64,000 nucleotides of DNA, taken from positions 38,928 through 102,927 of IMG/VR virus record IMGVR_UViG_3300028800_000006; one strand, written 5' to 3'. Shown here piece after piece: positions 1 through 64,000 of this stretch. Both the position numbers and the translations under genes were made by a program. The notes under the pieces are model-generated. The model had not been told where the DNA came from, did no database searches, and worked only from the letters and a program-made list of their open reading frames with translations. Source of the DNA: a virus. Every line of letters starts with the position of its first letter. The first letter of the stretch is position 1.

Positions 1-2
1 TG

Positions 3-56
3 CAGATCCAGGTGTCGATCGTGCTGATGGCCGAGCGCCAGCGGATCGTGGGATAG
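3..56 (+). CDS. 3' end of a protein running in from the left edge
   Basis: An open frame enters from the window edge and ends at TAG 54-56 after 17 codons. It reads through without a stop and lies 3 nt before the next start, so it is probably the tail of the upstream gene. Too little remains to name it. Confidence 0.5.
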   Translation, partial: QIQVSIVLMAERQRIVG

Positions 57-59
57 CGT

Positions 60-635
60 GTGTTTCCGTTGCTTCTGCTCGGGGTCGCCGGAGTCGTTGC
101 AGCTGCAGTAGGGCTGACCGGCGGACCGAACCTCGCCCGCGCGGCCGTTGCGCTGAAGCAGCCGCTCGCGTACGTGGGTAGCGCCTCGAAGTGGGCCAAG
201 AAGCGGGGCCTGCCGCTCGACTGGGTCTTGACCACGATCTTGGTCGAGTCGAACGGCAATCCACGAGCGGCTGGCGACTCCGATGGCCGCTCGGTCGGCC
301 TCATGCAGGTGAACGCTGTGGCACACGCGGCCGAGCTGAAGGCAGCCGGGCTCTCGCGCGAAAGCCTGTTCGACCCGGAGACGAACATCGAATGGGGCAC
401 GAAGTATCTCGTGCAGTTTCGAGATGACGTGCAGGCTGCACTCGGTGGCCGCTCCCTGCCCGCGCCGCTCGACGAGTTGGTGCGCCTCTCGTACAAGGGC
501 CCGGCGGCTGTGACTGGAGCGCTGAAGCGAGGGCAGAACCCGGTGACGACGCTTTCCTGGGCGCCTGCAGCCATCGCGAACTGGCGACAGCGGCGGTCAC
601 AGGTGCTGGCGGCACTCCGCCCGAGCGTGAGTTGA
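60..635 (+). CDS. Lytic transglycosylase (SLT/GH23-like) with N-terminal membrane anchor
   Basis: This 191-aa protein would cleave peptidoglycan glycan strands at the cell envelope. Residues 1-30 form a hydrophobic signal or anchor segment. The SLT core follows: catalytic-type Glu63 in ILVESNGNP, then SVGLMQVN at 78-85 and NIEWGTKYL at 109-117, which are classical lysozyme-like motifs. Start is GTG at 60, just behind the previous stop. The length suits a virion-associated or entry muralytic enzyme. The family call is firm; its stage of use (entry or release) is inferred. Confidence 0.85.
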   Translation: MFPLLLLGVAGVVAAAVGLTGGPNLARAAVALKQPLAYVGSASKWAKKRGLPLDWVLTTILVESNGNPRAAGDSDGRSVGLMQVNAVAHAAELKAAGLSRESLFDPETNIEWGTKYLVQFRDDVQAALGGRSLPAPLDELVRLSYKGPAAVTGALKRGQNPVTTLSWAPAAIANWRQRRSQVLAALRPSVS

Positions 636-661
636 CCCGCCCACGCCGCGCGGCGTATCCT
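632..661 (+). promoter_or_regulatory. Promoter of leaderless type for 669
   Basis: TTGACC (632-637), 18-nt spacer, TATCCT (656-661), then 7 nt to ATG 669. Transcription would start at or next to the start codon. Confidence 0.6.
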
Positions 662-668
662 GGACGGC

Positions 669-1118
669 ATGATCTCGCGGACCTACGTGGTGTTGATGCC
701 CTCGGGCGGGGAGGCGGCCACACCCGTCAACATCCCCGTGCAGGATGATCCCGGCCTGCCCACCGCGCCAGCCACCCAAGGCAGCGCGGCCTGGTTCGAG
801 TGGCGCGGGCGCCCGCTGCGCTTCGAGACAGTAGCAGGGGATCCTGGATTCGTTCCGCGGCTGCGGCTCGGCTTTGGATTCAGTATCGTGCCATTGGTGT
901 CGCTTGCGACGCCTATCTCGACGGTGGTTCCGTCCGTCGCGTTTTCGGAGTCGCTCGTGCAGGACATGAGCATCCTCACGGTGCCAGTGCTCGCCGATCC
1001 AAGTGGGATGCCGGCGATTCAGCTCACCGGGAGCAGCAGCACCGCCGGGCACACGTACCTCGTGACGCTTCAGATCATGGAAGCCAAGGACGAGGACCGC
1101 ACGGCCGAGGGGACGTAG
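669..1118 (+). CDS. Hypothetical protein, 149 aa, beta-rich
   Basis: No family recognised. The protein is rich in Ser, Thr, Val and Pro, has no clear membrane segment, and ends in an acidic/charged tail (KDEDRTAEGT), as expected of a small beta-structured virion or secreted component. ATG 669 is supported by a promoter box 7 nt upstream. It heads a string of genes reaching at least 3334. Confidence 0.6.
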   Translation: MISRTYVVLMPSGGEAATPVNIPVQDDPGLPTAPATQGSAAWFEWRGRPLRFETVAGDPGFVPRLRLGFGFSIVPLVSLATPISTVVPSVAFSESLVQDMSILTVPVLADPSGMPAIQLTGSSSTAGHTYLVTLQIMEAKDEDRTAEGT

Positions 1119-1122
1119 GCTG

Positions 1123-1350
1123 ATGGCGAAGGCAAACTATCGCGTCTGTTGGTGGTACAGCAACGACACGCAGTCGCTCAACCCCACGTGCCGCACGCTG
1201 TCTGGAAAGCAGCACAAGTCGCGCCGTGAGGCGGCAGAAACAGCGCTCATGCAGAACCCTCATGCGCTTGTGCGCGTGCGGGGAACAGCAGGAAGAGCAC
1301 ACGGCACCGAGTACCGCTTGATCAAGGGAAAAGTGAGGCGGGTCGGATGA
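1123..1350 (+). CDS. Small basic hypothetical protein, 75 aa
   Basis: A Lys/Arg-rich protein with two Cys (CWWYS near residue 9 and PTCRT near residue 22) and a basic end (KGKVRRVG). No family recognised. It begins 4 nt after the previous stop and overlaps the next start, so it is translated as part of the same transcript. Similar short basic proteins occur at 41.3-44.5 kb. Confidence 0.6.
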   Translation: MAKANYRVCWWYSNDTQSLNPTCRTLSGKQHKSRREAAETALMQNPHALVRVRGTAGRAHGTEYRLIKGKVRRVG

Positions 1351-1796
1351 TCACCCGTCAGCTCGGCGCCGGCTACGCGATCGTCCCCGTCCCGCCCGTG
1401 CCCGACTGGAACACGAGCGCTGGCGGCGGCCCCATCAGCCGGTCGTCGCAATCGTCTGTGCCAGCCGGCGCCGGCAACTACGTGTGGCGCAGCCCGCTCA
1501 ACGTCGTGCGCGAGGCGGAGCCCGGCGCGGGCTGGTGGCAGGATCTCGCGGCCACGAAGATGTTCCTGCCCGACGGCCGGCTCGTGGACGCGAAGCCGTT
1601 TGCCTACGACCAGTTCCGCGGCGGCCCGGACATCATCCAGCCGATCGTGACTCAGTCGTCTCGCCTGCTCTCGCCGTCGTTCGTGGCGATGTGCCTGGGC
1701 GCAGCCGCCGGGTACAAGCTGTCTCGCGACAATCACGTGCTGCACGCGGTCGGCGGCGCGATCGTCGGAGGCTTGCTCGGGCGCGTGTTCGGGTGA
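1347..1796 (+). CDS. Membrane protein with C-terminal glycine zipper
   Basis: 149 aa. The N-terminal two thirds are Pro/Gly/Trp-rich and soluble. The last 40 residues are small and hydrophobic with GxxxG spacing (AVGGAIVGGLLG), typical of a membrane-inserting glycine zipper. ATGA overlap with the preceding gene and GTGA overlap with the following one. Possibly a virion membrane protein; function unknown. Confidence 0.6.
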   Translation: MITRQLGAGYAIVPVPPVPDWNTSAGGGPISRSSQSSVPAGAGNYVWRSPLNVVREAEPGAGWWQDLAATKMFLPDGRLVDAKPFAYDQFRGGPDIIQPIVTQSSRLLSPSFVAMCLGAAAGYKLSRDNHVLHAVGGAIVGGLLGRVFG

Positions 1797-2140
1797 GCGC
1801 CGTGGCGGAGATTGTCACGGTCGTGTGTGACACCAAGGACGGACGTGCTACACGTGTCGAGCGGCGCATGCGCGACGTGCTTGGCGACGAGGGAATCGAC
1901 TGGATTCTTGGATCGCACGATCCGAAAAGTACAGACGCTACGGCGCTCCTCGCAGCTAACGCGCTGGCCCGTGACCGGCTGGTTGGCGAAGGCTTTACGG
2001 GAGCTACTGGCGCCGCTCTCCCGTTTTTGCCCGGACGGCCATACACCGCAGAGAGCGCAAGCACGAGATGCTGCGCCTGCGAAAGGTTGATGCCCGTGTC
2101 AGCCGGTGAGCACGTCACGGAGCCTGCCCATGCCACTTGA
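1793..2140 (+). CDS. WIxGHH-family small protein with C-terminal extension
   Basis: 115 aa from GTG 1793, overlapping the previous stop (GTGA). It carries the family signature DEGIDWILGSHDPKSTDA followed by LLAANALARD at about residues 33-60, plus an unrelated tail of some 50 residues with a Cys-Cys-x-Cys cluster. It is one of at least 12 paralogues in the window; see findings. Function unknown. Confidence 0.7.
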   Translation: MSAVAEIVTVVCDTKDGRATRVERRMRDVLGDEGIDWILGSHDPKSTDATALLAANALARDRLVGEGFTGATGAALPFLPGRPYTAESASTRCCACERLMPVSAGEHVTEPAHAT

Positions 2141-2912
2141 TGCAAACGAAAAAGCGCTGATCATGAAGCGCCGAGCCGCTGCAGGCTGGGACGCGCCTAG
2201 CGGCGTTCCCGATGGCCGCTACCGTGTCGGCCCTGGGGGCAAGCTCAGGCGGGTGAACCTCGGTGTGGCAGATCAAGCACAGGATCTGCTCGCGAACATG
2301 CGCGTGAACTGGCAGGCACGCGGTGTGCTTGGGATCATCGCTGACAAGATCCATCAAGGGTATGCGGTCGCCGAGACGTTCCCGTGGTCAGCTTCATCCC
2401 ACCTATGGCAGTCGCTTCCAGATGTTGTGCGAGGTGTCCAGACACCGAAAGAGGCGGCGATTGATCTGCTGAATCAAGCGAACACCTACGCGCAGAAGAT
2501 CTACGCGACGATTCCAAACGACAGCGCGCCTGTGTCAGCGCAGACACGCCGGACTGTCACAATTGCCGTGAAAAACGCGACGAAGGCGGTGAAGCTCGTT
2601 TCCAGCGCGGCTAACGATCTGAACGCGAGCATGCTGCGCGAGATCCTGGAATATCTGGCGCAGAAAACGAAAGAGGCGGCCGATTACCTCGCGAACAAGG
2701 CGAAGGACAAGTTCGGCTTCGACATCCCAAAGCCGATCATCTACGCGACACTGGCGTTGCTGGGTGTCACGACGCTGTTTATCGCCGCCAAGCTCGTGCA
2801 CACTGTGGTGCTGGGCCGGGCAAGGCTGGCTGAGGCGGAGGAAGAGGCGATCCAGATCGCAGACTCTTCTCGGCGCAAGAAGGCTTCGCGGAAGGTCGCC
2901 ACGATTTCGTAG
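2130..2912 (+). CDS. Helical single-span membrane protein, 260 aa
   Basis: A mainly helical, Ala/Lys-rich protein with a hydrophobic segment near residues 205-227 (IIYATLALLGVTTLFIAAKL) and a basic end (SRRKKASRK). Such architecture would suit a protein tying the virion interior to a membrane, but no homology is recognised. ATG 2130 is chosen; GTG 2106 in the same frame is an alternative and would overlap the previous gene more. Confidence 0.65.
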   Translation: MPLDANEKALIMKRRAAAGWDAPSGVPDGRYRVGPGGKLRRVNLGVADQAQDLLANMRVNWQARGVLGIIADKIHQGYAVAETFPWSASSHLWQSLPDVVRGVQTPKEAAIDLLNQANTYAQKIYATIPNDSAPVSAQTRRTVTIAVKNATKAVKLVSSAANDLNASMLREILEYLAQKTKEAADYLANKAKDKFGFDIPKPIIYATLALLGVTTLFIAAKLVHTVVLGRARLAEAEEEAIQIADSSRRKKASRKVATIS

Positions 2913-2920
2913 GAGATCAC

Positions 2921-3334
2921 ATGGTTTCAGTCACCAACACGAATCTAGGCTTCTCGATCACTTCGGCGATCAAGAGCGTCGGCAAGACCGCGATCAAGGC
3001 GCAGGGGGCTGTGTTCAAGGCGACTGGTGTGGCCTCGAAGATCCCGGGCGTGTCTCAGGGAGCGAACGCGATCGTGCCAGGCTCCGGACGGATCCTCTCG
3101 GCCGGCGGCCAGCTCGACTCGATCGTGGGCGACAAGCTCTTGAGTGTGGGGAGCGGCAGCGGGGGCACGACGACAGCGACTGCTGTTGATCCTGGAACGG
3201 GCGGCGATCCTGGTGTGCCAGCGCAGCCGGGGAAGCGCGGCGGCTCGAAGCAGCTCATCAAGGGTGTGCCGAACACGACGTTGGCCATCGCAGGCGGCGG
3301 GCTCCTGGTGCTGCTTCTCGTGCTGAAGCGGTAG
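2921..3334 (+). CDS. LGFSITS-type single-span membrane protein
   Basis: 137 aa. The N-terminus carries LGFSITSAIKSVGK, nearly the same as the protein at 49540. The middle is Gly/Ala/Ser-rich, and the C-terminus is one hydrophobic span ending in Leu-Lys-Arg (LVLLLVLKR). The shared plan (conserved N-terminal motif, low-complexity middle, C-terminal membrane span with a basic end) suggests a virion membrane component. GGAG precedes ATG 2921 at normal distance, so translation here is Shine-Dalgarno led. Confidence 0.7.
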   Translation: MVSVTNTNLGFSITSAIKSVGKTAIKAQGAVFKATGVASKIPGVSQGANAIVPGSGRILSAGGQLDSIVGDKLLSVGSGSGGTTTATAVDPGTGGDPGVPAQPGKRGGSKQLIKGVPNTTLAIAGGGLLVLLLVLKR

Positions 3335-3338
3335 GGGT

Positions 3339-3367
3339 TTGCTGCCAGACGACTGGCGTTCTACACT
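3339..3367 (+). promoter_or_regulatory. Promoter of leaderless type for 3374
   Basis: TTGCTG (3339-3344), 17-nt spacer, TACACT (3362-3367), then 6 nt to ATG 3374. Confidence 0.5.
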
Positions 3368-3373
3368 CGTGGA

Positions 3374-3547
3374 ATGACCGGACAGCCGAAATCGAACGCA
3401 GGAACCATCGCGGCCGTGATCGGCGGCCTCGCGGCCGTAGGCGGGCTCGTCGCCGCGGGTGTGGCTTCGTCGAGGAAGCCGGCGCCGCGCCTGGGCGGAG
3501 TGCGGCGGCCGGGGCTCGTTAAGAAGCCGTGCGGGTGTGGGCGGTGA
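3374..3547 (+). CDS. Small membrane protein, 57 aa
   Basis: A single hydrophobic stretch (IAAVIGGLAAVGGLVAAGVA, about residues 12-31) is followed by a basic tail ending CGCGR. ATG 3374 sits 6 nt behind a -10-like box, which supports this as a real gene despite its size. GTGA overlap with the next gene. Unknown function. Confidence 0.65.
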   Translation: MTGQPKSNAGTIAAVIGGLAAVGGLVAAGVASSRKPAPRLGGVRRPGLVKKPCGCGR

Positions 3548-3747
3548 CGGCAGCGCAGCGCAAGGAGGCTGCTCGGCTTGCACACGCTGTGCGGAAGATG
3601 GCGCGTGAGGGCGATTGCGGGCACGCATCCAATCTCGTCTACATCATGAGGAAGAAAGGGCTCGTCAGCCCTCGCCTAGAGAACGCTCTCCACCGCGTTG
3701 TTGGCCTGTGCGGCGTACGCGCTCGGGGCTGGCCAACAGACTTCTAA
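3544..3747 (+). CDS. Small basic helical protein, 67 aa
   Basis: Starts at GTG 3544, overlapping the previous stop. Rich in Arg, Lys and Ala with a predicted helix (AAQRKEAARLAHAVRKM) and two Cys. Nucleic-acid binding is possible but not shown. No family recognised. Confidence 0.55.
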   Translation: MTAAQRKEAARLAHAVRKMAREGDCGHASNLVYIMRKKGLVSPRLENALHRVVGLCGVRARGWPTDF

Positions 3748-3753
3748 AGCTAA

Positions 3754-3927
3754 TCATCGCCGCCAGTGAACCGGCCCGCCCATCCAACTGAACAGGATCA
3801 CCAGCAGAACAATCAGCAGCACGACGTGCAGTAGGTTGTTCCCCCGCACCGCAGGCGGCCCGGCCCAGTAGCCTCCGCCCCAACCGGCAAACACCACGAG
3901 CAGGATGATGAGTAGAGGCCACGGCAT
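3754..3927 (-). CDS. Two-span small membrane protein (DUF3309-like)
   Basis: 57 aa from ATG 3927, with two hydrophobic segments (WPLLIILLVVFAGWGGG and LLHVVLLIVLLVILFSW). Size and layout recall the DUF3309 family of tiny membrane proteins, which have no known role. GGAG lies upstream. Its start codon and that of the plus-strand gene at 3926 share a single CATG, an unusual head-to-head arrangement. Confidence 0.5.
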   Translation of the reverse strand: MPWPLLIILLVVFAGWGGGYWAGPPAVRGNNLLHVVLLIVLLVILFSWMGGPVHWRR

Positions 3928-4195
3928 GGACTCCAGGCTGAGTACGATGGTGCCGGTAAGCAAGTACACGTGGGTGGGGCTGACCGATTGGCCTGAAAAG
4001 CCGAACAGCACAGTGTGCTTATGTAGCAGCGCCGTTCATGGACGGGACGAACACGAGGGGATTCTGTGGATTCGTGGAGTGCACACCGAAGCCACTGAGG
4101 ACGGCCGTGCGCTACTGGCCGCATACGCGCTGTCTGATTTGGAGGCGCCGCTCCTGCCGATCAGCGATCCGCGGCTTGCTTCAGCAGCTCTTTGA
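3926..4195 (+). CDS. WIxGHH-family small protein
   Basis: 89 aa. The C-terminal half carries DEHEGILWIRGVHTEATEDG followed by ALLAAYALSD, aligning with the 11 other family members. The start is uncertain: ATG 3905, 3926 or 3947 are in frame, and 3926 fits the usual family length. The last 35 nt overlap the end of the thioredoxin-like gene on the other strand. Confidence 0.6.
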   Translation: MDSRLSTMVPVSKYTWVGLTDWPEKPNSTVCLCSSAVHGRDEHEGILWIRGVHTEATEDGRALLAAYALSDLEAPLLPISDPRLASAAL

Positions 4196-4445
4196 TCGCT
4201 GCGTTCCCGAGCGCGCCGACGAACCGCTTCAGCCGGCCCTGCTTGTCCATCACGATCGTGGTCGGCGTGGCCTTCACCCCGAGCTTGTCGCCGAAGTGCG
4301 CGGCCTTGGTGTCCTGCTGCACGTCGTAGATGCCGATCGGGATCACGCGGCGATACGGCCCGGCCAGCTCCTTGAACCGCGGCAGGTACTCCTCGCAGGC
4401 GCCACAGCCGTGCATCGCGAAGACGAAGACTGCAGGGTTCGCCAC
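4161..4445 (-). CDS. Thioredoxin-like protein
   Basis: 94 aa from GTG 4445. It has the redox motif CGAC within AMHGCGACEEYLPRF near residues 10-25, a later cis-Pro segment (VKATPTTIVMD), and ends in a basic helix. This is the minimal thioredoxin fold. It lies 2 nt after the stop of the membrane protein 4448-4726, so the two are probably co-expressed. It may form or reshuffle disulfides in a virion or envelope protein; that role is inferred. Confidence 0.8.
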   Translation of the reverse strand: MANPAVFVFAMHGCGACEEYLPRFKELAGPYRRVIPIGIYDVQQDTKAAHFGDKLGVKATPTTIVMDKQGRLKRFVGALGNAAIKELLKQAADR

Positions 4446-4447
4446 GG

Positions 4448-4726
4448 CTACGGCTTCCGGCAAGCCTCGAACGACCGCCCAGCGGCGCTCATGAGCTGGC
4501 GGCCGGCGAAGTAGAGCGCGCCCGCGCCAAGCAGCGACACGATGCCGGCCGCGCCGCGCCCCTTCAGCAGCTTGTACGTGCCGAAGAGCGCCACAGGCAC
4601 GCTCGACAGACCTGTGACAGCGCCAGTGACGAGCAGAGGGCGAGCTTGCTCGGCGCACTCGATGTCGGTCGTGGACGGCGCGGCACCCAGGTAGTCGGAA
4701 CCGCTCAGTGTGTAGATCTCGGCCAT
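4448..4726 (-). CDS. Membrane protein, two spans, 92 aa
   Basis: Residues about 30-52 (LLVTGAVTGLSSVPVALFG) and 60-77 (GIVSLLGAGALYFAG) are hydrophobic. No family recognised. ATG 4726 is set by a TATCCT box 6 nt upstream. It is followed closely by the thioredoxin-like gene, forming a two-gene operon divergent from the glycosyltransferase. Confidence 0.6.
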   Translation of the reverse strand: MAEIYTLSGSDYLGAAPSTTDIECAEQARPLLVTGAVTGLSSVPVALFGTYKLLKGRGAAGIVSLLGAGALYFAGRQLMSAAGRSFEACRKP

Positions 4727-4732
4727 GAAGAG

Positions 4733-4762
4733 AGGATAGACGACGCAGCCGTGCACCGTCCA
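4733..4762 (-). promoter_or_regulatory. Promoter of leaderless type for 4726 (-)
   Basis: On the minus strand: TGGACG (4757-4762), 18-nt spacer, TATCCT (4733-4738), 6 nt to ATG 4726. Its -35 lies 1 nt from the -35 of the divergent promoter for 4800. Confidence 0.5.
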
Positions 4763-4763
4763 G

Positions 4764-4792
4764 TTGCCCTCCTGCTAGTTAACTGGCATCAT
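4764..4792 (+). promoter_or_regulatory. Promoter of leaderless type for 4800
   Basis: TTGCCC (4764-4769), 17-nt spacer containing TAGTTAACTGG, CATCAT (4787-4792), 7 nt to ATG 4800. The same TAGTTAACTGGCA string precedes the gene at 15875. Confidence 0.5.
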
Positions 4793-4799
4793 GCCGCGC

Positions 4800-5939
4800 A
4801 TGCCGACCATTCACGTTCTCGCGCCGCACCACACGATCGCAAACGACGAGTACAGCCACTGCGCGTTCACCGGCAAGGCCCGCCGGTTCGCGGCGATGAT
4901 GAAGCCATTCGGCTACACGGTGCACGAGTACAGCAACGCCGGCTCGCAGAGTGCTGCCGACGTGAAGCACGTGATGTTGAACTCCGCCGAGTTTGCGGCG
5001 CACATCAAACCCGAGCACGAGAGCCCTGGCGCGCAGGCCAATCCGCACACGCCCGCTGGAGTGATCTTCCGGCAGCGCCTGTCGCGTGCACTGGCCGAGT
5101 ACGCCAAGCCAGGCGACATCGTGGCCCACATCTGGACGTCGTACTGGGAACTCATTCGGGACTTCCCGCGACTGAACCACATCGAGACCGGCATCGGCTA
5201 CCCCAACGACGGGATCGGCGCGTACCGCATCTTCGAGAGCTACGCGTGGATGCACTTTCATTGGGGGCGCTACTGCTCACCGGGCGGAGTGGTGCCGATG
5301 ACCCAGCAGAGCTACGACATCGACAAGAATCCAGCCTGCACGTGGGTGGTGCCGAACTACTACGACCCGGCTGACTGGCCTTTCGTTGGCGAGCCGGAGA
5401 ATTACGTGGCGTTCATGCATCGCTTCGTCGTCGACAAGGGCATCGAAATGCTGCGCGAGGTGATCAAGGCGTGGGACAAGAAGCATCCTGGCGACGGGAT
5501 GAAGTTCGTGCTCGCCGGGATGGGAGGCTACGCGCAGTGGCTCGCGGCGGGGGATTTCACGCCGGCTGAGATGGCGCGTATCGACTACCGTGGCGTGGTG
5601 AACGGGAGAGCGCGGGCCGAGCTGGTCGGGAAGGCGCGGGCGATGTTGATGCCATCGATCTTCGTCGAGCCGTTCGGTGGGTCTGGCGTCGAGGCGCAGG
5701 TGACCGGGACACCGTTGATCGGCCCGGACTTCGGAGCCTTCACCGAGACGATCGAGGACGAGGCGACCGGGTTTCGCTGCCGCACGGTCGATGATTACGT
5801 GCAGGCGATCGAAGACGCGCCGAAACTGGTGCGTCCGTACATCTCACAGCGGGCACGGAAGCTCTACTCGTTGGAGGCGTGCGGCGTGAAGTACGACAAG
5901 ATCTTCAAGCGGATCACGACACAGGCGGGCGTGCGGTGA
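4800..5939 (+). CDS. GT4-type glycosyltransferase
   Basis: 379 aa, GT-B fold. The C-terminal half has the nucleotide-sugar binding E-x7-E element (EPFGGSGVE) followed by TGTPLIGPDFGAFTE, typical of GT4 enzymes. The N-terminal half contains the acceptor-side domain. An upstream in-frame ATG at 4791 overlaps the -10 box, so ATG 4800 is preferred. One of five glycosyltransferase-like genes in the window; likely substrate is a phage surface protein or host glycan, which is inferred. Confidence 0.8.
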   Translation: MPTIHVLAPHHTIANDEYSHCAFTGKARRFAAMMKPFGYTVHEYSNAGSQSAADVKHVMLNSAEFAAHIKPEHESPGAQANPHTPAGVIFRQRLSRALAEYAKPGDIVAHIWTSYWELIRDFPRLNHIETGIGYPNDGIGAYRIFESYAWMHFHWGRYCSPGGVVPMTQQSYDIDKNPACTWVVPNYYDPADWPFVGEPENYVAFMHRFVVDKGIEMLREVIKAWDKKHPGDGMKFVLAGMGGYAQWLAAGDFTPAEMARIDYRGVVNGRARAELVGKARAMLMPSIFVEPFGGSGVEAQVTGTPLIGPDFGAFTETIEDEATGFRCRTVDDYVQAIEDAPKLVRPYISQRARKLYSLEACGVKYDKIFKRITTQAGVR

Positions 5940-5940
5940 T

Positions 5941-5970
5941 TTGACGGCCCCCGCAGGCCCCGCTTACAAT
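5941..5970 (+). promoter_or_regulatory. Promoter of leaderless type for 5978
   Basis: TTGACG (5941-5946), 18-nt spacer, TACAAT (5965-5970), 7 nt to ATG 5978. The best -10 match in the window. Confidence 0.65.
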
Positions 5971-5977
5971 CGTAAGC

Positions 5978-6625
5978 ATGCACCCGTTTTTGCTGTTACT
6001 CGGAACCGCCGCCGTCACCTACTCGCAGATGCTCGGGCACACCTGGATTGCCGGTGTGGTTGCCGTCATCGGTGGTCTTCTGCAGGCGCTGGCCAAGCGG
6101 GCCAAGATCCCGATGATGCGCTCATTGCCGACGTTCGCACCTGCCGGCTCTGGCCCCGCCATCGCGCTGTCCTTGCTGTTCCTGGTCGCTGGAGCGGTGC
6201 TGATCGCCATTCCGATCGCAGCCACGACGCAATTCGGGATTGCGGCGCGGATCTTCTTCCCTGTGCTTGGCAGCGGCGCGCTCATGATGTTCGACTCTGC
6301 CGATCTGGTCGGCGTGACCACGCCGACGTCTGCCGCAGCGCTGCTGGCGGCCCTGATGCTGCCCTTCGCCTGCGCTCACGTGCAGCCGGTGACGAACTGC
6401 GTGGAGGGTCAGCTCGGCAACCAGGGGCCCGTCATCATTGCAGAGGTCGAGGCCGATCTGGCAGCGAGAAACTTGGAAGATCTGGCGCTCGTAGCCGGCC
6501 GCATCGGATGGGTGACGCTGGGCTGCATCCTCGATGACCTGGAGGCCAAGGGAAAGCTAACCCCAGTGCAGCTGGACACCTCGCGGAAGTTCAAGACAGA
6601 GAATCGCGCCAAGCTGCACGAGTGA
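5978..6625 (+). CDS. Multi-span membrane protein, 215 aa
   Basis: Four or five hydrophobic segments occupy residues 1-130 (for example ALSLLFLVAGAVLIAIPIA), followed by a soluble helical domain of about 85 residues. No family recognised. The stop overlaps the start of the lipoprotein gene (TGATG). Could be holin-like or a virion membrane protein, but neither is shown. Confidence 0.6.
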   Translation: MHPFLLLLGTAAVTYSQMLGHTWIAGVVAVIGGLLQALAKRAKIPMMRSLPTFAPAGSGPAIALSLLFLVAGAVLIAIPIAATTQFGIAARIFFPVLGSGALMMFDSADLVGVTTPTSAAALLAALMLPFACAHVQPVTNCVEGQLGNQGPVIIAEVEADLAARNLEDLALVAGRIGWVTLGCILDDLEAKGKLTPVQLDTSRKFKTENRAKLHE

Positions 6626-6936
6626 TGCGTTTCCTGCTCGCCATACTGGCCGCGTCGATGGTGCTCGGGACCACGGGGTGCCCGAAGCCGTCGCCGACCC
6701 CGGTCGTACCTGTCGTTCCGGCAGATCCGACGTGTGGGCTGGATCAGGCTGCGCATGACGACCTCGTAGACAGCGTGGTGGGCGATCTGAACGGGCTCGA
6801 CACGGCGTTGACGGTCGAGCGGGCACACTACTCGATAGCAACTGTGGGCTGCGTTGTGGACGAGGTCATCGGTGACTTCCACAACGCGCCCGATCTGATT
6901 GCGGCTGCTCAGCAGTGGCGTCAAGCGAACCCATAA
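6625..6936 (+). CDS. Small lipoprotein (spanin-like candidate)
   Basis: 103 aa. The N-terminal signal ends in a lipobox (VLGTTGC near residue 19), followed by a Pro-rich linker (PSPTPVVPVVPADP). The rest is helical and acidic with two more Cys. A short outer-membrane lipoprotein next to a peptidase and lysozyme would suit an o-spanin, but that is inference from position and form. Confidence 0.6.
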   Translation: MRFLLAILAASMVLGTTGCPKPSPTPVVPVVPADPTCGLDQAAHDDLVDSVVGDLNGLDTALTVERAHYSIATVGCVVDEVIGDFHNAPDLIAAAQQWRQANP

Positions 6937-6951
6937 GGAGGAAACCTCACG

Positions 6952-7707
6952 ATGATCGATTTCAGCGCGATGAAGCTCGGCAAGCAGGCAGCTGTCCACG
7001 ATCCGCGCACGCTGCGGCTCGCCGACTACGTGACGAACGCGCTCAAGCCGCCTCCGCGCATCGACTGGAGCACGAAGGTCACGAACCTTGGGATGATGCT
7101 GAACGACAGCCTGGGCGACTGCACGATCGCGGCGGCGGGGCACATGATCCAGACCTGGACAGCCAACAACGGCAGCCAGATCGTTCTGCCCGACAGTGCC
7201 ATCCTGCAGGGCTACGAAACCTTCTGCGGGTACAACCCGAGCGACCCGAGCACCGATCAGGGCGGTGTGGAGGTCACGGTGCTCAACGGGCTGAGGAAGG
7301 TCGGGCTGGGCGGCCACAAGATCTACGCCTACGTGGCGCAGGAGCCGGGCAGCCGGGCGCACATCGAGCTGTCCGTCGACTTGCTGGGCGGCTGCTATCT
7401 GGGAGTCGAGCTGCCGCGCTCGGCGCAGAACCAGCGCGTGTGGAGCGTGCCTCCAGGCGGGCCGCACGGCGATGGCGCTCCCGGATCATGGGGGGGTCAC
7501 GCGATCCCCGCGGTCGCTTACGGGCCGGCAGGCATCACAGTCATCACGTGGGGGCAGCTCCTCACCATGACCTGGAAGTTCTTCACCACGTATTGCACCG
7601 AGGCGTACGGCGTGCTCAGCCAGGACTGGGCGAACGGCGCGAAGACTGCGCCGAGCGGCTTCGACTTCGCTCAGCTGCAGGCGGACCTGGCGGCCATCAC
7701 GGCGTAA
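6952..7707 (+). CDS. Papain-like (C1-type) cysteine peptidase
   Basis: 251 aa. NDSLGDCTIAAAGHMI at residues 51-66 places the nucleophile Cys57 at the start of a helix, and SWGGHAIPAVAYG supplies the catalytic His183. This is the typical arrangement of papain-like proteins found in phage and plasmid genomes. A very strong Shine-Dalgarno (AAGGAGG) lies upstream, so this gene is probably highly expressed. It sits between a lipoprotein and a GH25 lysozyme; cleavage of cell-wall peptides or virion proteins is inferred. Confidence 0.7.
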   Translation: MIDFSAMKLGKQAAVHDPRTLRLADYVTNALKPPPRIDWSTKVTNLGMMLNDSLGDCTIAAAGHMIQTWTANNGSQIVLPDSAILQGYETFCGYNPSDPSTDQGGVEVTVLNGLRKVGLGGHKIYAYVAQEPGSRAHIELSVDLLGGCYLGVELPRSAQNQRVWSVPPGGPHGDGAPGSWGGHAIPAVAYGPAGITVITWGQLLTMTWKFFTTYCTEAYGVLSQDWANGAKTAPSGFDFAQLQADLAAITA

Positions 7708-7711
7708 AGAG

Positions 7712-8089
7712 ATGGCGGCCGTTCCGCTCATCGATCCGTGGTTTGACGCTGCGTTTCTGCGCGAGACGACAGCGAGAAGCACATCCTGCGCTGATCCAGC
7801 GACGATCCAGGGTGCCGATGGACTGTTCCTATGGTGCCCCTGTGGCTACGGCAAGCCGGAATTCCCACTCGCGGGAGGGCGCCCACACGGCCTGCACGTG
7901 TCGTTCTCCAATCCGATCGGCGCACAGCCGGCGCCGCCTGATGCCGGCTCGCAGTCCCGGAACGGTGGCCCGTCGCGCTGGCAGATGAGTGGCACGGGGC
8001 TCGCCGACCTGACCCTGGCCCCATCGATCGCGACCGGAGAGCCGGAGTGCTGGCACGGCTACATCCAGAACGGACAGGTGCTCTTGTGA
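7712..8089 (+). CDS. DUF6527-like protein
   Basis: 125 aa. It contains a WCPCGYG segment, HGLHVSFSNP, a WQMSGTGLADLTLAPSIATG stretch and a CWHGYIQNGQV end. This order matches small metal-binding-looking proteins (DUF6527) common in phages and often found next to lysis genes; their function is unknown. GTGA overlap with the lysozyme gene suggests coupled translation. Confidence 0.6.
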   Translation: MAAVPLIDPWFDAAFLRETTARSTSCADPATIQGADGLFLWCPCGYGKPEFPLAGGRPHGLHVSFSNPIGAQPAPPDAGSQSRNGGPSRWQMSGTGLADLTLAPSIATGEPECWHGYIQNGQVLL

Positions 8090-8745
8090 CCCTCCCCGCT
8101 GACCGCGCCAAAGGTATCGACGTCAACGGCTGGCATCCCATCCACGACTTCTCTGCCCTCCCTGCCGACTTGAGCTTCGTGGGGGTCAAGGCCACTGAGG
8201 GCAACACGGTCACCGACAAGGCGTTACAGGCCCACCGAGATGGCCTCCGGGCGCGTCCTGGGCTCGATCTGGTCATCTATTACCATTTCGCCCGGACGGG
8301 CCGCCCAGAGACGCAGGCTGTGCGCCTCCTGGATGCTGTGGGACCTCTCCAGGCGAACGAACGGCTGTGCCTGGACCTGGAGGTGCTCCCAGACGACCCA
8401 GGAAGCGTCCTGGCGTGGGTGGACGCGTTCTACGGGCGGATCCGGCGGTCCTGTCCGGGGCAGCGGCAGCTCATCTACACTTCGAAGCGGATCTGGAGCC
8501 AGTTCGGCAACCCCGGGTGGGCAGGTGCGGCCGACATCGACCTGTGGGCGCCGCGGTACAACGCGGTAGGGCGTGAGCCCGAGCTGCCGGCGCCGTGGAC
8601 GCGCTGGACGGCTTGGCAGTGGACAGATGGGGAGGCGGTGCCGTTCACCTGCCCGGGAGTGGGGGCGTGCGACGCGAACGTCTGGAACGGCGATCGAGCC
8701 GCGGTCAGGGCGTGGGTGGCCGGGAAGTCACTTCTTCAGGGCTAA
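8086..8745 (+). CDS. GH25 muramidase (endolysin)
   Basis: 219 aa from GTG 8086. It has the GH25 hallmarks: GIDVNGW at 10-16, KATEGN at 35-40, YYHFAR near 65-70, the catalytic pair in LDLEV (Asp97, Glu99), and IDLWAPRY with a later WQW. It cleaves MurNAc-GlcNAc bonds. No signal peptide or wall-binding domain is seen. Last gene of its block; the opposing operon ends just inside its 3' end. Confidence 0.9.
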   Translation: MTLPADRAKGIDVNGWHPIHDFSALPADLSFVGVKATEGNTVTDKALQAHRDGLRARPGLDLVIYYHFARTGRPETQAVRLLDAVGPLQANERLCLDLEVLPDDPGSVLAWVDAFYGRIRRSCPGQRQLIYTSKRIWSQFGNPGWAGAADIDLWAPRYNAVGREPELPAPWTRWTAWQWTDGEAVPFTCPGVGACDANVWNGDRAAVRAWVAGKSLLQG

Positions 8746-9111
8746 TTCAGACAGGCCGGCGCGCCACTCCGCGGCCAGCCCATCTCGTACAGCAGCACCG
8801 AGTGTGCTCACGACGCGTGGCAGAGTGCCATTTCTGGCATGTGCATCGGCACGTGTGTCACAGCACGCAATACAAACCAGCAGAGACACGTCCAGAAGGA
8901 TTGGGCTTGGCACGTTCGGCTGCATCTGTATCGCTGCCTGATTGATCGGAATCGAGATCGGGTTACGTTTCCCGTTGTGCGAGGTCAGGATGAGCAGCCG
9001 CTCGTCTCCATGGTCAGAGCAGAAGTCTCGACTGCACACGATACAGGTCTGCCGTGCGACAGACGGATAGTCTAGCGTGCAGAAGTCACACAGCGTCGCC
9101 TCGCCCCGCAT
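8728..9111 (-). CDS. Cys-rich zinc-binding protein, 127 aa
   Basis: The first 40 residues hold CDFC and CIVCSRDFCSDH, which would bind one or two zinc ions in a treble-clef or FYVE-like way. A second CIACC lies near residue 85. Last gene of the 14329 to 8728 operon. ATG 9111 is 1 nt after the previous stop; GTG 9120 or 9123 are possible earlier starts. Function unknown, nucleic-acid or protein binding likely. Confidence 0.6.
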   Translation of the reverse strand: MRGEATLCDFCTLDYPSVARQTCIVCSRDFCSDHGDERLLILTSHNGKRNPISIPINQAAIQMQPNVPSPILLDVSLLVCIACCDTRADAHARNGTLPRVVSTLGAAVRDGLAAEWRAGLSELALKK

Positions 9112-9112
9112 T

Positions 9113-9427
9113 TCAGCCACCACCGAATAGGCGGAGCACGCGGCGTTTCACGTTCTCTAGCGTGCGCGCCCCGGCCTCCAGCACGTACTCGCGACGGCAC
9201 TCTGCTGTGCAGTTGTGGCAGCAGTTGCAGACGTGTCTTGGATTGACTGGGCAGATGTGGGGCGGTGGTGGCGCGTGCCCGTTTGGGTCGAGCCCCTTCG
9301 CGCGGAAGGAGTTGACGGCGTTGCGTGCTGATGTCCACACGTACGCTTCATCGCTGCCGTCGGGAAACGGGCAGGGATCGGTGGAGCCCTGCGCGCCTGC
9401 GCGGTGTCCTTGCTTGGCGGGGGTCAT
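9113..9427 (-). CDS. Cys-rich hypothetical protein, 104 aa
   Basis: Central CPVNPRHVCNCCHNCTAECR cluster (about residues 59-78) suggests a compact zinc site, and the C-terminal end is basic and helical. ATGA overlap with the preceding gene. No family recognised. Confidence 0.6.
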   Translation of the reverse strand: MTPAKQGHRAGAQGSTDPCPFPDGSDEAYVWTSARNAVNSFRAKGLDPNGHAPPPPHICPVNPRHVCNCCHNCTAECRREYVLEAGARTLENVKRRVLRLFGGG

Positions 9428-9861
9428 TCGTCCAGTCCTTTCAGTGCACTCATATCGGCCTTAGCAACATCATCTTGTATGATGCGGTTGCGGTACGCAG
9501 CCCACACAGAATCGATGTACTTCAGCATAGTGCGCGTCACTAGAACGCCTGGAGCCGTTACGCCAGCGTCTCCAACAACGATCGTGTTAGTAGTAATCCA
9601 GCAACGCCCACACCCTAGTGCTGCTCGCGCTATTCCGTTTTCTGTCAGCTGCGCCGGCTTCCATCGCGGGTCTGATGTAAGCGGAAGATACAGCCCGTCA
9701 ACATGCACCGTGCCGGTCAGCAGCGCCTCCGCTCGCTCCATCCGCTCTGTCTGCATCCGACGGATCACGCGCATCTGGTACAGCACCGTGCCGACCAAGG
9801 TCACGTAGGTAGCGCCGGCAATGCTGCTGACGGCCGCCACAAGCTGTGTGCTGACTACCAT
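9424..9861 (-). CDS. Membrane-anchored hypothetical protein, 145 aa
   Basis: An N-terminal hydrophobic segment (LVAAVSSIAGATYVTLVGTV) is followed by a basic helix and a soluble domain with CGRC near residue 84. GGAG is placed well before ATG 9861. No family recognised. Confidence 0.55.
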   Translation of the reverse strand: MVVSTQLVAAVSSIAGATYVTLVGTVLYQMRVIRRMQTERMERAEALLTGTVHVDGLYLPLTSDPRWKPAQLTENGIARAALGCGRCWITTNTIVVGDAGVTAPGVLVTRTMLKYIDSVWAAYRNRIIQDDVAKADMSALKGLDE

Positions 9862-10058
9862 GTGTCCTGCTCTCCTTCATCGACGATGGCGCCGCAGTCC
9901 ACGCAGCGCGTGTTTTCGAAGCGGTCCCGCCCGAGCGCCAGGTGCGCGCAGACGACGGGGCGCTGCTCGGGCAGCTCGCGCCGCACGGTCTTCGCAGTGT
10001 GGCCGAGATCCCGGACGCCTTGACGCGTGAGCTTGTGCTCGCTGTGGCGCTTGGTCAC
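9855..10058 (-). CDS. Small zinc-finger-like protein, 67 aa
   Basis: GTG start overlapping the previous stop. The C-terminal CVDCGAIVDEG resembles half of a zinc ribbon; an upstream VCAHL may supply the other ligands. Basic N-terminus. Unknown function, possibly DNA-binding like its neighbours. Confidence 0.55.
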   Translation of the reverse strand: MTKRHSEHKLTRQGVRDLGHTAKTVRRELPEQRPVVCAHLALGRDRFENTRCVDCGAIVDEGEQDTW

Positions 10059-10300
10059 AGCTTCGTCTCCTCGTCGTACACCGGCTCGTATCTGTAGTTG
10101 AAGAAGACGACGTCACCACGCTTCATGCACACTGTGGCCGCGTGAATTTCGGCAGCGTCTTGCGCCTTGTCCTGCGTGCGGTAGCGGCCGAGCAAGCTCC
10201 AGTCATTGCCGGGTTCCTGCATGTACAGATCACAGGCGATGGGCTGTCTGGTTGGCGGCTTCGGCTTTCGAGAGAAGAGACGACGGAAGAAAGCGATCAT
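10055..10300 (-). CDS. Hypothetical protein, 81 aa
   Basis: A short amphipathic, basic N-terminus (MIAFFRRLFSRKPKPP) precedes a small mixed alpha/beta domain. AAAGGAG lies 7 nt before ATG 10300. It directly follows the recombinase gene in the operon. No family recognised. Confidence 0.55.
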   Translation of the reverse strand: MIAFFRRLFSRKPKPPTRQPIACDLYMQEPGNDWSLLGRYRTQDKAQDAAEIHAATVCMKRGDVVFFNYRYEPVYDEETKL

Positions 10301-10312
10301 GTGCGGGCTCCT

Positions 10313-11023
10313 TTAGGTGTCCTCATCAAACGCGCGGTTCACCTTGGCCCGCGCTTCGTCGGTGGTGTGCATGTACCCGAACGTCGTCGCCAGCGCTGCG
10401 TGACCGACGCGCTCTTGAATGGCTGGCGGCGGCGTCCCTTTGTTCAGCATGTGCGTGACCGCGCTGTGCCGCAGGATGTGCGGGAAGTGGAACTCGGAGG
10501 GGATGCCAGCGGCTGTGAACACCGCGACCACGAGGTGCCGAACCTCGTGTCGGGTCATCCCCCAGCGCTTCCCGCTCGCGTGGCAGTGAGGGCAGGGGGC
10601 CAGCCGAGACTCACTGGCGCCGCCCCGTTTCCGCTTCTTGACGGTGAGCGCTCCCTTGCCGGCACAGGGGTAGCAGTCGCCAGGTCGCGCCGATGGGAAC
10701 ACGTAGCCGTGCTGTGCAGCCTCGACGAACGTGCGCTTCGGCAGCCAGGCGCGGAGGGCCTCGCGGCAGGCGTTCGCGAGCGGCTGTGGTTCAGGTTCGA
10801 GGCCGCCTTTCAAATGGGTCAACATCACGGTGCCGTTGTGCAGATCCACGTCGGTGATGCGTGCACAGCCGGGCTCGCTGGCGCGACTGCCGTTTGTGAA
10901 GAGCCATTCGATCATCGCGTGCGCGAGGGGGCTGTGGGCGCGAGCGGCAGCGCGGATCTTCTGCAGATCGCCAGCACCGAGCACAGCGCGCTTTTTGCGG
11001 ACCTTTTGGGGTTTGCGGGTCAT
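10313..11023 (-). CDS. Tyrosine recombinase/integrase with inserted zinc ribbon
   Basis: 236 aa, essentially only the catalytic domain. Catalytic residues seen: Arg47 (NGSRASEP), His182-x-x-Arg185 (HILRHSAVTHML), His208 (VGHAAL) and Tyr217 (FGYMHT). Between Arg I and the HxxR box lies a four-Cys insert (CYPC at 117-120, CPHC at 144-147) unlike ordinary integrases. No N-terminal core-binding domain is seen. Start ATG overlaps the stop of the winged-helix gene. It could integrate the element or resolve genome dimers; no att site was recognised. Confidence 0.85.
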   Translation of the reverse strand: MTRKPQKVRKKRAVLGAGDLQKIRAAARAHSPLAHAMIEWLFTNGSRASEPGCARITDVDLHNGTVMLTHLKGGLEPEPQPLANACREALRAWLPKRTFVEAAQHGYVFPSARPGDCYPCAGKGALTVKKRKRGGASESRLAPCPHCHASGKRWGMTRHEVRHLVVAVFTAAGIPSEFHFPHILRHSAVTHMLNKGTPPPAIQERVGHAALATTFGYMHTTDEARAKVNRAFDEDT

Positions 11024-11730
11024 CCGCGGCTCAGGCGCTGCCACTGGTTTCTGCCCTTGGGGGTGTCCGCAAAGCGTTGCTTCCGCAGCACGGACAGATA
11101 GTGCGAAACGGAGCGGCGCGCGACGCCAGCCTTGTCAGCAATCTGCGCAAACGGCTGCGGTGCATCTGTGAGCGCATCATACACACGCTGGATGTCCCCC
11201 ATGCCCCTCGGTCTACGCGGAGCACGCGCGGGCTTAGCCGGTGCTTGTCCATCTTGCGTCTGCACGATCGGCTGTGCTTTGCCTGTCACGATCTCCGTGA
11301 GTGCACGGTGCAAGCGTGCTAGTTGCGTCTGTGAGGTGTGCAATTCCGCCCGTGCTGCCTCTACCCGCCGCTGAGCCAGCAGGTGGCGCGCTTCTGCTTC
11401 CACGACAGCACGCGCCGCGAGCATTAGGGGTGCTTCTTGGGAAGTGGGCTCAGGCAGCGGCTCGGGCAACGGCTCAGGCAGCGGGGTAGCGGCCTCCACT
11501 GCCGCCACTTCAGCAGAACTCAAACGTGCACCCAAGCGGCTGAAAACAGCCTCGCGGGCAGCGTGTTCACGCTCACCGCCGAATCGAACAGTAGCGCCGC
11601 ACGCCCCACACGTCACTGTGATTGGTCCATCAGGGGCGGTCCAGGATGGGCGCTCATCAGCCTCTGCGTGTAGACACGGAGAAGATGTGGTTTGGGTGCC
11701 GGAGACTCCTGCAAATAGATTATCGTTCAT
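11020..11730 (-). CDS. Zinc-ribbon and winged-helix putative regulator
   Basis: 236 aa. An N-terminal CGACGATVRF half-ribbon is followed by a Pro-Glu repeat (PLPEPLPEPLPEP), a long Ala-rich coiled coil (about 105-165), and a C-terminal winged-helix domain (FAQIADKAGVARRSVSHYL). Placed directly upstream of and overlapping the recombinase, it may bind DNA as its regulator or directionality factor; this is inferred. Confidence 0.65.
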   Translation of the reverse strand: MNDNLFAGVSGTQTTSSPCLHAEADERPSWTAPDGPITVTCGACGATVRFGGEREHAAREAVFSRLGARLSSAEVAAVEAATPLPEPLPEPLPEPTSQEAPLMLAARAVVEAEARHLLAQRRVEAARAELHTSQTQLARLHRALTEIVTGKAQPIVQTQDGQAPAKPARAPRRPRGMGDIQRVYDALTDAPQPFAQIADKAGVARRSVSHYLSVLRKQRFADTPKGRNQWQRLSRG

Positions 11731-11968
11731 TTTCGGCCGTTCCTTTCTTGTCGTTATCTGTTTTGGTCTCTATGCGTGACACGGAGTAGGCATCAGCCGC
11801 CGCCTTTCGCTCTTCCGCGGCTTGGCTCTTCTGGAACTTCCAGATGCGGTTCAGGTGAGCGGCCCGTGGGAGTCCTGTGGGCTGCTTGCAGAATTCGCCC
11901 GGCGTGGCCCGGCAGGTGGGGCAGGCGACAGCCAGGGCGGGCGTCTTGGACGGACGTGGGTTGGGCAT
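11720..11968 (-). CDS. Phage-type zinc-finger protein, 82 aa
   Basis: CPTCRATPGEFCKQPTG followed by a conserved HLNRI gives the C-x2-C...C...H pattern of the small phage zinc-binding domains found widely in actinobacterial and proteobacterial phages. The C-terminal half is charged and helical. DNA binding is the usual assumption. Overlaps both neighbours. Confidence 0.7.
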   Translation of the reverse strand: MPNPRPSKTPALAVACPTCRATPGEFCKQPTGLPRAAHLNRIWKFQKSQAAEERKAAADAYSVSRIETKTDNDKKGTAENER

Positions 11969-12462
11969 CAGCGTGGCTCCTTTTTCGCGCGTCGCCTCTG
12001 CAGCGCGCCATGATGCTCGTCGAACTCACGGCGGTTCGCGAACACATCTTTGCTCTTCCCGACCTTCGTCTGCAGCTCGGACACGAACGTGTTCCGCGAG
12101 ATCTTGCAGGTGTTGTTCATCATGATGAGGCTACCAACGCAGTAGGGCGCAGCGTCCACCGCGGTCTCGAAGTCGGCGCCTTCCGTTTCGAGCTTGTTCA
12201 CGGCCATGTGACAGGGGAACTTCCCATCAGCCATGACGATGTCCGTGATCTCGCTCGGGTGGCCGTGCGCGCCGATCCAGCCGGCAGGGGCAGCTCGGCG
12301 GAACGGGCAGTCACCGCACGGTTTGGTGGGATGCCCTGACTTCGACGAAGGCTCGAAGATCTGCGGCTCGTAGTCGAGGCAGTAGCAGCCGGGGATGGTG
12401 CACTTCTGGAAGAAGCCGCTCTCGTGCTCGTCTGGCGCGTGGCCACAGGTGCAGTCGGTCAT
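11968..12462 (-). CDS. Cys-rich protein with CGDCPF motif (DUF6283-like)
   Basis: 164 aa. The first 35 residues hold a C-x-C-GH...C-x4-C-x-C metal site. CGDCPFRRAAPAGWIG (about 64-79) and FPCHMAV (about 98-104) match the Cys/His-rich DUF6283 pattern, probably a zinc or iron-sulfur site. Function unknown. ATG 12462 overlaps the previous stop. Confidence 0.6.
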   Translation of the reverse strand: MTDCTCGHAPDEHESGFFQKCTIPGCYCLDYEPQIFEPSSKSGHPTKPCGDCPFRRAAPAGWIGAHGHPSEITDIVMADGKFPCHMAVNKLETEGADFETAVDAAPYCVGSLIMMNNTCKISRNTFVSELQTKVGKSKDVFANRREFDEHHGALQRRRAKKEPR

Positions 12463-12782
12463 CGCTTCGGCTCCGTCCGCTTGATGCACGCGTCGTTCAG
12501 CTCCCACATCTGGTCACTTCCGATCGGCCCCGCAGTGCCGTCCTTCCACGGGCTCTCTCCGACGAGGGCCGTCGCTGCGCTGAGCGCCTTCGCTTCGGGG
12601 CTGCCGACGATGAGATGTCCAGGCATCCAGCGCCGGCCCTCGTCAGTGATGATAAGCGTGCGCGTTGAAACAGACGACGGACGCCCGTACGCCACGCGGA
12701 ACAGATCTCCAGCGCGGCCGATGACATGGGCGTGCTTGATCTTGAGCCCGGTCGGAATCGTGATGGGGTCGCCGACGTTCAT
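12459..12782 (-). CDS. WIxGHH-family small protein (divergent)
   Basis: 107 aa. The N-terminus MNVGDPITIPTG closely resembles the family member at 60568 (MNVGDPVTVV), and DEGRRWMPGHLIVGSPEAKA with a following LSAATALVGE is a diverged form of the family signature (Trp-Met-Pro in place of Trp-Ile-x). A 27-residue tail follows. ATGA overlap at the start. Confidence 0.65.
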   Translation of the reverse strand: MNVGDPITIPTGLKIKHAHVIGRAGDLFRVAYGRPSSVSTRTLIITDEGRRWMPGHLIVGSPEAKALSAATALVGESPWKDGTAGPIGSDQMWELNDACIKRTEPKR

Positions 12783-13126
12783 GGCGTCCGCTCCCCCGCT
12801 GGGCAGCGCAGCTCTTCGAGCATCGCCAGCTTCTCCTTCTCCAGCTCGGCCTCGTCGATCTCGAAGAACTCGGCTAGCAGCTTCCGGAGGTTCACGCCGT
12901 TGAGCGCCGCCACAGCCTTTGCCGCCAGCTCGGGCGTGTCGAGCATGCCCACCAGCACGTCGTCGAGGTAGAGCGTGCGGCCGACCTTTCGACCTACGCG
13001 CCAGCGAGTGGTGGGCGTGGTGGCCGGCGCCTGGTCGATCGGGCGTCCGCGGACCCACCGACACGGCCGGCAGTTCCGCATCTCGTGGGCTTCACACACG
13101 CGGGGAACCACGGTCGAATCGCTCAT
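12779..13126 (-). CDS. Hypothetical protein, 115 aa
   Basis: The N-terminus holds CEAHEMRNCRPCRW, a likely small zinc site. The C-terminal 60 residues are helical and acidic (LLAEFFEIDEAELEKEKLAM). No family recognised. Overlaps neighbours at both ends. Confidence 0.55.
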   Translation of the reverse strand: MSDSTVVPRVCEAHEMRNCRPCRWVRGRPIDQAPATTPTTRWRVGRKVGRTLYLDDVLVGMLDTPELAAKAVAALNGVNLRKLLAEFFEIDEAELEKEKLAMLEELRCPAGERTP

Positions 13127-13398
13127 AGGCGTACCTCCCTCTTCCGGTGTTTCCGTTCATCTTCGAGAGCCCTCAGCTGCAGCGCCAGACCGGCGACTGT
13201 GGCTGACGCTTCGGCTTGGGCGCCCTCGGCGTAGTACGTGGCCATCTCTCCGCTGACGCCAGCAGAGAAAGACGCGTCCATCTCGTCCTGCGCCGCTTCG
13301 AGCTTCCGCTGCGTCAGCTTGATCGCGTTGGTCAAGTGCAGGTCGGTCATGTCCTGCAGACGGATACGCTCGCCGGTGCGCGTGGTCCAGGTGGTCAT
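13123..13398 (-). CDS. Helical hypothetical protein, 91 aa
   Basis: Mostly alpha-helical with heptad-like spacing (LTNAIKLTQRKLEAAQDEMD) and a basic C-terminus (EDERKHRKREVRL). Probably a small coiled-coil protein. Overlaps neighbours at both ends. Confidence 0.55.
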   Translation of the reverse strand: MTTWTTRTGERIRLQDMTDLHLTNAIKLTQRKLEAAQDEMDASFSAGVSGEMATYYAEGAQAEASATVAGLALQLRALEDERKHRKREVRL

Positions 13399-13838
13399 GA
13401 CGCCACCCCCGCCAAGCGAGCCTCGGCCGCCTCGGCACGCGCCAGCGCTTCCCCGAGCTGTCCCTGCAGCGAGCCGATCTTCGTCCTGGCCGCCTCATAC
13501 TCCTTCTTGAGTGCCTCCAGCTCGGTGGCCAGGGTGATGCTGCGGCCTCGCCAGTAGGTGTTGTCCTTCTTCACCGCGGCGACGCGCGTCTCGGCCAGGG
13601 CCAGCGCGGTCTCATACTGGGCAGGCAACAGCAGGAGGCTATCGAGCAGCCGCGTGAGCGCCTCGTGCCCGAGCCGAAAGGCGCAGTCCTCGCGGTGCCA
13701 GGCCCATGGGACGTCAGCGTCTATACCCACCACCGATGGGATGCGGCCGTCACAGCACGCGCCGTCGTTCCGGGTGCTCTCCACGGTGAGGGCGGCGAGC
13801 AGCTTCGTCAGCGCCTCCCGATCGGTTGAGGTGATCAT
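13395..13838 (-). CDS. Coiled-coil hypothetical protein, 147 aa
   Basis: An N-terminal region with two adjacent Cys (GACCDG) is followed by a long coiled coil over about residues 75-145 (LATELEALKKEYEAARTKIG). No family recognised. Confidence 0.55.
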   Translation of the reverse strand: MITSTDREALTKLLAALTVESTRNDGACCDGRIPSVVGIDADVPWAWHREDCAFRLGHEALTRLLDSLLLLPAQYETALALAETRVAAVKKDNTYWRGRSITLATELEALKKEYEAARTKIGSLQGQLGEALARAEAAEARLAGVAS

Positions 13839-14329
13839 CGCCGTGCTTCTTTCTGGGCAGCCTCGTATGCTGCACGGAGCGCCTTGACGTCGGCGCTGTC
13901 CGGCGCGTGGTGGCCTCGAATCCAGGTGACGCCTTCGTCGCCGAGACGGAAGCCGCCACCACCACGCCCTGTGATGGTGAGCCTGCCACTTCCTTCGGGA
14001 GAACCGTTCAGGTACGTGAGCGGCCCGCAGTACGCAGGCCCTTCGGGCTCGGTGTGGGGGCGTGCATCCAGTTCCTGCTCTGTGCAGAAGATGACCATCT
14101 TGGCAAGCTCGTGGCGAAGCTTGACCAAGCTCGGGTTGAACGTGAGCAAGAGCAGCCCGCTGGCTTGATGTGCCGCCTGTGCAAAGGCGGTAGCGCGGCG
14201 GTCGTCGGCCTCGCGCCGGTTCCGCACCTCATCCATCAGGCTGGCGGCGAGCTGCTTCACTTCGAGCTGCTCCTGCGTTTGGGCCTCGGAAACGCCCTTC
14301 TTGACGCCCTTCCGTTTCGCTTGCATCAT
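13835..14329 (-). CDS. Helical domain fused to WIxGHH-family domain
   Basis: 164 aa, first gene of the minus operon. Residues 1-75 are charged and helical (KQLAASLMDEVRNRREADDR). Residues about 80-164 are the family domain ending GDEGVTWIRGHHAPDSADVK and ALRAAYEAAQ. The fusion to another domain suggests the motif is a modular binding unit. ATG 14329 is supported by TAGGGT 7 nt upstream. Confidence 0.7.
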   Translation of the reverse strand: MMQAKRKGVKKGVSEAQTQEQLEVKQLAASLMDEVRNRREADDRRATAFAQAAHQASGLLLLTFNPSLVKLRHELAKMVIFCTEQELDARPHTEPEGPAYCGPLTYLNGSPEGSGRLTITGRGGGGFRLGDEGVTWIRGHHAPDSADVKALRAAYEAAQKEARR

Positions 14330-14336
14330 GGGAGGC

Positions 14337-14366
14337 ACCCTAGCGCAAAATATATGTATTGCGCAA
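14337..14366 (-). promoter_or_regulatory. Promoter of leaderless type for 14329 (-)
   Basis: Minus strand: TTGCGC (14361-14366), 18-nt spacer, TAGGGT (14337-14342), 7 nt to ATG 14329. The spacer and -35 coincide with an inverted repeat (14343-14364), so a repressor bound there would block this promoter. Confidence 0.6.
14343..14364. promoter_or_regulatory. Inverted repeat, candidate operator 1
   Basis: GCGCAA - 10 AT-rich nt - TTGCGC. It covers the spacer and most of the -35 of the minus promoter. The perfect 6-bp arms around an AT-rich centre look like a dimeric repressor site. Confidence 0.55.
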
Positions 14367-14368
14367 GA

Positions 14369-14392
14369 TAAAGTTCGCTATAGCAAACTTTA
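14369..14392. promoter_or_regulatory. Palindrome, candidate operator 2
   Basis: A 24-bp near-perfect palindrome: TAAAGTT-C-GCTATAGC-A-AACTTTA, with one mismatched pair. It lies between the two divergent promoters, the classical place for a switch operator. AT-rich in an otherwise GC-rich region. Confidence 0.65.
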
Positions 14393-14404
14393 CGCTTTGC
14401 GTCG

Positions 14405-14433
14405 TTGACAGCCGGCGGCCGATCGGGCACCGT
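14405..14433 (+). promoter_or_regulatory. Promoter of leaderless type for 14441
   Basis: TTGACA (14405-14410), 17-nt spacer, CACCGT (14428-14433), 7 nt to ATG 14441. The -10 is weak but the -35 is perfect. Confidence 0.5.
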
Positions 14434-14440
14434 ATGAGGC

Positions 14441-14656
14441 ATGCCCAACTCAAGCGATTTTTCCCACAGCGACGTAAATGGTGTTGTCTCCTATCTGAAC
14501 CGTCCTGTCGCGGCGCGTGCGCGCCGCGGATGGACACCGGTTGATGGGGGACATCCCGCGGCCATCATGAAGGCCGTACGTGCAGCCATCTTCGACGTTC
14601 CGAACAACGCCAGCGCGGGAGATCTTCGCCGCGTGATCGTGGCGTATCTGACATGA
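14441..14656 (+). CDS. Hypothetical protein, 71 aa
   Basis: First gene of the plus operon. A short polar N-terminus is followed by two helices (AAIMKAVRAAIFDV and AGDLRRVIVAYLT). No family recognised. Being first after the operator region, it may be regulatory, but no helix-turn-helix is evident. Confidence 0.6.
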   Translation: MPNSSDFSHSDVNGVVSYLNRPVAARARRGWTPVDGGHPAAIMKAVRAAIFDVPNNASAGDLRRVIVAYLT

Positions 14657-14832
14657 GCCCGCAGGCAATGAAGCCCACCCCGGAGATGCTTTCGGAGGCC
14701 GAACAGACCTGGGTCCGGGTCCTGGCCCAGGAGCTGTACGGACAGTCAGCCGCTGAGATCCAGACGGCCTTGAAGGACAAGCACCCGCCGCGGGTCATTG
14801 GCGCAGTCATCCGTGAGGCTGGCGGGCGGTGA
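14653..14832 (+). CDS. Small helical protein, 59 aa
   Basis: ATG 14653 overlaps the previous stop (ATGA). The sequence includes LAQELYGQSAAEIQTALK and VIGAVIREAG, a possible small helix-turn-helix arrangement. GTGA overlap with the next gene supports real translation. Confidence 0.6.
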   Translation: MSPQAMKPTPEMLSEAEQTWVRVLAQELYGQSAAEIQTALKDKHPPRVIGAVIREAGGR

Positions 14833-15026
14833 CGAAGGCCGAGGCGCGACGGAACATCTATAGGTGCCTTGCGTTGCTAACTGACCCCGCAGCCGGGCAC
14901 GAGAACGACTTCTTGTACTCCGACCAGAAAGGCAACGAATACTCGGAGGCGGACACGAAACGACTGACAGAGGCGCTGGAGCACATCGTTGCCGGCTTCT
15001 ACAGGAAAGCCAGCACGCTTCGATGA
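14829..15026 (+). CDS. Hypothetical protein, 65 aa
   Basis: GTG start overlapping the previous stop. Helical, charged (MTKAEARRNIYRCLALL...). No family recognised. ATGA overlap with the following gene. Confidence 0.55.
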   Translation: MTKAEARRNIYRCLALLTDPAAGHENDFLYSDQKGNEYSEADTKRLTEALEHIVAGFYRKASTLR

Positions 15027-15466
15027 CCCTCCGCCGAGATAAAGACGTCGTCAACGACGCCTGTGTGAAGGCGCTCCGCATGGAGCCGCAGCTGGCCCAG
15101 AAGCTGTGCGAAGAGGCTCGCCTGCTCGCGCCGCGGTTCGTCCACCGAAAGTCTAAGGGTGACGTGGCCGAGTTCTCGCGCTCGCTCATCCGCCGCGGGC
15201 TCGGGTGGTCACACGAGCAGTCTGAGCTGATGGAAGCGACCGAGCTGAAGCCTAAGCGCGTCGGTGGCCTGACGATGGAGCCTGCCGTGCATCGCCGCCT
15301 GACCGAGCTGGCCCAGCGGCACTTCGGTGGCGGTGTGGCCTCGGCCGCGCGGCACCTGCTGCGCCTGGGCTTGGGCATGAACGAAGGAGAGTCGCTGCGG
15401 CGCGAGGAGAAGTTCGCATCGTTGGCGGCAGCGATCCGCGAGGTGCGGGAGGCGCATGAGGGATGA
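15023..15466 (+). CDS. Putative ribbon-helix-helix-like protein, 147 aa
   Basis: Two related segments occur: FSRSLIRRGLGWSHEQSELM and SAARHLLRLGLGMNEGESLR, each preceded by a short strand-like stretch. This resembles a tandem of ribbon-helix-helix units, which would bind operator DNA as a dimer or pseudo-dimer. Its position next to the operator region fits a regulator, but this is inferred. Confidence 0.5.
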   Translation: MTLRRDKDVVNDACVKALRMEPQLAQKLCEEARLLAPRFVHRKSKGDVAEFSRSLIRRGLGWSHEQSELMEATELKPKRVGGLTMEPAVHRRLTELAQRHFGGGVASAARHLLRLGLGMNEGESLRREEKFASLAAAIREVREAHEG

Positions 15467-15612
15467 GCGCGTTGGTCAAAGGGGCGCCGCTGACAATGGT
15501 GGCGCTGGATCAGAACACGAAAGCAACGATACTGATCGACGCTGCCGTGTGCTTCGTTCCGACGTGCGGGCACGACGGATTACTGTGGTTGGTGTTCCCG
15601 CACGTGCATTGA
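15463..15612 (+). CDS. Small hypothetical protein, 49 aa
   Basis: ATGA overlap with the previous gene. Beta-rich with two Cys (AAVCFVPTCGHDG). No family recognised. Confidence 0.5.
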   Translation: MSALVKGAPLTMVALDQNTKATILIDAAVCFVPTCGHDGLLWLVFPHVH

Positions 15613-15616
15613 ACCG

Positions 15617-15853
15617 ATGAGCGAGCTGAAGCCAGGGGACGGAATAACCGTGATGGAGCACTGGCACATCAACTACGCCACAGTCACGGACGTCTCCGCC
15701 GCCGATTTTAGTGCCGCCTACGTCAGCCTGCCTGGCTGGTCGTGCAAGCTAGGTTTCCAACTCGAAGGAACGCTGTGGATCCGTGGGCACCATGCAGATG
15801 GCTCAGACGATGTTCAGGCTCTGCGGGCCGCCTACTTATTGACCCGCCGCTAG
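15617..15853 (+). CDS. WIxGHH-family small protein
   Basis: 78 aa. N-terminus MSELKPGDGITVMEHWHI, then beta-rich centre, then EGTLWIRGHHADGSDDVQA and LRAAYLLTRR. A canonical member with the full signature. First of a run of four copies at 15.6-16.9 kb. Confidence 0.75.
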   Translation: MSELKPGDGITVMEHWHINYATVTDVSAADFSAAYVSLPGWSCKLGFQLEGTLWIRGHHADGSDDVQALRAAYLLTRR

Positions 15854-15867
15854 TTAACTGGCAGCAT
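15839..15867 (+). promoter_or_regulatory. Promoter of leaderless type for 15875
   Basis: TTGACC (15839-15844), 17-nt spacer containing TAGTTAACTGG, CAGCAT (15862-15867), 7 nt to ATG 15875. The -35 lies inside the end of the preceding gene. Confidence 0.5.
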
Positions 15868-15874
15868 CCTCTGC

Positions 15875-16138
15875 ATGCCCAAGCAGACCATCCCGGACTC
15901 GGTCAAGAAGGTCACAGACACCGTTCACGTGCAGAAGGCTGAGGTCACGCTGCCGATCGACGCGTTCCAGACCATCTCGGTGCAGGACTACAAAGACGCG
16001 CTCGCGGTCATCCAGCTCGTGCGTGACTCCGCTCTGGCTGTGCTGGAAGTCGACGAGGACAACGCTGACGTCACTGCCGTGGAGTACAAGCTGGTCGGTG
16101 GAGACGCGGCCGTGACGGTCACGCAGGTGAACACGTAG
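15875..16138 (+). CDS. Hypothetical protein, 87 aa
   Basis: Acidic, mixed alpha/beta (ITLPIDAF-type strands and the helix DYKDALAVIQLVRDSALAVL). It interrupts the run of WIxGHH genes but lacks their motif. ATG 15875 is supported by its own promoter box 7 nt upstream. Confidence 0.6.
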   Translation: MPKQTIPDSVKKVTDTVHVQKAEVTLPIDAFQTISVQDYKDALAVIQLVRDSALAVLEVDEDNADVTAVEYKLVGGDAAVTVTQVNT

Positions 16139-16142
16139 CTGC

Positions 16143-16376
16143 ATGGTTGCCATTGGGGGCAAGATTACGGTGGTCGCAGCCTCCGACTCCTCCTTCACGC
16201 TCGTAAAGGAAATTCTAGACATCTCCACAATCGGTGCATTCGTTGCTGGAGTGGGTGGGACACGCGTCTGGTACCACCCGGAACATGAGGGTGTGCACTG
16301 GATTCACGGTAGCCACCTGCCTACGTCGTGCGAAGTGCAGGCGATGCTGGCCGCGCACAGGCTGGTGAGCGAATGA
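16143..16376 (+). CDS. WIxGHH-family small protein
   Basis: 77 aa. N-terminus MVAIGGKITVVAASDSSF, C-terminus HEGVHWIHGSHLPTSCEVQA and MLAAHRLVSE. ATGA overlap with the next copy, so this and the two following copies are likely translated from one message. Confidence 0.75.
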   Translation: MVAIGGKITVVAASDSSFTLVKEILDISTIGAFVAGVGGTRVWYHPEHEGVHWIHGSHLPTSCEVQAMLAAHRLVSE

Positions 16377-16633
16377 GTCTGCGCGTAGGAGACAAGGTGA
16401 CGACGGTGGTTCCGGGTGTACCTGAAATAGGCACGCTGGTGAAACGCGTGACAGCTGTTCACGAGGACGCCTTTCAGGCCGCGTGGTATCCTGACCACGC
16501 GGCCAGTAGCCCAGGACCATCGTTCGGCTACCTTCTCGAAAACGAAGGCGTGCAGTGGATTTCTGGCGAACACACGGCAGGGTCTTCGGATGCGATAGCG
16601 CTGCTCGCAGCAAACGTACTGGTGCGCTCTTGA
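16373..16633 (+). CDS. WIxGHH-family small protein
   Basis: 86 aa from ATG 16373. N-terminus MSLRVGDKVTTVVPG, C-terminus NEGVQWISGEHTAGSSDA and ALLAANVLVRS. The VGDKVTxV start is shared with the next copy. Confidence 0.75.
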   Translation: MSLRVGDKVTTVVPGVPEIGTLVKRVTAVHEDAFQAAWYPDHAASSPGPSFGYLLENEGVQWISGEHTAGSSDAIALLAANVLVRS

Positions 16634-16911
16634 TTGACATCTGCGTTGGGGACAAAGTTACGATCGTGCTCTCGAACTGGCCTTTAGTGGTCCACAAGTA
16701 CGTGACGCGTGTTGATCCTGGCGGCGGGTTTGTCGTTGATCATGAAATGAACGAGCACCGAGATAACGAGGGTGTCGAGTGGATTCGTGGCCACCACGCA
16801 GGCAACTCTGATGACGTGCGCGCGTGCCTTGCTGCACGAGCGCTTGTGCGCGAGGACGCTGTGCCTCACCACCGCGATCCTGATGAGCTAACCTGGCTCG
16901 AACGCCAATGA
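16630..16911 (+). CDS. WIxGHH-family small protein (TTG start)
   Basis: 93 aa. TTG 16630 overlaps the previous stop (TTGA) and gives the expected family N-terminus (IDICVGDKVTIV). C-terminal NEGVEWIRGHHAGNSDDVRA and CLAARALVRED, then an 18-residue polar tail. ATGA overlap with the glycosyltransferase gene that follows. Confidence 0.7.
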   Translation: MIDICVGDKVTIVLSNWPLVVHKYVTRVDPGGGFVVDHEMNEHRDNEGVEWIRGHHAGNSDDVRACLAARALVREDAVPHHRDPDELTWLERQ

Positions 16912-17774
16912 GTGCTCTGCACGCCCTCTTCATCTGTGACCCAAACTGGTCCACCGGGCATGTCGTGCGCGGCCTGGCTGCCACTGTGCCTTCCGCACTG
17001 CACGTCGAGCTGCACGACTGGCGGCAGCCGTACACCGACTCCGATCACGACGCCGTGATCTGCATGTCTATCACCGGGCCAGCGCGCAATCCCGGCTGGC
17101 GCACGCCGCGCATCGCCTCGGTGCTGAGCGGCCCCGGAGAGATGCTCCTGGACGAGGTGAAGCCTCTCGTGTTCGAGCCTGGCGTCGTCCTGGCCGGCGT
17201 CAGCAACGAGTGCGCTGAACTTCTCCGCGCGGCCTACCCTCAAGCTGCCACTGTCTCCACCACACCTGGATTTGCCCACCCTACCAACTTCGTCTGGCGT
17301 GACCGCCGCGGGCCCATTCGACGGGCCGGCTTCGTTGGCCGATCCACCACGCAGCATATGCAGGTGAGCGGCCCGGTGAAGCGCCCCGAGATGTTCAAGA
17401 AGATCTGCGAGGCGGCGGATGTCGAGCCGGTCTTCACCGAGCAGGACTACCGCTTCGAGGACATGCAGCGGTTCTATGATTCGGTGGACGTGGTCATCTC
17501 GACCAGCTCGGCCGAGGGGGGCCCGTTCAGCCCAATCGAGTCCATCGCGTGCGGCGTGCCAGCGCTCTCCACTGACGTCGGGATCATCCACGACATGGAG
17601 CTGCCGGGCCGGTTCGAGACCATCGAGGAGGCCGCCACGCTAGTGAAGCACGCTCGTGGGTTCCTGCCTGCGCAGCGCGAGGCTGCTGCTGCACACGCAG
17701 TGGAGGCTGTTTCGTCGTGGATGGCCTTCATCACCCACGCGGCTGCTGTCCGCTCAGCCGAAGACCAGCAATGA
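16908..17774 (+). CDS. GT-B (GT4-like) glycosyltransferase
   Basis: 288 aa. The C-terminal domain has EGGPFSPIESIACGVPAL, the GT4 E-x7-E nucleotide-sugar element, followed by STDVG. The N-terminal domain is shorter than in standard GT4 enzymes. Overlaps the last WIxGHH gene at its start and a GT25-like gene on the opposite strand at its end. Confidence 0.75.
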   Translation: MSALHALFICDPNWSTGHVVRGLAATVPSALHVELHDWRQPYTDSDHDAVICMSITGPARNPGWRTPRIASVLSGPGEMLLDEVKPLVFEPGVVLAGVSNECAELLRAAYPQAATVSTTPGFAHPTNFVWRDRRGPIRRAGFVGRSTTQHMQVSGPVKRPEMFKKICEAADVEPVFTEQDYRFEDMQRFYDSVDVVISTSSAEGGPFSPIESIACGVPALSTDVGIIHDMELPGRFETIEEAATLVKHARGFLPAQREAAAAHAVEAVSSWMAFITHAAAVRSAEDQQ

Positions 17775-18476
17775 CCACGGATGCACGCTGTAGTACCGGC
17801 GTGCATCAAACTGATCGGAGACGGTTCCGTCGTCTGTCCACGCGATACGCGTCTCCCACTCCTGGCCGCCCACCACACTGGTCTGGTAGAACAGCGGCTC
17901 TCCGAGGGCGAACACCTCGTGGTGCACGGCTAGCTTGCACGAGATCGTGTCGCAAGGCTCTCGCGTCGAGCAGCTCTCAATCATCGCCCGTGTGTAGGCC
18001 AACGCGTGCCGGAACGTCAAGAACAGCACCGCGTGCGCGGTCAGCATGTTGTAGACCCGCTGCAGGTGCGGATACTCGACACACCGCCTGCGCATGATCT
18101 CGTAGTGATAGTCGTTTGCGTCGGGGCGGCACGCAGCTCGCGAGATCCCAAGGTAGACCGCGTCAGCGTCGTCGGGAAATGAAATGGTGAGTGGGTCCGG
18201 ACCAGCCGGAGCTGGGCTGGTCCTCCACGCCACGTCGTCCTCCATCAGGACGAAGGGCTCGAACCGGCCAGGCGTCATACGGTTCACGGCGTGCTCGATG
18301 ACCTTGGCATGGCCGAGCGGCGCCAGGACGCGCAGATCAGGATTGTCGAGTAGCTTTGGCGGCGTCCCATCCACGCGTTCGTGGCGAAAGCCCTGCAGCA
18401 CGGTGTTCATATGCTCGCGCCGGTGCTCACGCCCGTTAAGCCAGTAGAACGGCACGGTGCGCAGATCGATCTGCAT
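17754..18476 (-). CDS. GT25-like glycosyltransferase
   Basis: 240 aa. It starts like GT25/LPS glycosyltransferases (IDLRTVPFYWLNGREHRREHM, N-terminal residues 3-22 region) and has the DxD-like element FVLMEDDVAW around residues 76-85. Length and motifs fit a retaining sugar transferase of the GT25 type. Last gene of the operon 19849 to 17754; ATG overlaps the methyltransferase stop. Confidence 0.7.
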   Translation of the reverse strand: MQIDLRTVPFYWLNGREHRREHMNTVLQGFRHERVDGTPPKLLDNPDLRVLAPLGHAKVIEHAVNRMTPGRFEPFVLMEDDVAWRTSPAPAGPDPLTISFPDDADAVYLGISRAACRPDANDYHYEIMRRRCVEYPHLQRVYNMLTAHAVLFLTFRHALAYTRAMIESCSTREPCDTISCKLAVHHEVFALGEPLFYQTSVVGGQEWETRIAWTDDGTVSDQFDARRYYSVHPWSLLVFG

Positions 18477-19048
18477 CAGCGCGGCGTGAGCGGCTTGGTC
18501 AGCGTGAAGATGAGATCAGAGGCTCCCTCGATGTAGTTCTGCATCGCCTCCTGGATGAAGGCGTCGTTGCGCCCGGCGAAGCGCCCGTCGCCGTTCGGCA
18601 CCGTCCCACCCCCGGCGTCGAAGTCACACGTGTACTCTGTGTTGTGCGGTGCGTTTACGGCACGCCATTCCTTCCGCAGGTAGTACGTCCAGAAGAAGAC
18701 GACGGGGGGCCACTTGTGCGTCATGTCGCCGTAGGAGCGCTGGGAGGCCCACCAAGGCACGGTGATCGTAGCCTTGCCACCAGGCTTCAGCACGCGGAAT
18801 GCCTCGTTGGCGAAGTGCACGCGCTCATCCGGCTCCAGGTGCTCCAAGAAGTGGCTGCTGTGGATCTCCTCCACGCTGTTGTCTTCCCACGGCCACGGCT
18901 TGAATGGGACCGACGCCGCGTTGTGCTTCACGTCCGTCTCTCGCGCTGCCACGTCCAGCACGACGTCCACGCCAGGGAAGCTCATCTTGTCCACGCCGGT
19001 CCAGTCAGGGCCACACTTTCGAGTGCCACATCCAATATCTAAGCGCAT
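18476..19048 (-). CDS. SAM-dependent methyltransferase (class I)
   Basis: 190 aa. RLDIGCGTRKCGPDWTGVD is the SAM-binding motif I, followed by a motif with HFLEHLEPDERV and AFRVLKPGGKATI, as in Methyltransf_11-type enzymes. Likely modifies a sugar or a small acceptor made by the neighbouring glycosyltransferases. ATG 19048 is preferred over GTG 19060 because GAGG lies in front of it. Confidence 0.8.
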   Translation of the reverse strand: MRLDIGCGTRKCGPDWTGVDKMSFPGVDVVLDVAARETDVKHNAASVPFKPWPWEDNSVEEIHSSHFLEHLEPDERVHFANEAFRVLKPGGKATITVPWWASQRSYGDMTHKWPPVVFFWTYYLRKEWRAVNAPHNTEYTCDFDAGGGTVPNGDGRFAGRNDAFIQEAMQNYIEGASDLIFTLTKPLTPR

Positions 19049-19123
19049 GGTCTTCGTCACCTCTTTCGTTTCATGTACGCCAGAACGGCAGCAGTGTGTT
19101 TTTCGTACCAGCCCAGGAAGCGC

Positions 19124-19849
19124 TCACCAGATCTTGCCGGCCGGGCCGAACTTTCCATCGAAGTCGAGGTGGCCTACTCGGACGGAGCAGTCAACGCCGC
19201 ATCTGTAGCCGTACTGCCGCGCGTTTGACCAGAAAAATAGGTCTTGAGTGCTCATACCACCCACCGTCTGCGTCTTGAACCAGGGCTGGCGCAACTTGGT
19301 GTCCTTGAACATGCCCAGCCGGAACAGCGTGAAGCCCATCCCGAGGCCGCAGCACTCGACGAGCCCACCGGCCGGATCCGGCAGCTGCGGCCGGAAGTTC
19401 AGCGCCGGATCGCGCGGGTCGCCCCAGATCTGACACACCCCACCGGGCCCCTTCGTGAAGTAGCACCCACCGATCGCACTCAGCTCGGGGTGCTGTTCCA
19501 TCCGCTCCACGAGCTTGATCACCCCATCAGGCGGCGGCAGGTTGTCGTGCTCGATGGTAAGCACGTACTCCCACTCGCGCAGGTTCGGCTCGTTCAAGAT
19601 GCCCTGGACGGCTGAGCTGTATGCGTCGCCTACCTCCATACCCTGCGCCAGGATGCGCACCACGCCGTTGTTCGGCGGAAAGCCCAGGTTCCACACGCTG
19701 AGCGCTACGGTGGCCGGGATGAGGCCCGCCGCGGGCATGACGACGACGATCCGTTGCTGCTTCCAGCTGCCGCCCTTCATCAGGCGAGCCCGGGTGCCAT
19801 CGAGATCTGCGTTATTCGCGCCGCCGAGGTCTTGAACGATCAAGCTCAC
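19124..19849 (-). CDS. GT-A type glycosyltransferase-like protein
   Basis: 241 aa. IVVVMPAAGLIPA near residue 35, TIEHDNLPPPDGV near residue 100 (a DxD-type metal-binding position, here EHDN) and SAIGGCYFTKG match GT2-like fold proteins encoded by phages. First gene of a GT/methyltransferase/GT operon. GTG 19849 is chosen because TATTGT lies 8 nt upstream; TTG 19861 is in frame but overlaps the -10. Confidence 0.7.
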   Translation of the reverse strand: MSLIVQDLGGANNADLDGTRARLMKGGSWKQQRIVVVMPAAGLIPATVALSVWNLGFPPNNGVVRILAQGMEVGDAYSSAVQGILNEPNLREWEYVLTIEHDNLPPPDGVIKLVERMEQHPELSAIGGCYFTKGPGGVCQIWGDPRDPALNFRPQLPDPAGGLVECCGLGMGFTLFRLGMFKDTKLRQPWFKTQTVGGMSTQDLFFWSNARQYGYRCGVDCSVRVGHLDFDGKFGPAGKIW

Positions 19850-19857
19850 GGAGGCGG

Positions 19858-19887
19858 ACAATACTACAAGCGCTAGTTATCTGGCAA
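19858..19887 (-). promoter_or_regulatory. Promoter of leaderless type for 19849 (-)
   Basis: Minus strand: TTGCCA (19882-19887), 18-nt spacer, TATTGT (19858-19863), 8 nt to GTG 19849. Confidence 0.55.
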
Positions 19888-19892
19888 CAGGA

Positions 19893-20219
19893 TCAGACGC
19901 CGCCGCGGGCCGCGATCCACGCACGGAGATTCGCCGTGAGCGCTGCGTTGCCGCGAGCCTCGGCCGCCACAGCCGCCGCGAGGCATTTCGTGTACGTCAG
20001 CGCGTCCGTGGCGCTGAGCTGGCGGCTCGCTTGCACCTGCACGACCACAGCATCGAGCGCCGTGAACGCGTCGGCCTGATCCGCAATGCTCCCAGCCACG
20101 TTGATCGCGTTCCCCTCCCACGGGGCCTTGTGCCACACCAGTTGTGGTGTGCAGACGAGCGCGGCGACCGCCGGCAGCGGAAGCCCGAGAAGAACGGACA
20201 CGATGATGGTCTTCAGCAT
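19893..20219 (-). CDS. Secreted small helical protein
   Basis: 108 aa with a clear signal peptide (MLKTIIVSVLLGLPLPAVAA), then a helical Ala-rich domain with two Cys (near residues 23 and 79) that could form a disulfide in the periplasm. Follows the beta-helix gene by 9 nt. No family recognised. Confidence 0.6.
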   Translation of the reverse strand: MLKTIIVSVLLGLPLPAVAALVCTPQLVWHKAPWEGNAINVAGSIADQADAFTALDAVVVQVQASRQLSATDALTYTKCLAAAVAAEARGNAALTANLRAWIAARGGV

Positions 20220-20228
20220 GCCCCTGGT

Positions 20229-22172
20229 CTACTCGTCCCGCTCCAGGACGGCAAGCTCACGCTCCAGCTCGGCGAAGCGCTCCAGAGGCTCGTGGAGCGC
20301 TTCCAGGGCCCCCGCAGCCACGCCGATGCGCTCGGCCGCTGTCAGCCCCCGGCGGCGCCTCTTGCGCTGCTGGGCCAGCGTGGCGACGAGCAGGCCCGTC
20401 GACAGGAAGAGCAAGATCACGCCCCACTTGTAGTAGGCCAGCGACGTCGTGTTGGCTCCCACGGGCTCGACCGCGCCAATCGCGGTCGGCGGCCGGGCCT
20501 TCCCGTTGAAATCGGTGGTCGCCCCGCCAGCCACGTTGCCCGCGCCGATGAGGGGCGAGCTGACTGCTGGCGTGAAGTCGGCGATGGCTCCAGCAAAGGT
20601 GGTCGAGATGCGGGCGTTGACGAAGGACGGGTTCGTGTTCTGTGTGGAGTTCAGATCCCACCCGTTCGTGCGCCACGTGGTGAGCGACTGCGATCCGTTC
20701 TGGTTCCAGACTCCCGTGCCGTTCGGCGTGAAGCACCAGTTGTTGTTGATCCCCGAATACTGAGCGTTCGTGGCCAGCGCGTAGTTGAAGCACGGCACGC
20801 TGCCTGTAGCGGTCTGGAAGGTCACGTTGTTGTACGACGACATCAGCGTGCCTGTGTTCCGGATCGAGAACGAGGTGCCGTTCCCGTACCCGGTGTTGTT
20901 GATCATGGCGACGCTCTGGTTGTCCCAGTCGCCTCCTCCTGATCCCTGACCGTCATTGGTCAATGCCACGCACTCGAATCCGCTCGTCGGCGCTGCCAGG
21001 CAGATGGTGTTCTCGACCGTGCAGTTGTGGCAGGCTGACAAGTCGACTGCAGCACCACCCACGTTCTCGATGGCGTTGCCGTTGATGATGACGTTCGAGA
21101 ACCCCTCGAATGAGGTGTACCCGGGGTTGATCCCCAGCCCGTAGCAGCTCCCAGTCGCGTTTCCTGCATCTTCGTGGATCCACAGTCCAGCGATGGTTAG
21201 GCTTCCTGTGAGGCCGTGGTTGACTACCGTGGCCCCCGAGCAGTGCCCACCGACCTGTGCAGCCTTGTACAGCTCGCAGCTCGTCACCTGCATGCCTGTA
21301 GCGTTGTTGCTAGAGATGTAGATGTGATGGTCTAGATTTGCTGTCTCGAACCCGTTATTGACGTAGTACGACTTCGTAATGATCTGGCCTGTTCCACCAC
21401 CAAGGTACCCCTGCGCGCCGTTGTTCCCGACGTAGGTATTCGTCGTGACGATGTTCATGTCATCGTCGTTCGCATTTCCTCCAGCGTTCTCTGCGCCGAT
21501 GCACAGGTACTCCTCATCAACGTCGCAGATCTTGACGTTGCTGATGTTGTTGTAAATGAAAAACGCCTCCATCGGAAACGGTGCTGATGACGCGCACGGT
21601 GTAGCTGGCTTGCCGAGTCCCTGGATCGCGATGCCGGCGACGATGTAGCCGCCTCGCGCGATGTCGCTTCCATCATCGAAGTTGAACGCGTATGTCCCAA
21701 GAGGGTCCAGCATCAGGGGACGCGGCCCGGTGCCCCACGTGGCCGTGTAGGCAGCCAACACCACACGGTTCCCGGCAGACGAGTTCCGGTTCACCCACCG
21801 GTAGGAGGAAGCGCCAGTGAGATCCCACGTGCCTCCATTACAGAACAGGATGGCGTCGCCAGCATTCAGACTGGCGAACTGCCCCTGTGCCTTCCCGTAC
21901 GTGCGCCAGGCTGTCGCCGGTGACGTTCCCGCAAGACCGTCGTTGCCGCCCGTGCAACCTGCAGCAGGCTGTTGCCCCGTCGGCTGCGCGCCGGCCGCGC
22001 CGCTCGTAGCACAGTCACACACGTAGTAGGTGGTCCCAGTGATGGTGGGATAGCAGGCAGGAACGCTGCAGCCGTTCTCTCGAACGCACGCTGGGGATGC
22101 CTGCTGCGCTACTGCCACACCGCTAGCAGCTAGAACGAGCCAAGCAGCGATGAGCCCAGCAGCCCGCTTCAC
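20229..22172 (-). CDS. Right-handed beta-helix surface protein with signal peptide and C-terminal anchor
   Basis: 647 aa. Residues 1-22 form a signal peptide (GTG 22172 chosen because it overlaps the previous stop and gives an intact signal). The body has a pectate-lyase/polysaccharide-type beta-helix with many NN/GN turns and Cys-rich edges. Near the C-terminus lies a membrane span (WGVILLFLSTGLLVATLAQ), then a basic stretch (KRRRRG) and an acidic helical tail. This is the plan of an exported cell-surface protein rather than a tail spike, which is unusual in a phage. Confidence 0.7.
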   Translation of the reverse strand: MKRAAGLIAAWLVLAASGVAVAQQASPACVRENGCSVPACYPTITGTTYYVCDCATSGAAGAQPTGQQPAAGCTGGNDGLAGTSPATAWRTYGKAQGQFASLNAGDAILFCNGGTWDLTGASSYRWVNRNSSAGNRVVLAAYTATWGTGPRPLMLDPLGTYAFNFDDGSDIARGGYIVAGIAIQGLGKPATPCASSAPFPMEAFFIYNNISNVKICDVDEEYLCIGAENAGGNANDDDMNIVTTNTYVGNNGAQGYLGGGTGQIITKSYYVNNGFETANLDHHIYISSNNATGMQVTSCELYKAAQVGGHCSGATVVNHGLTGSLTIAGLWIHEDAGNATGSCYGLGINPGYTSFEGFSNVIINGNAIENVGGAAVDLSACHNCTVENTICLAAPTSGFECVALTNDGQGSGGGDWDNQSVAMINNTGYGNGTSFSIRNTGTLMSSYNNVTFQTATGSVPCFNYALATNAQYSGINNNWCFTPNGTGVWNQNGSQSLTTWRTNGWDLNSTQNTNPSFVNARISTTFAGAIADFTPAVSSPLIGAGNVAGGATTDFNGKARPPTAIGAVEPVGANTTSLAYYKWGVILLFLSTGLLVATLAQQRKRRRRGLTAAERIGVAAGALEALHEPLERFAELERELAVLERDE

Positions 22173-22930
22173 GCGCGCCACCACGCCACCGCGGCAGTGG
22201 CGGACGCGTTGGGGTTCTGATCGTTGTTCGCTGCAAGGGCTGCCGCGTTGGCGGCGACCTGAGAAGGGGACAGCGTGCTCGCGTACAGCGCGGCATAGTA
22301 CGTAACCCCGCTCGGCGAGGCACCCACAGCACCCATGGTCACATTTCCTGTGAGCCAGTTGAACGTGGCATCGAGCACAGCGCCGAGGCCCAGCTGATCG
22401 ATGATCGTCGGAGAGACCGGGCTTCCGTTCACGTACATGAGCACGCGATTCGTCGGCGTAGCTTGCAGCGAGTCGATCGCGAAGTGAAGCACCAACACGC
22501 CGCTCGTCGGAATGGCGTACTTGAGCAAACAGTCATTGGGAAATGCACCCTCGGCGGCGCTGAAGATCACCCCTCCCTGACTGTGATTGACCGTCAGCCC
22601 GATGATGCTGACTGATGATCCATCTACGATCTGGAAGTAGCTGTCGTATGTTGCCGTCGACAGGCTAGAGTCGATCACGATCTCCAGCGTCATGCTCGTC
22701 GCTCCGGCCAGCGCCGTGTTGACTTTGGTACCTGAGAGCAACCCCGTGATCGACGTCCCTGTGGCTGCGTAATTCAGCCCATCACCAGCTCCGATGCTGG
22801 TCCACTGCGCCGATGCACCGTAGGTGATCGTCGCGTTGAGCGCCGCGCCGGACGATGTGTCACGGATCGCTGCCGGAACCGTCCCAGAGGCGGCCTCGTT
22901 GAACAGATACAGAAGAAGTGGATTGGGCAT
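22169..22930 (-). CDS. LamG/concanavalin-like protein
   Basis: 253 aa. The sequence has the jelly-roll pattern of LamG-like lectin domains: LYLFNEAASGTVPAAIRD at the start, TLEIVIDSS in the centre, VLMYVNGSPV and YAALYASTLSPSQVAANAA near the end. Typically binds sugars and is common in phage appendages. GTGA overlap with the beta-helix gene suggests they are made together. Confidence 0.7.
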   Translation of the reverse strand: MPNPLLLYLFNEAASGTVPAAIRDTSSGAALNATITYGASAQWTSIGAGDGLNYAATGTSITGLLSGTKVNTALAGATSMTLEIVIDSSLSTATYDSYFQIVDGSSVSIIGLTVNHSQGGVIFSAAEGAFPNDCLLKYAIPTSGVLVLHFAIDSLQATPTNRVLMYVNGSPVSPTIIDQLGLGAVLDATFNWLTGNVTMGAVGASPSGVTYYAALYASTLSPSQVAANAAALAANNDQNPNASATAAVAWWRA

Positions 22931-22954
22931 GTGCGCTCAGGTCCCCTGCAGCGG

Positions 22955-25399
22955 CTAAGTGCTCACGAACTTCATGTACGGGAGCACGCTCAGGTTGCCC
23001 GTCAGCCCAGACAACGCGAGCGTCGATGGCAGCGTGGTGGTGACCCCCGTGAACACGCCCATGCCCATCAGCCACGGCGCGCCAGACATCCCGGCGAGGT
23101 TGGTGCCGGTCGAGAAGGCCGACGAGTTCGACCCGAGCGGAGCGAGATTGGTCATCGTGATCTGGTTGCCCAGCCACGCGAGGTAGCTGCCGACTGCATT
23201 GGAACTGGACGACCCGCGAGCGAACAGGCCCAGCCAATACTCGCCCGGCTGCAGCAGCGTGTTCACCGGGAACTGGACCCGCGCCAGCATGGACGACGAG
23301 ATGCTGTTGTCCGTGCGGGTGTACGTGCCCGTGCTGTATCCCGAGTAGGCCGACGTCAGCGGCTGGTTCACGGTCGCCGAGCCGTTGTTGTACGTGACCG
23401 AGACACCGAACGACGTGCTGGCGACGACGCTCAGCGTGGTGCTGTTGGCGCCTGTCCCGCGCGAGTAGATCCCGAAAGCATGCGTCACCGACTGCTGGCC
23501 ACTGACGGCGCCAACGGTCGAGAACTGCGCCTGCGCCACGAGATCCAGGAAGCCAGCGCTGACCGGTGCATGGATCTCGAATGGGAAGAACGAGCAGCTG
23601 CCCGTCGTGCCAGAGTTCGCCGTGAGCACAGTCGTGCTGGCATTCACGATCGGGTAAGGCTCGTAGGTAGACAGCGTCGACTGCGCTGGCGCGCCGATCG
23701 AGATCGTGCTGCCATTCGTCGAGATCGAGACGGCCCCAGTGGCGGAGAGGCTCGACGTAGCCGGCGCTGACACCTGGATGGAGCTGTTCGAGTAGCCCAC
23801 CGTGAGCGCGCCCAGGCCGTTGAACGACATCGCGGACAGCGCAAGCGTCGTCGAGCTGTTCTGCGTGGTGTTGCCGAGCGCGTAGAAGCCTCCTGTGGTC
23901 GCGCCGCCGCCCGCACCGCCTGAGATGACCAGCGCATTGCCGCTGTATCCCACCGACACACCGCCCGCCCCTGAGAACGACATCGTGCGGGCATCGAACG
24001 TGCTGCTCGACGACTGCCCAGTGGTGTTGCCGATCGCGTAGCGGCCTTCCGTCTGGTTCGACTGCGCAAACGTCGCTGTTCCCGTGATCGTCGAGCCGTT
24101 CAGCCCAAAGCTCACGTTGTTCGAATTCGAGAACACGGCGGACGCGAGGTTTCCACTCGTCGTGCCTGCGGAGAAGTTCACGGATCCAGCACCGCCCCCT
24201 GCGACAGACGCCGTCACGGTCGAGCCGTTCAGCCCAAAGCTCACGCCGTTGCTGTTCGAGAAGACCCATGCCGTGCCGAGATTCGAGGTGGTACCGGCGC
24301 TGAGGTTGATGTTGTTGGAGATCGAGACGGTCGATCCGTTCGTCGAGATCGAGATGCCGCCCACCCCGACGATGCTCGACGTACCCGGCGCAGACGCCTG
24401 GATGGACCCGTTCGAGTAGCCCATCGTCATGCCGCCCAGCGCGTTGAACGACAGGGCCGACGCATTCAGCGCAGTGGAGCTGTTCTGCGTGGTGTTGCCG
24501 AGAGCGAAGAGACTGAGGCTCGCTGCGCCGGACGGCCCCGTAGCTCCGGTGGCACCGCCAGCACCAGTGGCTCCGGTGGCTCCAGTCCCTGCCGGACCGG
24601 TCGCGCCCGTGGCCCCTGCTGTGCCTGCGCCTGTGGCGCCCGTGGCTCCTGCAGTCCCTGCCGGTCCCGTGGCGCCGGTCGCGCCCGAGGCTCCCCCGCC
24701 AGGCCCTGTTGCCCCCGCCGGGCCGGTCGCACCTGTTGCACCAGATCCCGTCGCGCCAGCAGGCCCGGTCGCACCCGTTGCCCCACCCGTGCCCGTGGCA
24801 CCGGTCGCGCCAGCACCAGTCGCGCCGGCCGGGCCAGTGGCTCCGGTCGCTCCAGCCGTTCCTGTAGCTCCGGTGGCACCCGATCCCGTCGCTCCAGCCG
24901 GTCCCGTAGCTCCGGTGGCGCCCGAGGCCCCGGCGGCACCGCCCGCTCCGGTCGCGCCCGTCGCGCCGCCCGGTGAGCCCGCAGGCCCTGTCGCGCCAGT
25001 GGCCCCCGAGGCCCCGCCACCTCCACCCCCTCCGCCGCCGGCAATCACGGCCGTCACCAGGCCGTTGACGGCGTAGGCGCTGGCGTCCTTGATGATGCCG
25101 ATCGGCGCCGCATTCGGCGTCAGCGCAGCACGCCCAGCCACGCTGGCCGAGGTGTACAGCGTCTGCTGTGCTGTGGGGGACAGCCCCGTCTGCAGCAGCA
25201 CTTGTGTGGTGCCGACGATGCACACGTTGACAGCGCCTCCTACACCAGCGCCTGAGAGAGTCACACCGATCTGGCCCTGCACAGCGCTAGGAGAGAGCGC
25301 CCGCTTCACCACGTTGTTGGCGAAGATCCGAACGACTTCGCCCTTCACGAGCGCGGTAGATTCGCCGTTGGTACACGTGGTGTAACTGCCGTCGTTCAT
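22955..25399 (-). CDS. Collagen-like fibre protein 1
   Basis: 814 aa from ATG 25399. Domains: an N-terminal attachment domain (about 1-120) resembling that of fibre 3 (shared NGES-AL-KGEVVR pattern); collagen-like Gly-X-Y repeats dominated by Gly-Ala-Thr (about 125-291); then beta-structured repeats of the [11 protein letters not shown] and SFGLNGS type; and a C-terminal head ending LPYMKFVST, shared with fibre 2. Probably a trimeric virion fibre or spike. An upstream hairpin leader is shared with two other genes. Confidence 0.8.
24525..25025 (-). repeat. Collagen-like coding repeat, fibre 1
   Basis: About 165 codons of Gly-X-Y, mostly Gly-Ala-Thr, Gly-Pro-Ala and Gly-Ser-Gly units. The DNA is a degenerate 9-nt repeat, so its antisense frame is also open (Pro-Val-Ala-Pro), which is not a gene. 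Confidence 0.9.
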
Positions 25400-25410
25400 G
25401 CTGCACCTCA

Positions 25411-25476
25411 GAAACGGAAAAAGGCGCCCACTCGTGAGGAGAAATCCCCACAAGCGGCGCCTGTTGTCAGGTAGCC
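25411..25476 (-). promoter_or_regulatory. Conserved hairpin leader/attenuator before fibre 1
   Basis: Minus-strand order: GGCTACCTGA, ACAACA, GGCGCC, 27-nt loop, GGCGCC, T5, CCGTTTC, then AGG-containing Shine-Dalgarno and ATG 25399. The stem plus T-run looks like an intrinsic terminator, but the flanking GGCTACCTGA and CGTTTC are also conserved at 37130 and 40262. Confidence 0.65.
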
Positions 25477-25489
25477 GGTGTCACTCAGG

Positions 25490-25519
25490 ATGATGCCTTA
25501 TGCGACAGGTCACCGTCAA
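25490..25519 (-). promoter_or_regulatory. Candidate promoter for fibre 1
   Basis: Minus strand: TTGACG (25514-25519), 18-nt spacer, CATCAT (25490-25495). The same pair with the same spacing precedes fibre 3. It would give a leader of about 85 nt containing the conserved hairpin. Confidence 0.45.
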
Positions 25520-25577
25520 CTGACCGAGCGGCTACTGAATGACTACACGCCGTCCTGCTAACACACTAGCGTTCTAC

Positions 25578-28634
<3,057 letters not shown>

Positions 28635-28638
28635 AGGC

Positions 28639-29052
28639 TTACCGTAGCGCGATGTTTACCGTCAGTGCTCCTTCACCACACCCGGACAGTCGCACGTCGA
28701 AGTCCTGCCCAACTCGAACAGGGCGCCGCAACGTGACCTGATCCCGATAGCCAACCGCAGCTGCTGCCGGCACAGTCAGCACGAGCGGCGTATCCGCCAG
28801 CTCGGACAACAACTGCACTTGCACAGGCGTCGAGAACTGGCCTGCAAGGACGATGATGGAGATCGAAGAGAACTCCTCGCCATCAGCAGGAAAGCGCTGC
28901 GGTGGCTGCGAATCGGGAGCCCCTGCAGAGCCGGCAAGCCCTGCATAGCTGATCGTCACACCACGAGGGTCTCCTCTAAGCGCGCCGACGACACGCATAG
29001 CCGGAAGCCCGCGGCTATGACGTGCGCCCGGACCATTCCAGCCCTCGCTCAT
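28639..29052 (-). CDS. Hypothetical structural-type protein, 137 aa
   Basis: The N-terminal part is polar; the C-terminal two thirds are beta-rich ([20 protein letters not shown] and [16 protein letters not shown]). Lies directly upstream of fibre 2 and overlaps the previous stop (TAATG). May help attach or assemble the fibre. No family recognised. Confidence 0.6.
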
Positions 29053-29381
29053 TACACCGTCAGCGTCCCGTCGATGGTCAGCGTAAGCACGTTGTTCGTG
29101 CCTGAGAACGCCTGGATGGTCTCGCCGGCAGCAAGGTAGAAAGGCCCGTAGGAGTCGAACGGCAGGTTGCCTTGCGCAGGGATCGAAACAGCATCAAATA
29201 TCCGCGTTCCGGTAGCATCGGCACCGATCGACATCGTGAACGTGGCCGCTGTCCCACTGCTGTTGTAGACGTGGATGTTCTGGATCTTGAGCGTCGTCGA
29301 TCCTGGCACGGTGTACTTCGTCGCAGCGGAGTTCGTCAGCAGTGCCGGCCCGAAAACTCTACTCCCTGTGGTTGTTGGCAT
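29052..29381 (-). CDS. Beta-rich structural-type protein, 109 aa
   Basis: Reads as a small jelly-roll-like fold (YTVPGSTTLKIQNIHVYNSS, AATFTMSIGADATGTRIF, GETIQAFSGTNNVLTLTIDG), similar to phage head-decoration or collar proteins. AAGGA lies before ATG 29381. First gene of the fibre 2 operon. Confidence 0.6.
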   Translation of the reverse strand: MPTTTGSRVFGPALLTNSAATKYTVPGSTTLKIQNIHVYNSSGTAATFTMSIGADATGTRIFDAVSIPAQGNLPFDSYGPFYLAAGETIQAFSGTNNVLTLTIDGTLTV

Positions 29382-29421
29382 CGTGTGGTCCTTCCCGTCG
29401 ATGATGCACTAGCTAGCCGCA

Positions 29422-29451
29422 TGGATCAACCTAGGTGCCTTGCGGTACCAT
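29422..29451 (+). promoter_or_regulatory. Promoter of leaderless type for 29459
   Basis: TGGATC (29422-29427), 18-nt spacer, TACCAT (29446-29451), 7 nt to GTG 29459. It decides between GTG 29435 and GTG 29459 in favour of the latter. Confidence 0.5.
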
Positions 29452-29458
29452 CAGCTGC

Positions 29459-31243
29459 GTGCCCGCTGTCGGCGACATCATCACAGGGCTCGTCACCTAC
29501 GCGACGAACGCCAAGATCCGCGCGGTTGGACCCGTCAAGAGCGTCTTGGGCGCTCGGTTCTTCGCCCAGCTCCGCTCTCCGCTGAACGGCGCCAACTACA
29601 ATAGCTACTTCAACCTGTCTGACGAATACATCACGTGGGTGCCAGGCGATCAGACTGACGAGACCAGCAGTCCATTCGGGCCCAACACCGCGACCTTGAC
29701 CGTCGATGGCGTCTCGACCGGAGCGCTCCAACTGGGCAGCTTTCCCGTCACAGGTCTCGTCAGCTACCAGACCCGAGCGTGGGTCAAAAGCGTAGGCCGC
29801 TGGTTCGATCTCGTGCCTGCCGAAGCCCCGGCACAGCCACTAGTCGTCATCGACGCTCCTGACGGCCGCCAGTGGGTCAGCACCGAGACTCCAAACCAGC
29901 AGTTCCTGGCGGCCACATTCTGGTCGGTGTCCCCTCAGCGCGGCTCGGACGAGGCCATTGGGTGGGGAATGACTGAAGAAGAAGCGGACGCGCACCCGCT
30001 TCGCACGTACCACGAATTGAATCGGCGGCTTGTCGGATGGAACCAGAACAACACGTGCGCGGGGATGCCCGACCTATCGCTGTCGATCCACAACCTGGAC
30101 GCAGTAAACACAGAGGACACGTTCGCCGTCCTGACAAATCTGATCTCGCCAAACTATCAGAAGTACGTGCGCATCCGCGGCACCCTGAACCCTGTCGACG
30201 TGAACGCTGTGGACCGCGAGATCACAGGCTACGTGCCTGCTGATCCTGTCACCAACACAGAGCGCGAGATCATCATCGCTGGCTTGGGGCTCGCTCCGCA
30301 ATACGTTGGAAAGATCGTGCAGACGGTAGATGGGCAGCGTACTGGTGTAGTGACTCGGCAGAACGCGGCCGACCGCCTGGCCATCAACGAGATCCGCGAT
30401 GGAGCTGCCGCGATCGACGGCTCAGGCGTCACGGCTGTGTCTGATTTTGCTGTGGGCGACCACGTGAGCTTTCTGGATCCAACGCAGCTTGCTGACTGGC
30501 CGTTTCCTCCCTACCTTCAGTTTCCGCTCCTCGCACAGACGCGGATCGATGTCGGCACGTCTGGGCTGTTCCCAGATGGCCACCTGGGCAGCTCATGGCC
30601 ATTCATCAGCCAGTGCCTGCTCGGATCTGGTGTTCCAAATCGGCAGGAGTTTTTGCTGAGCGGCGGTGTTGCCGCGAGCATCATGTCGAGCGGAATCTTC
30701 GCGACACACGCGAATGCGTTCCAGAGCGGATACGCCATCTGGACGTCATGTGCAGTTCTCATAAACGGTGATGGCCCATTCATCGGGGACTACGCGCTCG
30801 TTCTGGGTGACGAGAACACCTTCGTTCCGTACGGCGCAGGTGGCGTAGGTTTGCGCGCATTCGGCGACAGCCCATGCACAGTGACCCTGTCCGATCAGTC
30901 TACGATCGCTTCTTTCGGCATGGGTAGCGCCGTAATCGCCTTGACGAGCACACACACAGGTCAGCCAGGAGACTTCGCCGGAAACGATACGGGAGGAACG
31001 GGGGCACGCTGGTACGGTACGGGCAACACAGGCTACCTGCTCATCCTGGGAAAGAACACGCGGAGCAAGTTCCCCAAGGTCCGCGCCACGGTCGTCACGT
31101 CAGCTCCGTACGCAATCAACATCGCTGGTAAGGGCCCGGGAGACACTAACCCGCTCTACAATCGAAACTTCAGTGACATCCCCATCGTCATCACGACGGG
31201 TTCACTGAGTGTGTTGGCGGATTCGTCACCTGACAGCTTCTGA
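29459..31243 (+). CDS. Large hypothetical protein, 594 aa, lone plus-strand gene among fibre genes
   Basis: No family recognised. It begins with a repeated small beta module (VGDIITGLVTYATNAKIRAV and FPVTGLVSYQTRAWVKSVGR), both followed by a short spacer, then a long mixed domain with Gly-rich turns (GTGNTGYLLILGKNTRSKF). No signal peptide or membrane segment. Likely a virion surface protein. Its 3' end overlaps the radical SAM gene tail by 53 nt. Confidence 0.65.
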   Translation: MPAVGDIITGLVTYATNAKIRAVGPVKSVLGARFFAQLRSPLNGANYNSYFNLSDEYITWVPGDQTDETSSPFGPNTATLTVDGVSTGALQLGSFPVTGLVSYQTRAWVKSVGRWFDLVPAEAPAQPLVVIDAPDGRQWVSTETPNQQFLAATFWSVSPQRGSDEAIGWGMTEEEADAHPLRTYHELNRRLVGWNQNNTCAGMPDLSLSIHNLDAVNTEDTFAVLTNLISPNYQKYVRIRGTLNPVDVNAVDREITGYVPADPVTNTEREIIIAGLGLAPQYVGKIVQTVDGQRTGVVTRQNAADRLAINEIRDGAAAIDGSGVTAVSDFAVGDHVSFLDPTQLADWPFPPYLQFPLLAQTRIDVGTSGLFPDGHLGSSWPFISQCLLGSGVPNRQEFLLSGGVAASIMSSGIFATHANAFQSGYAIWTSCAVLINGDGPFIGDYALVLGDENTFVPYGAGGVGLRAFGDSPCTVTLSDQSTIASFGMGSAVIALTSTHTGQPGDFAGNDTGGTGARWYGTGNTGYLLILGKNTRSKFPKVRATVVTSAPYAINIAGKGPGDTNPLYNRNFSDIPIVITTGSLSVLADSSPDSF

Positions 31244-32216
31244 GCGCTCCATCGATCGTCACGCCAGGCTGGTTCAGTACAGCCGACGTGGCCACGAGAT
31301 CTGCCATGGCAGCACGCTCATGGTGCCACAGGCGGTGGACTGCACGCAGCCGATAGTCGGGCATCGTCCACCACTCGCCCATCGCCGAGAAGAACACCTC
31401 ATCGGCACCAACACGTCGCCCTAGCTCCACGAAGCTCTCCATCTCGCGCCAGTTGTTGGCCTGCACCACGAACGACAACTGCAGGCGCCTAACCGGTCCG
31501 TTCGCTCGCAGCTTCGCAACGAAGGCTAGATTCCGCTGAAGCCTCCCCCAGTCACCTCCCCGGTTGAGCGCGTAGGTTGTGTCGGTCGCTGCATCGATGG
31601 AGATCTCGACCGAGCGAACACGCACACGAATCGGACCAAGCCCATCCCACCCGATCGCGTCGAACCGCTGTCCATTTGTATGCAGCCGAATAGACAGACT
31701 GGGGCAGCTTTTAGGATCCAGCGAACGCAGTAGCTCCCGATCTGATGCACTCGTGAACGGGTCCCCGGCGCCGCTCACACTCAGCCACTGCAGCTCCTGA
31801 AGCACGCCGTTTCCCAGCGTCGCTTCACGAATCCTAGCGATGTCGTTGCGTGCACGTTCTCCTGCCACGATCAGCCCTTCACGGCAGCTCGGGCACGCCA
31901 AGTTGCACGTGCGATCGTCCGCCAGGTTCACGAACGTGATGTGGGCAGGCTGCAGCGTTGCCCATGGCGGCAGCTCTGCCACCTCACGCACCGGTCCTGC
32001 GCCGTCACGAAGAAATGGGCACGCTGTGCAGTAGCGAAACGATCCGTCGAGGATCGACGCTCGGATGTCTTGCGCATTCGTGCTGCTGAACGCCTGCCGT
32101 GCATCGATCTTCAGCACGTTGCCGATCGACACTGGCAGCCACCCAGAGCAGCAAGCGAAGGCGTCGCCGTTCGGCACGACCTCCAGGTTGCGGAACGGTC
32201 GAGCGCAGAACTTCAT
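31191..32216 (-). CDS. Radical SAM protein with N-terminal SPASM-like domain
   Basis: 341 aa. The radical SAM cluster motif C-x3-C-x2-C is at Cys104, Cys108, Cys111 (CNLACPSC). Before it, residues 1-70 look like a SPASM/twitch auxiliary-cluster domain (Cys4, NGDAFACC with Cys22/23, Cys63-x2-Cys66), so the usual domain order is reversed. Such enzymes modify peptides or sugars by radical chemistry. Last gene of the operon fibre 3, GT, methyltransferase, radical SAM. Confidence 0.8.
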   Translation of the reverse strand: MKFCARPFRNLEVVPNGDAFACCSGWLPVSIGNVLKIDARQAFSSTNAQDIRASILDGSFRYCTACPFLRDGAGPVREVAELPPWATLQPAHITFVNLADDRTCNLACPSCREGLIVAGERARNDIARIREATLGNGVLQELQWLSVSGAGDPFTSASDRELLRSLDPKSCPSLSIRLHTNGQRFDAIGWDGLGPIRVRVRSVEISIDAATDTTYALNRGGDWGRLQRNLAFVAKLRANGPVRRLQLSFVVQANNWREMESFVELGRRVGADEVFFSAMGEWWTMPDYRLRAVHRLWHHERAAMADLVATSAVLNQPGVTIDGALRSCQVTNPPTHSVNPS

Positions 32217-32737
32217 CAGCTGAGCTTGCAGAGAAACAGTTGGTACCCAACGAATACGACAGCAACACTCCGGCCAAGCTCGCAGATGAAGCCGTCAACA
32301 GCAGCGTGCACAGCCGGCATCCCATAATCGTCGAAGACTAGCGGTGCACCAGGAAGTAGTAGCTGCCAGACAGCTCGCGCGTCGTGTGTCACATCATCAG
32401 CTTCGTGCGAGCCGTCGATGTAAGCCCCGGCGAACCCAGGAGCCAGTCCTGGGAGGACCACGTGAGACTTTCCCCGTGCCTTCACGATCGCCGGAATGTG
32501 CCGTGTGTTTGCGTCGAACGTCATCTCGTAGTCGGCGTCAAAATGGTCAACGCAGGTGATGGTGGATCCGGCAGGTAACAGGTTATTCAGTGTCCACAGC
32601 GCCGATCGGCCTTCATAACTCCCCACCTCTAGCCAGCGCACCGGGCTCCCCCGGAAGAACTGCGGCAGGTACTTCTCCCATGCCCAGGTAGTATTCGAGA
32701 ACCAGTCCGTCGTGAACCGTGGCGGTTCGTTCATCAT
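32216..32737 (-). CDS. Class I SAM methyltransferase (Methyltransf_24-like)
   Basis: 173 aa. VRWLEVGSYEGRSALW is motif I, TCVDHFDADY follows motif II, and AYIDGSHEADDVTHDARAVW with FDDYG matches the Methyltransf_24 pattern seen in sugar O-methyltransferases. ATG 32737 overlaps the stop of the GT gene; ATGA with the radical SAM gene follows. Confidence 0.8.
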   Translation of the reverse strand: MMNEPPRFTTDWFSNTTWAWEKYLPQFFRGSPVRWLEVGSYEGRSALWTLNNLLPAGSTITCVDHFDADYEMTFDANTRHIPAIVKARGKSHVVLPGLAPGFAGAYIDGSHEADDVTHDARAVWQLLLPGAPLVFDDYGMPAVHAAVDGFICELGRSVAVVFVGYQLFLCKLS

Positions 32738-33423
32738 CGGTAGCCGTCTCGCCAGAATGGGCGCGTGAGAATTGCAGCATCGTCGCCAGCCATCCACGCC
32801 CGTGACGTCCGGCTTCCGAACAGATGGCGATCGCCGCTCACCAGTGACTGTGCACCCACGTGCTGATACAGCCCGGGGTAGTGCACACCGATCATCCAGT
32901 TGCGCGCCGCGCCGATCGCACGGATACACTCATCGGAGCCTGGAGTCGGGCACGCCACCATCTCTGCACGAGCATCATGCAACGCCCGACACGTGCGCAA
33001 AGGCACCTTCAGCGCCTGGCAGAACGAGAACTGCGCTGCGTGGATCCGGAACAGGCTCCACGGCATCGTCGCATCACCCCAGGGGGCGTAGAACATCACG
33101 AACGCGCAGTCGGCTGGAACCGAAAACTCCTCTGCGTACTTCGCGGCACCTGGACATCCCTTCACATCGTCTTCGAGAAACAACAAGTCTTCCCGGGCCT
33201 CCACCGCCAGCTCGAACGCCTGCCACGTAGTCCAGCGATTCTCCGTGGCAGGCGCGTGCAAAGGCTTCGGCGCGCAAATAGCACGCCAGCCTGCAGGCAC
33301 TTCCGGAGGCTCCGCGCCGTCGACCAAAACGATTCTGGTCTTGTCACTAGCGGAGGAGTCGACATCGATCAGCGTCGCCGCGAGATGATCATGCCGCCGC
33401 TGATCGGTGAGGACGACGATCAC
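32734..33423 (-). CDS. GT25-like glycosyltransferase
   Basis: 229 aa. GTG overlaps the stop of fibre 3. The DxD-type element is [10 protein letters not shown] near residues 79-88, preceded by an N-terminal nucleotide-binding strand ([14 protein letters not shown]) and followed by SDECIRAIG and [14 protein letters not shown], as in GT25 family members. Genetic coupling to a collagen-like protein suggests that the fibre could be its acceptor (inference). Confidence 0.7.
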
Positions 33424-36400
33424 GGGACCACGAGAACCGTAGCACTGATGATGACGATCGCATTCCCGGACGGAGCAACTGAGAGGCCGACACCCCGGGA
33501 CAACGGCCCTGATGGGGGCGGAATCGGAACCGTGAATCTAACGTTCTGCCCTCCACCAGTCGGCGCAAACGTGGTGCCTGGAATAACTACACCCTGGCAC
33601 GTCAGGCTGAACGACGCTCCTGCGCTGCCCGAATAGCCATAACACGTGTACTGCACATTGAGATGACCGCCGCCAAGCGCAATCGCGTCGGGAATCGGAA
33701 ACTCGAACGGGCTGGATGTGCATGTCGCTACGCCCTGGTACACCCACACGCGTGTGGACCCAGCCATGGTGGCGATGCCGCCCAGCAGGATTGTGGCGAG
33801 CACGGGAGTCCCCACGTTCGGATTGAACGAGATCAGCCCCAGTGACCCGCCAGCAGCCCGCACGATGCTGGCAACAGGGTTTGTGCCGTCTGACGGCGGT
33901 GTGCCGGATACGAGCACACCTAGCGTGTCGCTGACGTATGCCGTCTGCCCATGCGTGGGTGTTCCGGTGAACTGCGCGATGACAGGGCCGCTCAGGACAA
34001 CGAGTGCCGCAGCGCCGTTGGCCGCATCGGTGAGCGTGATCCCTAGCGCAGGCACACCTGGCGAGATGAGATCCGACGCCTGCGCAGCAAACACGTGGTT
34101 GTCAGCGCCGGACGCGCGAACCACTGAGAATGCCGCGAGCATACCGCCTGAGTCCGCAATCATCGAGGCCGCACCGAACGACACCACACCACCAGCTCCG
34201 ACAACGTTGTTGCCGGCCGGATCAGGATAGTTGGTCGTCGCCAGGTTCGCGATCGACCCAATCGCGCCGCCGAACAGGCGCACGCCGCCCAGCGTCGCCA
34301 CGGCTGTGACCGCCGTGTACTTGCCGACGCGAACAGCCGTCGCTGTCGACGAAGTGACGTCCAGAACAACGTCTGTGTTTCCACCATCCGAGGAGATGAC
34401 ACCGTCAACGCTCACAGAAGCGTTGACGCAGTCGATCTTGACGATCGGTACGGCAGAATTTGACACGTCCGCGGATTGAATAGCGACACCCGTAGAGGCG
34501 TACACATTGACCCCGGCTGGACCAGTCGGCGCCGTAATCCGCGGCGGTCGCACAGTGGTATCGCCACCGAACAGGACAGCTCCTGCATTGGTGACGCTCT
34601 GCCCAGACCCGCCTGCGTTGATCTGGATACCACTGCGCATAAACGCTGCCGCACCAAGGACACCAGACAGCGAACTGTAGAACGATGCTGTTGGACCGAC
34701 GGTCGCGAACACGGTAGCGACCGTGAACGAGTCACCGGCCTGGTATGCGCCCACGAACATGCTCGTGCCAACCCGCACAGTGTTGGTGCTGTCAGTGTCT
34801 GTGTAGGTCGGTGAGGCGGCGAATTCCACCAGTGCTGTCGACAGCACGCCCGTGGCAGCAAGGAACACACCAGCATATTTCTCACATCCAGTGCCGTAGA
34901 CCGTCGTGAACCCTGCGTTGGTGCTGCGGAACCCAGAGATCACCAGCGCGCCCGAAGATGACGTGCCACTGTCCGCGCCCTGCTGCACAGCATGTGAGAA
35001 GTCACCCACCGCGACGCCAGGCTGCTCGATCAAAAACACATCGCTGGCCACAGGTGATGCTGGCAGGATGTCCGCAGGCACCAGCAACGCCGTCGTGTTC
35101 TTCCACACCATGGTGGCGAAATTCCGCAGCGCAACCGTTGTGGTGTTGGCCGCGAACCGAATACGGTATCCGCTGATGGCCGAAACGCCGGCCGCCTCCG
35201 CCGGGAAGTTCGCAGCACCTCCGCCAACCTGCTGGCAGTTGAGAACGGCTGTTGAGCTGCCCCCGATCGTGTTGTACCCGCTTGCGAACGTGCTCGACAG
35301 GGTGATGTAGCCAGCCGTAGTCTCATCGGCAGCAGTCAGCGTGAAGTTGTCCGTGCCTCGTACAATCGCAGTCTTCCATCCGATCACGTTAGACAGCCAC
35401 GACATGTCCTGATCGCCGCCGGTCCTGTTCTTGTACGTCGCTCCGTTGATGCGGGGCTTGACCAGGATCAGAAGGTTCGCGTTGTTTCCACTCCGAGGAA
35501 GCAGTTGGCCTACGCGCTCCATCGTCTTGAATGGCGTGTCGAGTGCTGCTGCCAGAGCCTGGGCCAGCACACCAACAGCGCCAGGCGCAACCGGCGGGAT
35601 GACAGAAGTGTCGAACGAGTACCCCGGCAGAGCCGTGTTGTCGTCGCCGGTCAGCACAACGCCGTCGTAGTCCACGCAGTAAACGACGTACGAGCCTGGC
35701 GAGGGAAAGGCAGAGTGTTGGTGATTCTCACGTGCAACACGATTGCCGACTGGGTTGCCGACGAGATCGACCACCCAGTTCTGCGTCGCCTGCACCGCAA
35801 AGTTGGCGCCTGCGCCCGTGGCACCTGCTGGTCCGGTGGCGCCCGACGCACCCACGGGCCCGGTCGCTCCAGCCGCTCCAACACCTGTCGCGCCGGTCGC
35901 ACCTGACGATCCTGTCACGCCGGTCGCTCCACGCACACCCGACGCGCCGACCGGACCTGTTGCACCAGTCACGCCCGTCGCGCCCGCAGCACCCACGCCC
36001 GTCGCGCCGGTCGCTCCGGTAGCTCCAGCCGTACCGGTCGCTCCGGTCGCACCGCCAGGCGAGCCTGCAGGGCCTGTGGCTCCCGTCGCACCAGCAACAC
36101 CTGTTGCACCTCCGGGTGAGCCGGTCGCACCAGCCGGTCCAGTCGCGCCAGTGGCGCCCACGCCGGTTGCTCCTGTAGCTCCACCTGCACCCGTCGCGCC
36201 CGCCACGCCCGTCGCGCCAGTGGCGCCCGTCGCACCAGTTGCACCCGTCGCGCCGGTGGCTCCACCTGCACCCGTCGCGCCCGCCACGCCCGTCGCGCCA
36301 GTGGCGCCCACGCCGGTTGCTCCTGTAGCTCCACCTGCACCCGTCGCACCGGTGGCCCCAGGAACGCCCGTCGCGCCGCCAGCTGGTCCAGGAACACCGG

Positions 36401-37115
36401 TCGCACCGGTTGTGCCTGTCGCTCCTGTCGCACCGACGCCCGTTGCACCCGTCGCGCCGGTGGCTCCACCTGCACCCGTCGCGCCCGCCACGCCCGTCGC
36501 ACCGGTGGCACCACCAGGAGATCCAGCTGCACCCGTCGCGCCGGTGGCCCCTGCCACACCAGTCGCTCCGCCAGGCGACCCAGTGGCGCCTTGCACGCCC
36601 GTAGCCCCCCGCGGTCCTGTAGCGCCGGTGGCCCCCGATCCGGTGGCTCCGGCAGGCCCAGTGGCTCCTGTGGCACCTGCCGGACCAGAAGCGCCGGTAG
36701 CCCCCGTCCGTCCCACCAGGCCGCTGCCACTCTCGGTCAGTACGGCCAGCACGGAGTTGTCCCGTGTGTAGTTCGCCGTGTCGAACACCACGCCGATGAC
36801 AGGGCTACCCACGTAAGGAACATTCGTCGCCAGTCCGGCGACACTGGGAGACGGATAGAGCTGATCTGACGTGCTTGGTGTCAAGCCAGGCTCCAGCAGC
36901 ACCCGCCGTGTGCCCTTGAGCGCCACGTTGACTGAGCCTCCTGGTCCGACAACGCCAGAGTCGACAACGCCGATCAGCCCAACCAGATCGTCAGGCGAGT
37001 CTCCTTGTGCGCGGATGACAGTCTTGTTCTCGCCTTCTTCGACACGAACCACCTCACCGTTCTTGAGCGCGTTCGATTCGCCGTTGAAGCCAGTAACATA
37101 TACGCCATCCCACAT
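33420..37115 (-). CDS. Collagen-like fibre protein 3
   Basis: 1231 aa, the largest gene here. Domains: N-terminal domain (1-130) with [15 protein letters not shown], homologous to the start of fibre 1; collagen-like Gly-X-Y (about 133-435); then about 800 residues of beta-rich sequence with a possible long beta-helix or trimeric shaft (many Val-Gly-Ala turns), and a C-terminal beta-sandwich-like end ([15 protein letters not shown]). Probably a trimeric receptor-binding fibre. GAGGAG lies before ATG 37115. Followed by sugar-modifying genes in one operon. Confidence 0.8.
35810..36715 (-). repeat. Collagen-like coding repeat, fibre 3
   Basis: About 300 codons of Gly-X-Y, mainly Gly-Ala-Thr, with near-identical blocks such as [19 protein letters not shown] recurring. 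The higher identity between blocks than in fibre 2 suggests recent internal duplication. Confidence 0.85.
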
Positions 37116-37129
37116 TGGATTCTCCTCTG

Positions 37130-37191
37130 GAAACGCAAAGAGGCGCCGCCCACAGGTCTCCCTGCGAATGGCGCCTGTGTGTCAGGTAGCC
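37130..37191 (-). promoter_or_regulatory. Conserved hairpin leader/attenuator before fibre 3
   Basis: Minus-strand order: GGGCTACCTGA, CACACA, GGCGCC, 24-nt loop, GGCGCC, TCTTTG, CGTTTC, then AGAGGAG and ATG 37115. Same flanks and stem as at 25411. Confidence 0.65.
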
Positions 37192-37204
37192 CGCTCAAGC
37201 AGCG

Positions 37205-37234
37205 ATGATGCCCTAGATCGCTCTGACCAGTCAA
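37205..37234 (-). promoter_or_regulatory. Candidate promoter for fibre 3
   Basis: Minus strand: TTGACT (37229-37234), 18-nt spacer, CATCAT (37205-37210); matches the fibre 1 promoter in both boxes and spacing. Confidence 0.45.
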
Positions 37235-37243
37235 ACCAAGCGT

Positions 37244-37495
37244 TCAGCGCAGCGTCTTACGGCGATCCGGCAAGTACACCACACGCTTGTCCGGGAATGT
37301 CACGTCGCCTGTGCGCTTGCACCACGACCACGCTGCATTGCCACGGCAGATCACCGGCGGTCTCCACACCTCAGCATGCGTCTTCGGATCTGGGTGGTCG
37401 TCCTTGAGCACCAGAAACGATCGCCCGCACGTCGGGCACCCGCCAGCGGTAGGCGTCTTATCGTCCGTGTAGTCGAACTCGATGACCGTACCCAC
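37244..37495 (-). CDS. Small zinc-ribbon-like protein, 83 aa
   Basis: CPTCGRSFLVLKDDH (about 20-34) and later C..C positions (VICRGNAAWSWCKR) could form a zinc ribbon. GTG start 15 nt after the previous stop. No family recognised. Confidence 0.55.
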   Translation of the reverse strand: MGTVIEFDYTDDKTPTAGGCPTCGRSFLVLKDDHPDPKTHAEVWRPPVICRGNAAWSWCKRTGDVTFPDKRVVYLPDRRKTLR

Positions 37496-37510
37496 GCTCA
37501 GAAGAGCGTA

Positions 37511-37879
37511 TCACGGCTTCGTGTTCCCTCCGCGGAGGGCGCTGTTCAGCTCCTGCCGAGCCTGCTCGTGCAGCTCCCCGGCAATGTCCTCCATGATCGG
37601 GATCAGGTCGAGGACGGCTTGCCGGATGACAAGAAGCTGAGATGCTCGTTGGTCGCCAGCAACTGTGTCCGCCAGTGCCCCAGTTCGCATGACAGCTTCT
37701 CCAGATTCTTTGATCTGGAATCCGAGGTTGACGAGGCGGTAACGATCCGCGAGGCGATCGATGGGGACGACCGGTGCGTCCGCGCCACCATGTGCTGTCG
37801 CACCTCCCCCTCCCCCACTGCCATCGCTACCCGTCGTTGGCTTCTCATCCGACATTCGCCCGCTCGATGGTGTCGTCAT
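37511..37879 (-). CDS. Hypothetical protein, 122 aa
   Basis: A Gly/Ser-rich, disordered N-terminus (GSDGSGGGGGATAHGG) precedes a helical domain over about 40-115 (LLVIRQAVLDLIPIMEDIAG). No family recognised. It follows a strong terminator and has its own TTGACA promoter candidate. Confidence 0.55.
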   Translation of the reverse strand: MTTPSSGRMSDEKPTTGSDGSGGGGGATAHGGADAPVVPIDRLADRYRLVNLGFQIKESGEAVMRTGALADTVAGDQRASQLLVIRQAVLDLIPIMEDIAGELHEQARQELNSALRGGNTKP

Positions 37880-37899
37880 GCATGGTGGTAGTGCCTTTC

Positions 37900-37930
37900 A
37901 TGGTAGCGGGAAGAGGGGAGTGCGTGTCAA
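37900..37930 (-). promoter_or_regulatory. Candidate promoter for 37879 (-)
   Basis: Minus strand: TTGACA (37925-37930), 19-nt spacer, TACCAT (37900-37905), then about 20 nt to ATG 37879, with GAAAGG between as a possible ribosome site. Confidence 0.45.
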
Positions 37931-37935
37931 CAGCG

Positions 37936-37976
37936 GAAAAACAAAAACCCGCCGGAAGCAACGGCCTCCGGCGGGT
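37936..37976 (-). terminator. Rho-independent terminator after the capsid-candidate gene
   Basis: Minus strand: CCCGCCGGA - 10-nt loop - TCCGGCGGG followed by TTTTTGTTTTT. A 9-bp GC-rich stem and a long T-run make this the strongest terminator in the window. It ends transcription of the 38789-38001 gene, 25 nt downstream of its stop. Confidence 0.9.
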
Positions 37977-38000
37977 TGAAGTGTGTGCGCGTGTCGCGGA

Positions 38001-38789
38001 TCAGACCACGGGGCGCTTCAGCAGACCTTCGAGGGTCTCCCGAACGTCGAAGCCCAGGTTCGTGGCCGGGATCGAGGTCCAGTCGTAGTACCCCTCGACC
38101 GTGGGGAACGGAGGACCGGAGGCCGCGTTGGCACCCGCGATGCCGTACGCCGCCTGCGGGGACAGGATGCCCACGTAGGCGATGTTCGGCTTCAGCCAGA
38201 TCGGCAGAACGAACGCCGACTGGTCGCGCGGCGACGCGATGCCGTTGCTCGCCAGCTCCAGCGCCGTGGTGGTGCCGAAGACGGTGGGACCGCTGCCCTG
38301 CGGGTACTTCTCCACGGGGCCCTCGGACTGCACCTTCTGGTTGACCTGGAACTTGTGGTAGGTCTTCCGCAGGAAGTCGAACAGCACGCCGCCCGCCGTG
38401 TTGGCCGGGTCGTAGCCGCCCAGGTGGACGTTGCGCGAGAACTGGATCGCGCCGCCGCTGTTGGTCTGGTCCTGCAGCTGGAACGACTGCTGCGCGTTGT
38501 TGCGGCCCATCTCGCGAACGATCTGCAGCTGGATGCTGTAGATCAGCATCTCCCAGCCCTCCTGCAACCCGGTGTCACCCGAGCGCGGGATGTTGGTGTC
38601 GACCAGCGTCAGCGTGCGCTGACCGCCCGGGATGGGCGAGCCGGCGGCGCCGATGAAGGTCTGCAGGGGCTGCGCATCGCCGCCCTCGAACTCCACCGTG
38701 TGGTAGAGGCGATCGTGCGTCCAGTCCGCGAACTCGATCGGGAAGGGGACGCCCCGAACCCGAACAGTGAGAGTACCCGTCGATGCCAT
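38001..38789 (-). CDS. Candidate major structural (capsid) protein
   Basis: 262 aa, soluble and beta-rich (GTLTVRVRGVPFPIEFADW at the start; RTLTLVDTNIPRSG; VGILSPQAAYGIAG near the end), with no signal or membrane span. Support for high expression: AAGGAT Shine-Dalgarno, isolation as a single gene, and a very strong terminator behind it. It lies next to a membrane protein and an Arg-rich miniprotein. The size would fit a jelly-roll capsid protein, but no sequence family was recognised, so the call rests on context. Confidence 0.45.
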   Translation of the reverse strand: MASTGTLTVRVRGVPFPIEFADWTHDRLYHTVEFEGGDAQPLQTFIGAAGSPIPGGQRTLTLVDTNIPRSGDTGLQEGWEMLIYSIQLQIVREMGRNNAQQSFQLQDQTNSGGAIQFSRNVHLGGYDPANTAGGVLFDFLRKTYHKFQVNQKVQSEGPVEKYPQGSGPTVFGTTTALELASNGIASPRDQSAFVLPIWLKPNIAYVGILSPQAAYGIAGANAASGPPFPTVEGYYDWTSIPATNLGFDVRETLEGLLKRPVV

Positions 38790-38913
38790 GTGCTTGGATC
38801 CTTCTGCCCCGAGGGTCGGCGTGGCCGGTGTGGTCCTCAGAGCCGTTGAAACAGTCGCTGGTTTTCACCCAGCTCGACGCAGCGACGCCGCCGAGCTGCA
38901 AAAAGACTCCCGC

Positions 38914-39429
38914 CTACTGCGAGAGGAAGTTCGTGCCGAAGCCGCTGTTGCCCAGCACCTCGACGGCGGGACCGGTGGCCGACATGTTGTCGCCGGTCAT
39001 GGGAGTCATCTCCTCCGCCACGTGCGTGCCGAGGCCCGAGTCGAGCAGCTGCACGACCGGCTCGTCAGAACCGGAGAGAGCGTGGTACTCCTCCGGCGTG
39101 ATGATGCCGAGCGCGCCGCGCATCGCGGTCTCCTCACGGTGGCCGAGGCCCATCAGCCCCTCCAGGATGCGAGGCGCCGCCATGATGCCAACGGTCACGA
39201 GAGCCGAGATGCCGGTCTCGCGGTGCTTCGGCGACAGCGCTAGCGCGCCGCCAACGAGACCGCCCAGCACCGCGCCGTGCAGCCCCGCGTGACGAAGCGC
39301 CTTGGGGTTCTTGCGGGCGTGCAGGTGCGCCAGCATGAACCCGATCTGAGTCGCTCCGCCGCCGATCAGCGGCCCTGCGATGGACGCGCGGTCGGCGTTG
39401 CCGAATCCGCGAAATCGATGCCGTGCCAT
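38914..39429 (-). CDS. Glycine-zipper membrane protein, 171 aa
   Basis: ATG 39429. A basic N-terminus (MARHRFRGFG) is followed by two membrane-type segments (GAVLGGLVGGALAL and ISALVTVGIMAAPRI) and a soluble C-terminal part ending GNSGFGTNFLSQ. Probably a virion membrane protein partnered with the gene at 38001. An AGGGA lies upstream at slightly long spacing. Confidence 0.6.
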   Translation of the reverse strand: MARHRFRGFGNADRASIAGPLIGGGATQIGFMLAHLHARKNPKALRHAGLHGAVLGGLVGGALALSPKHRETGISALVTVGIMAAPRILEGLMGLGHREETAMRGALGIITPEEYHALSGSDEPVVQLLDSGLGTHVAEEMTPMTGDNMSATGPAVEVLGNSGFGTNFLSQ

Positions 39430-39482
39430 TTGGTTAGTTCCCTTTCTTGTTCGTGGTTGATGTTTGAAACCGCGACAGGGAA

Positions 39483-39590
39483 CTACCGACGGCGACGACG
39501 GCGACGCGCACCGCTCAGGCTGTGCGAGCGCTTCGTCTTCAGGCAGCGGCCGGTGTTCTTGTTGACGCCGAATCGGCAGTGACGCTTCAT
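39483..39590 (-). CDS. Arg-rich miniprotein, 35 aa
   Basis: MKRHCRFGVNKNTGRCLK start and a C-terminal run of seven Arg. Excellent Shine-Dalgarno (AAGGAGAG) at correct spacing makes this a real gene despite its size. Two Cys could form a disulfide. It may bind packaged DNA like a protamine, or line a packaging site; both are inferred. Confidence 0.7.
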   Translation of the reverse strand: MKRHCRFGVNKNTGRCLKTKRSHSLSGARRRRRRR

Positions 39591-39620
39591 GGTTCTCTCC
39601 TTGCTTTGGGGTCGTTGGGT

Positions 39621-40229
39621 TCAGAGGGCCGTGCGAATCACGACCCCATTTTGGAAATGCAGCTCGACGGCTCCGCCGCGCATGAGCGCCGCGAGCGGGC
39701 CCGCCACCAGCTCGGGCGGAAGTTGAGCGAAGCCCTGCCCCTGCAGCAGCCGCGCGGCGTTGCGTAAGGCGCTCACGTGCGCATACGCGCCGGCCGCGGG
39801 CGGGCTCGCCTGGATGTTGAACTTCGCCACGGGGCGGCCATTCCAGTCCCCCAGCTCCACGGCCTCCGCGCCATGCAGCGGAGCGTTCGGATGCAGCCGC
39901 TTGATGTCGGCCACGGCCGGATGCTGGCGATGATGCTTCTGGTGCCACGCGTGCCGCTGGCTGTGGCCCATCGGCATCGGGGTGGGTGGCGTCTGAATCG
40001 GCGCCGGAGGCGCTGCCGTCACGGTCTGCGCCACGGCCGCGGTCGTGACCGAGGGAGCCGCCGGGAGAAGCGTCGCGTTCGGCGATGTGGCCAGCAGCTC
40101 CTGGTTCATCGTCGTCACATCGAGCACGTGCTGCGTGTCGAGATCGCGCCGGGCCTGCGCCGGGGTCAGCGGCTGCCACATCCCCGTGCGCATCACACCG
40201 GCAGCGATGGAGTTGTTCGGCGTCATCAT
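39621..40229 (-). CDS. Hypothetical structural-type protein, 202 aa
   Basis: From ATG 40229 (GGAG upstream). The N-terminal half is Ala/Pro/Thr-rich and disordered with a His-rich patch (HAWHQKHHRQH), and the C-terminal half is a small alpha/beta domain (LRNAARLLQGQGFAQLPPEL). No family recognised. First gene of the 40229 to 38914 block; its leader holds the third copy of the conserved hairpin. Confidence 0.6.
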   Translation of the reverse strand: MMTPNNSIAAGVMRTGMWQPLTPAQARRDLDTQHVLDVTTMNQELLATSPNATLLPAAPSVTTAAVAQTVTAAPPAPIQTPPTPMPMGHSQRHAWHQKHHRQHPAVADIKRLHPNAPLHGAEAVELGDWNGRPVAKFNIQASPPAAGAYAHVSALRNAARLLQGQGFAQLPPELVAGPLAALMRGGAVELHFQNGVVIRTAL

Positions 40230-40261
40230 GTGGTTTGCTCCGCAGCGGGATTTGGTGGGTA

Positions 40262-40320
40262 GAAACGACAAAAGGCGCTTTCCGAGAGTGATCTCGAAAA
40301 GCGCCTGTGTTCAGGTAGCC
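40262..40320 (-). promoter_or_regulatory. Conserved hairpin leader/attenuator before 40229 (-)
   Basis: Minus-strand order: GGGCTACCTGA, ACACA, GGCGCTTTTCGAGA loop TCTCGGAAAGCGCC, TTTTGT, CGTTTC. The stem is longer than at the two fibre genes, but GGCTACCTGA and CGTTTC are kept, arguing for a conserved RNA rather than three unrelated terminators. Confidence 0.65.
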
Positions 40321-40374
40321 CTGTGCGGGTGGGTGGTCCCCGCGGTTATGTGCGAGCAACTAAGAAAGCACGAG

Positions 40375-40404
40375 TTGCGCGGCAGTGTCAAATGGCAGTA
40401 CGCT
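40375..40404 (+). promoter_or_regulatory. Promoter of leaderless type for 40412
   Basis: TTGCGC (40375-40380), 18-nt spacer, TACGCT (40399-40404), 7 nt to ATG 40412. Confidence 0.55.
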
Positions 40405-40411
40405 CAAGGGC

Positions 40412-40753
40412 ATGTCATTCGCACTGCACACTGCTTCTCCGTACATGCTCCGTTACGCCGCGATCGCGGGCGGAGCCGGCACCGACAACACGCTCACGCA
40501 GGCGCAAATGCTCGCGGACGCCCACGCGGGTCCACTCAAGACCAAGCTCCAGGTCACGAACACGCTGAGCGAGTGGACCGCGCTCATCGATGACCCGGAG
40601 ATCTCGGTGTACGTCTCGCCGCTCGGCGGATCTCCTGCGGTCGTCGGCTACGGCTTTGGCAACCCGTCGAGCGTGTCCACGCTGCAGTTGACCGCGCTGG
40701 CGGCTGGGAACGCGATGGTCGAGATCCGATTCAACCACACGATCGACCGGTGA
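40412..40753 (+). CDS. Virion-type protein A, paralogue of 50531-50902
   Basis: 113 aa. MLRYAAIAGGAGTDNTLTQA and AGPLKTKL match the other protein's MLRLNAATGGEGGDTAQLSQ and AGPLKSLL; both end in a strand (VEIRFNHTIDR against VFELNFRHSINR). A beta-rich fold is likely. Two paralogues with the same length and ends suggest related virion positions, such as two vertex or decoration proteins. ATG fixed by the promoter 7 nt upstream. Confidence 0.65.
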   Translation: MSFALHTASPYMLRYAAIAGGAGTDNTLTQAQMLADAHAGPLKTKLQVTNTLSEWTALIDDPEISVYVSPLGGSPAVVGYGFGNPSSVSTLQLTALAAGNAMVEIRFNHTIDR

Positions 40754-41037
40754 TGGCGAAGCGACGTAGACGCGGACTCGGGTCGAGCGCGGCGGAGCAC
40801 GTTACGGAAGCTGAGCGCGCTGATCGACGTGCCGTACGCGCCGCCGAATCCAGTATTGCAGCCGCAGAAAGAGGTGACTGCTCGCGTGCCGCCGAGCATC
40901 TTCTACAAGCATATCGCGAAGTCGGAATCGGTGAAGGCCATCGAATGGGAGCGGATACTTCGATGAATCGCCCCGGGCGTATCGGTGAAGCTAACCGAAT
41001 GTTCTTCAACTCGTGCCGTCTGGCCTCGCGCGGATGA
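40753..41037 (+). CDS. Basic helical protein with Arg-rich N-terminus, 94 aa
   Basis: TGATG overlap with the previous gene. MAKRRRRGLGSSAAEH is followed by an Ala/Arg-rich helix (ERADRRAVRAAESSIAAAER). Probably binds nucleic acid. No family recognised. Confidence 0.6.
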   Translation: MAKRRRRGLGSSAAEHVTEAERADRRAVRAAESSIAAAERGDCSRAAEHLLQAYREVGIGEGHRMGADTSMNRPGRIGEANRMFFNSCRLASRG

Positions 41038-41264
41038 CCCGCCAGCTCGCCAACCCCGGCTCGTGCGACGTCCGCTTCTGGGACTTCGCCCTCCCCGTCG
41101 CCTTCGGCTCGATCGCCGGTCTCGGCATGAGCATGGCTGCACGCATCCTCACTGCGGGAGAGCAGCCAGGGACGCGAGACGCTGCTGCGAGCGTCGCACA
41201 CGCCATCGGATTCTGGACGTTCGGCGGGCTCACATTCGTGCTGCGGCAGCGCCACCGGCACTGA
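41034..41264 (+). CDS. Two-span small membrane protein, 76 aa
   Basis: ATGA overlap with the previous gene. Hydrophobic segments FALPVAFGSIAGLGMSMAA and AIGFWTFGGLTFVL, basic C-terminus (RQRHRH). No family recognised; could be holin-like by size. Confidence 0.6.
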   Translation: MTRQLANPGSCDVRFWDFALPVAFGSIAGLGMSMAARILTAGEQPGTRDAAASVAHAIGFWTFGGLTFVLRQRHRH

Positions 41265-41270
41265 GCAGGT

Positions 41271-41300
41271 TTGACCAGCCGTGCGCCGCGGGCGTACGCT
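41271..41300 (+). promoter_or_regulatory. Promoter of leaderless type for 41308
   Basis: TTGACC (41271-41276), 18-nt spacer, TACGCT (41295-41300), 7 nt to ATG 41308. Confidence 0.6.
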
Positions 41301-41307
41301 CGTGGGC

Positions 41308-41586
41308 ATGGCGAACCGAATCGGCGGATACCCGAAAGACAACGGCCGGGTGCTGGCCGATGGCCACGGCAACCAAATCGGCCGCGGACGGAAGATCGGC
41401 TGCACGCGGATCAGGCCCGGCCAGCCCGGATCGTGGATCTCGAACGAGCGGTGCAGCTACCAGTTCATCGTGAGCGGCAAGCCGTACTCGTGTCGCGGCT
41501 ACGGTGATGGCGTGGCGGTGAGCTGCCGCGAGATGAAGAAGGCACCGCGGGGCCTGGCTGGATCGCGAAAGCGGAGGAGACGATGA
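41308..41586 (+). CDS. Small basic Cys-containing protein, 92 aa
   Basis: Four Cys (GCTRI, RCSY, SCRGY, SCREM) and a C-terminal SRKRRRR tail. Beta-rich by appearance. One of several short proteins here with Arg-cluster tails. Start overlaps of the following genes show a tight operon. Confidence 0.6.
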   Translation: MANRIGGYPKDNGRVLADGHGNQIGRGRKIGCTRIRPGQPGSWISNERCSYQFIVSGKPYSCRGYGDGVAVSCREMKKAPRGLAGSRKRRRR

Positions 41587-41918
41587 TGGCCGAGAAGCTC
41601 ACGTACTGCATCGCCAAAGGCGCACCGGTGTACCTGCCCACAGAAGGGTGGCAGCGCACGAACGCAGGCAAAGCGCTGTGTGGCCGGCTCCTGCGAGTCA
41701 CGACCATCAAAGCAGGGGACATTCGCAACTCGATGCCTGTCGGGATCATCACCGTGAAGGGGCATCAGCTCGCCACGCATCCCAAGAACCTGAAGCTGGT
41801 CGGGCGTGGGATGAACGGCTTCCGTGATGGCGCTCCGGCCGCAGCAGCTCCTGCGCCCACCGCACCGGTCGCCACGAAGACCGGCACTGGCCGCGCACGT
41901 CGCCGAAGGAGACGCTGA
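41586..41918 (+). CDS. Small basic protein with Arg tail, 110 aa
   Basis: ATG 41586 (an adjacent ATG at 41583 is equally possible). An alpha/beta N-terminal part (GIITVKGHQLATHPKNLKLV) is followed by an Ala/Pro-rich linker and a tail of six Arg. Resembles a nucleic-acid-binding tail on a small domain. No family recognised. Confidence 0.6.
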   Translation: MAEKLTYCIAKGAPVYLPTEGWQRTNAGKALCGRLLRVTTIKAGDIRNSMPVGIITVKGHQLATHPKNLKLVGRGMNGFRDGAPAAAAPAPTAPVATKTGTGRARRRRRR

Positions 41919-42166
41919 TGGCCACCAAACGATGTGTGACAAACCCCGCCTTGCCTCGATACTCCGAGAAGCGGGGATGGCACGGTGGGGCGAAGAAAGT
42001 GCTGTTCACGCTCACGGATCCGAACGTGCCGAGTTGGATGGCTGTGCGTCCTGCCCAGAACATGCGCAGTATGGGGCCCGGAGTACACATTCGCGTGGCG
42101 ACGCGTGCTGAGGCAGAAAAGCACTGGCAGCACCCGCTTCACCCCGGGTGGAAGGTGAAGTGCTGA
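41918..42166 (+). CDS. Small basic protein, 82 aa
   Basis: ATG overlaps the previous stop. Basic with a short HWQHPLHPGWKVKC end and an N-terminal Cys. No family recognised. Last gene of this sub-operon. Confidence 0.55.
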   Translation: MATKRCVTNPALPRYSEKRGWHGGAKKVLFTLTDPNVPSWMAVRPAQNMRSMGPGVHIRVATRAEAEKHWQHPLHPGWKVKC

Positions 42167-42174
42167 CCGTCTGC

Positions 42175-42202
42175 TTGACGCCAACAAGCTGGCGTCTATA
42201 CT
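42175..42202 (+). promoter_or_regulatory. Promoter upstream of the Pth2-like gene
   Basis: TTGACG (42175-42180), 16-nt spacer, TATACT (42197-42202), 7 nt to ATG 42210. A very good -10. It would transcribe the short ORF at 42210, the Pth2-like gene and possibly the tRNA-like gene. Confidence 0.65.
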
Positions 42203-42209
42203 GCTCGAC

Positions 42210-42227
42210 ATGATCAGCTCACATTGA
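42210..42227 (+). CDS. Five-codon ORF (MISSH) at the predicted RNA 5' end
   Basis: ATG 42210 lies exactly 7 nt behind the -10 box, as at other leaderless starts, but the frame closes after five codons, 34 nt before the GTG of the next gene. It may be a leader peptide acting on pth2-like expression or a decayed start; neither can be decided here. Confidence 0.3.
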   Translation: MISSH

Positions 42228-42261
42228 CGCCCGGCCGGTAGCAGACCCCGTCACTCACTTC

Positions 42262-42606
42262 GTGATCGTTCGGCGGGATCTCCCCCTTGGTGTTCTTGGT
42301 GCGATGCTGATCCACGCCGCGGGCGAATCGAGCCCCGGCAACCTGACCGAAGGCACGTACGCCATCGCCCTGGCCGTGCCCGACGAGGCCACGCTCATCA
42401 AGCTCCTGCTGCGTCTGCAGCGCCAGGGGCTGCACGTCACGCCGATCCACGAGCCGGATCCGACCTACAATGGCCAGCTCATGTCGATCGGCATTCGGCC
42501 GGCGCCGCGCTCGGAGATCGCGCGGTTCCTGTCCGACATCCCCCTTTTGAAAGATTCGTCCGGGTCGTCTAAGAGAGGACCACGCGAAAGCGTGACGCTG
42601 GTTTAA
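42262..42606 (+). CDS. Pth2-type peptidyl-tRNA hydrolase-like protein
   Basis: 114 aa. The pattern of archaeal/eukaryotic-type Pth2 is visible: VRRDLPLG...AMLIHAAGES at the start (canonical R-x-DL...G-K-x-x-AQ-x-x-HA), a central helix (DEATLIKLLLRLQRQGLHVT), and IHEPDPTYNGQLMSIGIRPA (canonical D-x-G-x-T...G...AIGP). The Lys and Gln normally seen before the His are absent here, so activity is uncertain. Located just upstream of a tRNA-like gene, which suggests a joint tRNA role. Confidence 0.7.
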   Translation: MIVRRDLPLGVLGAMLIHAAGESSPGNLTEGTYAIALAVPDEATLIKLLLRLQRQGLHVTPIHEPDPTYNGQLMSIGIRPAPRSEIARFLSDIPLLKDSSGSSKRGPRESVTLV

Positions 42607-42629
42607 ACCCAGCCCCAGGGCACTATTCC

Positions 42630-42705
42630 GCGGCCATAGCTGAGTGATTTAGCGCGAACCGTAATGAAGTTCGAGACGGGGGTTTGATTCCTCCTGGCCG
42701 CACCA
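42630..42705 (+). tRNA. tRNA-like gene with encoded CCA and unusual anticodon loop
   Basis: 76 nt. The acceptor stem GCGGCCA/TGGCCGC (7 bp) is perfect, with discriminator A and encoded CCA (42703-42705). The T stem GGGGG/CCTCC has a TTTGATT loop, and the D stem GCT(G)/(T)AGC is short. The anticodon stem CGAAC/GTTCG encloses a 9-nt loop, CGTAATGAA, so the anticodon is unclear: AAT with a C-A mismatch, or a non-canonical loop. It may be a functional phage tRNA, a decoy or a tRNA fragment-like RNA. Confidence 0.65.
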
Positions 42706-42709
42706 GCTT

Positions 42710-42919
42710 TCAATCCACTGCCGAAGCGGCGTCGAGCATCGCCCACTCGCCGGCTGTCGTCCGCACGAACGGCACGCCGCCGAACTTGATGATCCCAGGA
42801 TGGATCACGTCTACGTCTCCGAGGAGACGAACTGGATAGAGCGGCCGTACGCAGGGAACCGTGTGTTTCTCGTTCATGCCGCTTGCCATCTGCAAAGCAG
42901 GAACCAGATCGTGAGCCAC
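42710..42919 (-). CDS. Hypothetical protein, 69 aa
   Basis: Beta-rich C-terminal part (VDVIHPGIIKFGGVPFVRTT). The start is uncertain: GTG 42919 or an internal ATG (MNEKH) 17 codons later. It follows the sigma factor gene and runs towards the tRNA-like gene. Supported by absence of another good frame rather than by homology. Confidence 0.4.
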   Translation of the reverse strand: MAHDLVPALQMASGMNEKHTVPCVRPLYPVRLLGDVDVIHPGIIKFGGVPFVRTTAGEWAMLDAASAVD

Positions 42920-42967
42920 AGAACTGGCGGGGTTTCTGCTCGAATCGTTTCGCCGCTGTGCCTGCTG

Positions 42968-43552
42968 TTACGTCAGAAGATCGTTCACGCTCAGTCCTTC
43001 CTCTTCCATCAGCACACGTATCTGCTTCTCTGCCTCACGCCACAACTGGATGACCCTGGTCTCCGTCACGCCAAGCTGGCGGGCAGTCACCGCTGCCGTA
43101 ACACCCGCAAGGCGGTCACGAATAACCCGTTCGAGACGGCTAGGCAGCCCGCACAACACAGTATCGATATCGAGCTGCCTGAGCCGCTTTCCCAGCTGCC
43201 CTGCATCGTGGGTCTGGCGTGCAACAGCGCCTTCGTAGTTGTCCGTACGCCGCGTGTGATACTTCACGGCTGCAGCCGCCCGTGCAGGATCCCGCCGCCA
43301 CTCTGCAAGCTCGCTGTGCGGGACAGGGCCCTGCCGCCGCACGTAGTCCATCATCGCGCCCCTGATGTAGAACTTCGAGAAGGTGATGAACTGCAGTCCC
43401 CGTGCTTCTCGAAAGCGGCTCTCTGCCAGCATGAGCCCGATCATGCCTTCGGAGAAAAGATCGTCTTCGTCGATCTGGTAGCGCCGGGCAAAGCGGCGGG
43501 CAGTCCACCGAGCTTCCTGGAGCATAGAGAAAATGAGATGGTCACGGGCCAC
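42968..43552 (-). CDS. FliA/WhiG-like sigma-70 family factor
   Basis: 194 aa. Region 2 is clear: DEDDLFSEGMIGLMLAESRF and then FITFSKFYIRGAMMDYVRRQ, as in FliA-type sigma factors with the RGAM-x-D motif. Region 4 appears as a C-terminal helix-turn-helix (VTARQLGVTETRVIQLWREA). Region 3 is short. It would redirect host RNA polymerase to phage promoters, possibly the TTGAC/CATCAT pair or the leaderless class described here. GTG start. Confidence 0.8.
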   Translation of the reverse strand: MARDHLIFSMLQEARWTARRFARRYQIDEDDLFSEGMIGLMLAESRFREARGLQFITFSKFYIRGAMMDYVRRQGPVPHSELAEWRRDPARAAAAVKYHTRRTDNYEGAVARQTHDAGQLGKRLRQLDIDTVLCGLPSRLERVIRDRLAGVTAAVTARQLGVTETRVIQLWREAEKQIRVLMEEEGLSVNDLLT

Positions 43553-43584
43553 GCGACCATGCTATGGGAGAGCGCGGTGGGTGC

Positions 43585-43887
43585 CTAGTAGGGGAGCTTG
43601 CGAGACGCGCGCTCAGCTCGAACCTGGCTGCACACCAACGCCTTCACAGCCGCAGCAGCAGTCCGGTGACGCGAGATCCGCGCTTTCGGATTGTACATAT
43701 TTTCCGCCGTCCACTTCTCACCTGCCGGTCGTGCACGACCAGGAAGCACTGGAGCTTCGTACACCTCGCCGAGACGGATGCCGCCTACGAACACTGTTGC
43801 GTTCTGCCTGTACTTGCTGTCTCCACGCCGGACGAACACGCGAGGCACCGAAGTGATCCCGCAGGCGATGGTGTGCTCTTTGGCCAT
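43585..43887 (-). CDS. Small hypothetical protein, 100 aa
   Basis: Basic and beta-rich at the start (HTIACGITSVPRVFVRR), helical at the end (AAAAVKALVCSQVRAERASR). Belongs to a loose group of neighbouring short proteins with a strand-turn-strand then C-terminal helix. ATG 43887 has TAGGCT 6 nt upstream. Confidence 0.55.
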   Translation of the reverse strand: MAKEHTIACGITSVPRVFVRRGDSKYRQNATVFVGGIRLGEVYEAPVLPGRARPAGEKWTAENMYNPKARISRHRTAAAAVKALVCSQVRAERASRKLPY

Positions 43888-43893
43888 CCAGTA

Positions 43894-43923
43894 AGCCTAA
43901 CGCCGCTTGCTCACGCGTCGCAA
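43894..43923 (-). promoter_or_regulatory. Promoter of leaderless type for 43887 (-)
   Basis: Minus strand: TTGCGA (43918-43923), 18-nt spacer, TAGGCT (43894-43899), 6 nt to ATG 43887. Confidence 0.5.
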
Positions 43924-44190
43924 ACGCCACTCGTGCGGCGGCAGATCTTCCAGGGCAGCCGAGCACGAGTCACGCTGCGTATCGCTCGATGCGCCGTGGT
44001 GGTCGAGGTAGGACGACTGCCACTTGCCGGCGAACTTCGTGGACCGGTGCACGACCACCGTCTTGCGTGGATCGAGACGGTTCTGCAGCTCTACGCCCGT
44101 GATCCGCGCGCCATCGCAGACGTAGCGCTTACTCTTGAGCCCGAACAGGAGCTTGCGGGTCTGGATGCGAATGGGCTGACCACGGCTCAT
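43897..44190 (-). CDS. Small basic hypothetical protein, 97 aa
   Basis: Arg/Lys-rich with strands KTVVVHRSTKFAGKW and a helical end (SCSAALEDLPPHEWRLRRV). ATG overlaps the previous stop. No family recognised. Confidence 0.55.
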   Translation of the reverse strand: MSRGQPIRIQTRKLLFGLKSKRYVCDGARITGVELQNRLDPRKTVVVHRSTKFAGKWQSSYLDHHGASSDTQRDSCSAALEDLPPHEWRLRRVSKRR

Positions 44191-44357
44191 GGTGCACGCG
44201 AATCGATCAGCTTAACCGCGGCCTGTGGGTGTGTCTGCTTGGCTGCACGAACGGCCTTCCTGCTTCGTTCACCAGGCCGCACATGACTGGACCACAGAAA
44301 CCAGCGCAGCGGCGACGTACGGTCCCGATACACACGCACCTCAAGCACGCGGATCAC
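44187..44357 (-). CDS. Small basic hypothetical protein, 56 aa
   Basis: GTG 44357 overlaps the preceding stop (GTGA). The pattern of strands (VIRVLEVRVYRDRTSPLRWF) followed by a basic helix (RSRKAVRAAKQTH) is like its two neighbours, suggesting related small folds. Confidence 0.5.
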   Translation of the reverse strand: MIRVLEVRVYRDRTSPLRWFLWSSHVRPGERSRKAVRAAKQTHPQAAVKLIDSRAP

Positions 44358-44548
44358 TTCTCTTCGCGCAGCACAAACTTCGGCTTCTTCGGCCGCACAT
44401 CCCGGCCGATCGGCTCTTCCAGAAAAGCGGTGCGACACTGCACCCGTGCAGCTTTCGCTGTTAGCCCTCTACCGCTCGCCGTGTGCGTGCTGTGCAGCCC
44501 AGATGGGCCATAGACGTAGCACGTGAACCTTCTCCACTTTGTCGCCAT
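44354..44548 (-). CDS. Small basic hypothetical protein, 64 aa
   Basis: FTCYVYGPSGLHSTHTASG followed by a helix (LTAKAARVQCRTAFLEE) and a Lys-rich end. AAGGA upstream of ATG 44548. Likely a paralogue of 44187-44357 by fold pattern. Confidence 0.5.
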   Translation of the reverse strand: MATKWRRFTCYVYGPSGLHSTHTASGRGLTAKAARVQCRTAFLEEPIGRDVRPKKPKFVLREEK

Positions 44549-44716
44549 CTACCGTCGTCCTTTCACAGTCGCCCGCCCGATCATGAACGCGAGCCCAGCG
44601 GCGACCACGCCCAGGCCGATCGACTTGATGGTGTACCAGCGCACGAAGTAGTCCGGGGCGACCGTGATCGCCGTGCGCGCGTCCGCGGCGAAGTCACCCA
44701 ATCCCGCGCGAATCAA
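44549..44716 (-). CDS. Single-span membrane protein, 55 aa (TTG start)
   Basis: TTG 44716 overlaps the previous stop. A hydrophobic span (IKSIGLGVVAAGLAFMIG, about 30-47) ends in a basic tail (RATVKGRR). Small enough to be missed by size filters, but it fills the gap exactly between its two neighbours. Confidence 0.6.
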   Translation of the reverse strand: MIRAGLGDFAADARTAITVAPDYFVRWYTIKSIGLGVVAAGLAFMIGRATVKGRR

Positions 44717-45300
44717 AACGGCGCCTCCTCACGATCCGGAATGTTCTCGCATCGCTCGATGTACTGGCGCGACCGCCGCACAGCCTCCGACCGCTCGGGC
44801 AGCTGCAGCCGGAACCCCACCGCCTCTTCGAGCACAGGCAGCCGCTCGGACAGGTCTTCCCAGTGGCGCGTGGACGGCACGGTCACGTCGAGCGCCTCCG
44901 CCCAGCTCGCGACCTTGCGGCCCGGCGTCCGGCGCTCAAACTGCTCGTTCAGCGCATCGAATCGGCCATCACCCGGCCGGGCCCGCGGCTTTGGCCCGCG
45001 CCGGCCATGGTTCACCCAGGCGCGGTACGCTGTGCAGTCGCTGCCGCAGTCCGACTCCACGAACGAGCGGAGCCGCGGGTTGGCGTTGAGCAGCTCGCGG
45101 ACCGGCTCTCGCTTCACCTTGAAGGTGCGCGGGCGGGCCTCGCGGGATGCCTCGCGGAAGCACCGGCGCCGCACGGGATCCTTCGGCGTCTCGTACACCC
45201 ACGGCATCCCAAGCTGGTCACGGCCGCGCAGGAGGTGCAGGCCGACCGCAACAGCAGCGACGCCCAGCGCCAAACCGCCGAAGTGCGAGTTAACCAGCAT
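44713..45300 (-). CDS. Membrane-anchored hypothetical protein, 195 aa
   Basis: One N-terminal hydrophobic segment (HFGGLALGVAAVAVGLHLL) followed by a charged, Arg-rich helical domain with two Cys (SDCGSDC). ATG 45300 lies 7 nt from a -10 box shared with the divergent gene at 45320. Confidence 0.6.
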   Translation of the reverse strand: MLVNSHFGGLALGVAAVAVGLHLLRGRDQLGMPWVYETPKDPVRRRCFREASREARPRTFKVKREPVRELLNANPRLRSFVESDCGSDCTAYRAWVNHGRRGPKPRARPGDGRFDALNEQFERRTPGRKVASWAEALDVTVPSTRHWEDLSERLPVLEEAVGFRLQLPERSEAVRRSRQYIERCENIPDREEAPF

Positions 45301-45306
45301 CTGCGA

Positions 45307-45313
45307 TAGGATA
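45307..45313. promoter_or_regulatory. Shared bidirectional -10 box
   Basis: TAGGATA. Read on the plus strand, TAGGAT (45307-45312) is 7 nt before ATG 45320. Read on the minus strand, TATCCT (45308-45313) is 7 nt before ATG 45300. The two divergent start codons are only 19 nt apart. No convincing -35 was seen for either direction. Confidence 0.55.
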
Positions 45314-45319
45314 CACCAA

Positions 45320-45649
45320 ATGGCGTCCGTCGATCTCAGCCAGACCCACCTCAAGACCGTACACGTGATCGCTGTTGTCCTGGCGCTCCTGTCAGCCGGG
45401 CTCTACATCGGCCGCACGTACGTCAGCCTGACCTGGGCTGTGCGCGAGCTGGACAACAAGCAGAAGGAGATTCCGACCAAAGAGGATCTCCGCCAGCTGC
45501 ACACCGAGCTGAACGTGGAGCTGACACACGCTGCCGCGGAGCGCGCGAAGTTCTACCTAGAGCACGCCAGGGCGGAGTGCGAGCCCCCGGTCAAGCACGG
45601 GGGGAAGTGGAAGTGCTCGTGGGTATGGCCGCCGCCCCCCGAGGACTAG
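45320..45649 (+). CDS. Single-span membrane protein with coiled coil, 109 aa
   Basis: A short basic N-terminus, a membrane span (VIAVVLALLSAGLYIGRTYV, about 15-34), a helical stretch with heptad spacing (LRQLHTELNVELTHAAAER), and a Cys/Trp/Pro-rich end (CSWVWPPPPED). Its form resembles phage i-spanins (inner-membrane anchor, periplasmic coiled coil), but the partner is unknown. Confidence 0.55.
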   Translation: MASVDLSQTHLKTVHVIAVVLALLSAGLYIGRTYVSLTWAVRELDNKQKEIPTKEDLRQLHTELNVELTHAAAERAKFYLEHARAECEPPVKHGGKWKCSWVWPPPPED

Positions 45650-45678
45650 AAGCGCCGTCGCTTCCGAGTCCACGTCGC

Positions 45679-45861
45679 CTAGACATCGTCGTGTGCCTTG
45701 AACGCCGCCGAGAGCACGCACGCCCTCGCGGTCACATCGAGCGCCGGGAACGCTCGTAGCACACCCCGTCGAACGATGCCGGTCATCTGCCGGCGCCGCC
45801 GATCGTGCGCGCCCCGAGCGGAGCGCACGTCGTGCGTAACAGGTGGGCGCCGCCGGCTCAC
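45679..45861 (-). CDS. Small Arg-rich protein, 60 aa
   Basis: GTG overlaps the preceding stop (GTGA), and the product is Arg-rich (MSRRRPPVTHDVRSARG). No family recognised. Chosen mainly on operon position. Confidence 0.4.
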   Translation of the reverse strand: MSRRRPPVTHDVRSARGAHDRRRRQMTGIVRRGVLRAFPALDVTARACVLSAAFKAHDDV

Positions 45862-46442
45862 GGCCTGTGCTTCGACCGGTGAGCCGTCACGGCCAGTACG
45901 ACCGCGAGCCCCACCGCGAGGATGGCCAGGCCCTGCGCCGGGTCCAGGCTGATGTGGTCGTACTGCGCCGGGATGAACGCCTTCACGTCCACCGATGCGT
46001 GATCGATCGGCAGGCCGCCTGGCGCGAACGTCGGCCCTCTCCCGTAGGGGGAAGGCGGCGGGTAGTAACCTGGCTGTGGCTGCTGGTAGTACGACATCGG
46101 ATATCCCCCTGATTGCGGCGCTGGCGCGGGTGGCGGCGGCGACGGGTTGCTCGGGTCGATCCCCGCGGCCTGCTCGATGGCCGCCGCCATGTCGTTGGCC
46201 GACGCCCTGATCATCGACGTGGTGGCGCGCTGCCAGTTCTGCGGGATCTTCCTGCCAGCGCCCTGGACGACGTAGACGATGAGGGCCCGATTCGCCGCTG
46301 CAGCCGTTGCCGTCCCGACCACGCCATCCACGCGCACCAGCAGCTTCGCATCCTGGTGCTGCTGCCCGAGCGCATTGAGCGCGTTCTGCAGCCGAACGAC
46401 TGCAGGCGAGACCGCCGCGCCGAGGTAGCCTGAAAGCCGCAT
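45858..46442 (-). CDS. Peptidoglycan-binding membrane protein
   Basis: 194 aa. An N-terminal peptidoglycan-binding type 1 pattern (VVRLQNALNALG then VDGVVGTATAAAANRAL), a Pro/Gln/Tyr-rich linker (PPPPAPAP, QQPQPGYYPPPSPYG), and a C-terminal membrane span (AQGLAILAVGLAVVLAV) with a basic end (HRSKHRP). Binding murein while held in a membrane would suit a virion or spanning protein. ATG set by TAGGCT 7 nt upstream. Confidence 0.7.
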   Translation of the reverse strand: MRLSGYLGAAVSPAVVRLQNALNALGQQHQDAKLLVRVDGVVGTATAAAANRALIVYVVQGAGRKIPQNWQRATTSMIRASANDMAAAIEQAAGIDPSNPSPPPPAPAPQSGGYPMSYYQQPQPGYYPPPSPYGRGPTFAPGGLPIDHASVDVKAFIPAQYDHISLDPAQGLAILAVGLAVVLAVTAHRSKHRP

Positions 46443-46449
46443 AACCGAA

Positions 46450-46479
46450 AGCCTAACCCTGCGGTAGGTCCGTGGGCAA
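46450..46479 (-). promoter_or_regulatory. Promoter of leaderless type for 46442 (-)
   Basis: Minus strand: TTGCCC (46474-46479), 18-nt spacer, TAGGCT (46450-46455), 7 nt to ATG 46442. The -10 overlaps the stop codon of the preceding gene. Confidence 0.55.
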
Positions 46480-46641
46480 ATAGCGCTGGTCCACGCGCAC
46501 GAGCTTCACGTGTCCATCCACGACCGTGATGACCAAGTCGGCGTGGGCCCGCGTCGCAAGGAGCTTCGCGAACATGCGCCCCACACCCATCCAGAACGAG
46601 ATGATGGGCGGCGGCAGCGCTGGTGGTTGCGGCTGGCTCAT
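46453..46641 (-). CDS. Small hypothetical protein, 62 aa
   Basis: ATG overlaps the previous stop (ATGA). A Pro-rich start (MSQPQPPALPPP), a short hydrophobic patch (ISFWMGVGRMF), then strands (DLVITVVDGHVKLVRVD). No family recognised. Confidence 0.5.
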   Translation of the reverse strand: MSQPQPPALPPPIISFWMGVGRMFAKLLATRAHADLVITVVDGHVKLVRVDQRYLPTDLPQG

Positions 46642-46850
46642 CGGTTGTGCAGGTAGTACGCGGTCGCGGCCACGCCTACCGCAACGCCGATGAGGATGCC
46701 GACCGCGATGGTCGGGATCATGCGTGGGCACGCCTCGGCCGCCGCGAGCGCAGAAGGAGGCTTCATGGCGAAGCGCGCCGCGGAGCCGGGGAGGGGAATG
46801 TCCATCGTGCCGCCGTTGGGCAGGACGAGTGTGCGGGTGTTCGAGGCCAT
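46638..46850 (-). CDS. Single-span membrane protein, 70 aa
   Basis: C-terminal membrane segment (IPTIAVGILIGVAVGVAATA, about 45-64) followed by YYLHNR. The N-terminal part is polar. Same C-terminal-anchor plan as several small proteins in this window. Overlaps neighbours at both ends. Confidence 0.6.
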   Translation of the reverse strand: MASNTRTLVLPNGGTMDIPLPGSAARFAMKPPSALAAAEACPRMIPTIAVGILIGVAVGVAATAYYLHNR

Positions 46851-47068
46851 CAGCGTTTCTTCTCCCAGGGCCGAGCGCAGCCCTTGGCGTAGAACTGGTC
46901 CGTGAGTTGGTGGACCGTCGACCGCCGCGCAAGTCCTGTCTCGATCTGATCGAGCATCACACTTGCGATTTTGCAGTCTCCGGCGCGCAGCGCACCGCGG
47001 AACCTGCGGATCGCTTTTGCTGTGCTCGTGCGCCCTACGACATCGAATTGGTTGTGTCGAGCAGCCAT
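46850..47068 (-). CDS. Small basic helical protein, 72 aa
   Basis: ATG 47068 overlaps the stop of the transglutaminase-like gene. Arg/Lys-rich helices (TAKAIRRFRGALRAGDCK) and a basic end. No family recognised. Confidence 0.55.
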   Translation of the reverse strand: MAARHNQFDVVGRTSTAKAIRRFRGALRAGDCKIASVMLDQIETGLARRSTVHQLTDQFYAKGCARPWEKKR

Positions 47069-48555
47069 CAAGGCTCCGTCACGTCGAAGTCTCGATGCTT
47101 CGCCTGGGGCGGATGAACGCCGAACTTGCTCCGGCCTGGCAACGTCGTATCGAGCGCGATCCACTGGCGCGGGTTGTTCTTCGGGTAGCCCGCCAAGCAG
47201 TAGATGTGGTCCCACGTCGCGCCGGTGTTGGACGTGATGCGGAACCGCGTGTTGAAACCGTTCTCCATCGCGAGCACAGCGCACGCCACGGAATGGTCGT
47301 CGCACTGCCGTGTGATCACGTCGCACTCCGGCAAGTACACGCGACCGGTCGCGGTCATGATGTCGTAGGTCTCAGCCTGCTCGGGCTCGATCGCGATCGA
47401 CTTCACCTTCGCCCACGGCCGCCGCGTCGCCTCTGCGCGTACGGTCAAGCGATGGATTGGGTTCTTCCCCGCGCCTCCATGGTCAGCCAGTGTCGTCCAC
47501 GCCATCGAGTGCCCGAACATGCGCTTGAGCACGCGGTACTGCAGCGCCAGCGTGTGCGAGATGGTCGAATACACGAGGTTTGAGCCGTGCGTGCTCAGGC
47601 CGCCGTCACCCATCTCCATCGCGCGTAGAATGGTCGCGATCGTCTTCGGGCCGTACCGGAACGACGGCAGCCCCTTCTCGATGGCGGTCCGGCCCAGATC
47701 GTACGACTCGGCGAAGTCGCGCGCATGCAGCTTGATCTCGCGCGTCCGCTCCGTGAACGGAATGTCGCGTGCACGAAGGATCTCGATGACCCGCTCGCGA
47801 ATCATCTTGCGGTTCGCGACACCCGCAATCGACAGGTAGTCCTGCGGTCCGTTTTTCTTCTTGTTGCTGCGGCAGCCTTCAGCCAGGTACGCCCCGATCA
47901 GGAACGCCGTGGCCTCGTCCAGCTCATCGGCAGCGGCGCCGTCGAATCGGCGGGGCTGCAGCAGGTCATCGCCGAGTCGAATGTTGGCGATCTGGACCTC
48001 TTCCGCGTCCCCGTACGTCCCGCCCTCCGGCACGCGCAGGATCTTGTGCGTCGGGCTCAAGCGCAGCTCGTTGCCGTTGTCGATCCCGAGGCGGATGATC
48101 TCTTTCGGGCCGCGCTCCCACGTCTTCATGACGGGAACCCATGACTCGCCGTCATGGATCTCGTCTCCCACTTCGAGCTGCTCGACCGGCTCGAACCCGT
48201 CCCTGGTCAGGAACAGCGTGCCTTCGGGGAAGCAGTCTCCTCCCGCCATCTGCAGCGTCCGCCAGGCGGTCTGGAACGTGTCCTTGTCCGTGATGTCGCC
48301 CGTGTACCGCACGTTCTGCTTCACGAACTCGTAGATCGCGTTCAGCTCGCACGTGTCGTTGCGGGCCGGGCACCCCCGCGTGACCTCCAGCCCGATCTGC
48401 CGCATGCGCGGATCCTTGAGCCCGCCCACCGGATCGTTCCGGCGCCCAAATGCAGCGTCCCCCAACCACACCATGCGTTTCAGAATCGCCACGCGGTCAT
48501 CGAGCGTCCGCACGGTGTGTGCGCGAAGCTGCGGGCCGCCGTCGTAGAAGGCCAT
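47068..48555 (-). CDS. Transglutaminase-like cysteine protein interrupted by an intein
   Basis: 495 aa precursor. The mature part (residues 1-107 and 418-495, 185 aa) is transglutaminase-like: catalytic Cys418 in CDDHSVACAVLAM, His450 in ATWDHIY and Asp469 in WIALDTT. Such phage proteins may act as peptidases or crosslink virion or wall proteins. Residues 108-417 form the intein. Without splicing the catalytic Cys has no proper preceding GGD segment, so activity depends on splicing. First gene of the operon to 45679. Confidence 0.85.
   Translation of the reverse strand: MAFYDGGPQLRAHTVRTLDDRVAILKRMVWLGDAAFGRRNDPVGGLKDPRMRQIGLEVTRGCPARNDTCELNAIYEFVKQNVRYTGDITDKDTFQTAWRTLQMAGGDCFPEGTLFLTRDGFEPVEQLEVGDEIHDGESWVPVMKTWERGPKEIIRLGIDNGNELRLSPTHKILRVPEGGTYGDAEEVQIANIRLGDDLLQPRRFDGAAADELDEATAFLIGAYLAEGCRSNKKKNGPQDYLSIAGVANRKMIRERVIEILRARDIPFTERTREIKLHARDFAESYDLGRTAIEKGLPSFRYGPKTIATILRAMEMGDGGLSTHGSNLVYSTISHTLALQYRVLKRMFGHSMAWTTLADHGGAGKNPIHRLTVRAEATRRPWAKVKSIAIEPEQAETYDIMTATGRVYLPECDVITRQCDDHSVACAVLAMENGFNTRFRITSNTGATWDHIYCLAGYPKNNPRQWIALDTTLPGRSKFGVHPPQAKHRDFDVTEP
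47305..48234 (-). mobile_element. Intein with LAGLIDADG-type homing endonuclease
   Basis: 310 residues. Starts with Cys108 (CFPEGTLFLTRDGFEPVEQL, Hint block A), has block B-like NGNELRLSPTHKILR, and ends ETYDIMTATGRVYLPECDVI then TRQ before Cys418. The terminal residue is Gln and the usual penultimate His is Arg. Two LAGLIDADG-like helices (FLIGAYLAEG at 219-227 and ILRAMEMGDGGL at 309-320) mark a homing endonuclease. Inserted directly before the catalytic Cys of the host protein. Confidence 0.85.
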
Positions 48556-48565
48556 GTCCCGTACG

Positions 48566-48595
48566 AGTGTGCACGTCCGCAGGGCCCGCGGTCAA
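48566..48595 (-). promoter_or_regulatory. Promoter for 48555 (-)
   Basis: Minus strand: TTGACC (48590-48595), 18-nt spacer, CACACT (48566-48571), 10 nt to ATG 48555. Its -35 lies back-to-back with the -35 of the divergent promoter at 48605. Confidence 0.5.
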
Positions 48596-48604
48596 GTCGC
48601 TGAA

Positions 48605-48634
48605 TTGACTCGACCCGTTGTCCCCACGTACGAT
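48605..48634 (+). promoter_or_regulatory. Promoter of leaderless type for 48642
   Basis: TTGACT (48605-48610), 18-nt spacer, TACGAT (48629-48634), 7 nt to GTG 48642. It settles the start of the following gene. Confidence 0.6.
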
Positions 48635-48641
48635 ATCCCTC

Positions 48642-49007
48642 GTGCTTGTTCAAGGGCCGCTCGGGTTCTCTCTCCCCTCCTCGATCACATCTGTCGCGAG
48701 GAGCGCGTACAGCGTCGCTTCTGACCCGCGTGTGCAGGCCAGCGCTGCTGTGGTGGGCACGCAGTTCGCCCCCGACACGACCGCGCAGGTGCAGCAGTAC
48801 GCGCGCACCGTCTCGCGCAGCATCCGCCAGGCCAACCGCGCATTCAACCCAGCGACGGGCCAGATGCCGCCGATGCAGCAGCCCCTGCCCGATCCTGGCT
48901 ACGATGACGCTGGCGGTGGCAGCATGCCGGTCCAGCACAGCAACATGCTCGTCTACGCAGGCATCGGTGTCGGTGCCCTGGTCCTCTTCCTTCTCTTGCG
49001 AAAGTGA
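48642..49007 (+). CDS. LGFS-type single-span membrane protein, 121 aa
   Basis: GTG 48642. N-terminal PLGFSLPSSITSVARSAYSV resembles LGFSITS proteins at 2921 and 49540. The middle is Gln/Pro-rich, and the C-terminus is a membrane span ending in Arg-Lys (AGIGVGALVLFLLLRK). Likely a virion membrane protein. GTGA overlap with the next gene. Confidence 0.7.
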   Translation: MLVQGPLGFSLPSSITSVARSAYSVASDPRVQASAAVVGTQFAPDTTAQVQQYARTVSRSIRQANRAFNPATGQMPPMQQPLPDPGYDDAGGGSMPVQHSNMLVYAGIGVGALVLFLLLRK

Positions 49008-49531
49008 ACATCATGCAGACCTCCACCGCTCTGGGCATCTCCTTCTCTCCGGCCGGCTTCCATCCCACGCCACCACCGGCCGCGCCACCTCCGCGCTACT
49101 ACGCGCCGCAGCCGATTCGGATCGCGAACCGGTCCTCAATGCGTCCGATCATCCGGCCGGCGTCCCCGGCGTACCGGCCGAGCGCATTTCAGCCGCGCCC
49201 CGGGTTCTTTCCCAACTACGGGCAGGACCGCTACGCGCGCTACGAAGCCGGCGCCGCCGCTCGCGCCGCTGCCGATGCACGGATGATCGCGCTGCAGACC
49301 CAGCAGCAGTTCCAGCAACAGCAGTTCGCCACACAGCAGGTGCAGTCGTCGCCCGCCGCGCCCGGGGGCGATCTGACCCCGGCACAGGACAACTCGGCGG
49401 CAGCCGATGCGGCGAGCGCCGCGAGTGACCCCGCCGCCGGTGGCGGGCACAAGCACCTGCTGCTGTTCGCAGGGATTGCCGCCGCCGTCGTCGTCGGCGG
49501 GTACGTAGTGCTGAAGAAGCGCAAGTCGTAA
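49004..49531 (+). CDS. Single-span membrane protein with Pro/Gln-rich stalk, 175 aa
   Basis: Start GTG 49004 overlaps the previous stop; ATG 49013 is an alternative. N-terminal ALGISFSPAGF recalls the LGFS motif; then Pro-rich, a Gln-rich helix (LQTQQQFQQQQFATQQ), a disordered acidic part, and a C-terminal span (LLLFAGIAAAVVVGGYVVL) with KKRKS end. Confidence 0.65.
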   Translation: MNIMQTSTALGISFSPAGFHPTPPPAAPPPRYYAPQPIRIANRSSMRPIIRPASPAYRPSAFQPRPGFFPNYGQDRYARYEAGAAARAAADARMIALQTQQQFQQQQFATQQVQSSPAAPGGDLTPAQDNSAAADAASAASDPAAGGGHKHLLLFAGIAAAVVVGGYVVLKKRKS

Positions 49532-49539
49532 GGGCACCC

Positions 49540-50322
49540 GTGATCTTCGGGAACTCGGATGCTGCCTGGGTTGACGACGGCACCCTAGGCTTCTCGATCA
49601 CTTCGCCCTTCAAGAGCGTCGCCCACGCGGCCACCGCGGTCGGCAAGGGAGTCGCTCACGGGACGGTTGCTGCTGCGAAGGGCGCTGGGGGCCTCGCGCA
49701 GAGGTACGGCAAGACGGCCGCGGAGCTGGCCGTGCTACCTGTCGTCGAGGTGAACAAGGCCATCGTGGCGCCGGTGCTCAAGGCCACTGTCCTCCGCCCC
49801 GTCATCAGCCGGATCAACACGCTGAAGGACCGCCGGGCGAAGAAGCTGGCCTGGGACAACCGCAAGTCGACGACACCCACGCCCCAAGAGCGGAGTCAGG
49901 CCAGCAGCTGGACGAAGTCTCACCTGCGCAGCCAGGCGCCGCCGCTCGGGCTGATGATGTCGGTGCTGGCCGGGAGCGCCCCTCAGATGGGCCTCCGCGG
50001 CCTGGGCGAGCCCACCACAGCCACCATCACAGCCGCTGTGCCGGCGCTGATCGCTCTCCTGAACTCGATCCTGAAGAAGGCCAACAGCAGCGGCGACGCG
50101 CCCGAGCATGTGGGAGGCGGCAGCGGCGGTACAGCGGCCGGAGGCGAGAGTGGCGCTCCCGACAGCGGCAGTACAGCGTCAGACGGTGGCACGCCAGGTG
50201 GTGGCAAGCACGGCGCGCGATCCGTCAGCTCGTTGCCGCTCGGCCTCACGAAGAAGCAGCTCACGATCGGCGGCGCGGTGCTGGGCGGCGTCGTCCTGCT
50301 CGCGCTGCTCACCCGAAAATGA
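49540..50322 (+). CDS. LGFSITS-type single-span membrane protein, 260 aa
   Basis: GTG 49540. GTLGFSITSPFKSVAHAATA at residues 14-33 matches 2921-3334. A helical central part (VLRPVISRINTLKDRRAKK), a Gly/Ser-rich disordered linker (GGGSGGTAAGGESG), and a C-terminal span (LTIGGAVLGGVVLLALLTRK). Largest of the group; a plausible scaffold or membrane-vertex protein of the virion. Confidence 0.7.
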   Translation: MIFGNSDAAWVDDGTLGFSITSPFKSVAHAATAVGKGVAHGTVAAAKGAGGLAQRYGKTAAELAVLPVVEVNKAIVAPVLKATVLRPVISRINTLKDRRAKKLAWDNRKSTTPTPQERSQASSWTKSHLRSQAPPLGLMMSVLAGSAPQMGLRGLGEPTTATITAAVPALIALLNSILKKANSSGDAPEHVGGGSGGTAAGGESGAPDSGSTASDGGTPGGGKHGARSVSSLPLGLTKKQLTIGGAVLGGVVLLALLTRK

Positions 50323-50534
50323 TCAGCACCGGCGGGCCCTGGTACGCCTCGGCAGCCGACCGCGCCGTCCACGCAGCAGCCGCCGTCAATGACGTCGAGA
50401 ACTGGCCGGTGGACGACGCAGCGGCCGTCATCGGGGTCGAGACGGCCTGGCTGGCGGGGCTACTGCTGGGGCTAAAATTCCTGATCGGCGGGCTCGTTGC
50501 CGAGCGCCGCCGAGTCACCGGTCACCGCGGTTAG
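50319..50534 (+). CDS. Small membrane protein, 71 aa
   Basis: ATGA overlap with the previous gene. One membrane span (TAWLAGLLLGLKFLIGGLVA) near the end and a basic tail (ERRRVTGHRG). No family recognised. Confidence 0.6.
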   Translation: MISTGGPWYASAADRAVHAAAAVNDVENWPVDDAAAVIGVETAWLAGLLLGLKFLIGGLVAERRRVTGHRG

Positions 50535-50902
50535 CGGTTGATCGAGTGGCGGAAGTTCAGCTCGAACACGACGTTGCCGGCGCCATTGGTCGCCATGTCG
50601 AAGTGGTTCACGCTCGAATCGGTCGTGAAGTTGTAGCTTCCCGAAACGATGCCAGAGCCCGTTCCGGTCGCGTAGACCGACAGGCGCCCGTCCTCGACCA
50701 AGTTCGCCCACGCGGCAACGCCCGGCCCCGGAGGGCCCTCGAAAAGCGGCGCGGTCAGAAGCGACTTCAGCGGGCCCGCCACACAGAGCGCGACCAGCGA
50801 TGCCTGTGACAGCTGCGCCGTGTCACCACCCTCGCCGCCGGTGGCCGCGTTCAGACGAAGCATGTCTTGCGTTGCGTTCAGAACAGTGATCGTGAGTGCC
50901 AT
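50531..50902 (-). CDS. Virion-type protein B, paralogue of 40412-40753
   Basis: 123 aa from ATG 50902. Shares MLRLNAATGGEGGDTAQLSQ, AGPLKSLL and the C-terminal VFELNFRHSINR with the other protein. TAGCCT lies 8 nt upstream. The last bases overlap the end of the convergent membrane protein gene. Confidence 0.65.
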   Translation of the reverse strand: MALTITVLNATQDMLRLNAATGGEGGDTAQLSQASLVALCVAGPLKSLLTAPLFEGPPGPGVAAWANLVEDGRLSVYATGTGSGIVSGSYNFTTDSSVNHFDMATNGAGNVVFELNFRHSINR

Positions 50903-50910
50903 GAGTAAGA

Positions 50911-50940
50911 AGGCTAACGCCTGGCGCGGGGCGGTGTCAA
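50911..50940 (-). promoter_or_regulatory. Promoter of leaderless type for 50902 (-)
   Basis: Minus strand: TTGACA (50935-50940), 18-nt spacer, TAGCCT (50911-50916), 8 nt to ATG 50902. Confidence 0.6.
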
Positions 50941-50951
50941 TCGGGAGTCGA

Positions 50952-51443
50952 TCAGCACCCGTGCACGTCCACGCAACCGAACACATGACTGCCGTTGTAC
51001 TGGTCGTTCGGGTCCGTGAACTGACACGGCGTTGCGTCGAGCGGATATCCCTGGCGCTCCACACCCACGCAGCCATAGAGGAGATGCCCGTCCTCCGACA
51101 TGCCGCACGCCGGTGATGATGAGATTGGCGAGCCGAACTCCGTCACGTAGTCGGGGCACACCGGTAGCGCAATCACGTCGATTCCACGAGGAACGACGCC
51201 GCCTGTTCCCGCCACCAAGGCACCACCAGCACCCGCGCTATCCATCCCGCCCGCGCCCCCTGTTCCTGCCACTGCCGTTCCTCCTGTGCTGCCTGGAGAT
51301 GCCCCAGAGGCACCGCCAGCGGCAACAGCACCTCCGCTACCAGCCAGCGCAATCCCACCAGTCCCCTGCGGCTCACCACTGCCGAACGGCATTCCATGCA
51401 CTTCGCCGCAGCCGACCAGCAACACGAACAGCAGATACTTCAT
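50952..51443 (-). CDS. Lipoprotein with Gly/Ala/Thr-rich linker
   Basis: 163 aa. Short signal and lipobox (LLFVLLVGC, Cys at about residue 12). A low-complexity linker rich in GTGG/AGGA follows (AGSGGAVAAGGASGASPGS), then a Cys-rich C-terminal domain with at least six Cys. This linker type is common in lipoproteins of Polyangiales/Myxococcota, giving a host hint. GGAGAG before ATG 51443. May be host-derived cargo such as a superinfection or surface protein. Confidence 0.65.
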   Translation of the reverse strand: MKYLLFVLLVGCGEVHGMPFGSGEPQGTGGIALAGSGGAVAAGGASGASPGSTGGTAVAGTGGAGGMDSAGAGGALVAGTGGVVPRGIDVIALPVCPDYVTEFGSPISSSPACGMSEDGHLLYGCVGVERQGYPLDATPCQFTDPNDQYNGSHVFGCVDVHGC

Positions 51444-51531
51444 CACGCTCTCCTTGGAAAAAGCGAGGCGCCGGCCGGCAGAAAGAAAAACGCCAGTTAA
51501 ACCAACTGCCGACCGACGCCCCAAAACCCTA

Positions 51532-52380
51532 CTACGCCGCCTCGTCCGAAGCCATGAGCATCGCGGTCGCGATCGACGCCTGCAGCCCCTCGACCCGCTC
51601 GCGGCACTTGAGCTGCGTCCCGAGCAACGCATCGTACTCGGCGATCTTGACCAGCAGCATGTCGCACGCCTCGCGCCGAGTCTTCAGCGCCCGGTCGCCC
51701 AGCGTGGTCAGCTCCTCCATGACGGCGTTCACAGCCGCGTCAGCCTCCTGCGTGATGGCGTCCGTGATGGCGCGGATGGCCTCGTCGTTTCGCATCGCCG
51801 GGATCTGGAAGACCGCATGGGCAGAGACGGACTCGATCGCGCTGGACACGCGGCGCCACAGATCGGCCTGCTTGCGGGGCACGAAGTAGATACCGCCCGT
51901 GTCCCGCAGTGGCACCGCCTGCAGCTTCTTGGCAAGCCTCACCATCCACGCCGAGATGTCTTGCGGCGCCAGCTCGCCCTGCTGCCGATCGAAGTTGGCG
52001 CGGATGCGCATGACGGTCGCCTCGTACTCGGTCGGCGACAGGGCCTCCCGCGTGAACGTCGGATTGGTGCCGTCGAAGCCGACCACGTACAGCAGGCTGT
52101 GTGAGATCGACTCGTTGGCGGCGCTCTCCGCAACGATGCCCCACGTCGACTCGGCCTTGAGCGGCCGGACCAGGATGCGGGGGGCTGCCTCCATCTTCAC
52201 GGCACGGCCGAGCGCGACAGCCCGGCCCGGGAGCCCCGGCAACATGGCGTCGTTGAGCTGGCGCTCGGCCCAGGCGGTCGCAAGGCGCGTGGCGTTGATC
52301 TGCCCGGCCAGCCTCCAGTAGGTGATGGTGCCGGCGGTCTGGGCGGATTCGGGAGTGACGATCAGGTTCTGAGTGTTCAT
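51532..52380 (-). CDS. Helical protein of the MoxR/VWA module, 282 aa
   Basis: N-terminal alpha/beta part (TITYWRLAGQINATRLATAW), then helical C-terminal region with coiled-coil character. No recognised domain. It is preceded by the GAAAGGAAAAACGCC leader, shared with the MoxR gene and others, so it is probably co-regulated with them. May be a substrate or adaptor of the ATPase. Confidence 0.55.
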   Translation of the reverse strand: MNTQNLIVTPESAQTAGTITYWRLAGQINATRLATAWAERQLNDAMLPGLPGRAVALGRAVKMEAAPRILVRPLKAESTWGIVAESAANESISHSLLYVVGFDGTNPTFTREALSPTEYEATVMRIRANFDRQQGELAPQDISAWMVRLAKKLQAVPLRDTGGIYFVPRKQADLWRRVSSAIESVSAHAVFQIPAMRNDEAIRAITDAITQEADAAVNAVMEELTTLGDRALKTRREACDMLLVKIAEYDALLGTQLKCRERVEGLQASIATAMLMASDEAA

Positions 52381-52398
52381 TGGCGTTTTTCCTTTCAG
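52381..52398 (-). promoter_or_regulatory. GAAAGGAAAAACGCC leader before 52380 (-)
   Basis: Ribosome-binding leader CTGAAAGGAAAAACGCCA directly in front of the start codon. The same sequence precedes five other genes. Confidence 0.8.
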
Positions 52399-52416
52399 TG
52401 GGTAGGTCAGTGCAAG

Positions 52417-52668
52417 TCAGCGGCCGAACGCCCGGCGGGGCGCCCAGCTCGGATCGAACTCTTTGAGAGCCGCGAGCGCAGCCTGCTCCTCCTGCTCGTA
52501 CTTGGTGAGGATGGCACCTCGCGTATGACCAGACTCGCCGAATGGCTGAGCGAGCGCCTTTGCGTCCATGCCGCGAAAGCTGGCACGGGCGCGAGTGGCG
52601 TTGTCGGCAGCGCGGCCGTAGTCGCCTTCGAGAGCTTCTATGATCCTGCGTTTCGTTTCGACGTTCAT
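52417..52668 (-). CDS. Small helical protein, 83 aa
   Basis: ATG 52668 with the GAAAGGAAAACGCCC leader. Charged helices (TKRRIIEALEGDYGRAADNA) and GESGHTRGAILTKYEQEEQA. No family recognised. Confidence 0.6.
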   Translation of the reverse strand: MNVETKRRIIEALEGDYGRAADNATRARASFRGMDAKALAQPFGESGHTRGAILTKYEQEEQAALAALKEFDPSWAPRRAFGR

Positions 52669-52685
52669 GGGCGTTTTCCTTTCAA
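52669..52685 (-). promoter_or_regulatory. GAAAGGAAAAACGCC leader variant before 52668 (-)
   Basis: TTGAAAGGAAAACGCCC, one A shorter than the main form. It overlaps the stop of the preceding gene. Confidence 0.7.
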
Positions 52686-53098
52686 GTGAGCAAGGCGTGT
52701 TCTGCAAGAATCGCCGCACGCAGCTTTCGGTCTTTCACCGCGGCGGCGAATTTTTCTGGTTGTGTTCTCCAGACGATGGACGCCCATTCGGGCATCCACA
52801 GGCTGCCGTTGATGCTGTGGATCTTCACACCAGCCACAGCGAGACGGGCCGCCAGCGTGTCACTGGTGACCAGCGTAAGCCCTCTCAGTTTCGCACGACG
52901 TGCACGGGTCTTGGGGTCGAGTCGCGTCTGCCCATTCCGCTCCACGATCGCGGGCCAATGCTCGTCCACCGCGGCACGGATCTTCCGCAACTGAGCGAGC
53001 ACGCGCTTCCTGCCGTTCCGCCGCGCGATCTTCCGCCCGGCCGTTTCCGGCAGGCGGTTGATCTCGCGTTCGAGCTGCTGGATGAGCTTGGCGATCAC
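52682..53098 (-). CDS. Basic hypothetical protein, 138 aa
   Basis: GTG 53098 overlaps the HNH gene stop. A helical N-terminal part (LIQQLEREINRLPETAGRKI) is followed by a small alpha/beta domain (LRGLTLVTSDTLAARLAVAG). No family recognised. Confidence 0.55.
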   Translation of the reverse strand: MIAKLIQQLEREINRLPETAGRKIARRNGRKRVLAQLRKIRAAVDEHWPAIVERNGQTRLDPKTRARRAKLRGLTLVTSDTLAARLAVAGVKIHSINGSLWMPEWASIVWRTQPEKFAAAVKDRKLRAAILAEHALLT

Positions 53099-53799
53099 GG
53101 CGTGCTGCCTTCCCTGTGGGCCTTGTACGTCTGCCGAACAGTTCCGCGACCGCGCGCGAATTTTCCATCTGCGCCAAGCCTGTGCGGTGCAGGCACAGGT
53201 GTCCGAAGCGCCACGCCTACAGGCCAGCCCAGCCGCAGACGAAGCTTCAGCGCACCGTACGATATTCCAGACTCTTCGGCCCACGCAGCAAGAGACTGCG
53301 TCTTTCGCTTGTACGTGATGAGCCGGTTGTTCCTCCTGTTCCGGCCTTGCACCTTGTACGTTGCCCAACAGCAGTTCCCTGGCCGATATCCTTCGCCGTT
53401 TCGCACCCGCTCGACCGTGTAGCGCCGGCCGTCAACAGGCATCGGCCCCATGTCAGTCAGAAACTTCGCGAACGACTGCCACCGGCGACACACGGTTATC
53501 CCTCGCTGCCTGTACCCGTACTGCAGGTTTCTGCAGCGTGCCCGCATCGCCAGCCACGACCGATACTCCCGCGTTTGGCTGTGGTCAGCCGCCGCTCCGT
53601 GTCGGCGCCAGTAGCGCCTGTACTTGCAGCCGGTCCCACACGTTCTGAGGTGCCCAAACCGAAGCTCAGGCCCTGTCGCTGTGCGCTCCATTCCGCAGTC
53701 GCAACGGACGTTCCACAGTGCCTTCCTGCTGATGTCAGCCAAGTGCAGCACGGTCAGGTTGCCGAATCGCTGACCTGTTATGTCGACAACAGCGCCCAC
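53095..53799 (-). CDS. HNH/AP2-like phage endonuclease family protein
   Basis: 234 aa. Pattern well known from phages: GQRFGNLTVLHLAD, then WNVRCDCG (zinc/structural Cys), YRSWLAMRARC, RGITVCRRWQSF, RRYTVERVRNGEGYRPGNC and CCWATYKVQGRNRRNN. A C-terminal helix-turn-helix (SLAAWAEESGISYGALKLRL) resembles NUMOD-type DNA-binding tails. It is probably a free-standing homing endonuclease; some of the classical catalytic residues are not evident, so activity is uncertain. Confidence 0.75.
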   Translation of the reverse strand: MGAVVDITGQRFGNLTVLHLADISRKALWNVRCDCGMERTATGPELRFGHLRTCGTGCKYRRYWRRHGAAADHSQTREYRSWLAMRARCRNLQYGYRQRGITVCRRWQSFAKFLTDMGPMPVDGRRYTVERVRNGEGYRPGNCCWATYKVQGRNRRNNRLITYKRKTQSLAAWAEESGISYGALKLRLRLGWPVGVALRTPVPAPHRLGADGKFARGRGTVRQTYKAHREGSTP

Positions 53800-53802
53800 C
53801 TG

Positions 53803-55056
53803 CTACTCTCCGTCAAGATCGACACGAACGGTCTCACCGTACGGAGCATCGAACGGGCTGCTGCCGCAGATGCACCAGATCACGCTGTACGGAGGCTCTT
53901 CCTGTGGGTACCCTCCGCCGATCTCACCATCCGTCAGCGCGATCACCACCTCGGGCGTGGGCTTGCGCGCCGTCAGTGCGTCGAATCCAGGCGTCAAGAT
54001 CGTGCCACCACCCCCCTTGTACAGCTCTGCTGCATCTGCGAGAGACGCACACTCCTTGATGCCCTGCAGAGCGGCATCAACGGTACAGACCGTCACCGCC
54101 GCGCCAACTGCAGCCAGAATCCCCTGCAGCTCAGCCGTCGCACTACGGATACGCTCCCCCATCATCGACCCGGACAGATCCAACAGCACGCCGACCCGCG
54201 GCACGGCCGTGTGCTGTCCCGGCATGACCGGACGGCCGGGCCCGTACCCCACACCAGCTTGCCGACGCGACCGGCGCAGGAACGTGGTGTGCCCGACACC
54301 CGGTCGGTAGGCGATGGCGTCACGTACGAGCTGCCCGAGCCGCGTGCGCCAGTCCACCTTCGGCGGCACCAGCACCGTATCCGCCCACACCTCCAGGGAG
54401 CCCGGAACCGTGCCAGGATGCTTGCTGGCGTGCTCATGGACGGCCTGTGCGGTCTCCTTACGCAGCCGCTCCAGTTGCGCCTCCGAGCGTCCCTCCCCAC
54501 TTCCCTTGCCGGTTTTCTCCCCCGGCAGCGGATTGTGTGCACAGCCGCCGCACATCGGTCGCGGCATCTTCTTCGCGTTCTTCAGCAGTCGCCGGTAGCG
54601 CTCCTCCCAGATCAGGCCCGGCGGCTGCTGCAGTGTGGACGAGTAGATCCCGTCCTTGCCGATGTTCGGGTGCGTCTTCTCGAACGCCTTCTTCAGGTCG
54701 TCGTTGATGCATGCGTCCTGCGCCCGGTTGATGATCTCGTCATGCTCCCGTGGCGCTTGGATGGCCTCGGCACGGTCGTGATGATTGAGCAGCAGGTGCA
54801 TCGCCTCGTGCACGAGCGTGAAGGCCAGCTCGTCCACTGACTGCCGCGCCACGTAGTCGGCCGACCAGTACAGGATGCCGTCCTTCGTGACACCCATCGT
54901 TGCCCGCCCCGGGCCGAGCGCGGCTTCCATCGCCTCGGGCATCTGCCGGCGCAGCAGCCCACGCAGGATGGCTCCGCAGTAGGGGGCGAATCCGCTCCGG
55001 GCATCCGTGGCCCGGAGCATGGCCGCCGCCAGTAGTTGGTTGGGTGAGAGCGCCAC
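53803..55056 (-). CDS. VWA-like metallopeptidase (DUF2201-type)
   Basis: 417 aa from GTG 55056, 2 nt after the MoxR stop. The N-terminal metallopeptidase-like domain has HEAMH at 83-87 (HExxH zinc motif), followed by a Cys-rich stretch (MCGGCAHN). The C-terminal VWA domain has the MIDAS motif DLSGS at 293-297 with later Thr/Asp positions. This pairing with a MoxR ATPase is the classical MoxR-VWA chaperone couple, which remodels or matures target proteins. Confidence 0.8.
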   Translation of the reverse strand: MALSPNQLLAAAMLRATDARSGFAPYCGAILRGLLRRQMPEAMEAALGPGRATMGVTKDGILYWSADYVARQSVDELAFTLVHEAMHLLLNHHDRAEAIQAPREHDEIINRAQDACINDDLKKAFEKTHPNIGKDGIYSSTLQQPPGLIWEERYRRLLKNAKKMPRPMCGGCAHNPLPGEKTGKGSGEGRSEAQLERLRKETAQAVHEHASKHPGTVPGSLEVWADTVLVPPKVDWRTRLGQLVRDAIAYRPGVGHTTFLRRSRRQAGVGYGPGRPVMPGQHTAVPRVGVLLDLSGSMMGERIRSATAELQGILAAVGAAVTVCTVDAALQGIKECASLADAAELYKGGGGTILTPGFDALTARKPTPEVVIALTDGEIGGGYPQEEPPYSVIWCICGSSPFDAPYGETVRVDLDGE

Positions 55057-55058
55057 GA

Positions 55059-56231
55059 CTACTTCCCGATCCCCGCCGCGGTCAGCATCGGCAGCAGCTC
55101 GCCCATGATCCGCTTGTAGTCGGCGTCCTTCTGCATCTGCAGGCCCGCCTGCAGCGCGGCCCGCGCCGGGGACACCACGTAGTCCGGCACGTCCTTCGAG
55201 ATGCGTCCCACGAGCCTCCAGAACTCCAGGCCGCGCTGCTCGCGCCTCACGGCCTTCTTCGGGATCACCAGCGCTGAGCAGGCACCCAGGACAGCCAGCG
55301 TGCGGTCGGGCCGGCGCTCGTCGTGAGCGAACTTGATGTTGCCATCCAGGATATCGGCCGGGCTCGGCAGATCGGCGTTCTCTGTCCACGTGCGGAACTC
55401 GGAGACCCAGCCGCGCCCTACGAAGCCAGAGAGCAGCGTGTCCGTGTCGGACTCGGACAGGCCATGCACGGTAGCGGAGGCCAGCGCCGTGCACGCGTAG
55501 GTGACAGTCCGGTGAGACGGCCAGGCGCGCTCACCCCCGCCGCGAGCCGGGCGCTTGTACAGCAGCTCGGGGCGCCGCACGATGAACCCGGACACGAGCC
55601 CGCGAGCGCTCGCCTCCGCGTTCGGCCACATCTCCGCGACCCGCGCTTCGAGATCGGCCGCAGTGATGTGGTCGGCCTGGGCCGGGGAGAAGCCTCCCAG
55701 CAACGCGCTGGCCCAGTCCCCGGGCTCCAGGCCGCTCATGTCATAGTGCCCAAAGCGGTTCGCCAGAGCCGGCGCCAGGTCCCAGCCGCCCGCGGCATCA
55801 CGCACCTCGTTGGCCGCGCCGATCACGCGCACGCCTTTCGGCATGGTGTACGAGCCGAGCGTGCGGAGCTGGACCAGCCCGAGCAGCGGCGCCTGGATGG
55901 CCGGGGGGGCGGTGTTCAGCTCGTCCACGAACAGCAGGCCACGTCCTGCAGCGGCAAAGTGCTGGACGACATCGGCTGGGGGCGGGTAGTGCAGGTAGCC
56001 GTCAGAGCCCGGCACGGGTACCACGCCAAATCTTGCTTCGCCTTGTTCTGCGGGCGACATGCGCATGAAAGGCAGCCCCAGCATCTTCGCCAGAGACGCG
56101 ATCATGGAGGTCTTGCCGGTTCCTGGGCTTCCCCAGACAAGCCCCGGCAGGCCATAGTGCCCCTCTGGGGAAATGCAGAACAGGAGGGCGCGGAGAATGG
56201 CGTGGTTGATTTCGTTCGGTGCGTTGGACAT
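55059..56231 (-). CDS. MoxR-family AAA+ ATPase
   Basis: 390 aa. Walker A GSPGTGKT at 34-41, Walker B LLFVDE at 99-104, sensor-1 region with VIGAANEV, and an arginine-finger-like ANRF. It belongs to the MoxR group, which acts with VWA proteins such as the one encoded next to it. Phage genomes rarely carry this pair; it may mature virion proteins or reprogram a host complex. GAAAGGAAAAACGCC leader in front of ATG 56231. Confidence 0.85.
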   Translation of the reverse strand: MSNAPNEINHAILRALLFCISPEGHYGLPGLVWGSPGTGKTSMIASLAKMLGLPFMRMSPAEQGEARFGVVPVPGSDGYLHYPPPADVVQHFAAAGRGLLFVDELNTAPPAIQAPLLGLVQLRTLGSYTMPKGVRVIGAANEVRDAAGGWDLAPALANRFGHYDMSGLEPGDWASALLGGFSPAQADHITAADLEARVAEMWPNAEASARGLVSGFIVRRPELLYKRPARGGGERAWPSHRTVTYACTALASATVHGLSESDTDTLLSGFVGRGWVSEFRTWTENADLPSPADILDGNIKFAHDERRPDRTLAVLGACSALVIPKKAVRREQRGLEFWRLVGRISKDVPDYVVSPARAALQAGLQMQKDADYKRIMGELLPMLTAAGIGK

Positions 56232-56249
56232 TGGCGTTTTTCCTTTCAG
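56232..56249 (-). promoter_or_regulatory. GAAAGGAAAAACGCC leader before 56231 (-)
   Basis: CTGAAAGGAAAAACGCCA just before the MoxR start; identical to the leader at 52381. Confidence 0.85.
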
Positions 56250-56274
56250 GAGTCGGTGCGGGTGGTGGGCGTTA

Positions 56275-56529
56275 CTACCGGGCGGCCTTCGAGCGGGAAC
56301 GCAGCTCTGAGAGCAGCTGCGCGTGCGTCTTGCCGCAGAAGCGGGTGTTGCCGATGTGCGAGTCGAGCAGCGCCTTCTTACGCGGGTCCTGGATGGCGTC
56401 GTAGATCATCCCTGCGAACATGCCGCACTGCCCGGCCATCACGCGGTCCTCCACCAGCGCGCCGTCCTGATTGAGTACCGCTACAGTGACGTGGGGCTGT
56501 GAATCGCAAAACTCATCGGTAAGTATCAT
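56275..56529 (-). CDS. Small hypothetical protein, 84 aa
   Basis: ATG 56529. Alpha/beta with strands PHVTVAVLNQDGALVEDRV and a helix with two Cys; ends basic (SELRSRSKAAR). Leader of the conserved type. First gene of the MoxR/VWA operon. No family recognised. Confidence 0.55.
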   Translation of the reverse strand: MILTDEFCDSQPHVTVAVLNQDGALVEDRVMAGQCGMFAGMIYDAIQDPRKKALLDSHIGNTRFCGKTHAQLLSELRSRSKAAR

Positions 56530-56546
56530 GGCGTTTTCCCTTTCTG
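56530..56546 (-). promoter_or_regulatory. GAAAGGAAAAACGCC leader variant before 56529 (-)
   Basis: CAGAAAGGGAAAACGCC (G in place of one A). Confidence 0.75.
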
Positions 56547-56580
56547 ACCCAGCCCTCGATGCGAACCGCGTGCCAGCCGA

Positions 56581-56609
56581 AATAGACTGCATTCTCACAA
56601 GAAGTTCAA
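56581..56609 (-). promoter_or_regulatory. Candidate promoter for the MoxR/VWA operon
   Basis: Minus strand: TTGAAC (56604-56609), 17-nt spacer, TCTATT (56581-56586), about 50 nt before ATG 56529. Confidence 0.4.
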
Positions 56610-56711
56610 TCGCGCAGTGTTCCAAAAGTGCCGATTCGCTACAGCCAGATTGTCACAGGTGTGGCAAGAATGCAACTCGTGCACACTCACATGGTGCGGA
56701 ATGGCGCGAAG

Positions 56712-56740
56712 TTCACATCGGCATGGAAATTGGATAGAAT
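56712..56740 (+). promoter_or_regulatory. Candidate promoter for the 56765 operon
   Basis: TTCACA (56712-56717), 17-nt spacer, TAGAAT (56735-56740). Predicted RNA would start at about the GAAAGGAAAAACGCC leader. Confidence 0.55.
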
Positions 56741-56746
56741 CGGCGC

Positions 56747-56764
56747 GAAAGGAAAAACGCCACC
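56747..56764 (+). promoter_or_regulatory. GAAAGGAAAAACGCC leader before 56765
   Basis: GAAAGGAAAAACGCCACC in front of ATG 56765. Same leader type as on the minus strand 200 nt away, so the two divergent operons share their ribosome-binding leader. Confidence 0.85.
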
Positions 56765-56986
56765 ATGCGCCGCACCACGCTCTTCGCTGCTTTCCACGAA
56801 GGCAAGCCCACACCCTGCTACAGCTTCACCCGGCGCGTAGCCCAGCGCAGCCTCGACGCCCGCGTAGCCAACGGCGCGGCCTTCCCGCGCGAGCAGATCC
56901 AGCAAGTCACCATCACGTTCTACATCACGCAACTGAAGCGGCACGGGATCGGGGTGCCTGATGCCTTGCTGCCCTGGACTAGTTGA
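56765..56986 (+). CDS. Small basic protein, 73 aa
   Basis: First gene of the plus operon. Alpha/beta with strand TITFYITQL and several Arg/His. No family recognised. Confidence 0.55.
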   Translation: MRRTTLFAAFHEGKPTPCYSFTRRVAQRSLDARVANGAAFPREQIQQVTITFYITQLKRHGIGVPDALLPWTS

Positions 56987-56999
56987 CCCGCACCGACTC

Positions 57000-57015
57000 G
57001 AAAGGAAAAACGCCA
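57000..57015 (+). promoter_or_regulatory. GAAAGGAAAAACGCC leader before 57016
   Basis: GAAAGGAAAAACGCCA directly in front of ATG 57016. Sets this start against in-frame upstream codons. Confidence 0.85.
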
Positions 57016-57183
57016 ATGCCCAAAACAGCCACACGAGAAACGACCGCTCCACACGATCTCCGCGAGATCATCACGGAGGCGGCCCTTCACCTGATGGACA
57101 CCCAGCCTGAGCTGAAGACTCTGCAAGATGCGCTCGAAGTCGTCCGTGCCCAGCTCGGCGTCCGTGGAGAGGATCTGTCATGA
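57016..57183 (+). CDS. Small helical protein, 55 aa
   Basis: ATG 57016 fixed by the conserved leader. Two helices (LREIITEAALHLMDTQ and LKTLQDALEVVRAQLG). ATGA overlap with the next gene. No family recognised. Confidence 0.6.
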   Translation: MPKTATRETTAPHDLREIITEAALHLMDTQPELKTLQDALEVVRAQLGVRGEDLS

Positions 57184-57371
57184 GCACCCCAGACAAACCA
57201 GAACGTCAGATGGACTGGGCCGACCACTGCCGCTCGCTCGGCCCTGGCCTGCGCTACGAAGACCATGCTAACGATCCGAACCGAGATCCGTGGCCGCCCA
57301 GCAAGATCGGCCACACGGTGAAGCAGGCGGTCACGCGCGTCACGGCGTGGTGGCGGAAGGTGCGGTCGTGA
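57180..57371 (+). CDS. Small hypothetical protein, 63 aa
   Basis: Polar, with a basic C-terminal helix (TVKQAVTRVTAWWRKV). ATGA and GTGA overlaps at its ends. Confidence 0.55.
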   Translation: MSTPDKPERQMDWADHCRSLGPGLRYEDHANDPNRDPWPPSKIGHTVKQAVTRVTAWWRKVRS

Positions 57372-57589
57372 GCGTCACCCACCACTGCCTCCACTGTGCG
57401 AAGCCGATTCCGGCCAACGCAGCCACAGTGTGCGCCTGCCCGAGCACGCCCGGCGTCCACATCGTCTGCGCCAGTTGCCTGGAGCGCGGGCCGTCCATCG
57501 CCAGCCCGCTCAATCGAGAGCGCCTCCGCCACACCGCGCGGACGCGTGGAGCGGAGCTGATCCAGCAGGCCGCCCGGGGGAACGCGTGA
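57368..57589 (+). CDS. Small zinc-binding protein, 73 aa
   Basis: GTG 57368. CLHC near residue 7-10, CAC near 22-24 and CASC near 35-38 form a compact zinc finger. Then a basic helix (RERLRHTARTRGAEL). DNA or protein binding likely. Confidence 0.6.
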   Translation: MSVTHHCLHCAKPIPANAATVCACPSTPGVHIVCASCLERGPSIASPLNRERLRHTARTRGAELIQQAARGNA

Positions 57590-57972
57590 TGTCGATGTCG
57601 CGCGACTGGACCAGCTCCAACCAATCCGTTCGAGACACCCCGCAGGACGTAACAGCGACAGCGCTGTTGCTCGGAGGCGCCATCAACAAGCACCCGCTGC
57701 TGGTCCTTCGGGCCCTTCGGCAGTGCTTGCGCCGCTGGGTGGACATGTTCGGGTTCATTCCACTGAACCCGACGCTGATCTTCCTCCTGAAGCACGTCTA
57801 CCAGACGCCGATGATGCATGCCTTAGCGCCGGACCCAGCTGCTGCCAAGACTGGGCCCTCGATCGATCTCGTTGCGCTTGCTGCCGAGCTGCAGGCCTTG
57901 CCTCCATTCGTCTCGGTCGAGCACTACAGGTTGGGTGAGGCCGATCACCCACCACAGGAGAAGGCACCGTGA
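57589..57972 (+). CDS. INKHPLL-family protein, copy 1, 127 aa
   Basis: TGATG overlap with the previous gene. AINKHPLLVLRALRQCLRRW followed by a helical hydrophobic stretch and a C-terminal helix (LVALAAELQALPPFVSVE). The next gene has the same plan, so the two are a tandem duplication. Function unknown. Confidence 0.65.
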   Translation: MSMSRDWTSSNQSVRDTPQDVTATALLLGGAINKHPLLVLRALRQCLRRWVDMFGFIPLNPTLIFLLKHVYQTPMMHALAPDPAAAKTGPSIDLVALAAELQALPPFVSVEHYRLGEADHPPQEKAP

Positions 57973-58277
57973 AGCGCGATTGGACACGCGATCGGGTGCA
58001 CGCGACCTCCGTGCGCCTGAGCAGCGTCATCAACAAGCATCCGCTTCTCGTGATCAGGGCGCTGCATCTGATGCTCATGCAGATGAGTAGCGGCTGGAGT
58101 GTGCGCACCAGCTGCTGGGTGTATATGGCGCTGATTGCATACATTCTTCCTGCAACCAAAGCAGGAGCGCGGCTAGTGGGGACGGATGCACGACTGCATG
58201 CGATGGCTGCCGCGCTTCGCACACTGCCGCCGTTCGAGATGCCCCCAGAGTGGGAGAATCGGTGCCACCATGCGTGA
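57969..58277 (+). CDS. INKHPLL-family protein, copy 2, 102 aa
   Basis: GTG 57969 overlaps the previous stop. VINKHPLLVIRALHLMLMQM aligns with copy 1, as does the end (LHAMAAALRTLPPFEMPPE). Diverged outside these segments. Confidence 0.65.
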   Translation: MKRDWTRDRVHATSVRLSSVINKHPLLVIRALHLMLMQMSSGWSVRTSCWVYMALIAYILPATKAGARLVGTDARLHAMAAALRTLPPFEMPPEWENRCHHA

Positions 58278-58371
58278 CTGGCTCATCGTCATCGGCGCCT
58301 TCATCGTGGTCGGCCTGGTCGAGCCCGCGGCCGATCTGATGGCCAAGGTGATCACGTGGGTCATCGGGTAA
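58270..58371 (+). CDS. Tiny membrane protein, 33 aa
   Basis: ATG overlaps the stop of the previous gene. Nearly the whole product is one hydrophobic helix (WLIVIGAFIVVGLVEPAAD). Reading frame kept with no stops, and tight overlap supports translation. Holin-like size only. Confidence 0.5.
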   Translation: MRDWLIVIGAFIVVGLVEPAADLMAKVITWVIG

Positions 58372-58415
58372 GGCGCCCACCCAGGCCCTTCTTGGTCGAA
58401 TCGTCGCCAGCGCCG

Positions 58416-58748
58416 ATGCGTTTCCAGAAGCGCCTGCGTGGCGTGAAGCTCGCGACCGTCAGCCCAAGTGATGGCGGCGGGCGTGTCGCGCACAACTTCG
58501 ACGTGCAGTACGACGTCCACCTCGTCAAAGGCCGCCATCTGATCTGTGCCTGCGGCGGCGAGGCGACCTTCCGGCCTCACCTGGCGACCCCTGGCGTGCT
58601 GGGAGCACACTGCAAGCACATCACGGCAGTCTACGGCGGCGATGTGGTCGAATCTGGTATGCACCAACCGCAGCGCGTCTCCTTCACCCCGCGGGGTCAC
58701 GAGCTGTTCGACAGCATCTGGGCAGCGAACCTGCTCACAAAAGAGTAA
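58416..58748 (+). CDS. SWIM-type zinc-finger-like protein, 110 aa
   Basis: HLICACGGEATFRPH and GAHCKHITAVYGG give the C-x-C...C-x-H pattern of SWIM zinc fingers (DNA or protein binding). The C-terminal end GHELFDSIWAANLLTKE loosely resembles the WIxGHH tail. ATG 58416 chosen; GTG 58356 is an upstream alternative. Confidence 0.6.
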   Translation: MRFQKRLRGVKLATVSPSDGGGRVAHNFDVQYDVHLVKGRHLICACGGEATFRPHLATPGVLGAHCKHITAVYGGDVVESGMHQPQRVSFTPRGHELFDSIWAANLLTKE

Positions 58749-58751
58749 GGA

Positions 58752-59312
<561 letters not shown>

Positions 59313-59347
59313 AGCTCCAGTGCCGTCCCGCCGATCCTCCTCGCCAC

Positions 59348-59539
59348 ATGATGTGTACTGCCGGCCACATTGACCTGAAAGCTGACCTCGCCGCCCTCCG
59401 CCACGACACCGTGCTCGTGGCGCCCGAGTGTGACGAAAACGGCACACTGCTGTGGTACCTGCGCAACTGCCTCCGCTGCGGCTCGACCATTTGCATCGAT
59501 CCCGCTACGGAAGCCGAGTTGACACACGACACCACTTGA
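59348..59539 (+). CDS. Small Cys-containing protein, 63 aa
   Basis: NCLRCGSTICID (about 40-51) looks like part of a zinc ribbon; other Cys near residues 3 and 28. TGATG overlap with the next gene. No family recognised. Confidence 0.55.
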   Translation: MMCTAGHIDLKADLAALRHDTVLVAPECDENGTLLWYLRNCLRCGSTICIDPATEAELTHDTT

Positions 59540-60099
59540 TGGCACAATTCGTGAACATGAGGCCCACCATGAAACGCCAGCATCCTCTCGCCGGAATCCT
59601 TCTCCTCATCGCCGCGGTGTTCGTCGCGTACTCCCCGAGCTGCGGCATCATCGGGCAGGGCATCCATCGCGCCACAGTGTTCCTGTTCGGCCACACCGGG
59701 CTCCTGCTGCTGGTCATGGGGCTGGTGGTGAGCGGCCTGACCATGACCGGGCTGGCGGGCCTGTTGTGGCGGCTCGTGGTGGCGGCCTGGAAGGCGCGGA
59801 GGTCCCAGCCACAGCTCGTTCGGCCGGCTCCTCAGCCGCGTGCAGTCACACCGAAGACGTTCCACGTGGTGCTGCAGGCTGCACCAGCGCTGCCTCCGCC
59901 CATCGTGGTGCCTCCGGCTCCTCCAGTCGCAAAGCCTGACCCGCGAGCAGACGACATGAACACGGTTCGCTCCGGGCTCAAGTTCTTGGGGTACAAGCCG
60001 CCCGAGATCGAGTCGGCGCTGCAGCACATCGACACGACCGCGAGCATCGAGGCGATGCTGCGCGCCGGGATCGCCGTCCTGCGGAAGAAGGCAGCATGA
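59539..60099 (+). CDS. Membrane protein with C-terminal RuvA/UBA-like domain, 186 aa
   Basis: Two membrane segments (AGILLLIAAVFVAYSPSCG and FGHTGLLLLVMGLVVSGLTM), a Pro-rich linker, then about 45 residues (VRSGLKFLGYKPPEIESALQ onwards) that match the RuvA domain III/UBA-like helical bundle with the LGYKPxE turn. In RuvA this domain contacts RuvB. A membrane-held copy is unusual; a possible role is binding a helicase or ATPase at the membrane. Confidence 0.65.
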   Translation: MAQFVNMRPTMKRQHPLAGILLLIAAVFVAYSPSCGIIGQGIHRATVFLFGHTGLLLLVMGLVVSGLTMTGLAGLLWRLVVAAWKARRSQPQLVRPAPQPRAVTPKTFHVVLQAAPALPPPIVVPPAPPVAKPDPRADDMNTVRSGLKFLGYKPPEIESALQHIDTTASIEAMLRAGIAVLRKKAA

Positions 60100-60338
60100 C
60101 GAAAACGCTGAATAGAGGCGATCTGATAACTCGACTTGTCGGTAACGACCGCATCGAGCATGGACGCGTCGCCGGTGTATGGTTCAGTCAACTAGGCTTC
60201 GAGTACATTCCATCTATGGTCGGGATCAGGATAAACCAAGAAGGGATAACGTGGATCCGCGGGCATCACGCTGACGACTCTCCAGAGGTTCTCGCGCTTC
60301 ACACCGCCTACCTCCTCACCCGGGGGGTGGTGGGGTGA
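60096..60338 (+). CDS. WIxGHH-family small protein
   Basis: 80 aa. N-terminal MTKTLNRGDLITRLVGND, C-terminal QEGITWIRGHHADDSPEV and LALHTAYLLTRG. ATGA overlap with the membrane protein upstream and GTGA overlap with the next copy. First of a run of four at 60.1-61.8 kb. Confidence 0.75.
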   Translation: MTKTLNRGDLITRLVGNDRIEHGRVAGVWFSQLGFEYIPSMVGIRINQEGITWIRGHHADDSPEVLALHTAYLLTRGVVG

Positions 60339-60571
60339 GCCCGCCTCCGCAAGCTACGGGCCCCATTGTCGTGACGGTTGTCGTGGCTACAACCGTAGCG
60401 GCTGCATACTCTCCTCGCGGAGCCGTGCTCGCTCACCACGTCGGCATGAAATACGACCCACGCTATGAGGGCATTTCGTGGATACACGGCGCGCATACTG
60501 AAGACAGCCAAGAAGGGCAAGCGCTACTGGCTGCGTACTTCCTGAGCAACGGTGAACGGGTCACAAGGTGA
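60335..60571 (+). CDS. WIxGHH-family small protein
   Basis: 78 aa from GTG 60335. The N-terminal half is beta-rich (IVVTVVVATTVAAAYS); C-terminal YEGISWIHGAHTEDSQEG and ALLAAYFLSNG. Confidence 0.75.
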   Translation: MSPPPQATGPIVVTVVVATTVAAAYSPRGAVLAHHVGMKYDPRYEGISWIHGAHTEDSQEGQALLAAYFLSNGERVTR

Positions 60572-60819
60572 ACGTCGGAGATCCTGTAACGGTCGTGCAC
60601 CACGACCACACCATCCGTCCTTCAACCGTTGCGTTCGTCGAAGCAGACCGATCCAGCTTTATGGTGGAAGACGATGCACCACTGGTCGAACTGTATGATG
60701 CCCACCGCGAAGGCATCACCTGGATTTCAGGACACCACGAAACAAACTCGCCAGAGATCCGATCTCTTGCCGCAGCGTACCTACTCGCCGAATTGCCTGC
60801 CGGTGACAGCTCGGCGTAA
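60568..60819 (+). CDS. WIxGHH-family small protein
   Basis: 83 aa from GTG 60568. MNVGDPVTVVHHDHT start, REGITWISGHHETNSPEI and LAAAYLLAE end. Its N-terminus is the closest match to the minus-strand copy at 12459. Confidence 0.75.
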   Translation: MNVGDPVTVVHHDHTIRPSTVAFVEADRSSFMVEDDAPLVELYDAHREGITWISGHHETNSPEIRSLAAAYLLAELPAGDSSA

Positions 60820-60829
60820 AACCTTCTCC

Positions 60830-61045
60830 ATGACCAAACCTGACCACTTCGGCGCCATTGTCCTCGCCATCATCAGCGCGACCATCTGCATCTTTGCGTC
60901 TGGCGCGTTGAGCTGGAAAGGCCGCGTGGCGCTCGTGCTCCTCACCCTTTTCACGATCTTCGTGTGGGTGCAGCCCGAGGCAACTGGCGCCGTCATCCTG
61001 CGCTTCCGCTTCGCCACTGAACGCTGGCTCAAATCATTGAGGTGA
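60830..61045 (+). CDS. Two-span membrane protein, 71 aa
   Basis: ATG 60830. Hydrophobic segments GAIVLAIISATICIFASGAL and VALVLLTLFTIFVWVQP, basic end (RWLKSLR). No family recognised. Confidence 0.6.
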   Translation: MTKPDHFGAIVLAIISATICIFASGALSWKGRVALVLLTLFTIFVWVQPEATGAVILRFRFATERWLKSLR

Positions 61046-61049
61046 CCCC

Positions 61050-61556
61050 ATGCACGCTGTAGTCGCTCTGCTCGCACTCCTGGCCGCTGAACCAGTGCCG
61101 TTCTTCAAGGGCGACCGCGTTCAGCTTCCTGTCGACCCGCACCAGCACGTCGTGTACGGGCCCGAGCTGCCTGATCCAATCGCCACGGAGTGCGGCGTCC
61201 GCGACAAGGCGTGTCTGGCCGAGCACGACTTTCGTGTGGTCACACTCGCAGCTGCCCAGCACGATCCGAACTGGTGCGACCAGGCGGTGGACTCGTTCGA
61301 GTGCCGGGACATCTACGCCATGATCGTTGGCGACAGCGGCCGGATGGATCCGATGCTCACCGACCCCTGCACGTACGTCGTGCGCACCGATCACGGAGTG
61401 GCCGTGCTGTACTCGAAGCCGAAGGCCCGGTGGATGGTGTCGGCGAACTGGGGATGGCACGCACCCCAGTTCATTGGGGTGTGCAAGGACCCGGGCATGC
61501 TGCCTGCGGTGGGCGTGCAGACGTTGCCGGCGTTCCCGTGGGTCACGAAGAAGTGA
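61050..61556 (+). CDS. Secreted Cys-rich protein, 168 aa
   Basis: Signal peptide (MHAVVALLALLAAEP), then a mature part with at least six Cys likely paired in disulfides. No family recognised. The window's thioredoxin-like protein could assist it. GTGA overlap with the next gene. Confidence 0.6.
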   Translation: MHAVVALLALLAAEPVPFFKGDRVQLPVDPHQHVVYGPELPDPIATECGVRDKACLAEHDFRVVTLAAAQHDPNWCDQAVDSFECRDIYAMIVGDSGRMDPMLTDPCTYVVRTDHGVAVLYSKPKARWMVSANWGWHAPQFIGVCKDPGMLPAVGVQTLPAFPWVTKK

Positions 61557-61799
61557 GCGCCGAGGTCAAGCTTGACCTCGGCGCTCCTGTGACGCTGCTG
61601 TACATCATCGGCGGTAATGAGCTACGGTACAAGCACGGATACGTCCTCGCACTCAACCCGGAAGGTTTCGTTGCACGCGTAACGGCGATCGACGTCACCT
61701 ACGAGAGCCGCGAGTATGGAACGTGGTGGATCCACGGCCACCACGACGCCGACGAATGAAATGGATGCGCTGCTAGCCGCGAACGCGCTGGTGCGCTAG
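61553..61799 (+). pseudogene. WIxGHH-family copy with apparent frameshift
   Basis: From GTG 61553 the frame reads to YGTWWIHGHHDADE and stops at TGA 61757. The missing tail (DALLAANALVR) follows at once in the +1 frame and ends at TAG 61797, exactly as in intact copies. Either a one-base loss disabled this copy or it is read by +1 frameshifting at GAA-TGA, which resembles the prfB-type stop context. The truncated product would be 68 aa. Confidence 0.6.
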
Positions 61800-62209
61800 C
61801 GCCCGTACTCGGCCAGGAAGTCGTCGTTCAGTTCCTTCGCGACGGCTTTGCGATCGGCCACGGAGAACACCTGATGCCAGGTGCCGCCGCCCATGTCCTT
61901 CACGTACTTCTTCGCTCCGGACTCGGCCAGGTAGCCCCACAGCTTCTCAGCCAGGGTGCGGTCGTAGGTGCCCTTCGCGAGCCGCCTCTTGAGGTTGTTG
62001 ATGATCGACGTGGTCTGGCTGCGGTAGAGATCGCCGTCGTTGTCGATGTACAGCTTCAGCTCGGACGACTCTGCGTGCCCACGCAGCCCCCGGCGGCGCC
62101 GCGAGCCCGAGAGGGCAGGGGCGTGGGGCATCCGGCCGCCCAGCATGAGATAGGCGCCCCCCGCGAGGGCACTGGCAGCGATGGCGAGACCGAAGAGGGG
62201 AGCTTTCAT
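61796..62209 (-). CDS. Phage-type membrane-anchored protein, 137 aa
   Basis: An N-terminal span (LFGLAIAASALAGGAYLML), a basic Arg-rich stretch (GSRRRRGLRG), then a helical domain with NNLKRRLAKGTYDRTLAEKL and KKYVKDMGGGTWHQVFSVAD, a pattern I have seen in small phage proteins of unknown role. Last gene of the minus operon. Its stop abuts the frameshifted gene tail on the other strand. Confidence 0.6.
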   Translation of the reverse strand: MKAPLFGLAIAASALAGGAYLMLGGRMPHAPALSGSRRRRGLRGHAESSELKLYIDNDGDLYRSQTTSIINNLKRRLAKGTYDRTLAEKLWGYLAESGAKKYVKDMGGGTWHQVFSVADRKAVAKELNDDFLAEYGR

Positions 62210-62213
62210 TGGT

Positions 62214-62498
62214 TCACGCTCGGGGCTTGTCGTGCCGACGAATGTACCGCGTCGCTTCGTCGAGCAGGTGGGTGAGAGACTTCGTGGTCGGAGTCGAGAT
62301 CGGAATCATCCGGCCTTCACGGCGCGCCTTGGTGATCGAGCCCCGGTTTGGGACCTTCCAGGCCACGAGATTGCCGTTGCGGTACCGCGTGACGAGAAAG
62401 CGGTGCCCGTCGCGCTCCGCCAGGCACTCGGACTGCGTCACGCCGCCTGGTGTGAAGATCGGGCACTTCGTGATCAGCCCGCGGGATGGGCGCGCCAT
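62214..62498 (-). CDS. Small basic protein, 94 aa
   Basis: ATG 62498 overlaps the previous stop. Basic N-terminus, strands FLVTRYRNGNLVAWKVPNRG, helical basic C-terminal part (LLDEATRYIRRHDKPRA). Possibly nucleic-acid binding. No family recognised. Confidence 0.55.
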   Translation of the reverse strand: MARPSRGLITKCPIFTPGGVTQSECLAERDGHRFLVTRYRNGNLVAWKVPNRGSITKARREGRMIPISTPTTKSLTHLLDEATRYIRRHDKPRA

Positions 62499-62764
62499 CA
62501 GCGGCTCCTCCGCTTGTGGCGCGCCCCGGTAAGAGCAGCCCCACACGGATCGATGCCGACCTGAATCAGCAAATTCGATTCCGTGCTGTACCCGATTGCC
62601 CGCCGCGTGCTCTTGTTGACGACGGCTACGATACCTCGGCGCCATCCCCGTATCGGAACGCTGCAGTAACGCGCCGGCTTGTTGACACGCGTGACTGTAT
62701 GCGCAGGCACGAACAGCTTCGAGCCGCTCGTCACGGTCGCTTCCCACGTGCCTTTTTTCTTCAT
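62498..62764 (-). CDS. Small basic protein, 88 aa
   Basis: ATG 62764 overlaps the previous stop. Beta-rich with a Lys-rich start (MKKKGTWEATVTSGSKLFV) and a basic end (GARHKRRSR). Similar in style to the neighbours. No family recognised. Confidence 0.55.
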   Translation of the reverse strand: MKKKGTWEATVTSGSKLFVPAHTVTRVNKPARYCSVPIRGWRRGIVAVVNKSTRRAIGYSTESNLLIQVGIDPCGAALTGARHKRRSR

Positions 62765-62991
62765 CGCCGGCACGCCCTCTGCAGATACTTGTGGAACATG
62801 CGCGCCGTCGACCCCGGTGCGTTCCGCGACTTGCGGTAGCCGTAGTGCGCCGCCTTGCTCAGCAGATCCTCGATCTTCGACGACGGCAGCGCGAAGAAGT
62901 CAGAGTCGCCACCCCGCGGGATCCCCAGCTCCTTCAGGATCACGCAGGCGTCGCTCTTGATATGAGAACGCGGAGGCACGGTCGGGCTCAC
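62761..62991 (-). CDS. Small helical protein, 76 aa
   Basis: GTG 62991 overlaps the stop of 62988-63134. One Cys, charged helices (SSKIEDLLSKAAHYGYRKSR). ATGA overlap with the next gene. No family recognised. Confidence 0.5.
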   Translation of the reverse strand: MSPTVPPRSHIKSDACVILKELGIPRGGDSDFFALPSSKIEDLLSKAAHYGYRKSRNAPGSTARMFHKYLQRACRR

Positions 62992-63134
62992 CCGCAGCGG
63001 TGATACGCCCGCATGCACGGCCCGGGGCCGCGCCGGGCGCGCATGCAGCTCGACAGCGCGGTCTTGCAGTGCTTCGGCTTGGAAGCCATCCGGCGCGCCA
63101 TCGCGCCACCACGTCGCTTCGTTCGTCTTGCCAT
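62988..63134 (-). CDS. Arg/Cys-rich miniprotein, 48 aa
   Basis: MARRTKRRGGAMARRMASKP start and four Cys in the second half (HCKTALSSCMRARRGPGPCM, then RCG). Own promoter 7 nt upstream of ATG 63134, which fixes it as a gene. Resembles the Arg-rich miniprotein at 39483 in charge and size. DNA or RNA binding suspected. Confidence 0.65.
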   Translation of the reverse strand: MARRTKRRGGAMARRMASKPKHCKTALSSCMRARRGPGPCMRAYHRCG

Positions 63135-63141
63135 GGTGACG

Positions 63142-63171
63142 AGCGTAAGGCTGACGTGGGGCGCGTGTCAA
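63142..63171 (-). promoter_or_regulatory. Promoter of leaderless type for 63134 (-)
   Basis: Minus strand: TTGACA (63166-63171), 18-nt spacer, TACGCT (63142-63147), 7 nt to ATG 63134. The clearest example on the minus strand. Confidence 0.65.
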
Positions 63172-63180
63172 ACCGCCGGT

Positions 63181-64000
63181 CTACTCCGCGTCTTCCGGCT
63201 CTTCGTCCTCCCCGAGATCCTCGGCTTCGAGCGCGGTGCCGATCGCCGCCACGCACGCGTCCTGGTACGTGGGCTGCGCGTCTGGCACGAGACGCTCCAC
63301 CAGCACCTGGATCTGCCCGGCGTCGAGCAGCGAGATCGCGGTGGGCACGGTCCCCCCGAACCCCTGCACCTGCCCGCGGGCCTGCAGCACGTACTTCGCC
63401 ACCTCGCCCGGCGGCGGCAACGTCTTGCGCAGGTTCTCCACGTAGGGCATCAGCAGCGAGCCAAACAGCTCCGCGTCCGGAACGCCTGAGATTGCGTTGA
63501 ACACCTCCGCAGGCTCTGCATCGCTCATCCGCTCGACCATCTCGGCGATCTGCTCGTGCGTCTGCGGCTTCGTCTTCCCCTTGCCTCGTTTGGTCTTCTT
63601 CCCCTCCGGCTGCACGAGGGGAATCACATCGCCCGTGACCGGGCCAGCGCTCGCGTCTCCCAACGCGCCGTTCATCGGAGCTTGAGCTGCTGCCCCGGGC
63701 CCAGCGGTCGCCGCCTTCATCTCGGCGATCTCGCGCGCAACGGTCGCGGCCGGCAAGCTCAGCGCACGCTTCCACCCCTCGCGCTGCACGTACGGCTGCG
63801 GGAAGCGCCGGCCATCGATCAGCACGAATTCATCCGTCTCCTTCTCGTAAGCCGTGCCCTCCGGGCGCGACCCATCCGAAGGCACCGGCGGGATCGCAGC
63901 GGGAGCCCCGCCCTGCAGCGGCGCCGCCTGCTGAAGCGGATTCGCCCGCGGCGCGACCTGACGGCGCTGCTGCTGAACCTGCTGCATCTGCGCGGCCTGG
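63181..64000 (-). CDS. Large acidic helical protein, 5' end outside the window
   Basis: At least 272 aa; an ATG at 63987 is in frame but the frame stays open to the edge (Gln-rich). Contains a Gln/Pro-rich start, a Gly/Ala/Pro linker, a Lys-rich patch (GKKTKRGKGKTKP), a helical region and a strongly acidic end (EAEDLGEDEEPEDAE). No family recognised; may be a scaffold or adaptor. Confidence 0.6.
   Translation of the reverse strand, partial: QAAQMQQVQQQRRQVAPRANPLQQAAPLQGGAPAAIPPVPSDGSRPEGTAYEKETDEFVLIDGRRFPQPYVQREGWKRALSLPAATVAREIAEMKAATAGPGAAAQAPMNGALGDASAGPVTGDVIPLVQPEGKKTKRGKGKTKPQTHEQIAEMVERMSDAEPAEVFNAISGVPDAELFGSLLMPYVENLRKTLPPPGEVAKYVLQARGQVQGFGGTVPTAISLLDAGQIQVLVERLVPDAQPTYQDACVAAIGTALEAEDLGEDEEPEDAE

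Follow-up and report, generated by a model that had tools for sequence, protein, structure and literature searches.

The SH3-like fold is already known, as is the lineage-specific expansion of accessory genes in viruses. The phage protein family analyzed here resembles SH3-like barrels such as Spt5 KOW, Tudor, PWWP and KapB (1y71) in its predicted five-stranded barrel and in the 3-10 turn before the last strand, but has no sequence similarity to them. The Foldseek E-values were not below 0.04 at TM-scores of about 0.5, and the EGxxWxRG turn and the ALxAAxLL helix set the phage family apart. DUF2187 (Listeria phage LP-031), DUF1642 and DUF7241 are comparable in size and predicted fold and are phage accessory proteins with no assigned role, whereas their identity to the family is 9–14% and the motif is not in common. 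They normally occur in one copy per genome.

In large DNA viruses, multi-copy host-range (accordion) families show lineage-specific expansion with birth and death at fixed loci. These have another fold and other hosts and are similar to the barrel family in their evolutionary pattern only. As far as the accessible text of two reports goes, T4-like phages amplify counter-defence genes in tandem, for example in the escape from toxIN (PMC9391042) and for SegB (PMC13096335). The copy number at those loci likewise changes, there through recombination. They are recent duplications, whereas the copies described here are old, highly diverged and maintained, and their part in counter-defence is one that we infer. 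What is new is a deep, maintained and highly diverged family of such a kind in one phage clade.

Family copies in the window and in related phages

The window comprises 64,000 nucleotides (positions 38,928–102,927) of the IMG/VR virus record IMGVR_UViG_3300028800_000006, which has a size of 102,927 bases. A sequence-only reading had listed 12 genes with the C-terminal signature EGxxWIxGxH...ALxAAxLL in this stretch, regarded as a single, diverged multi-copy family. All 12 genes were confirmed, including the VGDxVTxV-like N-terminal strand, and the terminal branches were found to average about 1.2 changes per site. Chance similarity was ruled out by whole-domain profile E-values down to 3e-26, whereas reversed ORFs gave no match below E 0.1. 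The set of 12 was incomplete, however: seven further copies form a minus-strand array at record positions 2615–4708, upstream of the window, resulting in a total of at least 19 copies in the source record.

The proteins of the family are about 75–85 aa in size. The copy at 1793..2140 (+) has a C-terminal extension, overlaps conserved neighbors in a probable virion-gene cluster and has a positional counterpart in the relative G002. The profile aligned to the C-terminal half only for the copies at 3926..4195 (+), whose start is uncertain, and 13835..14329 (−), in which a helical N-terminal region precedes this half. A further profile match with a C-terminal extension was located at 12459..12782 (−).

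Two runs of four genes had been described for the remaining copies. All eight are present, but the runs are interrupted by the unrelated ORFs 15875–16138 and 61050–61556. The first run (array B) stands with a conserved 147-aa gene at its head (15023..15466, +), homologues of which lie beside the same array in three relatives. It has a ribbon-helix-helix-like look, judged by eye, and is without a Pfam match. The family copies are located at 15617..15853, 16143..16376, 16373..16633 and 16630..16911 (all +; profile matches), the last one with a TTG start and a C-terminal extension. An 87-aa gene at 15875..16138 (+), conserved in comparison with the relatives, lies within the array and outside the family. 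The second run consists of 60096..60338, 60335..60571 and 60568..60819 (all +; profile matches), the latter two with GTG starts, and of 61553..61799 (+). Inspection of the reading frames of this last copy revealed a break between the WIHGHH and ALLAANAL blocks: a stop follows WIHGHHDADE, and the ALLAANALVR end is found in another frame at about 61767, so the copy is frameshifted or mis-assembled. Several adjacent copies overlap by 4 bases (16376/16373, 16633/16630, 60338/60335 and 60571/60568), as in translationally coupled genes. A membrane protein with a RuvA C-terminal (UBA-like) domain (59569–60099, +) directly precedes the copy at 60096 and has distant counterparts in the relatives. A protein with a long Ala/Thr-rich low-complexity tract is encoded at 58764–59312 (+).

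Relatives were identified via the most conserved virion-region protein (window 38001–38789), resulting in six virus records of 89–122 kb. Other proteins common to these phages are mostly 35–70% identical and broadly syntenic. Iterated profile searches of six-frame ORFs yielded 66 family copies in five phages, namely 19 in the source record and 21, 8, 17 and 1 in relatives, and none in the two most distant relatives. A comparison of copy number between related genomes had been proposed in the sequence-only reading, and the number was indeed found to vary between 0 and 21. These counts are lower bounds, since the virus records are not marked complete. The copies fill about 5% of the phage genome.

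The absence of any other recognizable domain was borne out against the Pfam, PHROGs and NCBIfam profiles, none of whose families matched two or more members (best E-value of any one member 0.0023, unrelated). A PADLOC scan of 40 members returned two weak matches for one member, among them PDC-M64C (E 4e-4), and neither appeared when ten members were rescanned. PDC-M64C was rejected as the family identity, being matched by 1 of 40 members and not reproduced in these ten. Searches by tblastn against cultured phages gave noise only (E 0.3 or above) or nothing, pattern scans of IMG/VR with three alignments gave the same phages again or nothing, and no convincing match came from PDB sequences searched by profile. 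Scans of bacterial genomes yielded neither the family nor the presumed capsid protein described below. These sequence searches showed the family to be confined to one phage clade in the collections covered.

The arrays are found at matching loci between conserved flanks across the relatives. In four phages, array A adjoins an HTH gene, a 92-aa gene and a 117-aa membrane-like gene, and comprises 7, about 11, 2 and 1 copies. In a more distant relative, two of these flanking genes are present and the copies are absent. Array A was scanned for promoters and terminators, and none were detected. The median terminal branch length in the family tree was 1.19 changes per site. The tree has little resolution (0 starred branches), so that of its groupings only that of the locus A copies was used. 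This grouping required 10 changes compared to 16.8 in shuffles (0 of 500 as low); copies of other loci cluster less or not at all. The long branches and the clustering at locus A fit a history in which copies were duplicated within loci long ago and then diverged, were lost or decayed. Copies have been gained, lost and disabled between relatives. Two are disabled, the frameshifted copy at 61553 and a copy of the relative G003 in which a stop codon replaces the Trp that is invariant elsewhere. The clearest one-to-one pair is formed by the orthologues G001_44847 (L049:4847-5275) and G003_6304 (L058:6304-6726), in which the family domain is fused to a helical C-terminal part that ends with AKLPRELRxxAF.

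Predicted fold and conserved positions

An AlphaFold2 model of the product of 15617 was built from a 40-sequence alignment (pLDDT 96.4, pTM 0.85). It contains five strands (residues 9–14, 17–26, 30–35, 42–46 and 54–56), a 3-10 turn at 47–49 before the last strand and a C-terminal helix (64–76). The fold is thus predicted with high confidence to be an SH3-like, five-stranded and partly open barrel with a C-terminal helix. Foldseek retrieved mainly barrels of the SH3/KOW/Tudor/PWWP type with TM-scores of 0.5–0.57 and E-values of 0.04 or worse, many of which are protein-binding, and also small uncharacterized phage barrels including DUF2187 and DUF1642. The matches thus make the fold class clear, but not a particular family. 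Membership in the KOW/NusG transcription factors was rejected, since Pfam KOW gave no match in the family and an NGN domain would not fit into members of this length.

The constant half of the protein consists of the 3-10 turn (EG), the last strand (WxRG) and the helix (ALxAAxLL). The following conserved columns are located in these three elements: W in 64/65 sequences, G in 63/66, E in 57/66, G in 57/65, A in 55/63, A in 55/63 and L in 59/59. The barrel, in contrast, is hypervariable, with an entropy of 3 bits or more in most of the columns 11–48, and almost every copy has loops and faces of its own. The net charge of the members ranges between −8 and +8 (median −1.7), which argues against one shared ligand.

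The Trp-Ile-x-Gly-His core had been considered a binding or catalytic site. The His was identified in 27 of the 65 copies reaching this position (27 of 39 long-loop copies) and was lost by a 3-residue deletion in 26 copies. A catalytic role is therefore unlikely, as the residue is missing in over half of the copies, and a WIxGxH enzyme was rejected. The core is likewise not supported as a binding site. For the Trp and Gly at the strand and the 3-10 turn, the model suggests that a structural role is enough.

Candidate roles of the copies

Variable adaptors, decoys, anti-defence proteins and virion parts had all been named as possible roles in the sequence-only reading. This range is narrowed by the SH3-like fold and by members that are joined to virion-type pieces. 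We tentatively infer that the copies are clade-specific, diversifying protein-binding modules for host interaction, probably in counter-defence. Host-directed modules shaped by an arms race are the best explanation because the copies are dispensable in relatives, are mostly located in accessory operons, partly beside regulators, and combine a fixed scaffold with changing faces. Each copy would be produced in infected cells as a module that binds proteins, and the host target, most likely a defence or housekeeping factor, would differ from copy to copy. The copy number and the divergence would be explained by an arms race, and fibre-type virion proteins may have taken up the same barrel module as an N-terminal or adaptor domain. 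On the other hand, no member resembles a known counter-defence protein, and high divergence can also come from weak constraint.

The main rival is a role as virion adaptor or decoration, in which the barrels would be components of the capsid or fibres that attach receptor-binding parts or make these variable. This is rather unlikely for the family as a whole and may hold for a subset. In a 594-aa fibre-like protein (29459..31243, +), the family domain makes up the N-terminal ~65 residues, with 43% identity to G002_80277 over 79 aa (E 4e-11) and 44% to G003_44651 over 63 aa (E 8e-11). The body of this protein is weakly similar to a fibre of the relative G006 (E 0.02). The member G001_34946 continues into a 53-residue module (E about 1e-11) also carried by giant fibre proteins of the source phage and of all six relatives, and G003_42511 has a collagen-like tail (weak match, E 0.09). 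Apart from matches to orthologues, all conspicuous matches of C-terminal tails are to virion-type proteins. Together with the copy at 1793, which like its counterpart in G002 sits in a probable virion operon, these tails favor a virion role for at least some members. Most copies, however, are located in accessory operons of small ORFans by DNA-binding regulators, away from virion genes, and charge and surface are too variable for a repeated lattice part. Since two relatives carry no copy and one carries a single copy, the family cannot consist of essential virion parts.

Two members from different phages end in a capsid-like segment, SAGLDFLRKTYNKWHVSQ and SAGVIGSFMRKTYDRF, compared to AGGVLFDFLRKTYHKFQVNQ of the presumed major capsid protein (38001..38789, −), which is a further point for a virion role. 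This protein, the most conserved of the virion region (65–86% identity), contains FLRKTYHKF and is presumed to be the capsid protein on the basis of conservation and position only; its AlphaFold2 model (pLDDT 29) was left unused. The same segment has been considered for decoys, members whose barrel would bear pieces of capsid or fibre proteins of the phage itself and which would occupy the host sensors for those proteins. In these phages, F[LM]RKTYxxF is restricted to the presumed capsid protein and the two members. When about 15,000 ORFs were searched without bias with a capsid profile, these two were also the best non-capsid matches, in the same segment. The sensing of capsids by bacterial immune systems has a precedent in CapRel, according to the accessible part of that report (PMC11578894). 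Nevertheless, the decoy reading is improbable: the two matches (E 0.65 and 1.7) are each alone not significant, the segment is found in only 2 of 66 members and in none of the window, and the capsid identity of the 38001 protein is presumed. Since the motif was first spotted by eye, the capsid-like tails are a lead only. Equally improbable is a display module, in which a variable barrel on the constant turn-helix scaffold would show the phage's own capsid or fibre pieces or novel faces and thereby mislead many host sensors.

A role as nucleic-acid-binding or transcription-related small barrels of the KOW/Tudor/PWWP type could be derived from the Spt5 KOW and PWWP domains among the nearest folds and from the HTH gene adjoining array A. 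It is likewise improbable given TM-scores of only about 0.5, the slightly negative median charge with many strongly acidic members, and the absence of a conserved basic patch. Least probable is a near-neutral or selfish expansion, in which small genes of low cost and little function would be duplicated and then decay. The varying copy number, the decaying copies and the very long branches would fit this reading. Against it, nearly all copies have retained the constant half although the remainder is saturated, the majority of the reading frames are open and about 5% of the genome is taken up by the copies, so that selection probably maintains them. Decoys, nucleic-acid binding and near-neutral expansion are less likely than host-directed modules or virion parts.

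The barrel family has the appearance of a set of binding tools specific to these phages, directed against the host or employed on the virus particle. Found in no library searched, filling about 5% of a phage genome and ranging from 0 to 21 copies between relatives, it is likely an arms-race hot spot. Should different copies block different systems of the host, as the preferred host-directed reading would have it, each array would be a ready-made set for finding new defences and their inhibitors on a single scaffold. The split into a constant and a variable half would make the domain a natural small-barrel binding scaffold.

Other features of the phage genome

A packaging-type ATPase related to HerA/FtsK (L001:6410-8134, +; record positions 6410–8134) matches phrog_2666 (E 3e-14) and HerA in the PDB. 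Among the proteins tested, no classical portal or tail genes were found. The phage of about 100 kb may be non-tailed and would be very large for that kind.

Large collagen-like fibre proteins are encoded in the window at 25578–28634 and 33420–37115 (−). The latter, like the giant fibres of all relatives, contains a repeated module of ~54 residues of the RYYAVDGVxGxD... type. A tyrosine recombinase (window 10313–11044, −) with a DnaJ-type CXXCXGXG zinc insertion is conserved in the relatives. The queE-, queC- and DpdA-like genes at L001:10597-12693 (−) have the look of a 7-deazaguanine DNA modification, judged by eye. A transglutaminase-like protein (window 47068–48555, −) is interrupted by an intein (Hint/intein splicing domains). 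In addition, a tRNA-Ile with the anticodon AAT, unusual for a bacterial virus, was identified at 42630–42705 (+) of the window.

Follow-up and report, generated by a model that had tools for sequence, protein, structure and literature searches.

The window, by which we mean the whole 64,000-nucleotide stretch of viral DNA that was analyzed, comprises positions 38928-102927 of the 102,927-bp virus record IMGVR_UViG_3300028800_000006. On its minus strand, an open reading frame at 47068-48555 (ATG at 48555, stop at 47068) encodes a 495 amino acid precursor: a transglutaminase-like protein with an intein immediately ahead of its catalytic cysteine. The first-pass annotation gave the correct coordinates but omitted the strand, and the translation agrees with its placement of a 310 amino acid insert at residues 108-417, flanked by GGD^C and TRQ^C and with Arg416-Gln417-Cys418 at the downstream junction. 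The junctions read TLQMAGGD^CFPEGTLFLT...CDVITRQ^CDDHSVACAV, with CFPEG starting at residue 108 and CDDHS at residue 418. The features are as follows.

47068..48555, minus strand: precursor open reading frame, transglutaminase-like protein split by an intein, 495 aa (open reading frame and Pfam).
48235..48555, minus strand: N-extein, residues 1-107, last residues QMAGGD (ungapped 73% amino acid identity over 104 residues with the intein-free sister-virus protein).
47305..48234, minus strand: 310-aa intein spanning residues 108-417, a Hint splicing domain into which a LAGLIDADG domain is nested (block missing from the homologue, hhalign, AF2/Foldseek, clade support 100/97).
48232..48234, minus strand: Cys108, intein residue 1, predicted N-terminal splicing nucleophile, in block A CFPEGT (invariant in alignments).
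48046..48057, minus strand: block B S-P-T-H, Ser167 to His170 (His invariant, Ser replacing the usual Thr).
47875..47901, minus strand: LAGLIDADG motif 1, LIGAYLAEG, precursor residues 219-227 (AF2 helix 107-119 of the intein).
47602..47622, minus strand: LAGLIDADG motif 2, AMEMGDG, precursor residues 312-318 (Asp, intein D210, invariant in the clade).
47305..47370, minus strand: blocks F/G, TYDIMTATGRVYLPECDVITRQ, ending in Gln417 (aligned with kin ending ..WDISTDDHYVYLPEHDVTVSN, ..SQ and ..HQ).
47068..47304, minus strand: C-extein, residues 418-495, CDDHS..., with Cys418 as both +1 residue and nucleophile (no variation at C, H and D among ten intein-free relatives).

Several observations concern the rest of the virus record. 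An exact 127-base direct repeat is present at both ends (positions 1-127 of the record and 63874-64000 of the window), and the record is for this reason probably complete, representing a genome that is circular or terminally redundant. A DUF2201 metallopeptidase/VWA-like protein and a MoxR-type AAA ATPase are encoded side by side at window positions 53803-55494 (minus) and 55059-56231 (minus); the PHROGs label 'HNH endonuclease' on the former is unsupported by its Pfam domains. A 1018 amino acid open reading frame at 25578-28634 (minus) with many collagen-like GATGATGP repeats is likely to encode a fibre or surface protein. Three small proteins, at 49540-50322 (plus), 48618-49007 (plus) and 2921-3334 (plus), have a common N-terminal LGFS(I/L)... 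motif, two of them also having alike hydrophobic tail ends, and the group looks like one virion or membrane protein family. In the phrog_19005 protein at 6952-7707 (plus), DSLGDCTIAAAGH may be a cysteine-peptidase motif.

The insert is an intein with a Hint domain and a nested LAGLIDADG domain. With Pfam, Transglut_core matches the precursor at 24.0 bits (cut-off 23) and the match is broken at the insert, where Intein_splicing is found with an E value of 1e-5 and Hint_2 and LAGLIDADG_3 weakly, the intein, Hint and LAGLIDADG pieces all lying under the curated cut-offs. When aligned by hhalign with a profile of three cytosine-methyltransferase inteins and one phage RecA intein, the insert matches over 294 columns with a probability of 98.9 and an E value of 2e-17. 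The AF2 model of the insert, built with 17 intein homologues (pLDDT 85.5), matches the endonuclease-bearing TliVMA intein in Foldseek with an E value of 9e-19 and a TM score of 0.82; it also matches PI-SceI and, by parts, hedgehog Hint, gp41-1 and I-DmoI. A Hint fold is thus indicated by hhalign and by structural similarity to inteins with and without an endonuclease. Cysteines occupy intein position 1 (Cys108) and the +1 position (Cys418), and in the Thr-x-x-His of block B the histidine is present as His170 while the threonine is replaced by serine. Both LAGLIDADG motifs of the putative endonuclease retain an acidic residue, in line with the LAGLIDADG domain assigned by the first-pass annotation, and the fold resembles I-DmoI and PI-SceI. 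The insert is without a close relative (identity 35% or less), and its identification as an intein, also made by the first-pass annotation, is borne out by Pfam, hhalign, Foldseek and a 72% identical homologue that is free of it; the intein reading is no chance artefact.

The exteins together form a member of the transglutaminase-like superfamily (PF01841), with a Cys-His-Asp triad in the core and a Transglut_core match above the cut-off. Ten intein-free relatives, when aligned, all share N81, R83, Y84, D87, D107, C108, G123, H140 and D159 (spliced numbering), and the triad C108/H140/D159 corresponds to C418/H450/D469 of the precursor. The insertion therefore does lie exactly ahead of the catalytic cysteine, as first proposed, Cys418 being at once the invariant nucleophile and the +1 splicing residue. 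Because this nucleophile and the preceding GGD are 310 residues apart, the unspliced precursor can reasonably be expected to be inactive. The model of the sister-virus homologue (pLDDT 86) matches 3isr, 3kd4, TglA, PNGase, TG2 and pseudomurein endoisopeptidases in Foldseek, the best structural matches being 3isr and 3kd4, which are annotated as putative cysteine protease and protease. The predicted fold is transglutaminase-like/cysteine protease, and cross-linking, protease or amidase activity would be equally possible. A virion role is possible, given that an extein relative without an intein, gp34 of Salisaeta icosahedral phage 1 (SSIP-1), carries the annotation of structural protein.

The empty site was found in a sister virus, record IMGVR_UViG_3300042191_000299 (94.5 kb), which was reached through a packaging-type ATPase that is 63% identical. 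Across 182 residues, its 206 amino acid homologue and the joined exteins align without any gap and with 72% identity; at the junction the homologue reads GED^CDGH, and the genes adjoining the extein gene are conserved between the two viruses. Searching with a degenerate DNA pattern added relatives that also have no intein: they come from two other viral contigs, from Methylococcaceae and Bacteroidales, and from SSIP-1. Nine relatives beyond the sister, including the SSIP-1 protein annotated as structural, are likewise uninterrupted at the junction. Alignment of the precursor with seven relatives by MAFFT opens a single gap of 310 residues, exactly at D107/C418, and the in-frame insert is thus precisely missing from homologues, as is characteristic of an intein. 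Viral contigs scanned with single extein, precursor or A1 queries gave only SSIP-1 or no match, and genome contigs searched with an A2 query gave none. The first-pass annotation had suggested looking for intein-free homologues; these exist in the sister virus and further relatives, which contradicts the notion that the insert is always present.

Is the intein at this position a singular event? Allelic copies were sought with a DNA pattern in which the intein starts immediately after G-D, and five viral contigs (L128, L132, L134, L135 and L136) were found to encode a transglutaminase-like protein split at the same cysteine, with C-exteins beginning CDDQA, CDEAA, CDDLS or CDDAA. The fetched stretch of L128 ends ahead of the C-terminal junction and this copy is not among the complete ones. 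A sixth related intein at the same position was detected by profile search in a bacterial genome contig from the phylum of a Polyangia MAG, in 1 of 379 genomes of that phylum, and the profile search found none in the 399 genomes from the phylum of a Methylomonas genome. Neither the extein nor a kin precursor matched anything in plasmids, and the same precursor matched no phage record. The viral allelic inteins are 32-34% identical to that of the window and 43-80% to one another. In a tree that includes 26 other phage and plasmid inteins, the window intein and five other complete transglutaminase inteins form one clade (100/97), in which the window copy branches first. An origin from methyltransferase inteins, which gave the best local matches, was considered and rejected: a larger tree did not group the window intein with them, and once the alleles were added it joined these in a clade of its own.

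The C-termini of these inteins differ by individual residues: R-Q in the window copy, S-Q in L135, H-Q in L151, and S-N in L132, L134 and L136. An atypical Arg-Gln terminus had been noticed in the first-pass annotation, and it is confirmed; Gln417 itself is not unique, two other members of the clade also ending in Gln. As it is found in the window, L135 and L151 lineages, the C-terminal Gln looks like a family trait and no lone oddity, to judge from the sequences. The Arg416-Gln417 codons are CGG CAG, and because they are several substitutions from a His-Asn pair, Arg-Gln is not a single base error. An altered block, YLPExDV or WLPEADW, is present in all complete transglutaminase inteins. The block F histidine is kept in the kin (DDHYVY, SDHRVY, SDHCVW), whereas the window copy has ATGRVY; most kin have PEH, where the window copy alone has PEC. 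The window copy keeps the block F Asp and lacks the block F, PEH and penultimate histidines.

The distribution of the intein is patchy. On the extein tree, the window protein groups with its intein-free sister (100/99) and four intein-bearing proteins form another clade (99/96), so that intein presence requires at least two gains or losses; one change sufficed in 0 of 200 bootstraps. Among L132, L134 and L136, intein identity is 75-80% at a dN/dS of about 0.1, and extein identity is 52-77%. The L132 and L134 viruses are mutually syntenic and, in the stretches compared, have essentially only the extein gene in common with the window virus. Such a pattern is as would be expected of a homing element, the alternative being one ancient gain followed by losses. 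Between window and sister exteins, dN is about 0.21-0.23 and dS about 0.94-1.0, and for the C-extein alone dN is 0.23-0.25 and dS 1.3-1.6. The extein is thus under purifying selection, although pairwise dN/dS gives no insertion date and the constraint may pre-date the insertion. With the same reservation on dating from pairwise values, this constraint is what a spliced product would show. The third-position G+C of the window intein is 0.86, compared with 0.86-0.89 for the extein.

How might this precursor have arisen and spliced? Taken as a whole, the locus is very probably explained by a homing intein having invaded the gene of a phage transglutaminase-like enzyme. Its LAGLIDADG domain is likely to have recognized DNA in and around the codons for the invariant D-C active-site motif. 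Insertion would have occurred between the Asp and Cys codons. The residues present suggest class 1 chemistry, in which Cys108 would attack the GGD bond, Cys418 would then take the N-extein, and Gln417 would cyclize, freeing the intein; an S-to-N shift would create ...GGDCDDHS... in a 185 amino acid product with its nucleophile restored. The intein has probably persisted since imprecise deletion at this site would wreck the enzyme. We consider it likely, from its sequence, that the window precursor splices. The uncertain step in the window copy is the C-terminal one, because the penultimate and block F histidines are both missing. Inteins with a C-terminal Gln do splice: the reaction is slow in two Pol II inteins, those of Pyrococcus abyssi and Methanoculleus, and in the RNR intein of Chilo iridescent virus Gln works better than Asn (PMC4031507). 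Mycobacteriophage inteins often do without the penultimate His; in one of them putting it back slowed splicing, and the block F His may assume its role (PMC5050341). The window copy combines a penultimate Arg, a terminal Gln and a missing block F His, and we found no precedent with all three.

This combination makes it conceivable that the intein is decaying: it would have homed into the gene, C-terminal cleavage would have become inefficient, and most of the protein would be unspliced or cut at the N-terminal junction, leaving little active enzyme. The window copy is the only complete family member without the block F His and with Arg before Gln, and the slow splicing of the two Pol II inteins with a C-terminal Gln (PMC4031507) points the same way. 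We nonetheless regard decay as unlikely, since the reading frame is unbroken, neither the endonuclease motifs nor any catalytic residue of the extein has been lost, the third-position G+C of the intein matches that of the extein, and the terminal Gln is found in two other clade members. It is more improbable still that the intein is a conditional switch on activation, an idea raised by the first-pass annotation. Splicing would then be timed or triggered, for instance by redox through the PEC cysteine, so that the enzyme becomes active late in infection or in the virion. The nucleophile is indeed unavailable before splicing, other inteins are known to splice conditionally, and PEC in place of PEH is peculiar to the window copy. 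However, beyond this geometry no sequence feature indicates regulation, and the patchy distribution and intein-free sister argue that the enzyme needs no switch. That the insert is an integral, unspliced Hint-like domain is scarcely credible: its atypical C-terminal residues recall some bacterial intein-like domains, but it is exactly absent from the sister virus and nine other relatives, contains a nested homing endonuclease domain, and is followed by a +1 Cys that is the invariant nucleophile.

An intein at a catalytic cysteine is not unusual in itself, because many phage and plasmid inteins adjoin the catalytic Cys of cytosine methyltransferases. We collected such methyltransferase inteins (e.g. 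GFP^C...VHN^CQ) at twelve loci (L003, L044, L046, L047, L049, L060, L075, L087, L093, L107, L111 and L123), spread over gut phages, plasmids of Rhizobium and Euzebya, and many viral contigs. As in the window, one Cys serves both as +1 residue and in catalysis, in their case within FP^C...HN^CQ. These inteins match the window intein over its whole length with hhalign, but they are only 24-29% identical to it, have a canonical His-Asn and form a separate clade. In three viral contigs (L129, L130 and L131), papain-like cysteine peptidases have a mini-intein right ahead of what seems to be their catalytic Cys (GD^CFPAGT...VHN^CVSHS/CVSHG, with an NSW motif downstream). The TliVMA intein (PDB 7qsu/7qss) and PI-SceI resemble the window intein in having a Hint domain with inserted LAGLIDADG domain, Cys1 and Cys+1, but are at most 16% identical and reside in another host protein, and the window intein does not have their His-Asn C-terminus. 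The Pol II and Chilo iridescent virus RNR inteins likewise have Gln for Asn, in other host proteins, while the window copy additionally is without penultimate and block F His. Mycobacteriophage class 1 inteins such as that of the Bethlehem RDF end in Asn, not Gln. They resemble the window intein in the replaced penultimate His and in their location at functional centres, phage inteins being placed at active centres (PMC5050341), but their host proteins are those of DNA metabolism. The SSIP-1 gp34 protein has the D-C-D and the triad His and Asp of the extein, but no intein, is about 29% identical and possesses an additional C-terminal region.

In a literature survey, with subscription journals and preprints outside its scope, no transglutaminase-like intein host was found, and papers pairing inteins with transglutaminase, judged by titles and abstracts, concern biotechnology. 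The transglutaminase-like host protein and the allele family thus appear to be undescribed. There is perhaps an even chance that the full picture is right, namely an undescribed allelic family specialized for the catalytic Cys codon of transglutaminase-like genes, with a YLPExDV block, Gln-based cleavage as a family trait and a window copy devoid of the assisting histidines. A phage transglutaminase-like enzyme, kin of an SSIP-1 protein annotated as structural, would be a new class of host protein for inteins. The R-Q, S-Q, H-Q and S-N termini constitute a natural one-codon series in which replacement of Asn cyclization and of the assisting histidines becomes testable. Together with the loci collected for cytosine methyltransferases and, apparently, papain-like peptidases, the transglutaminase-like enzyme lends support to the rule that catalytic residues are the places where homing inteins insert.
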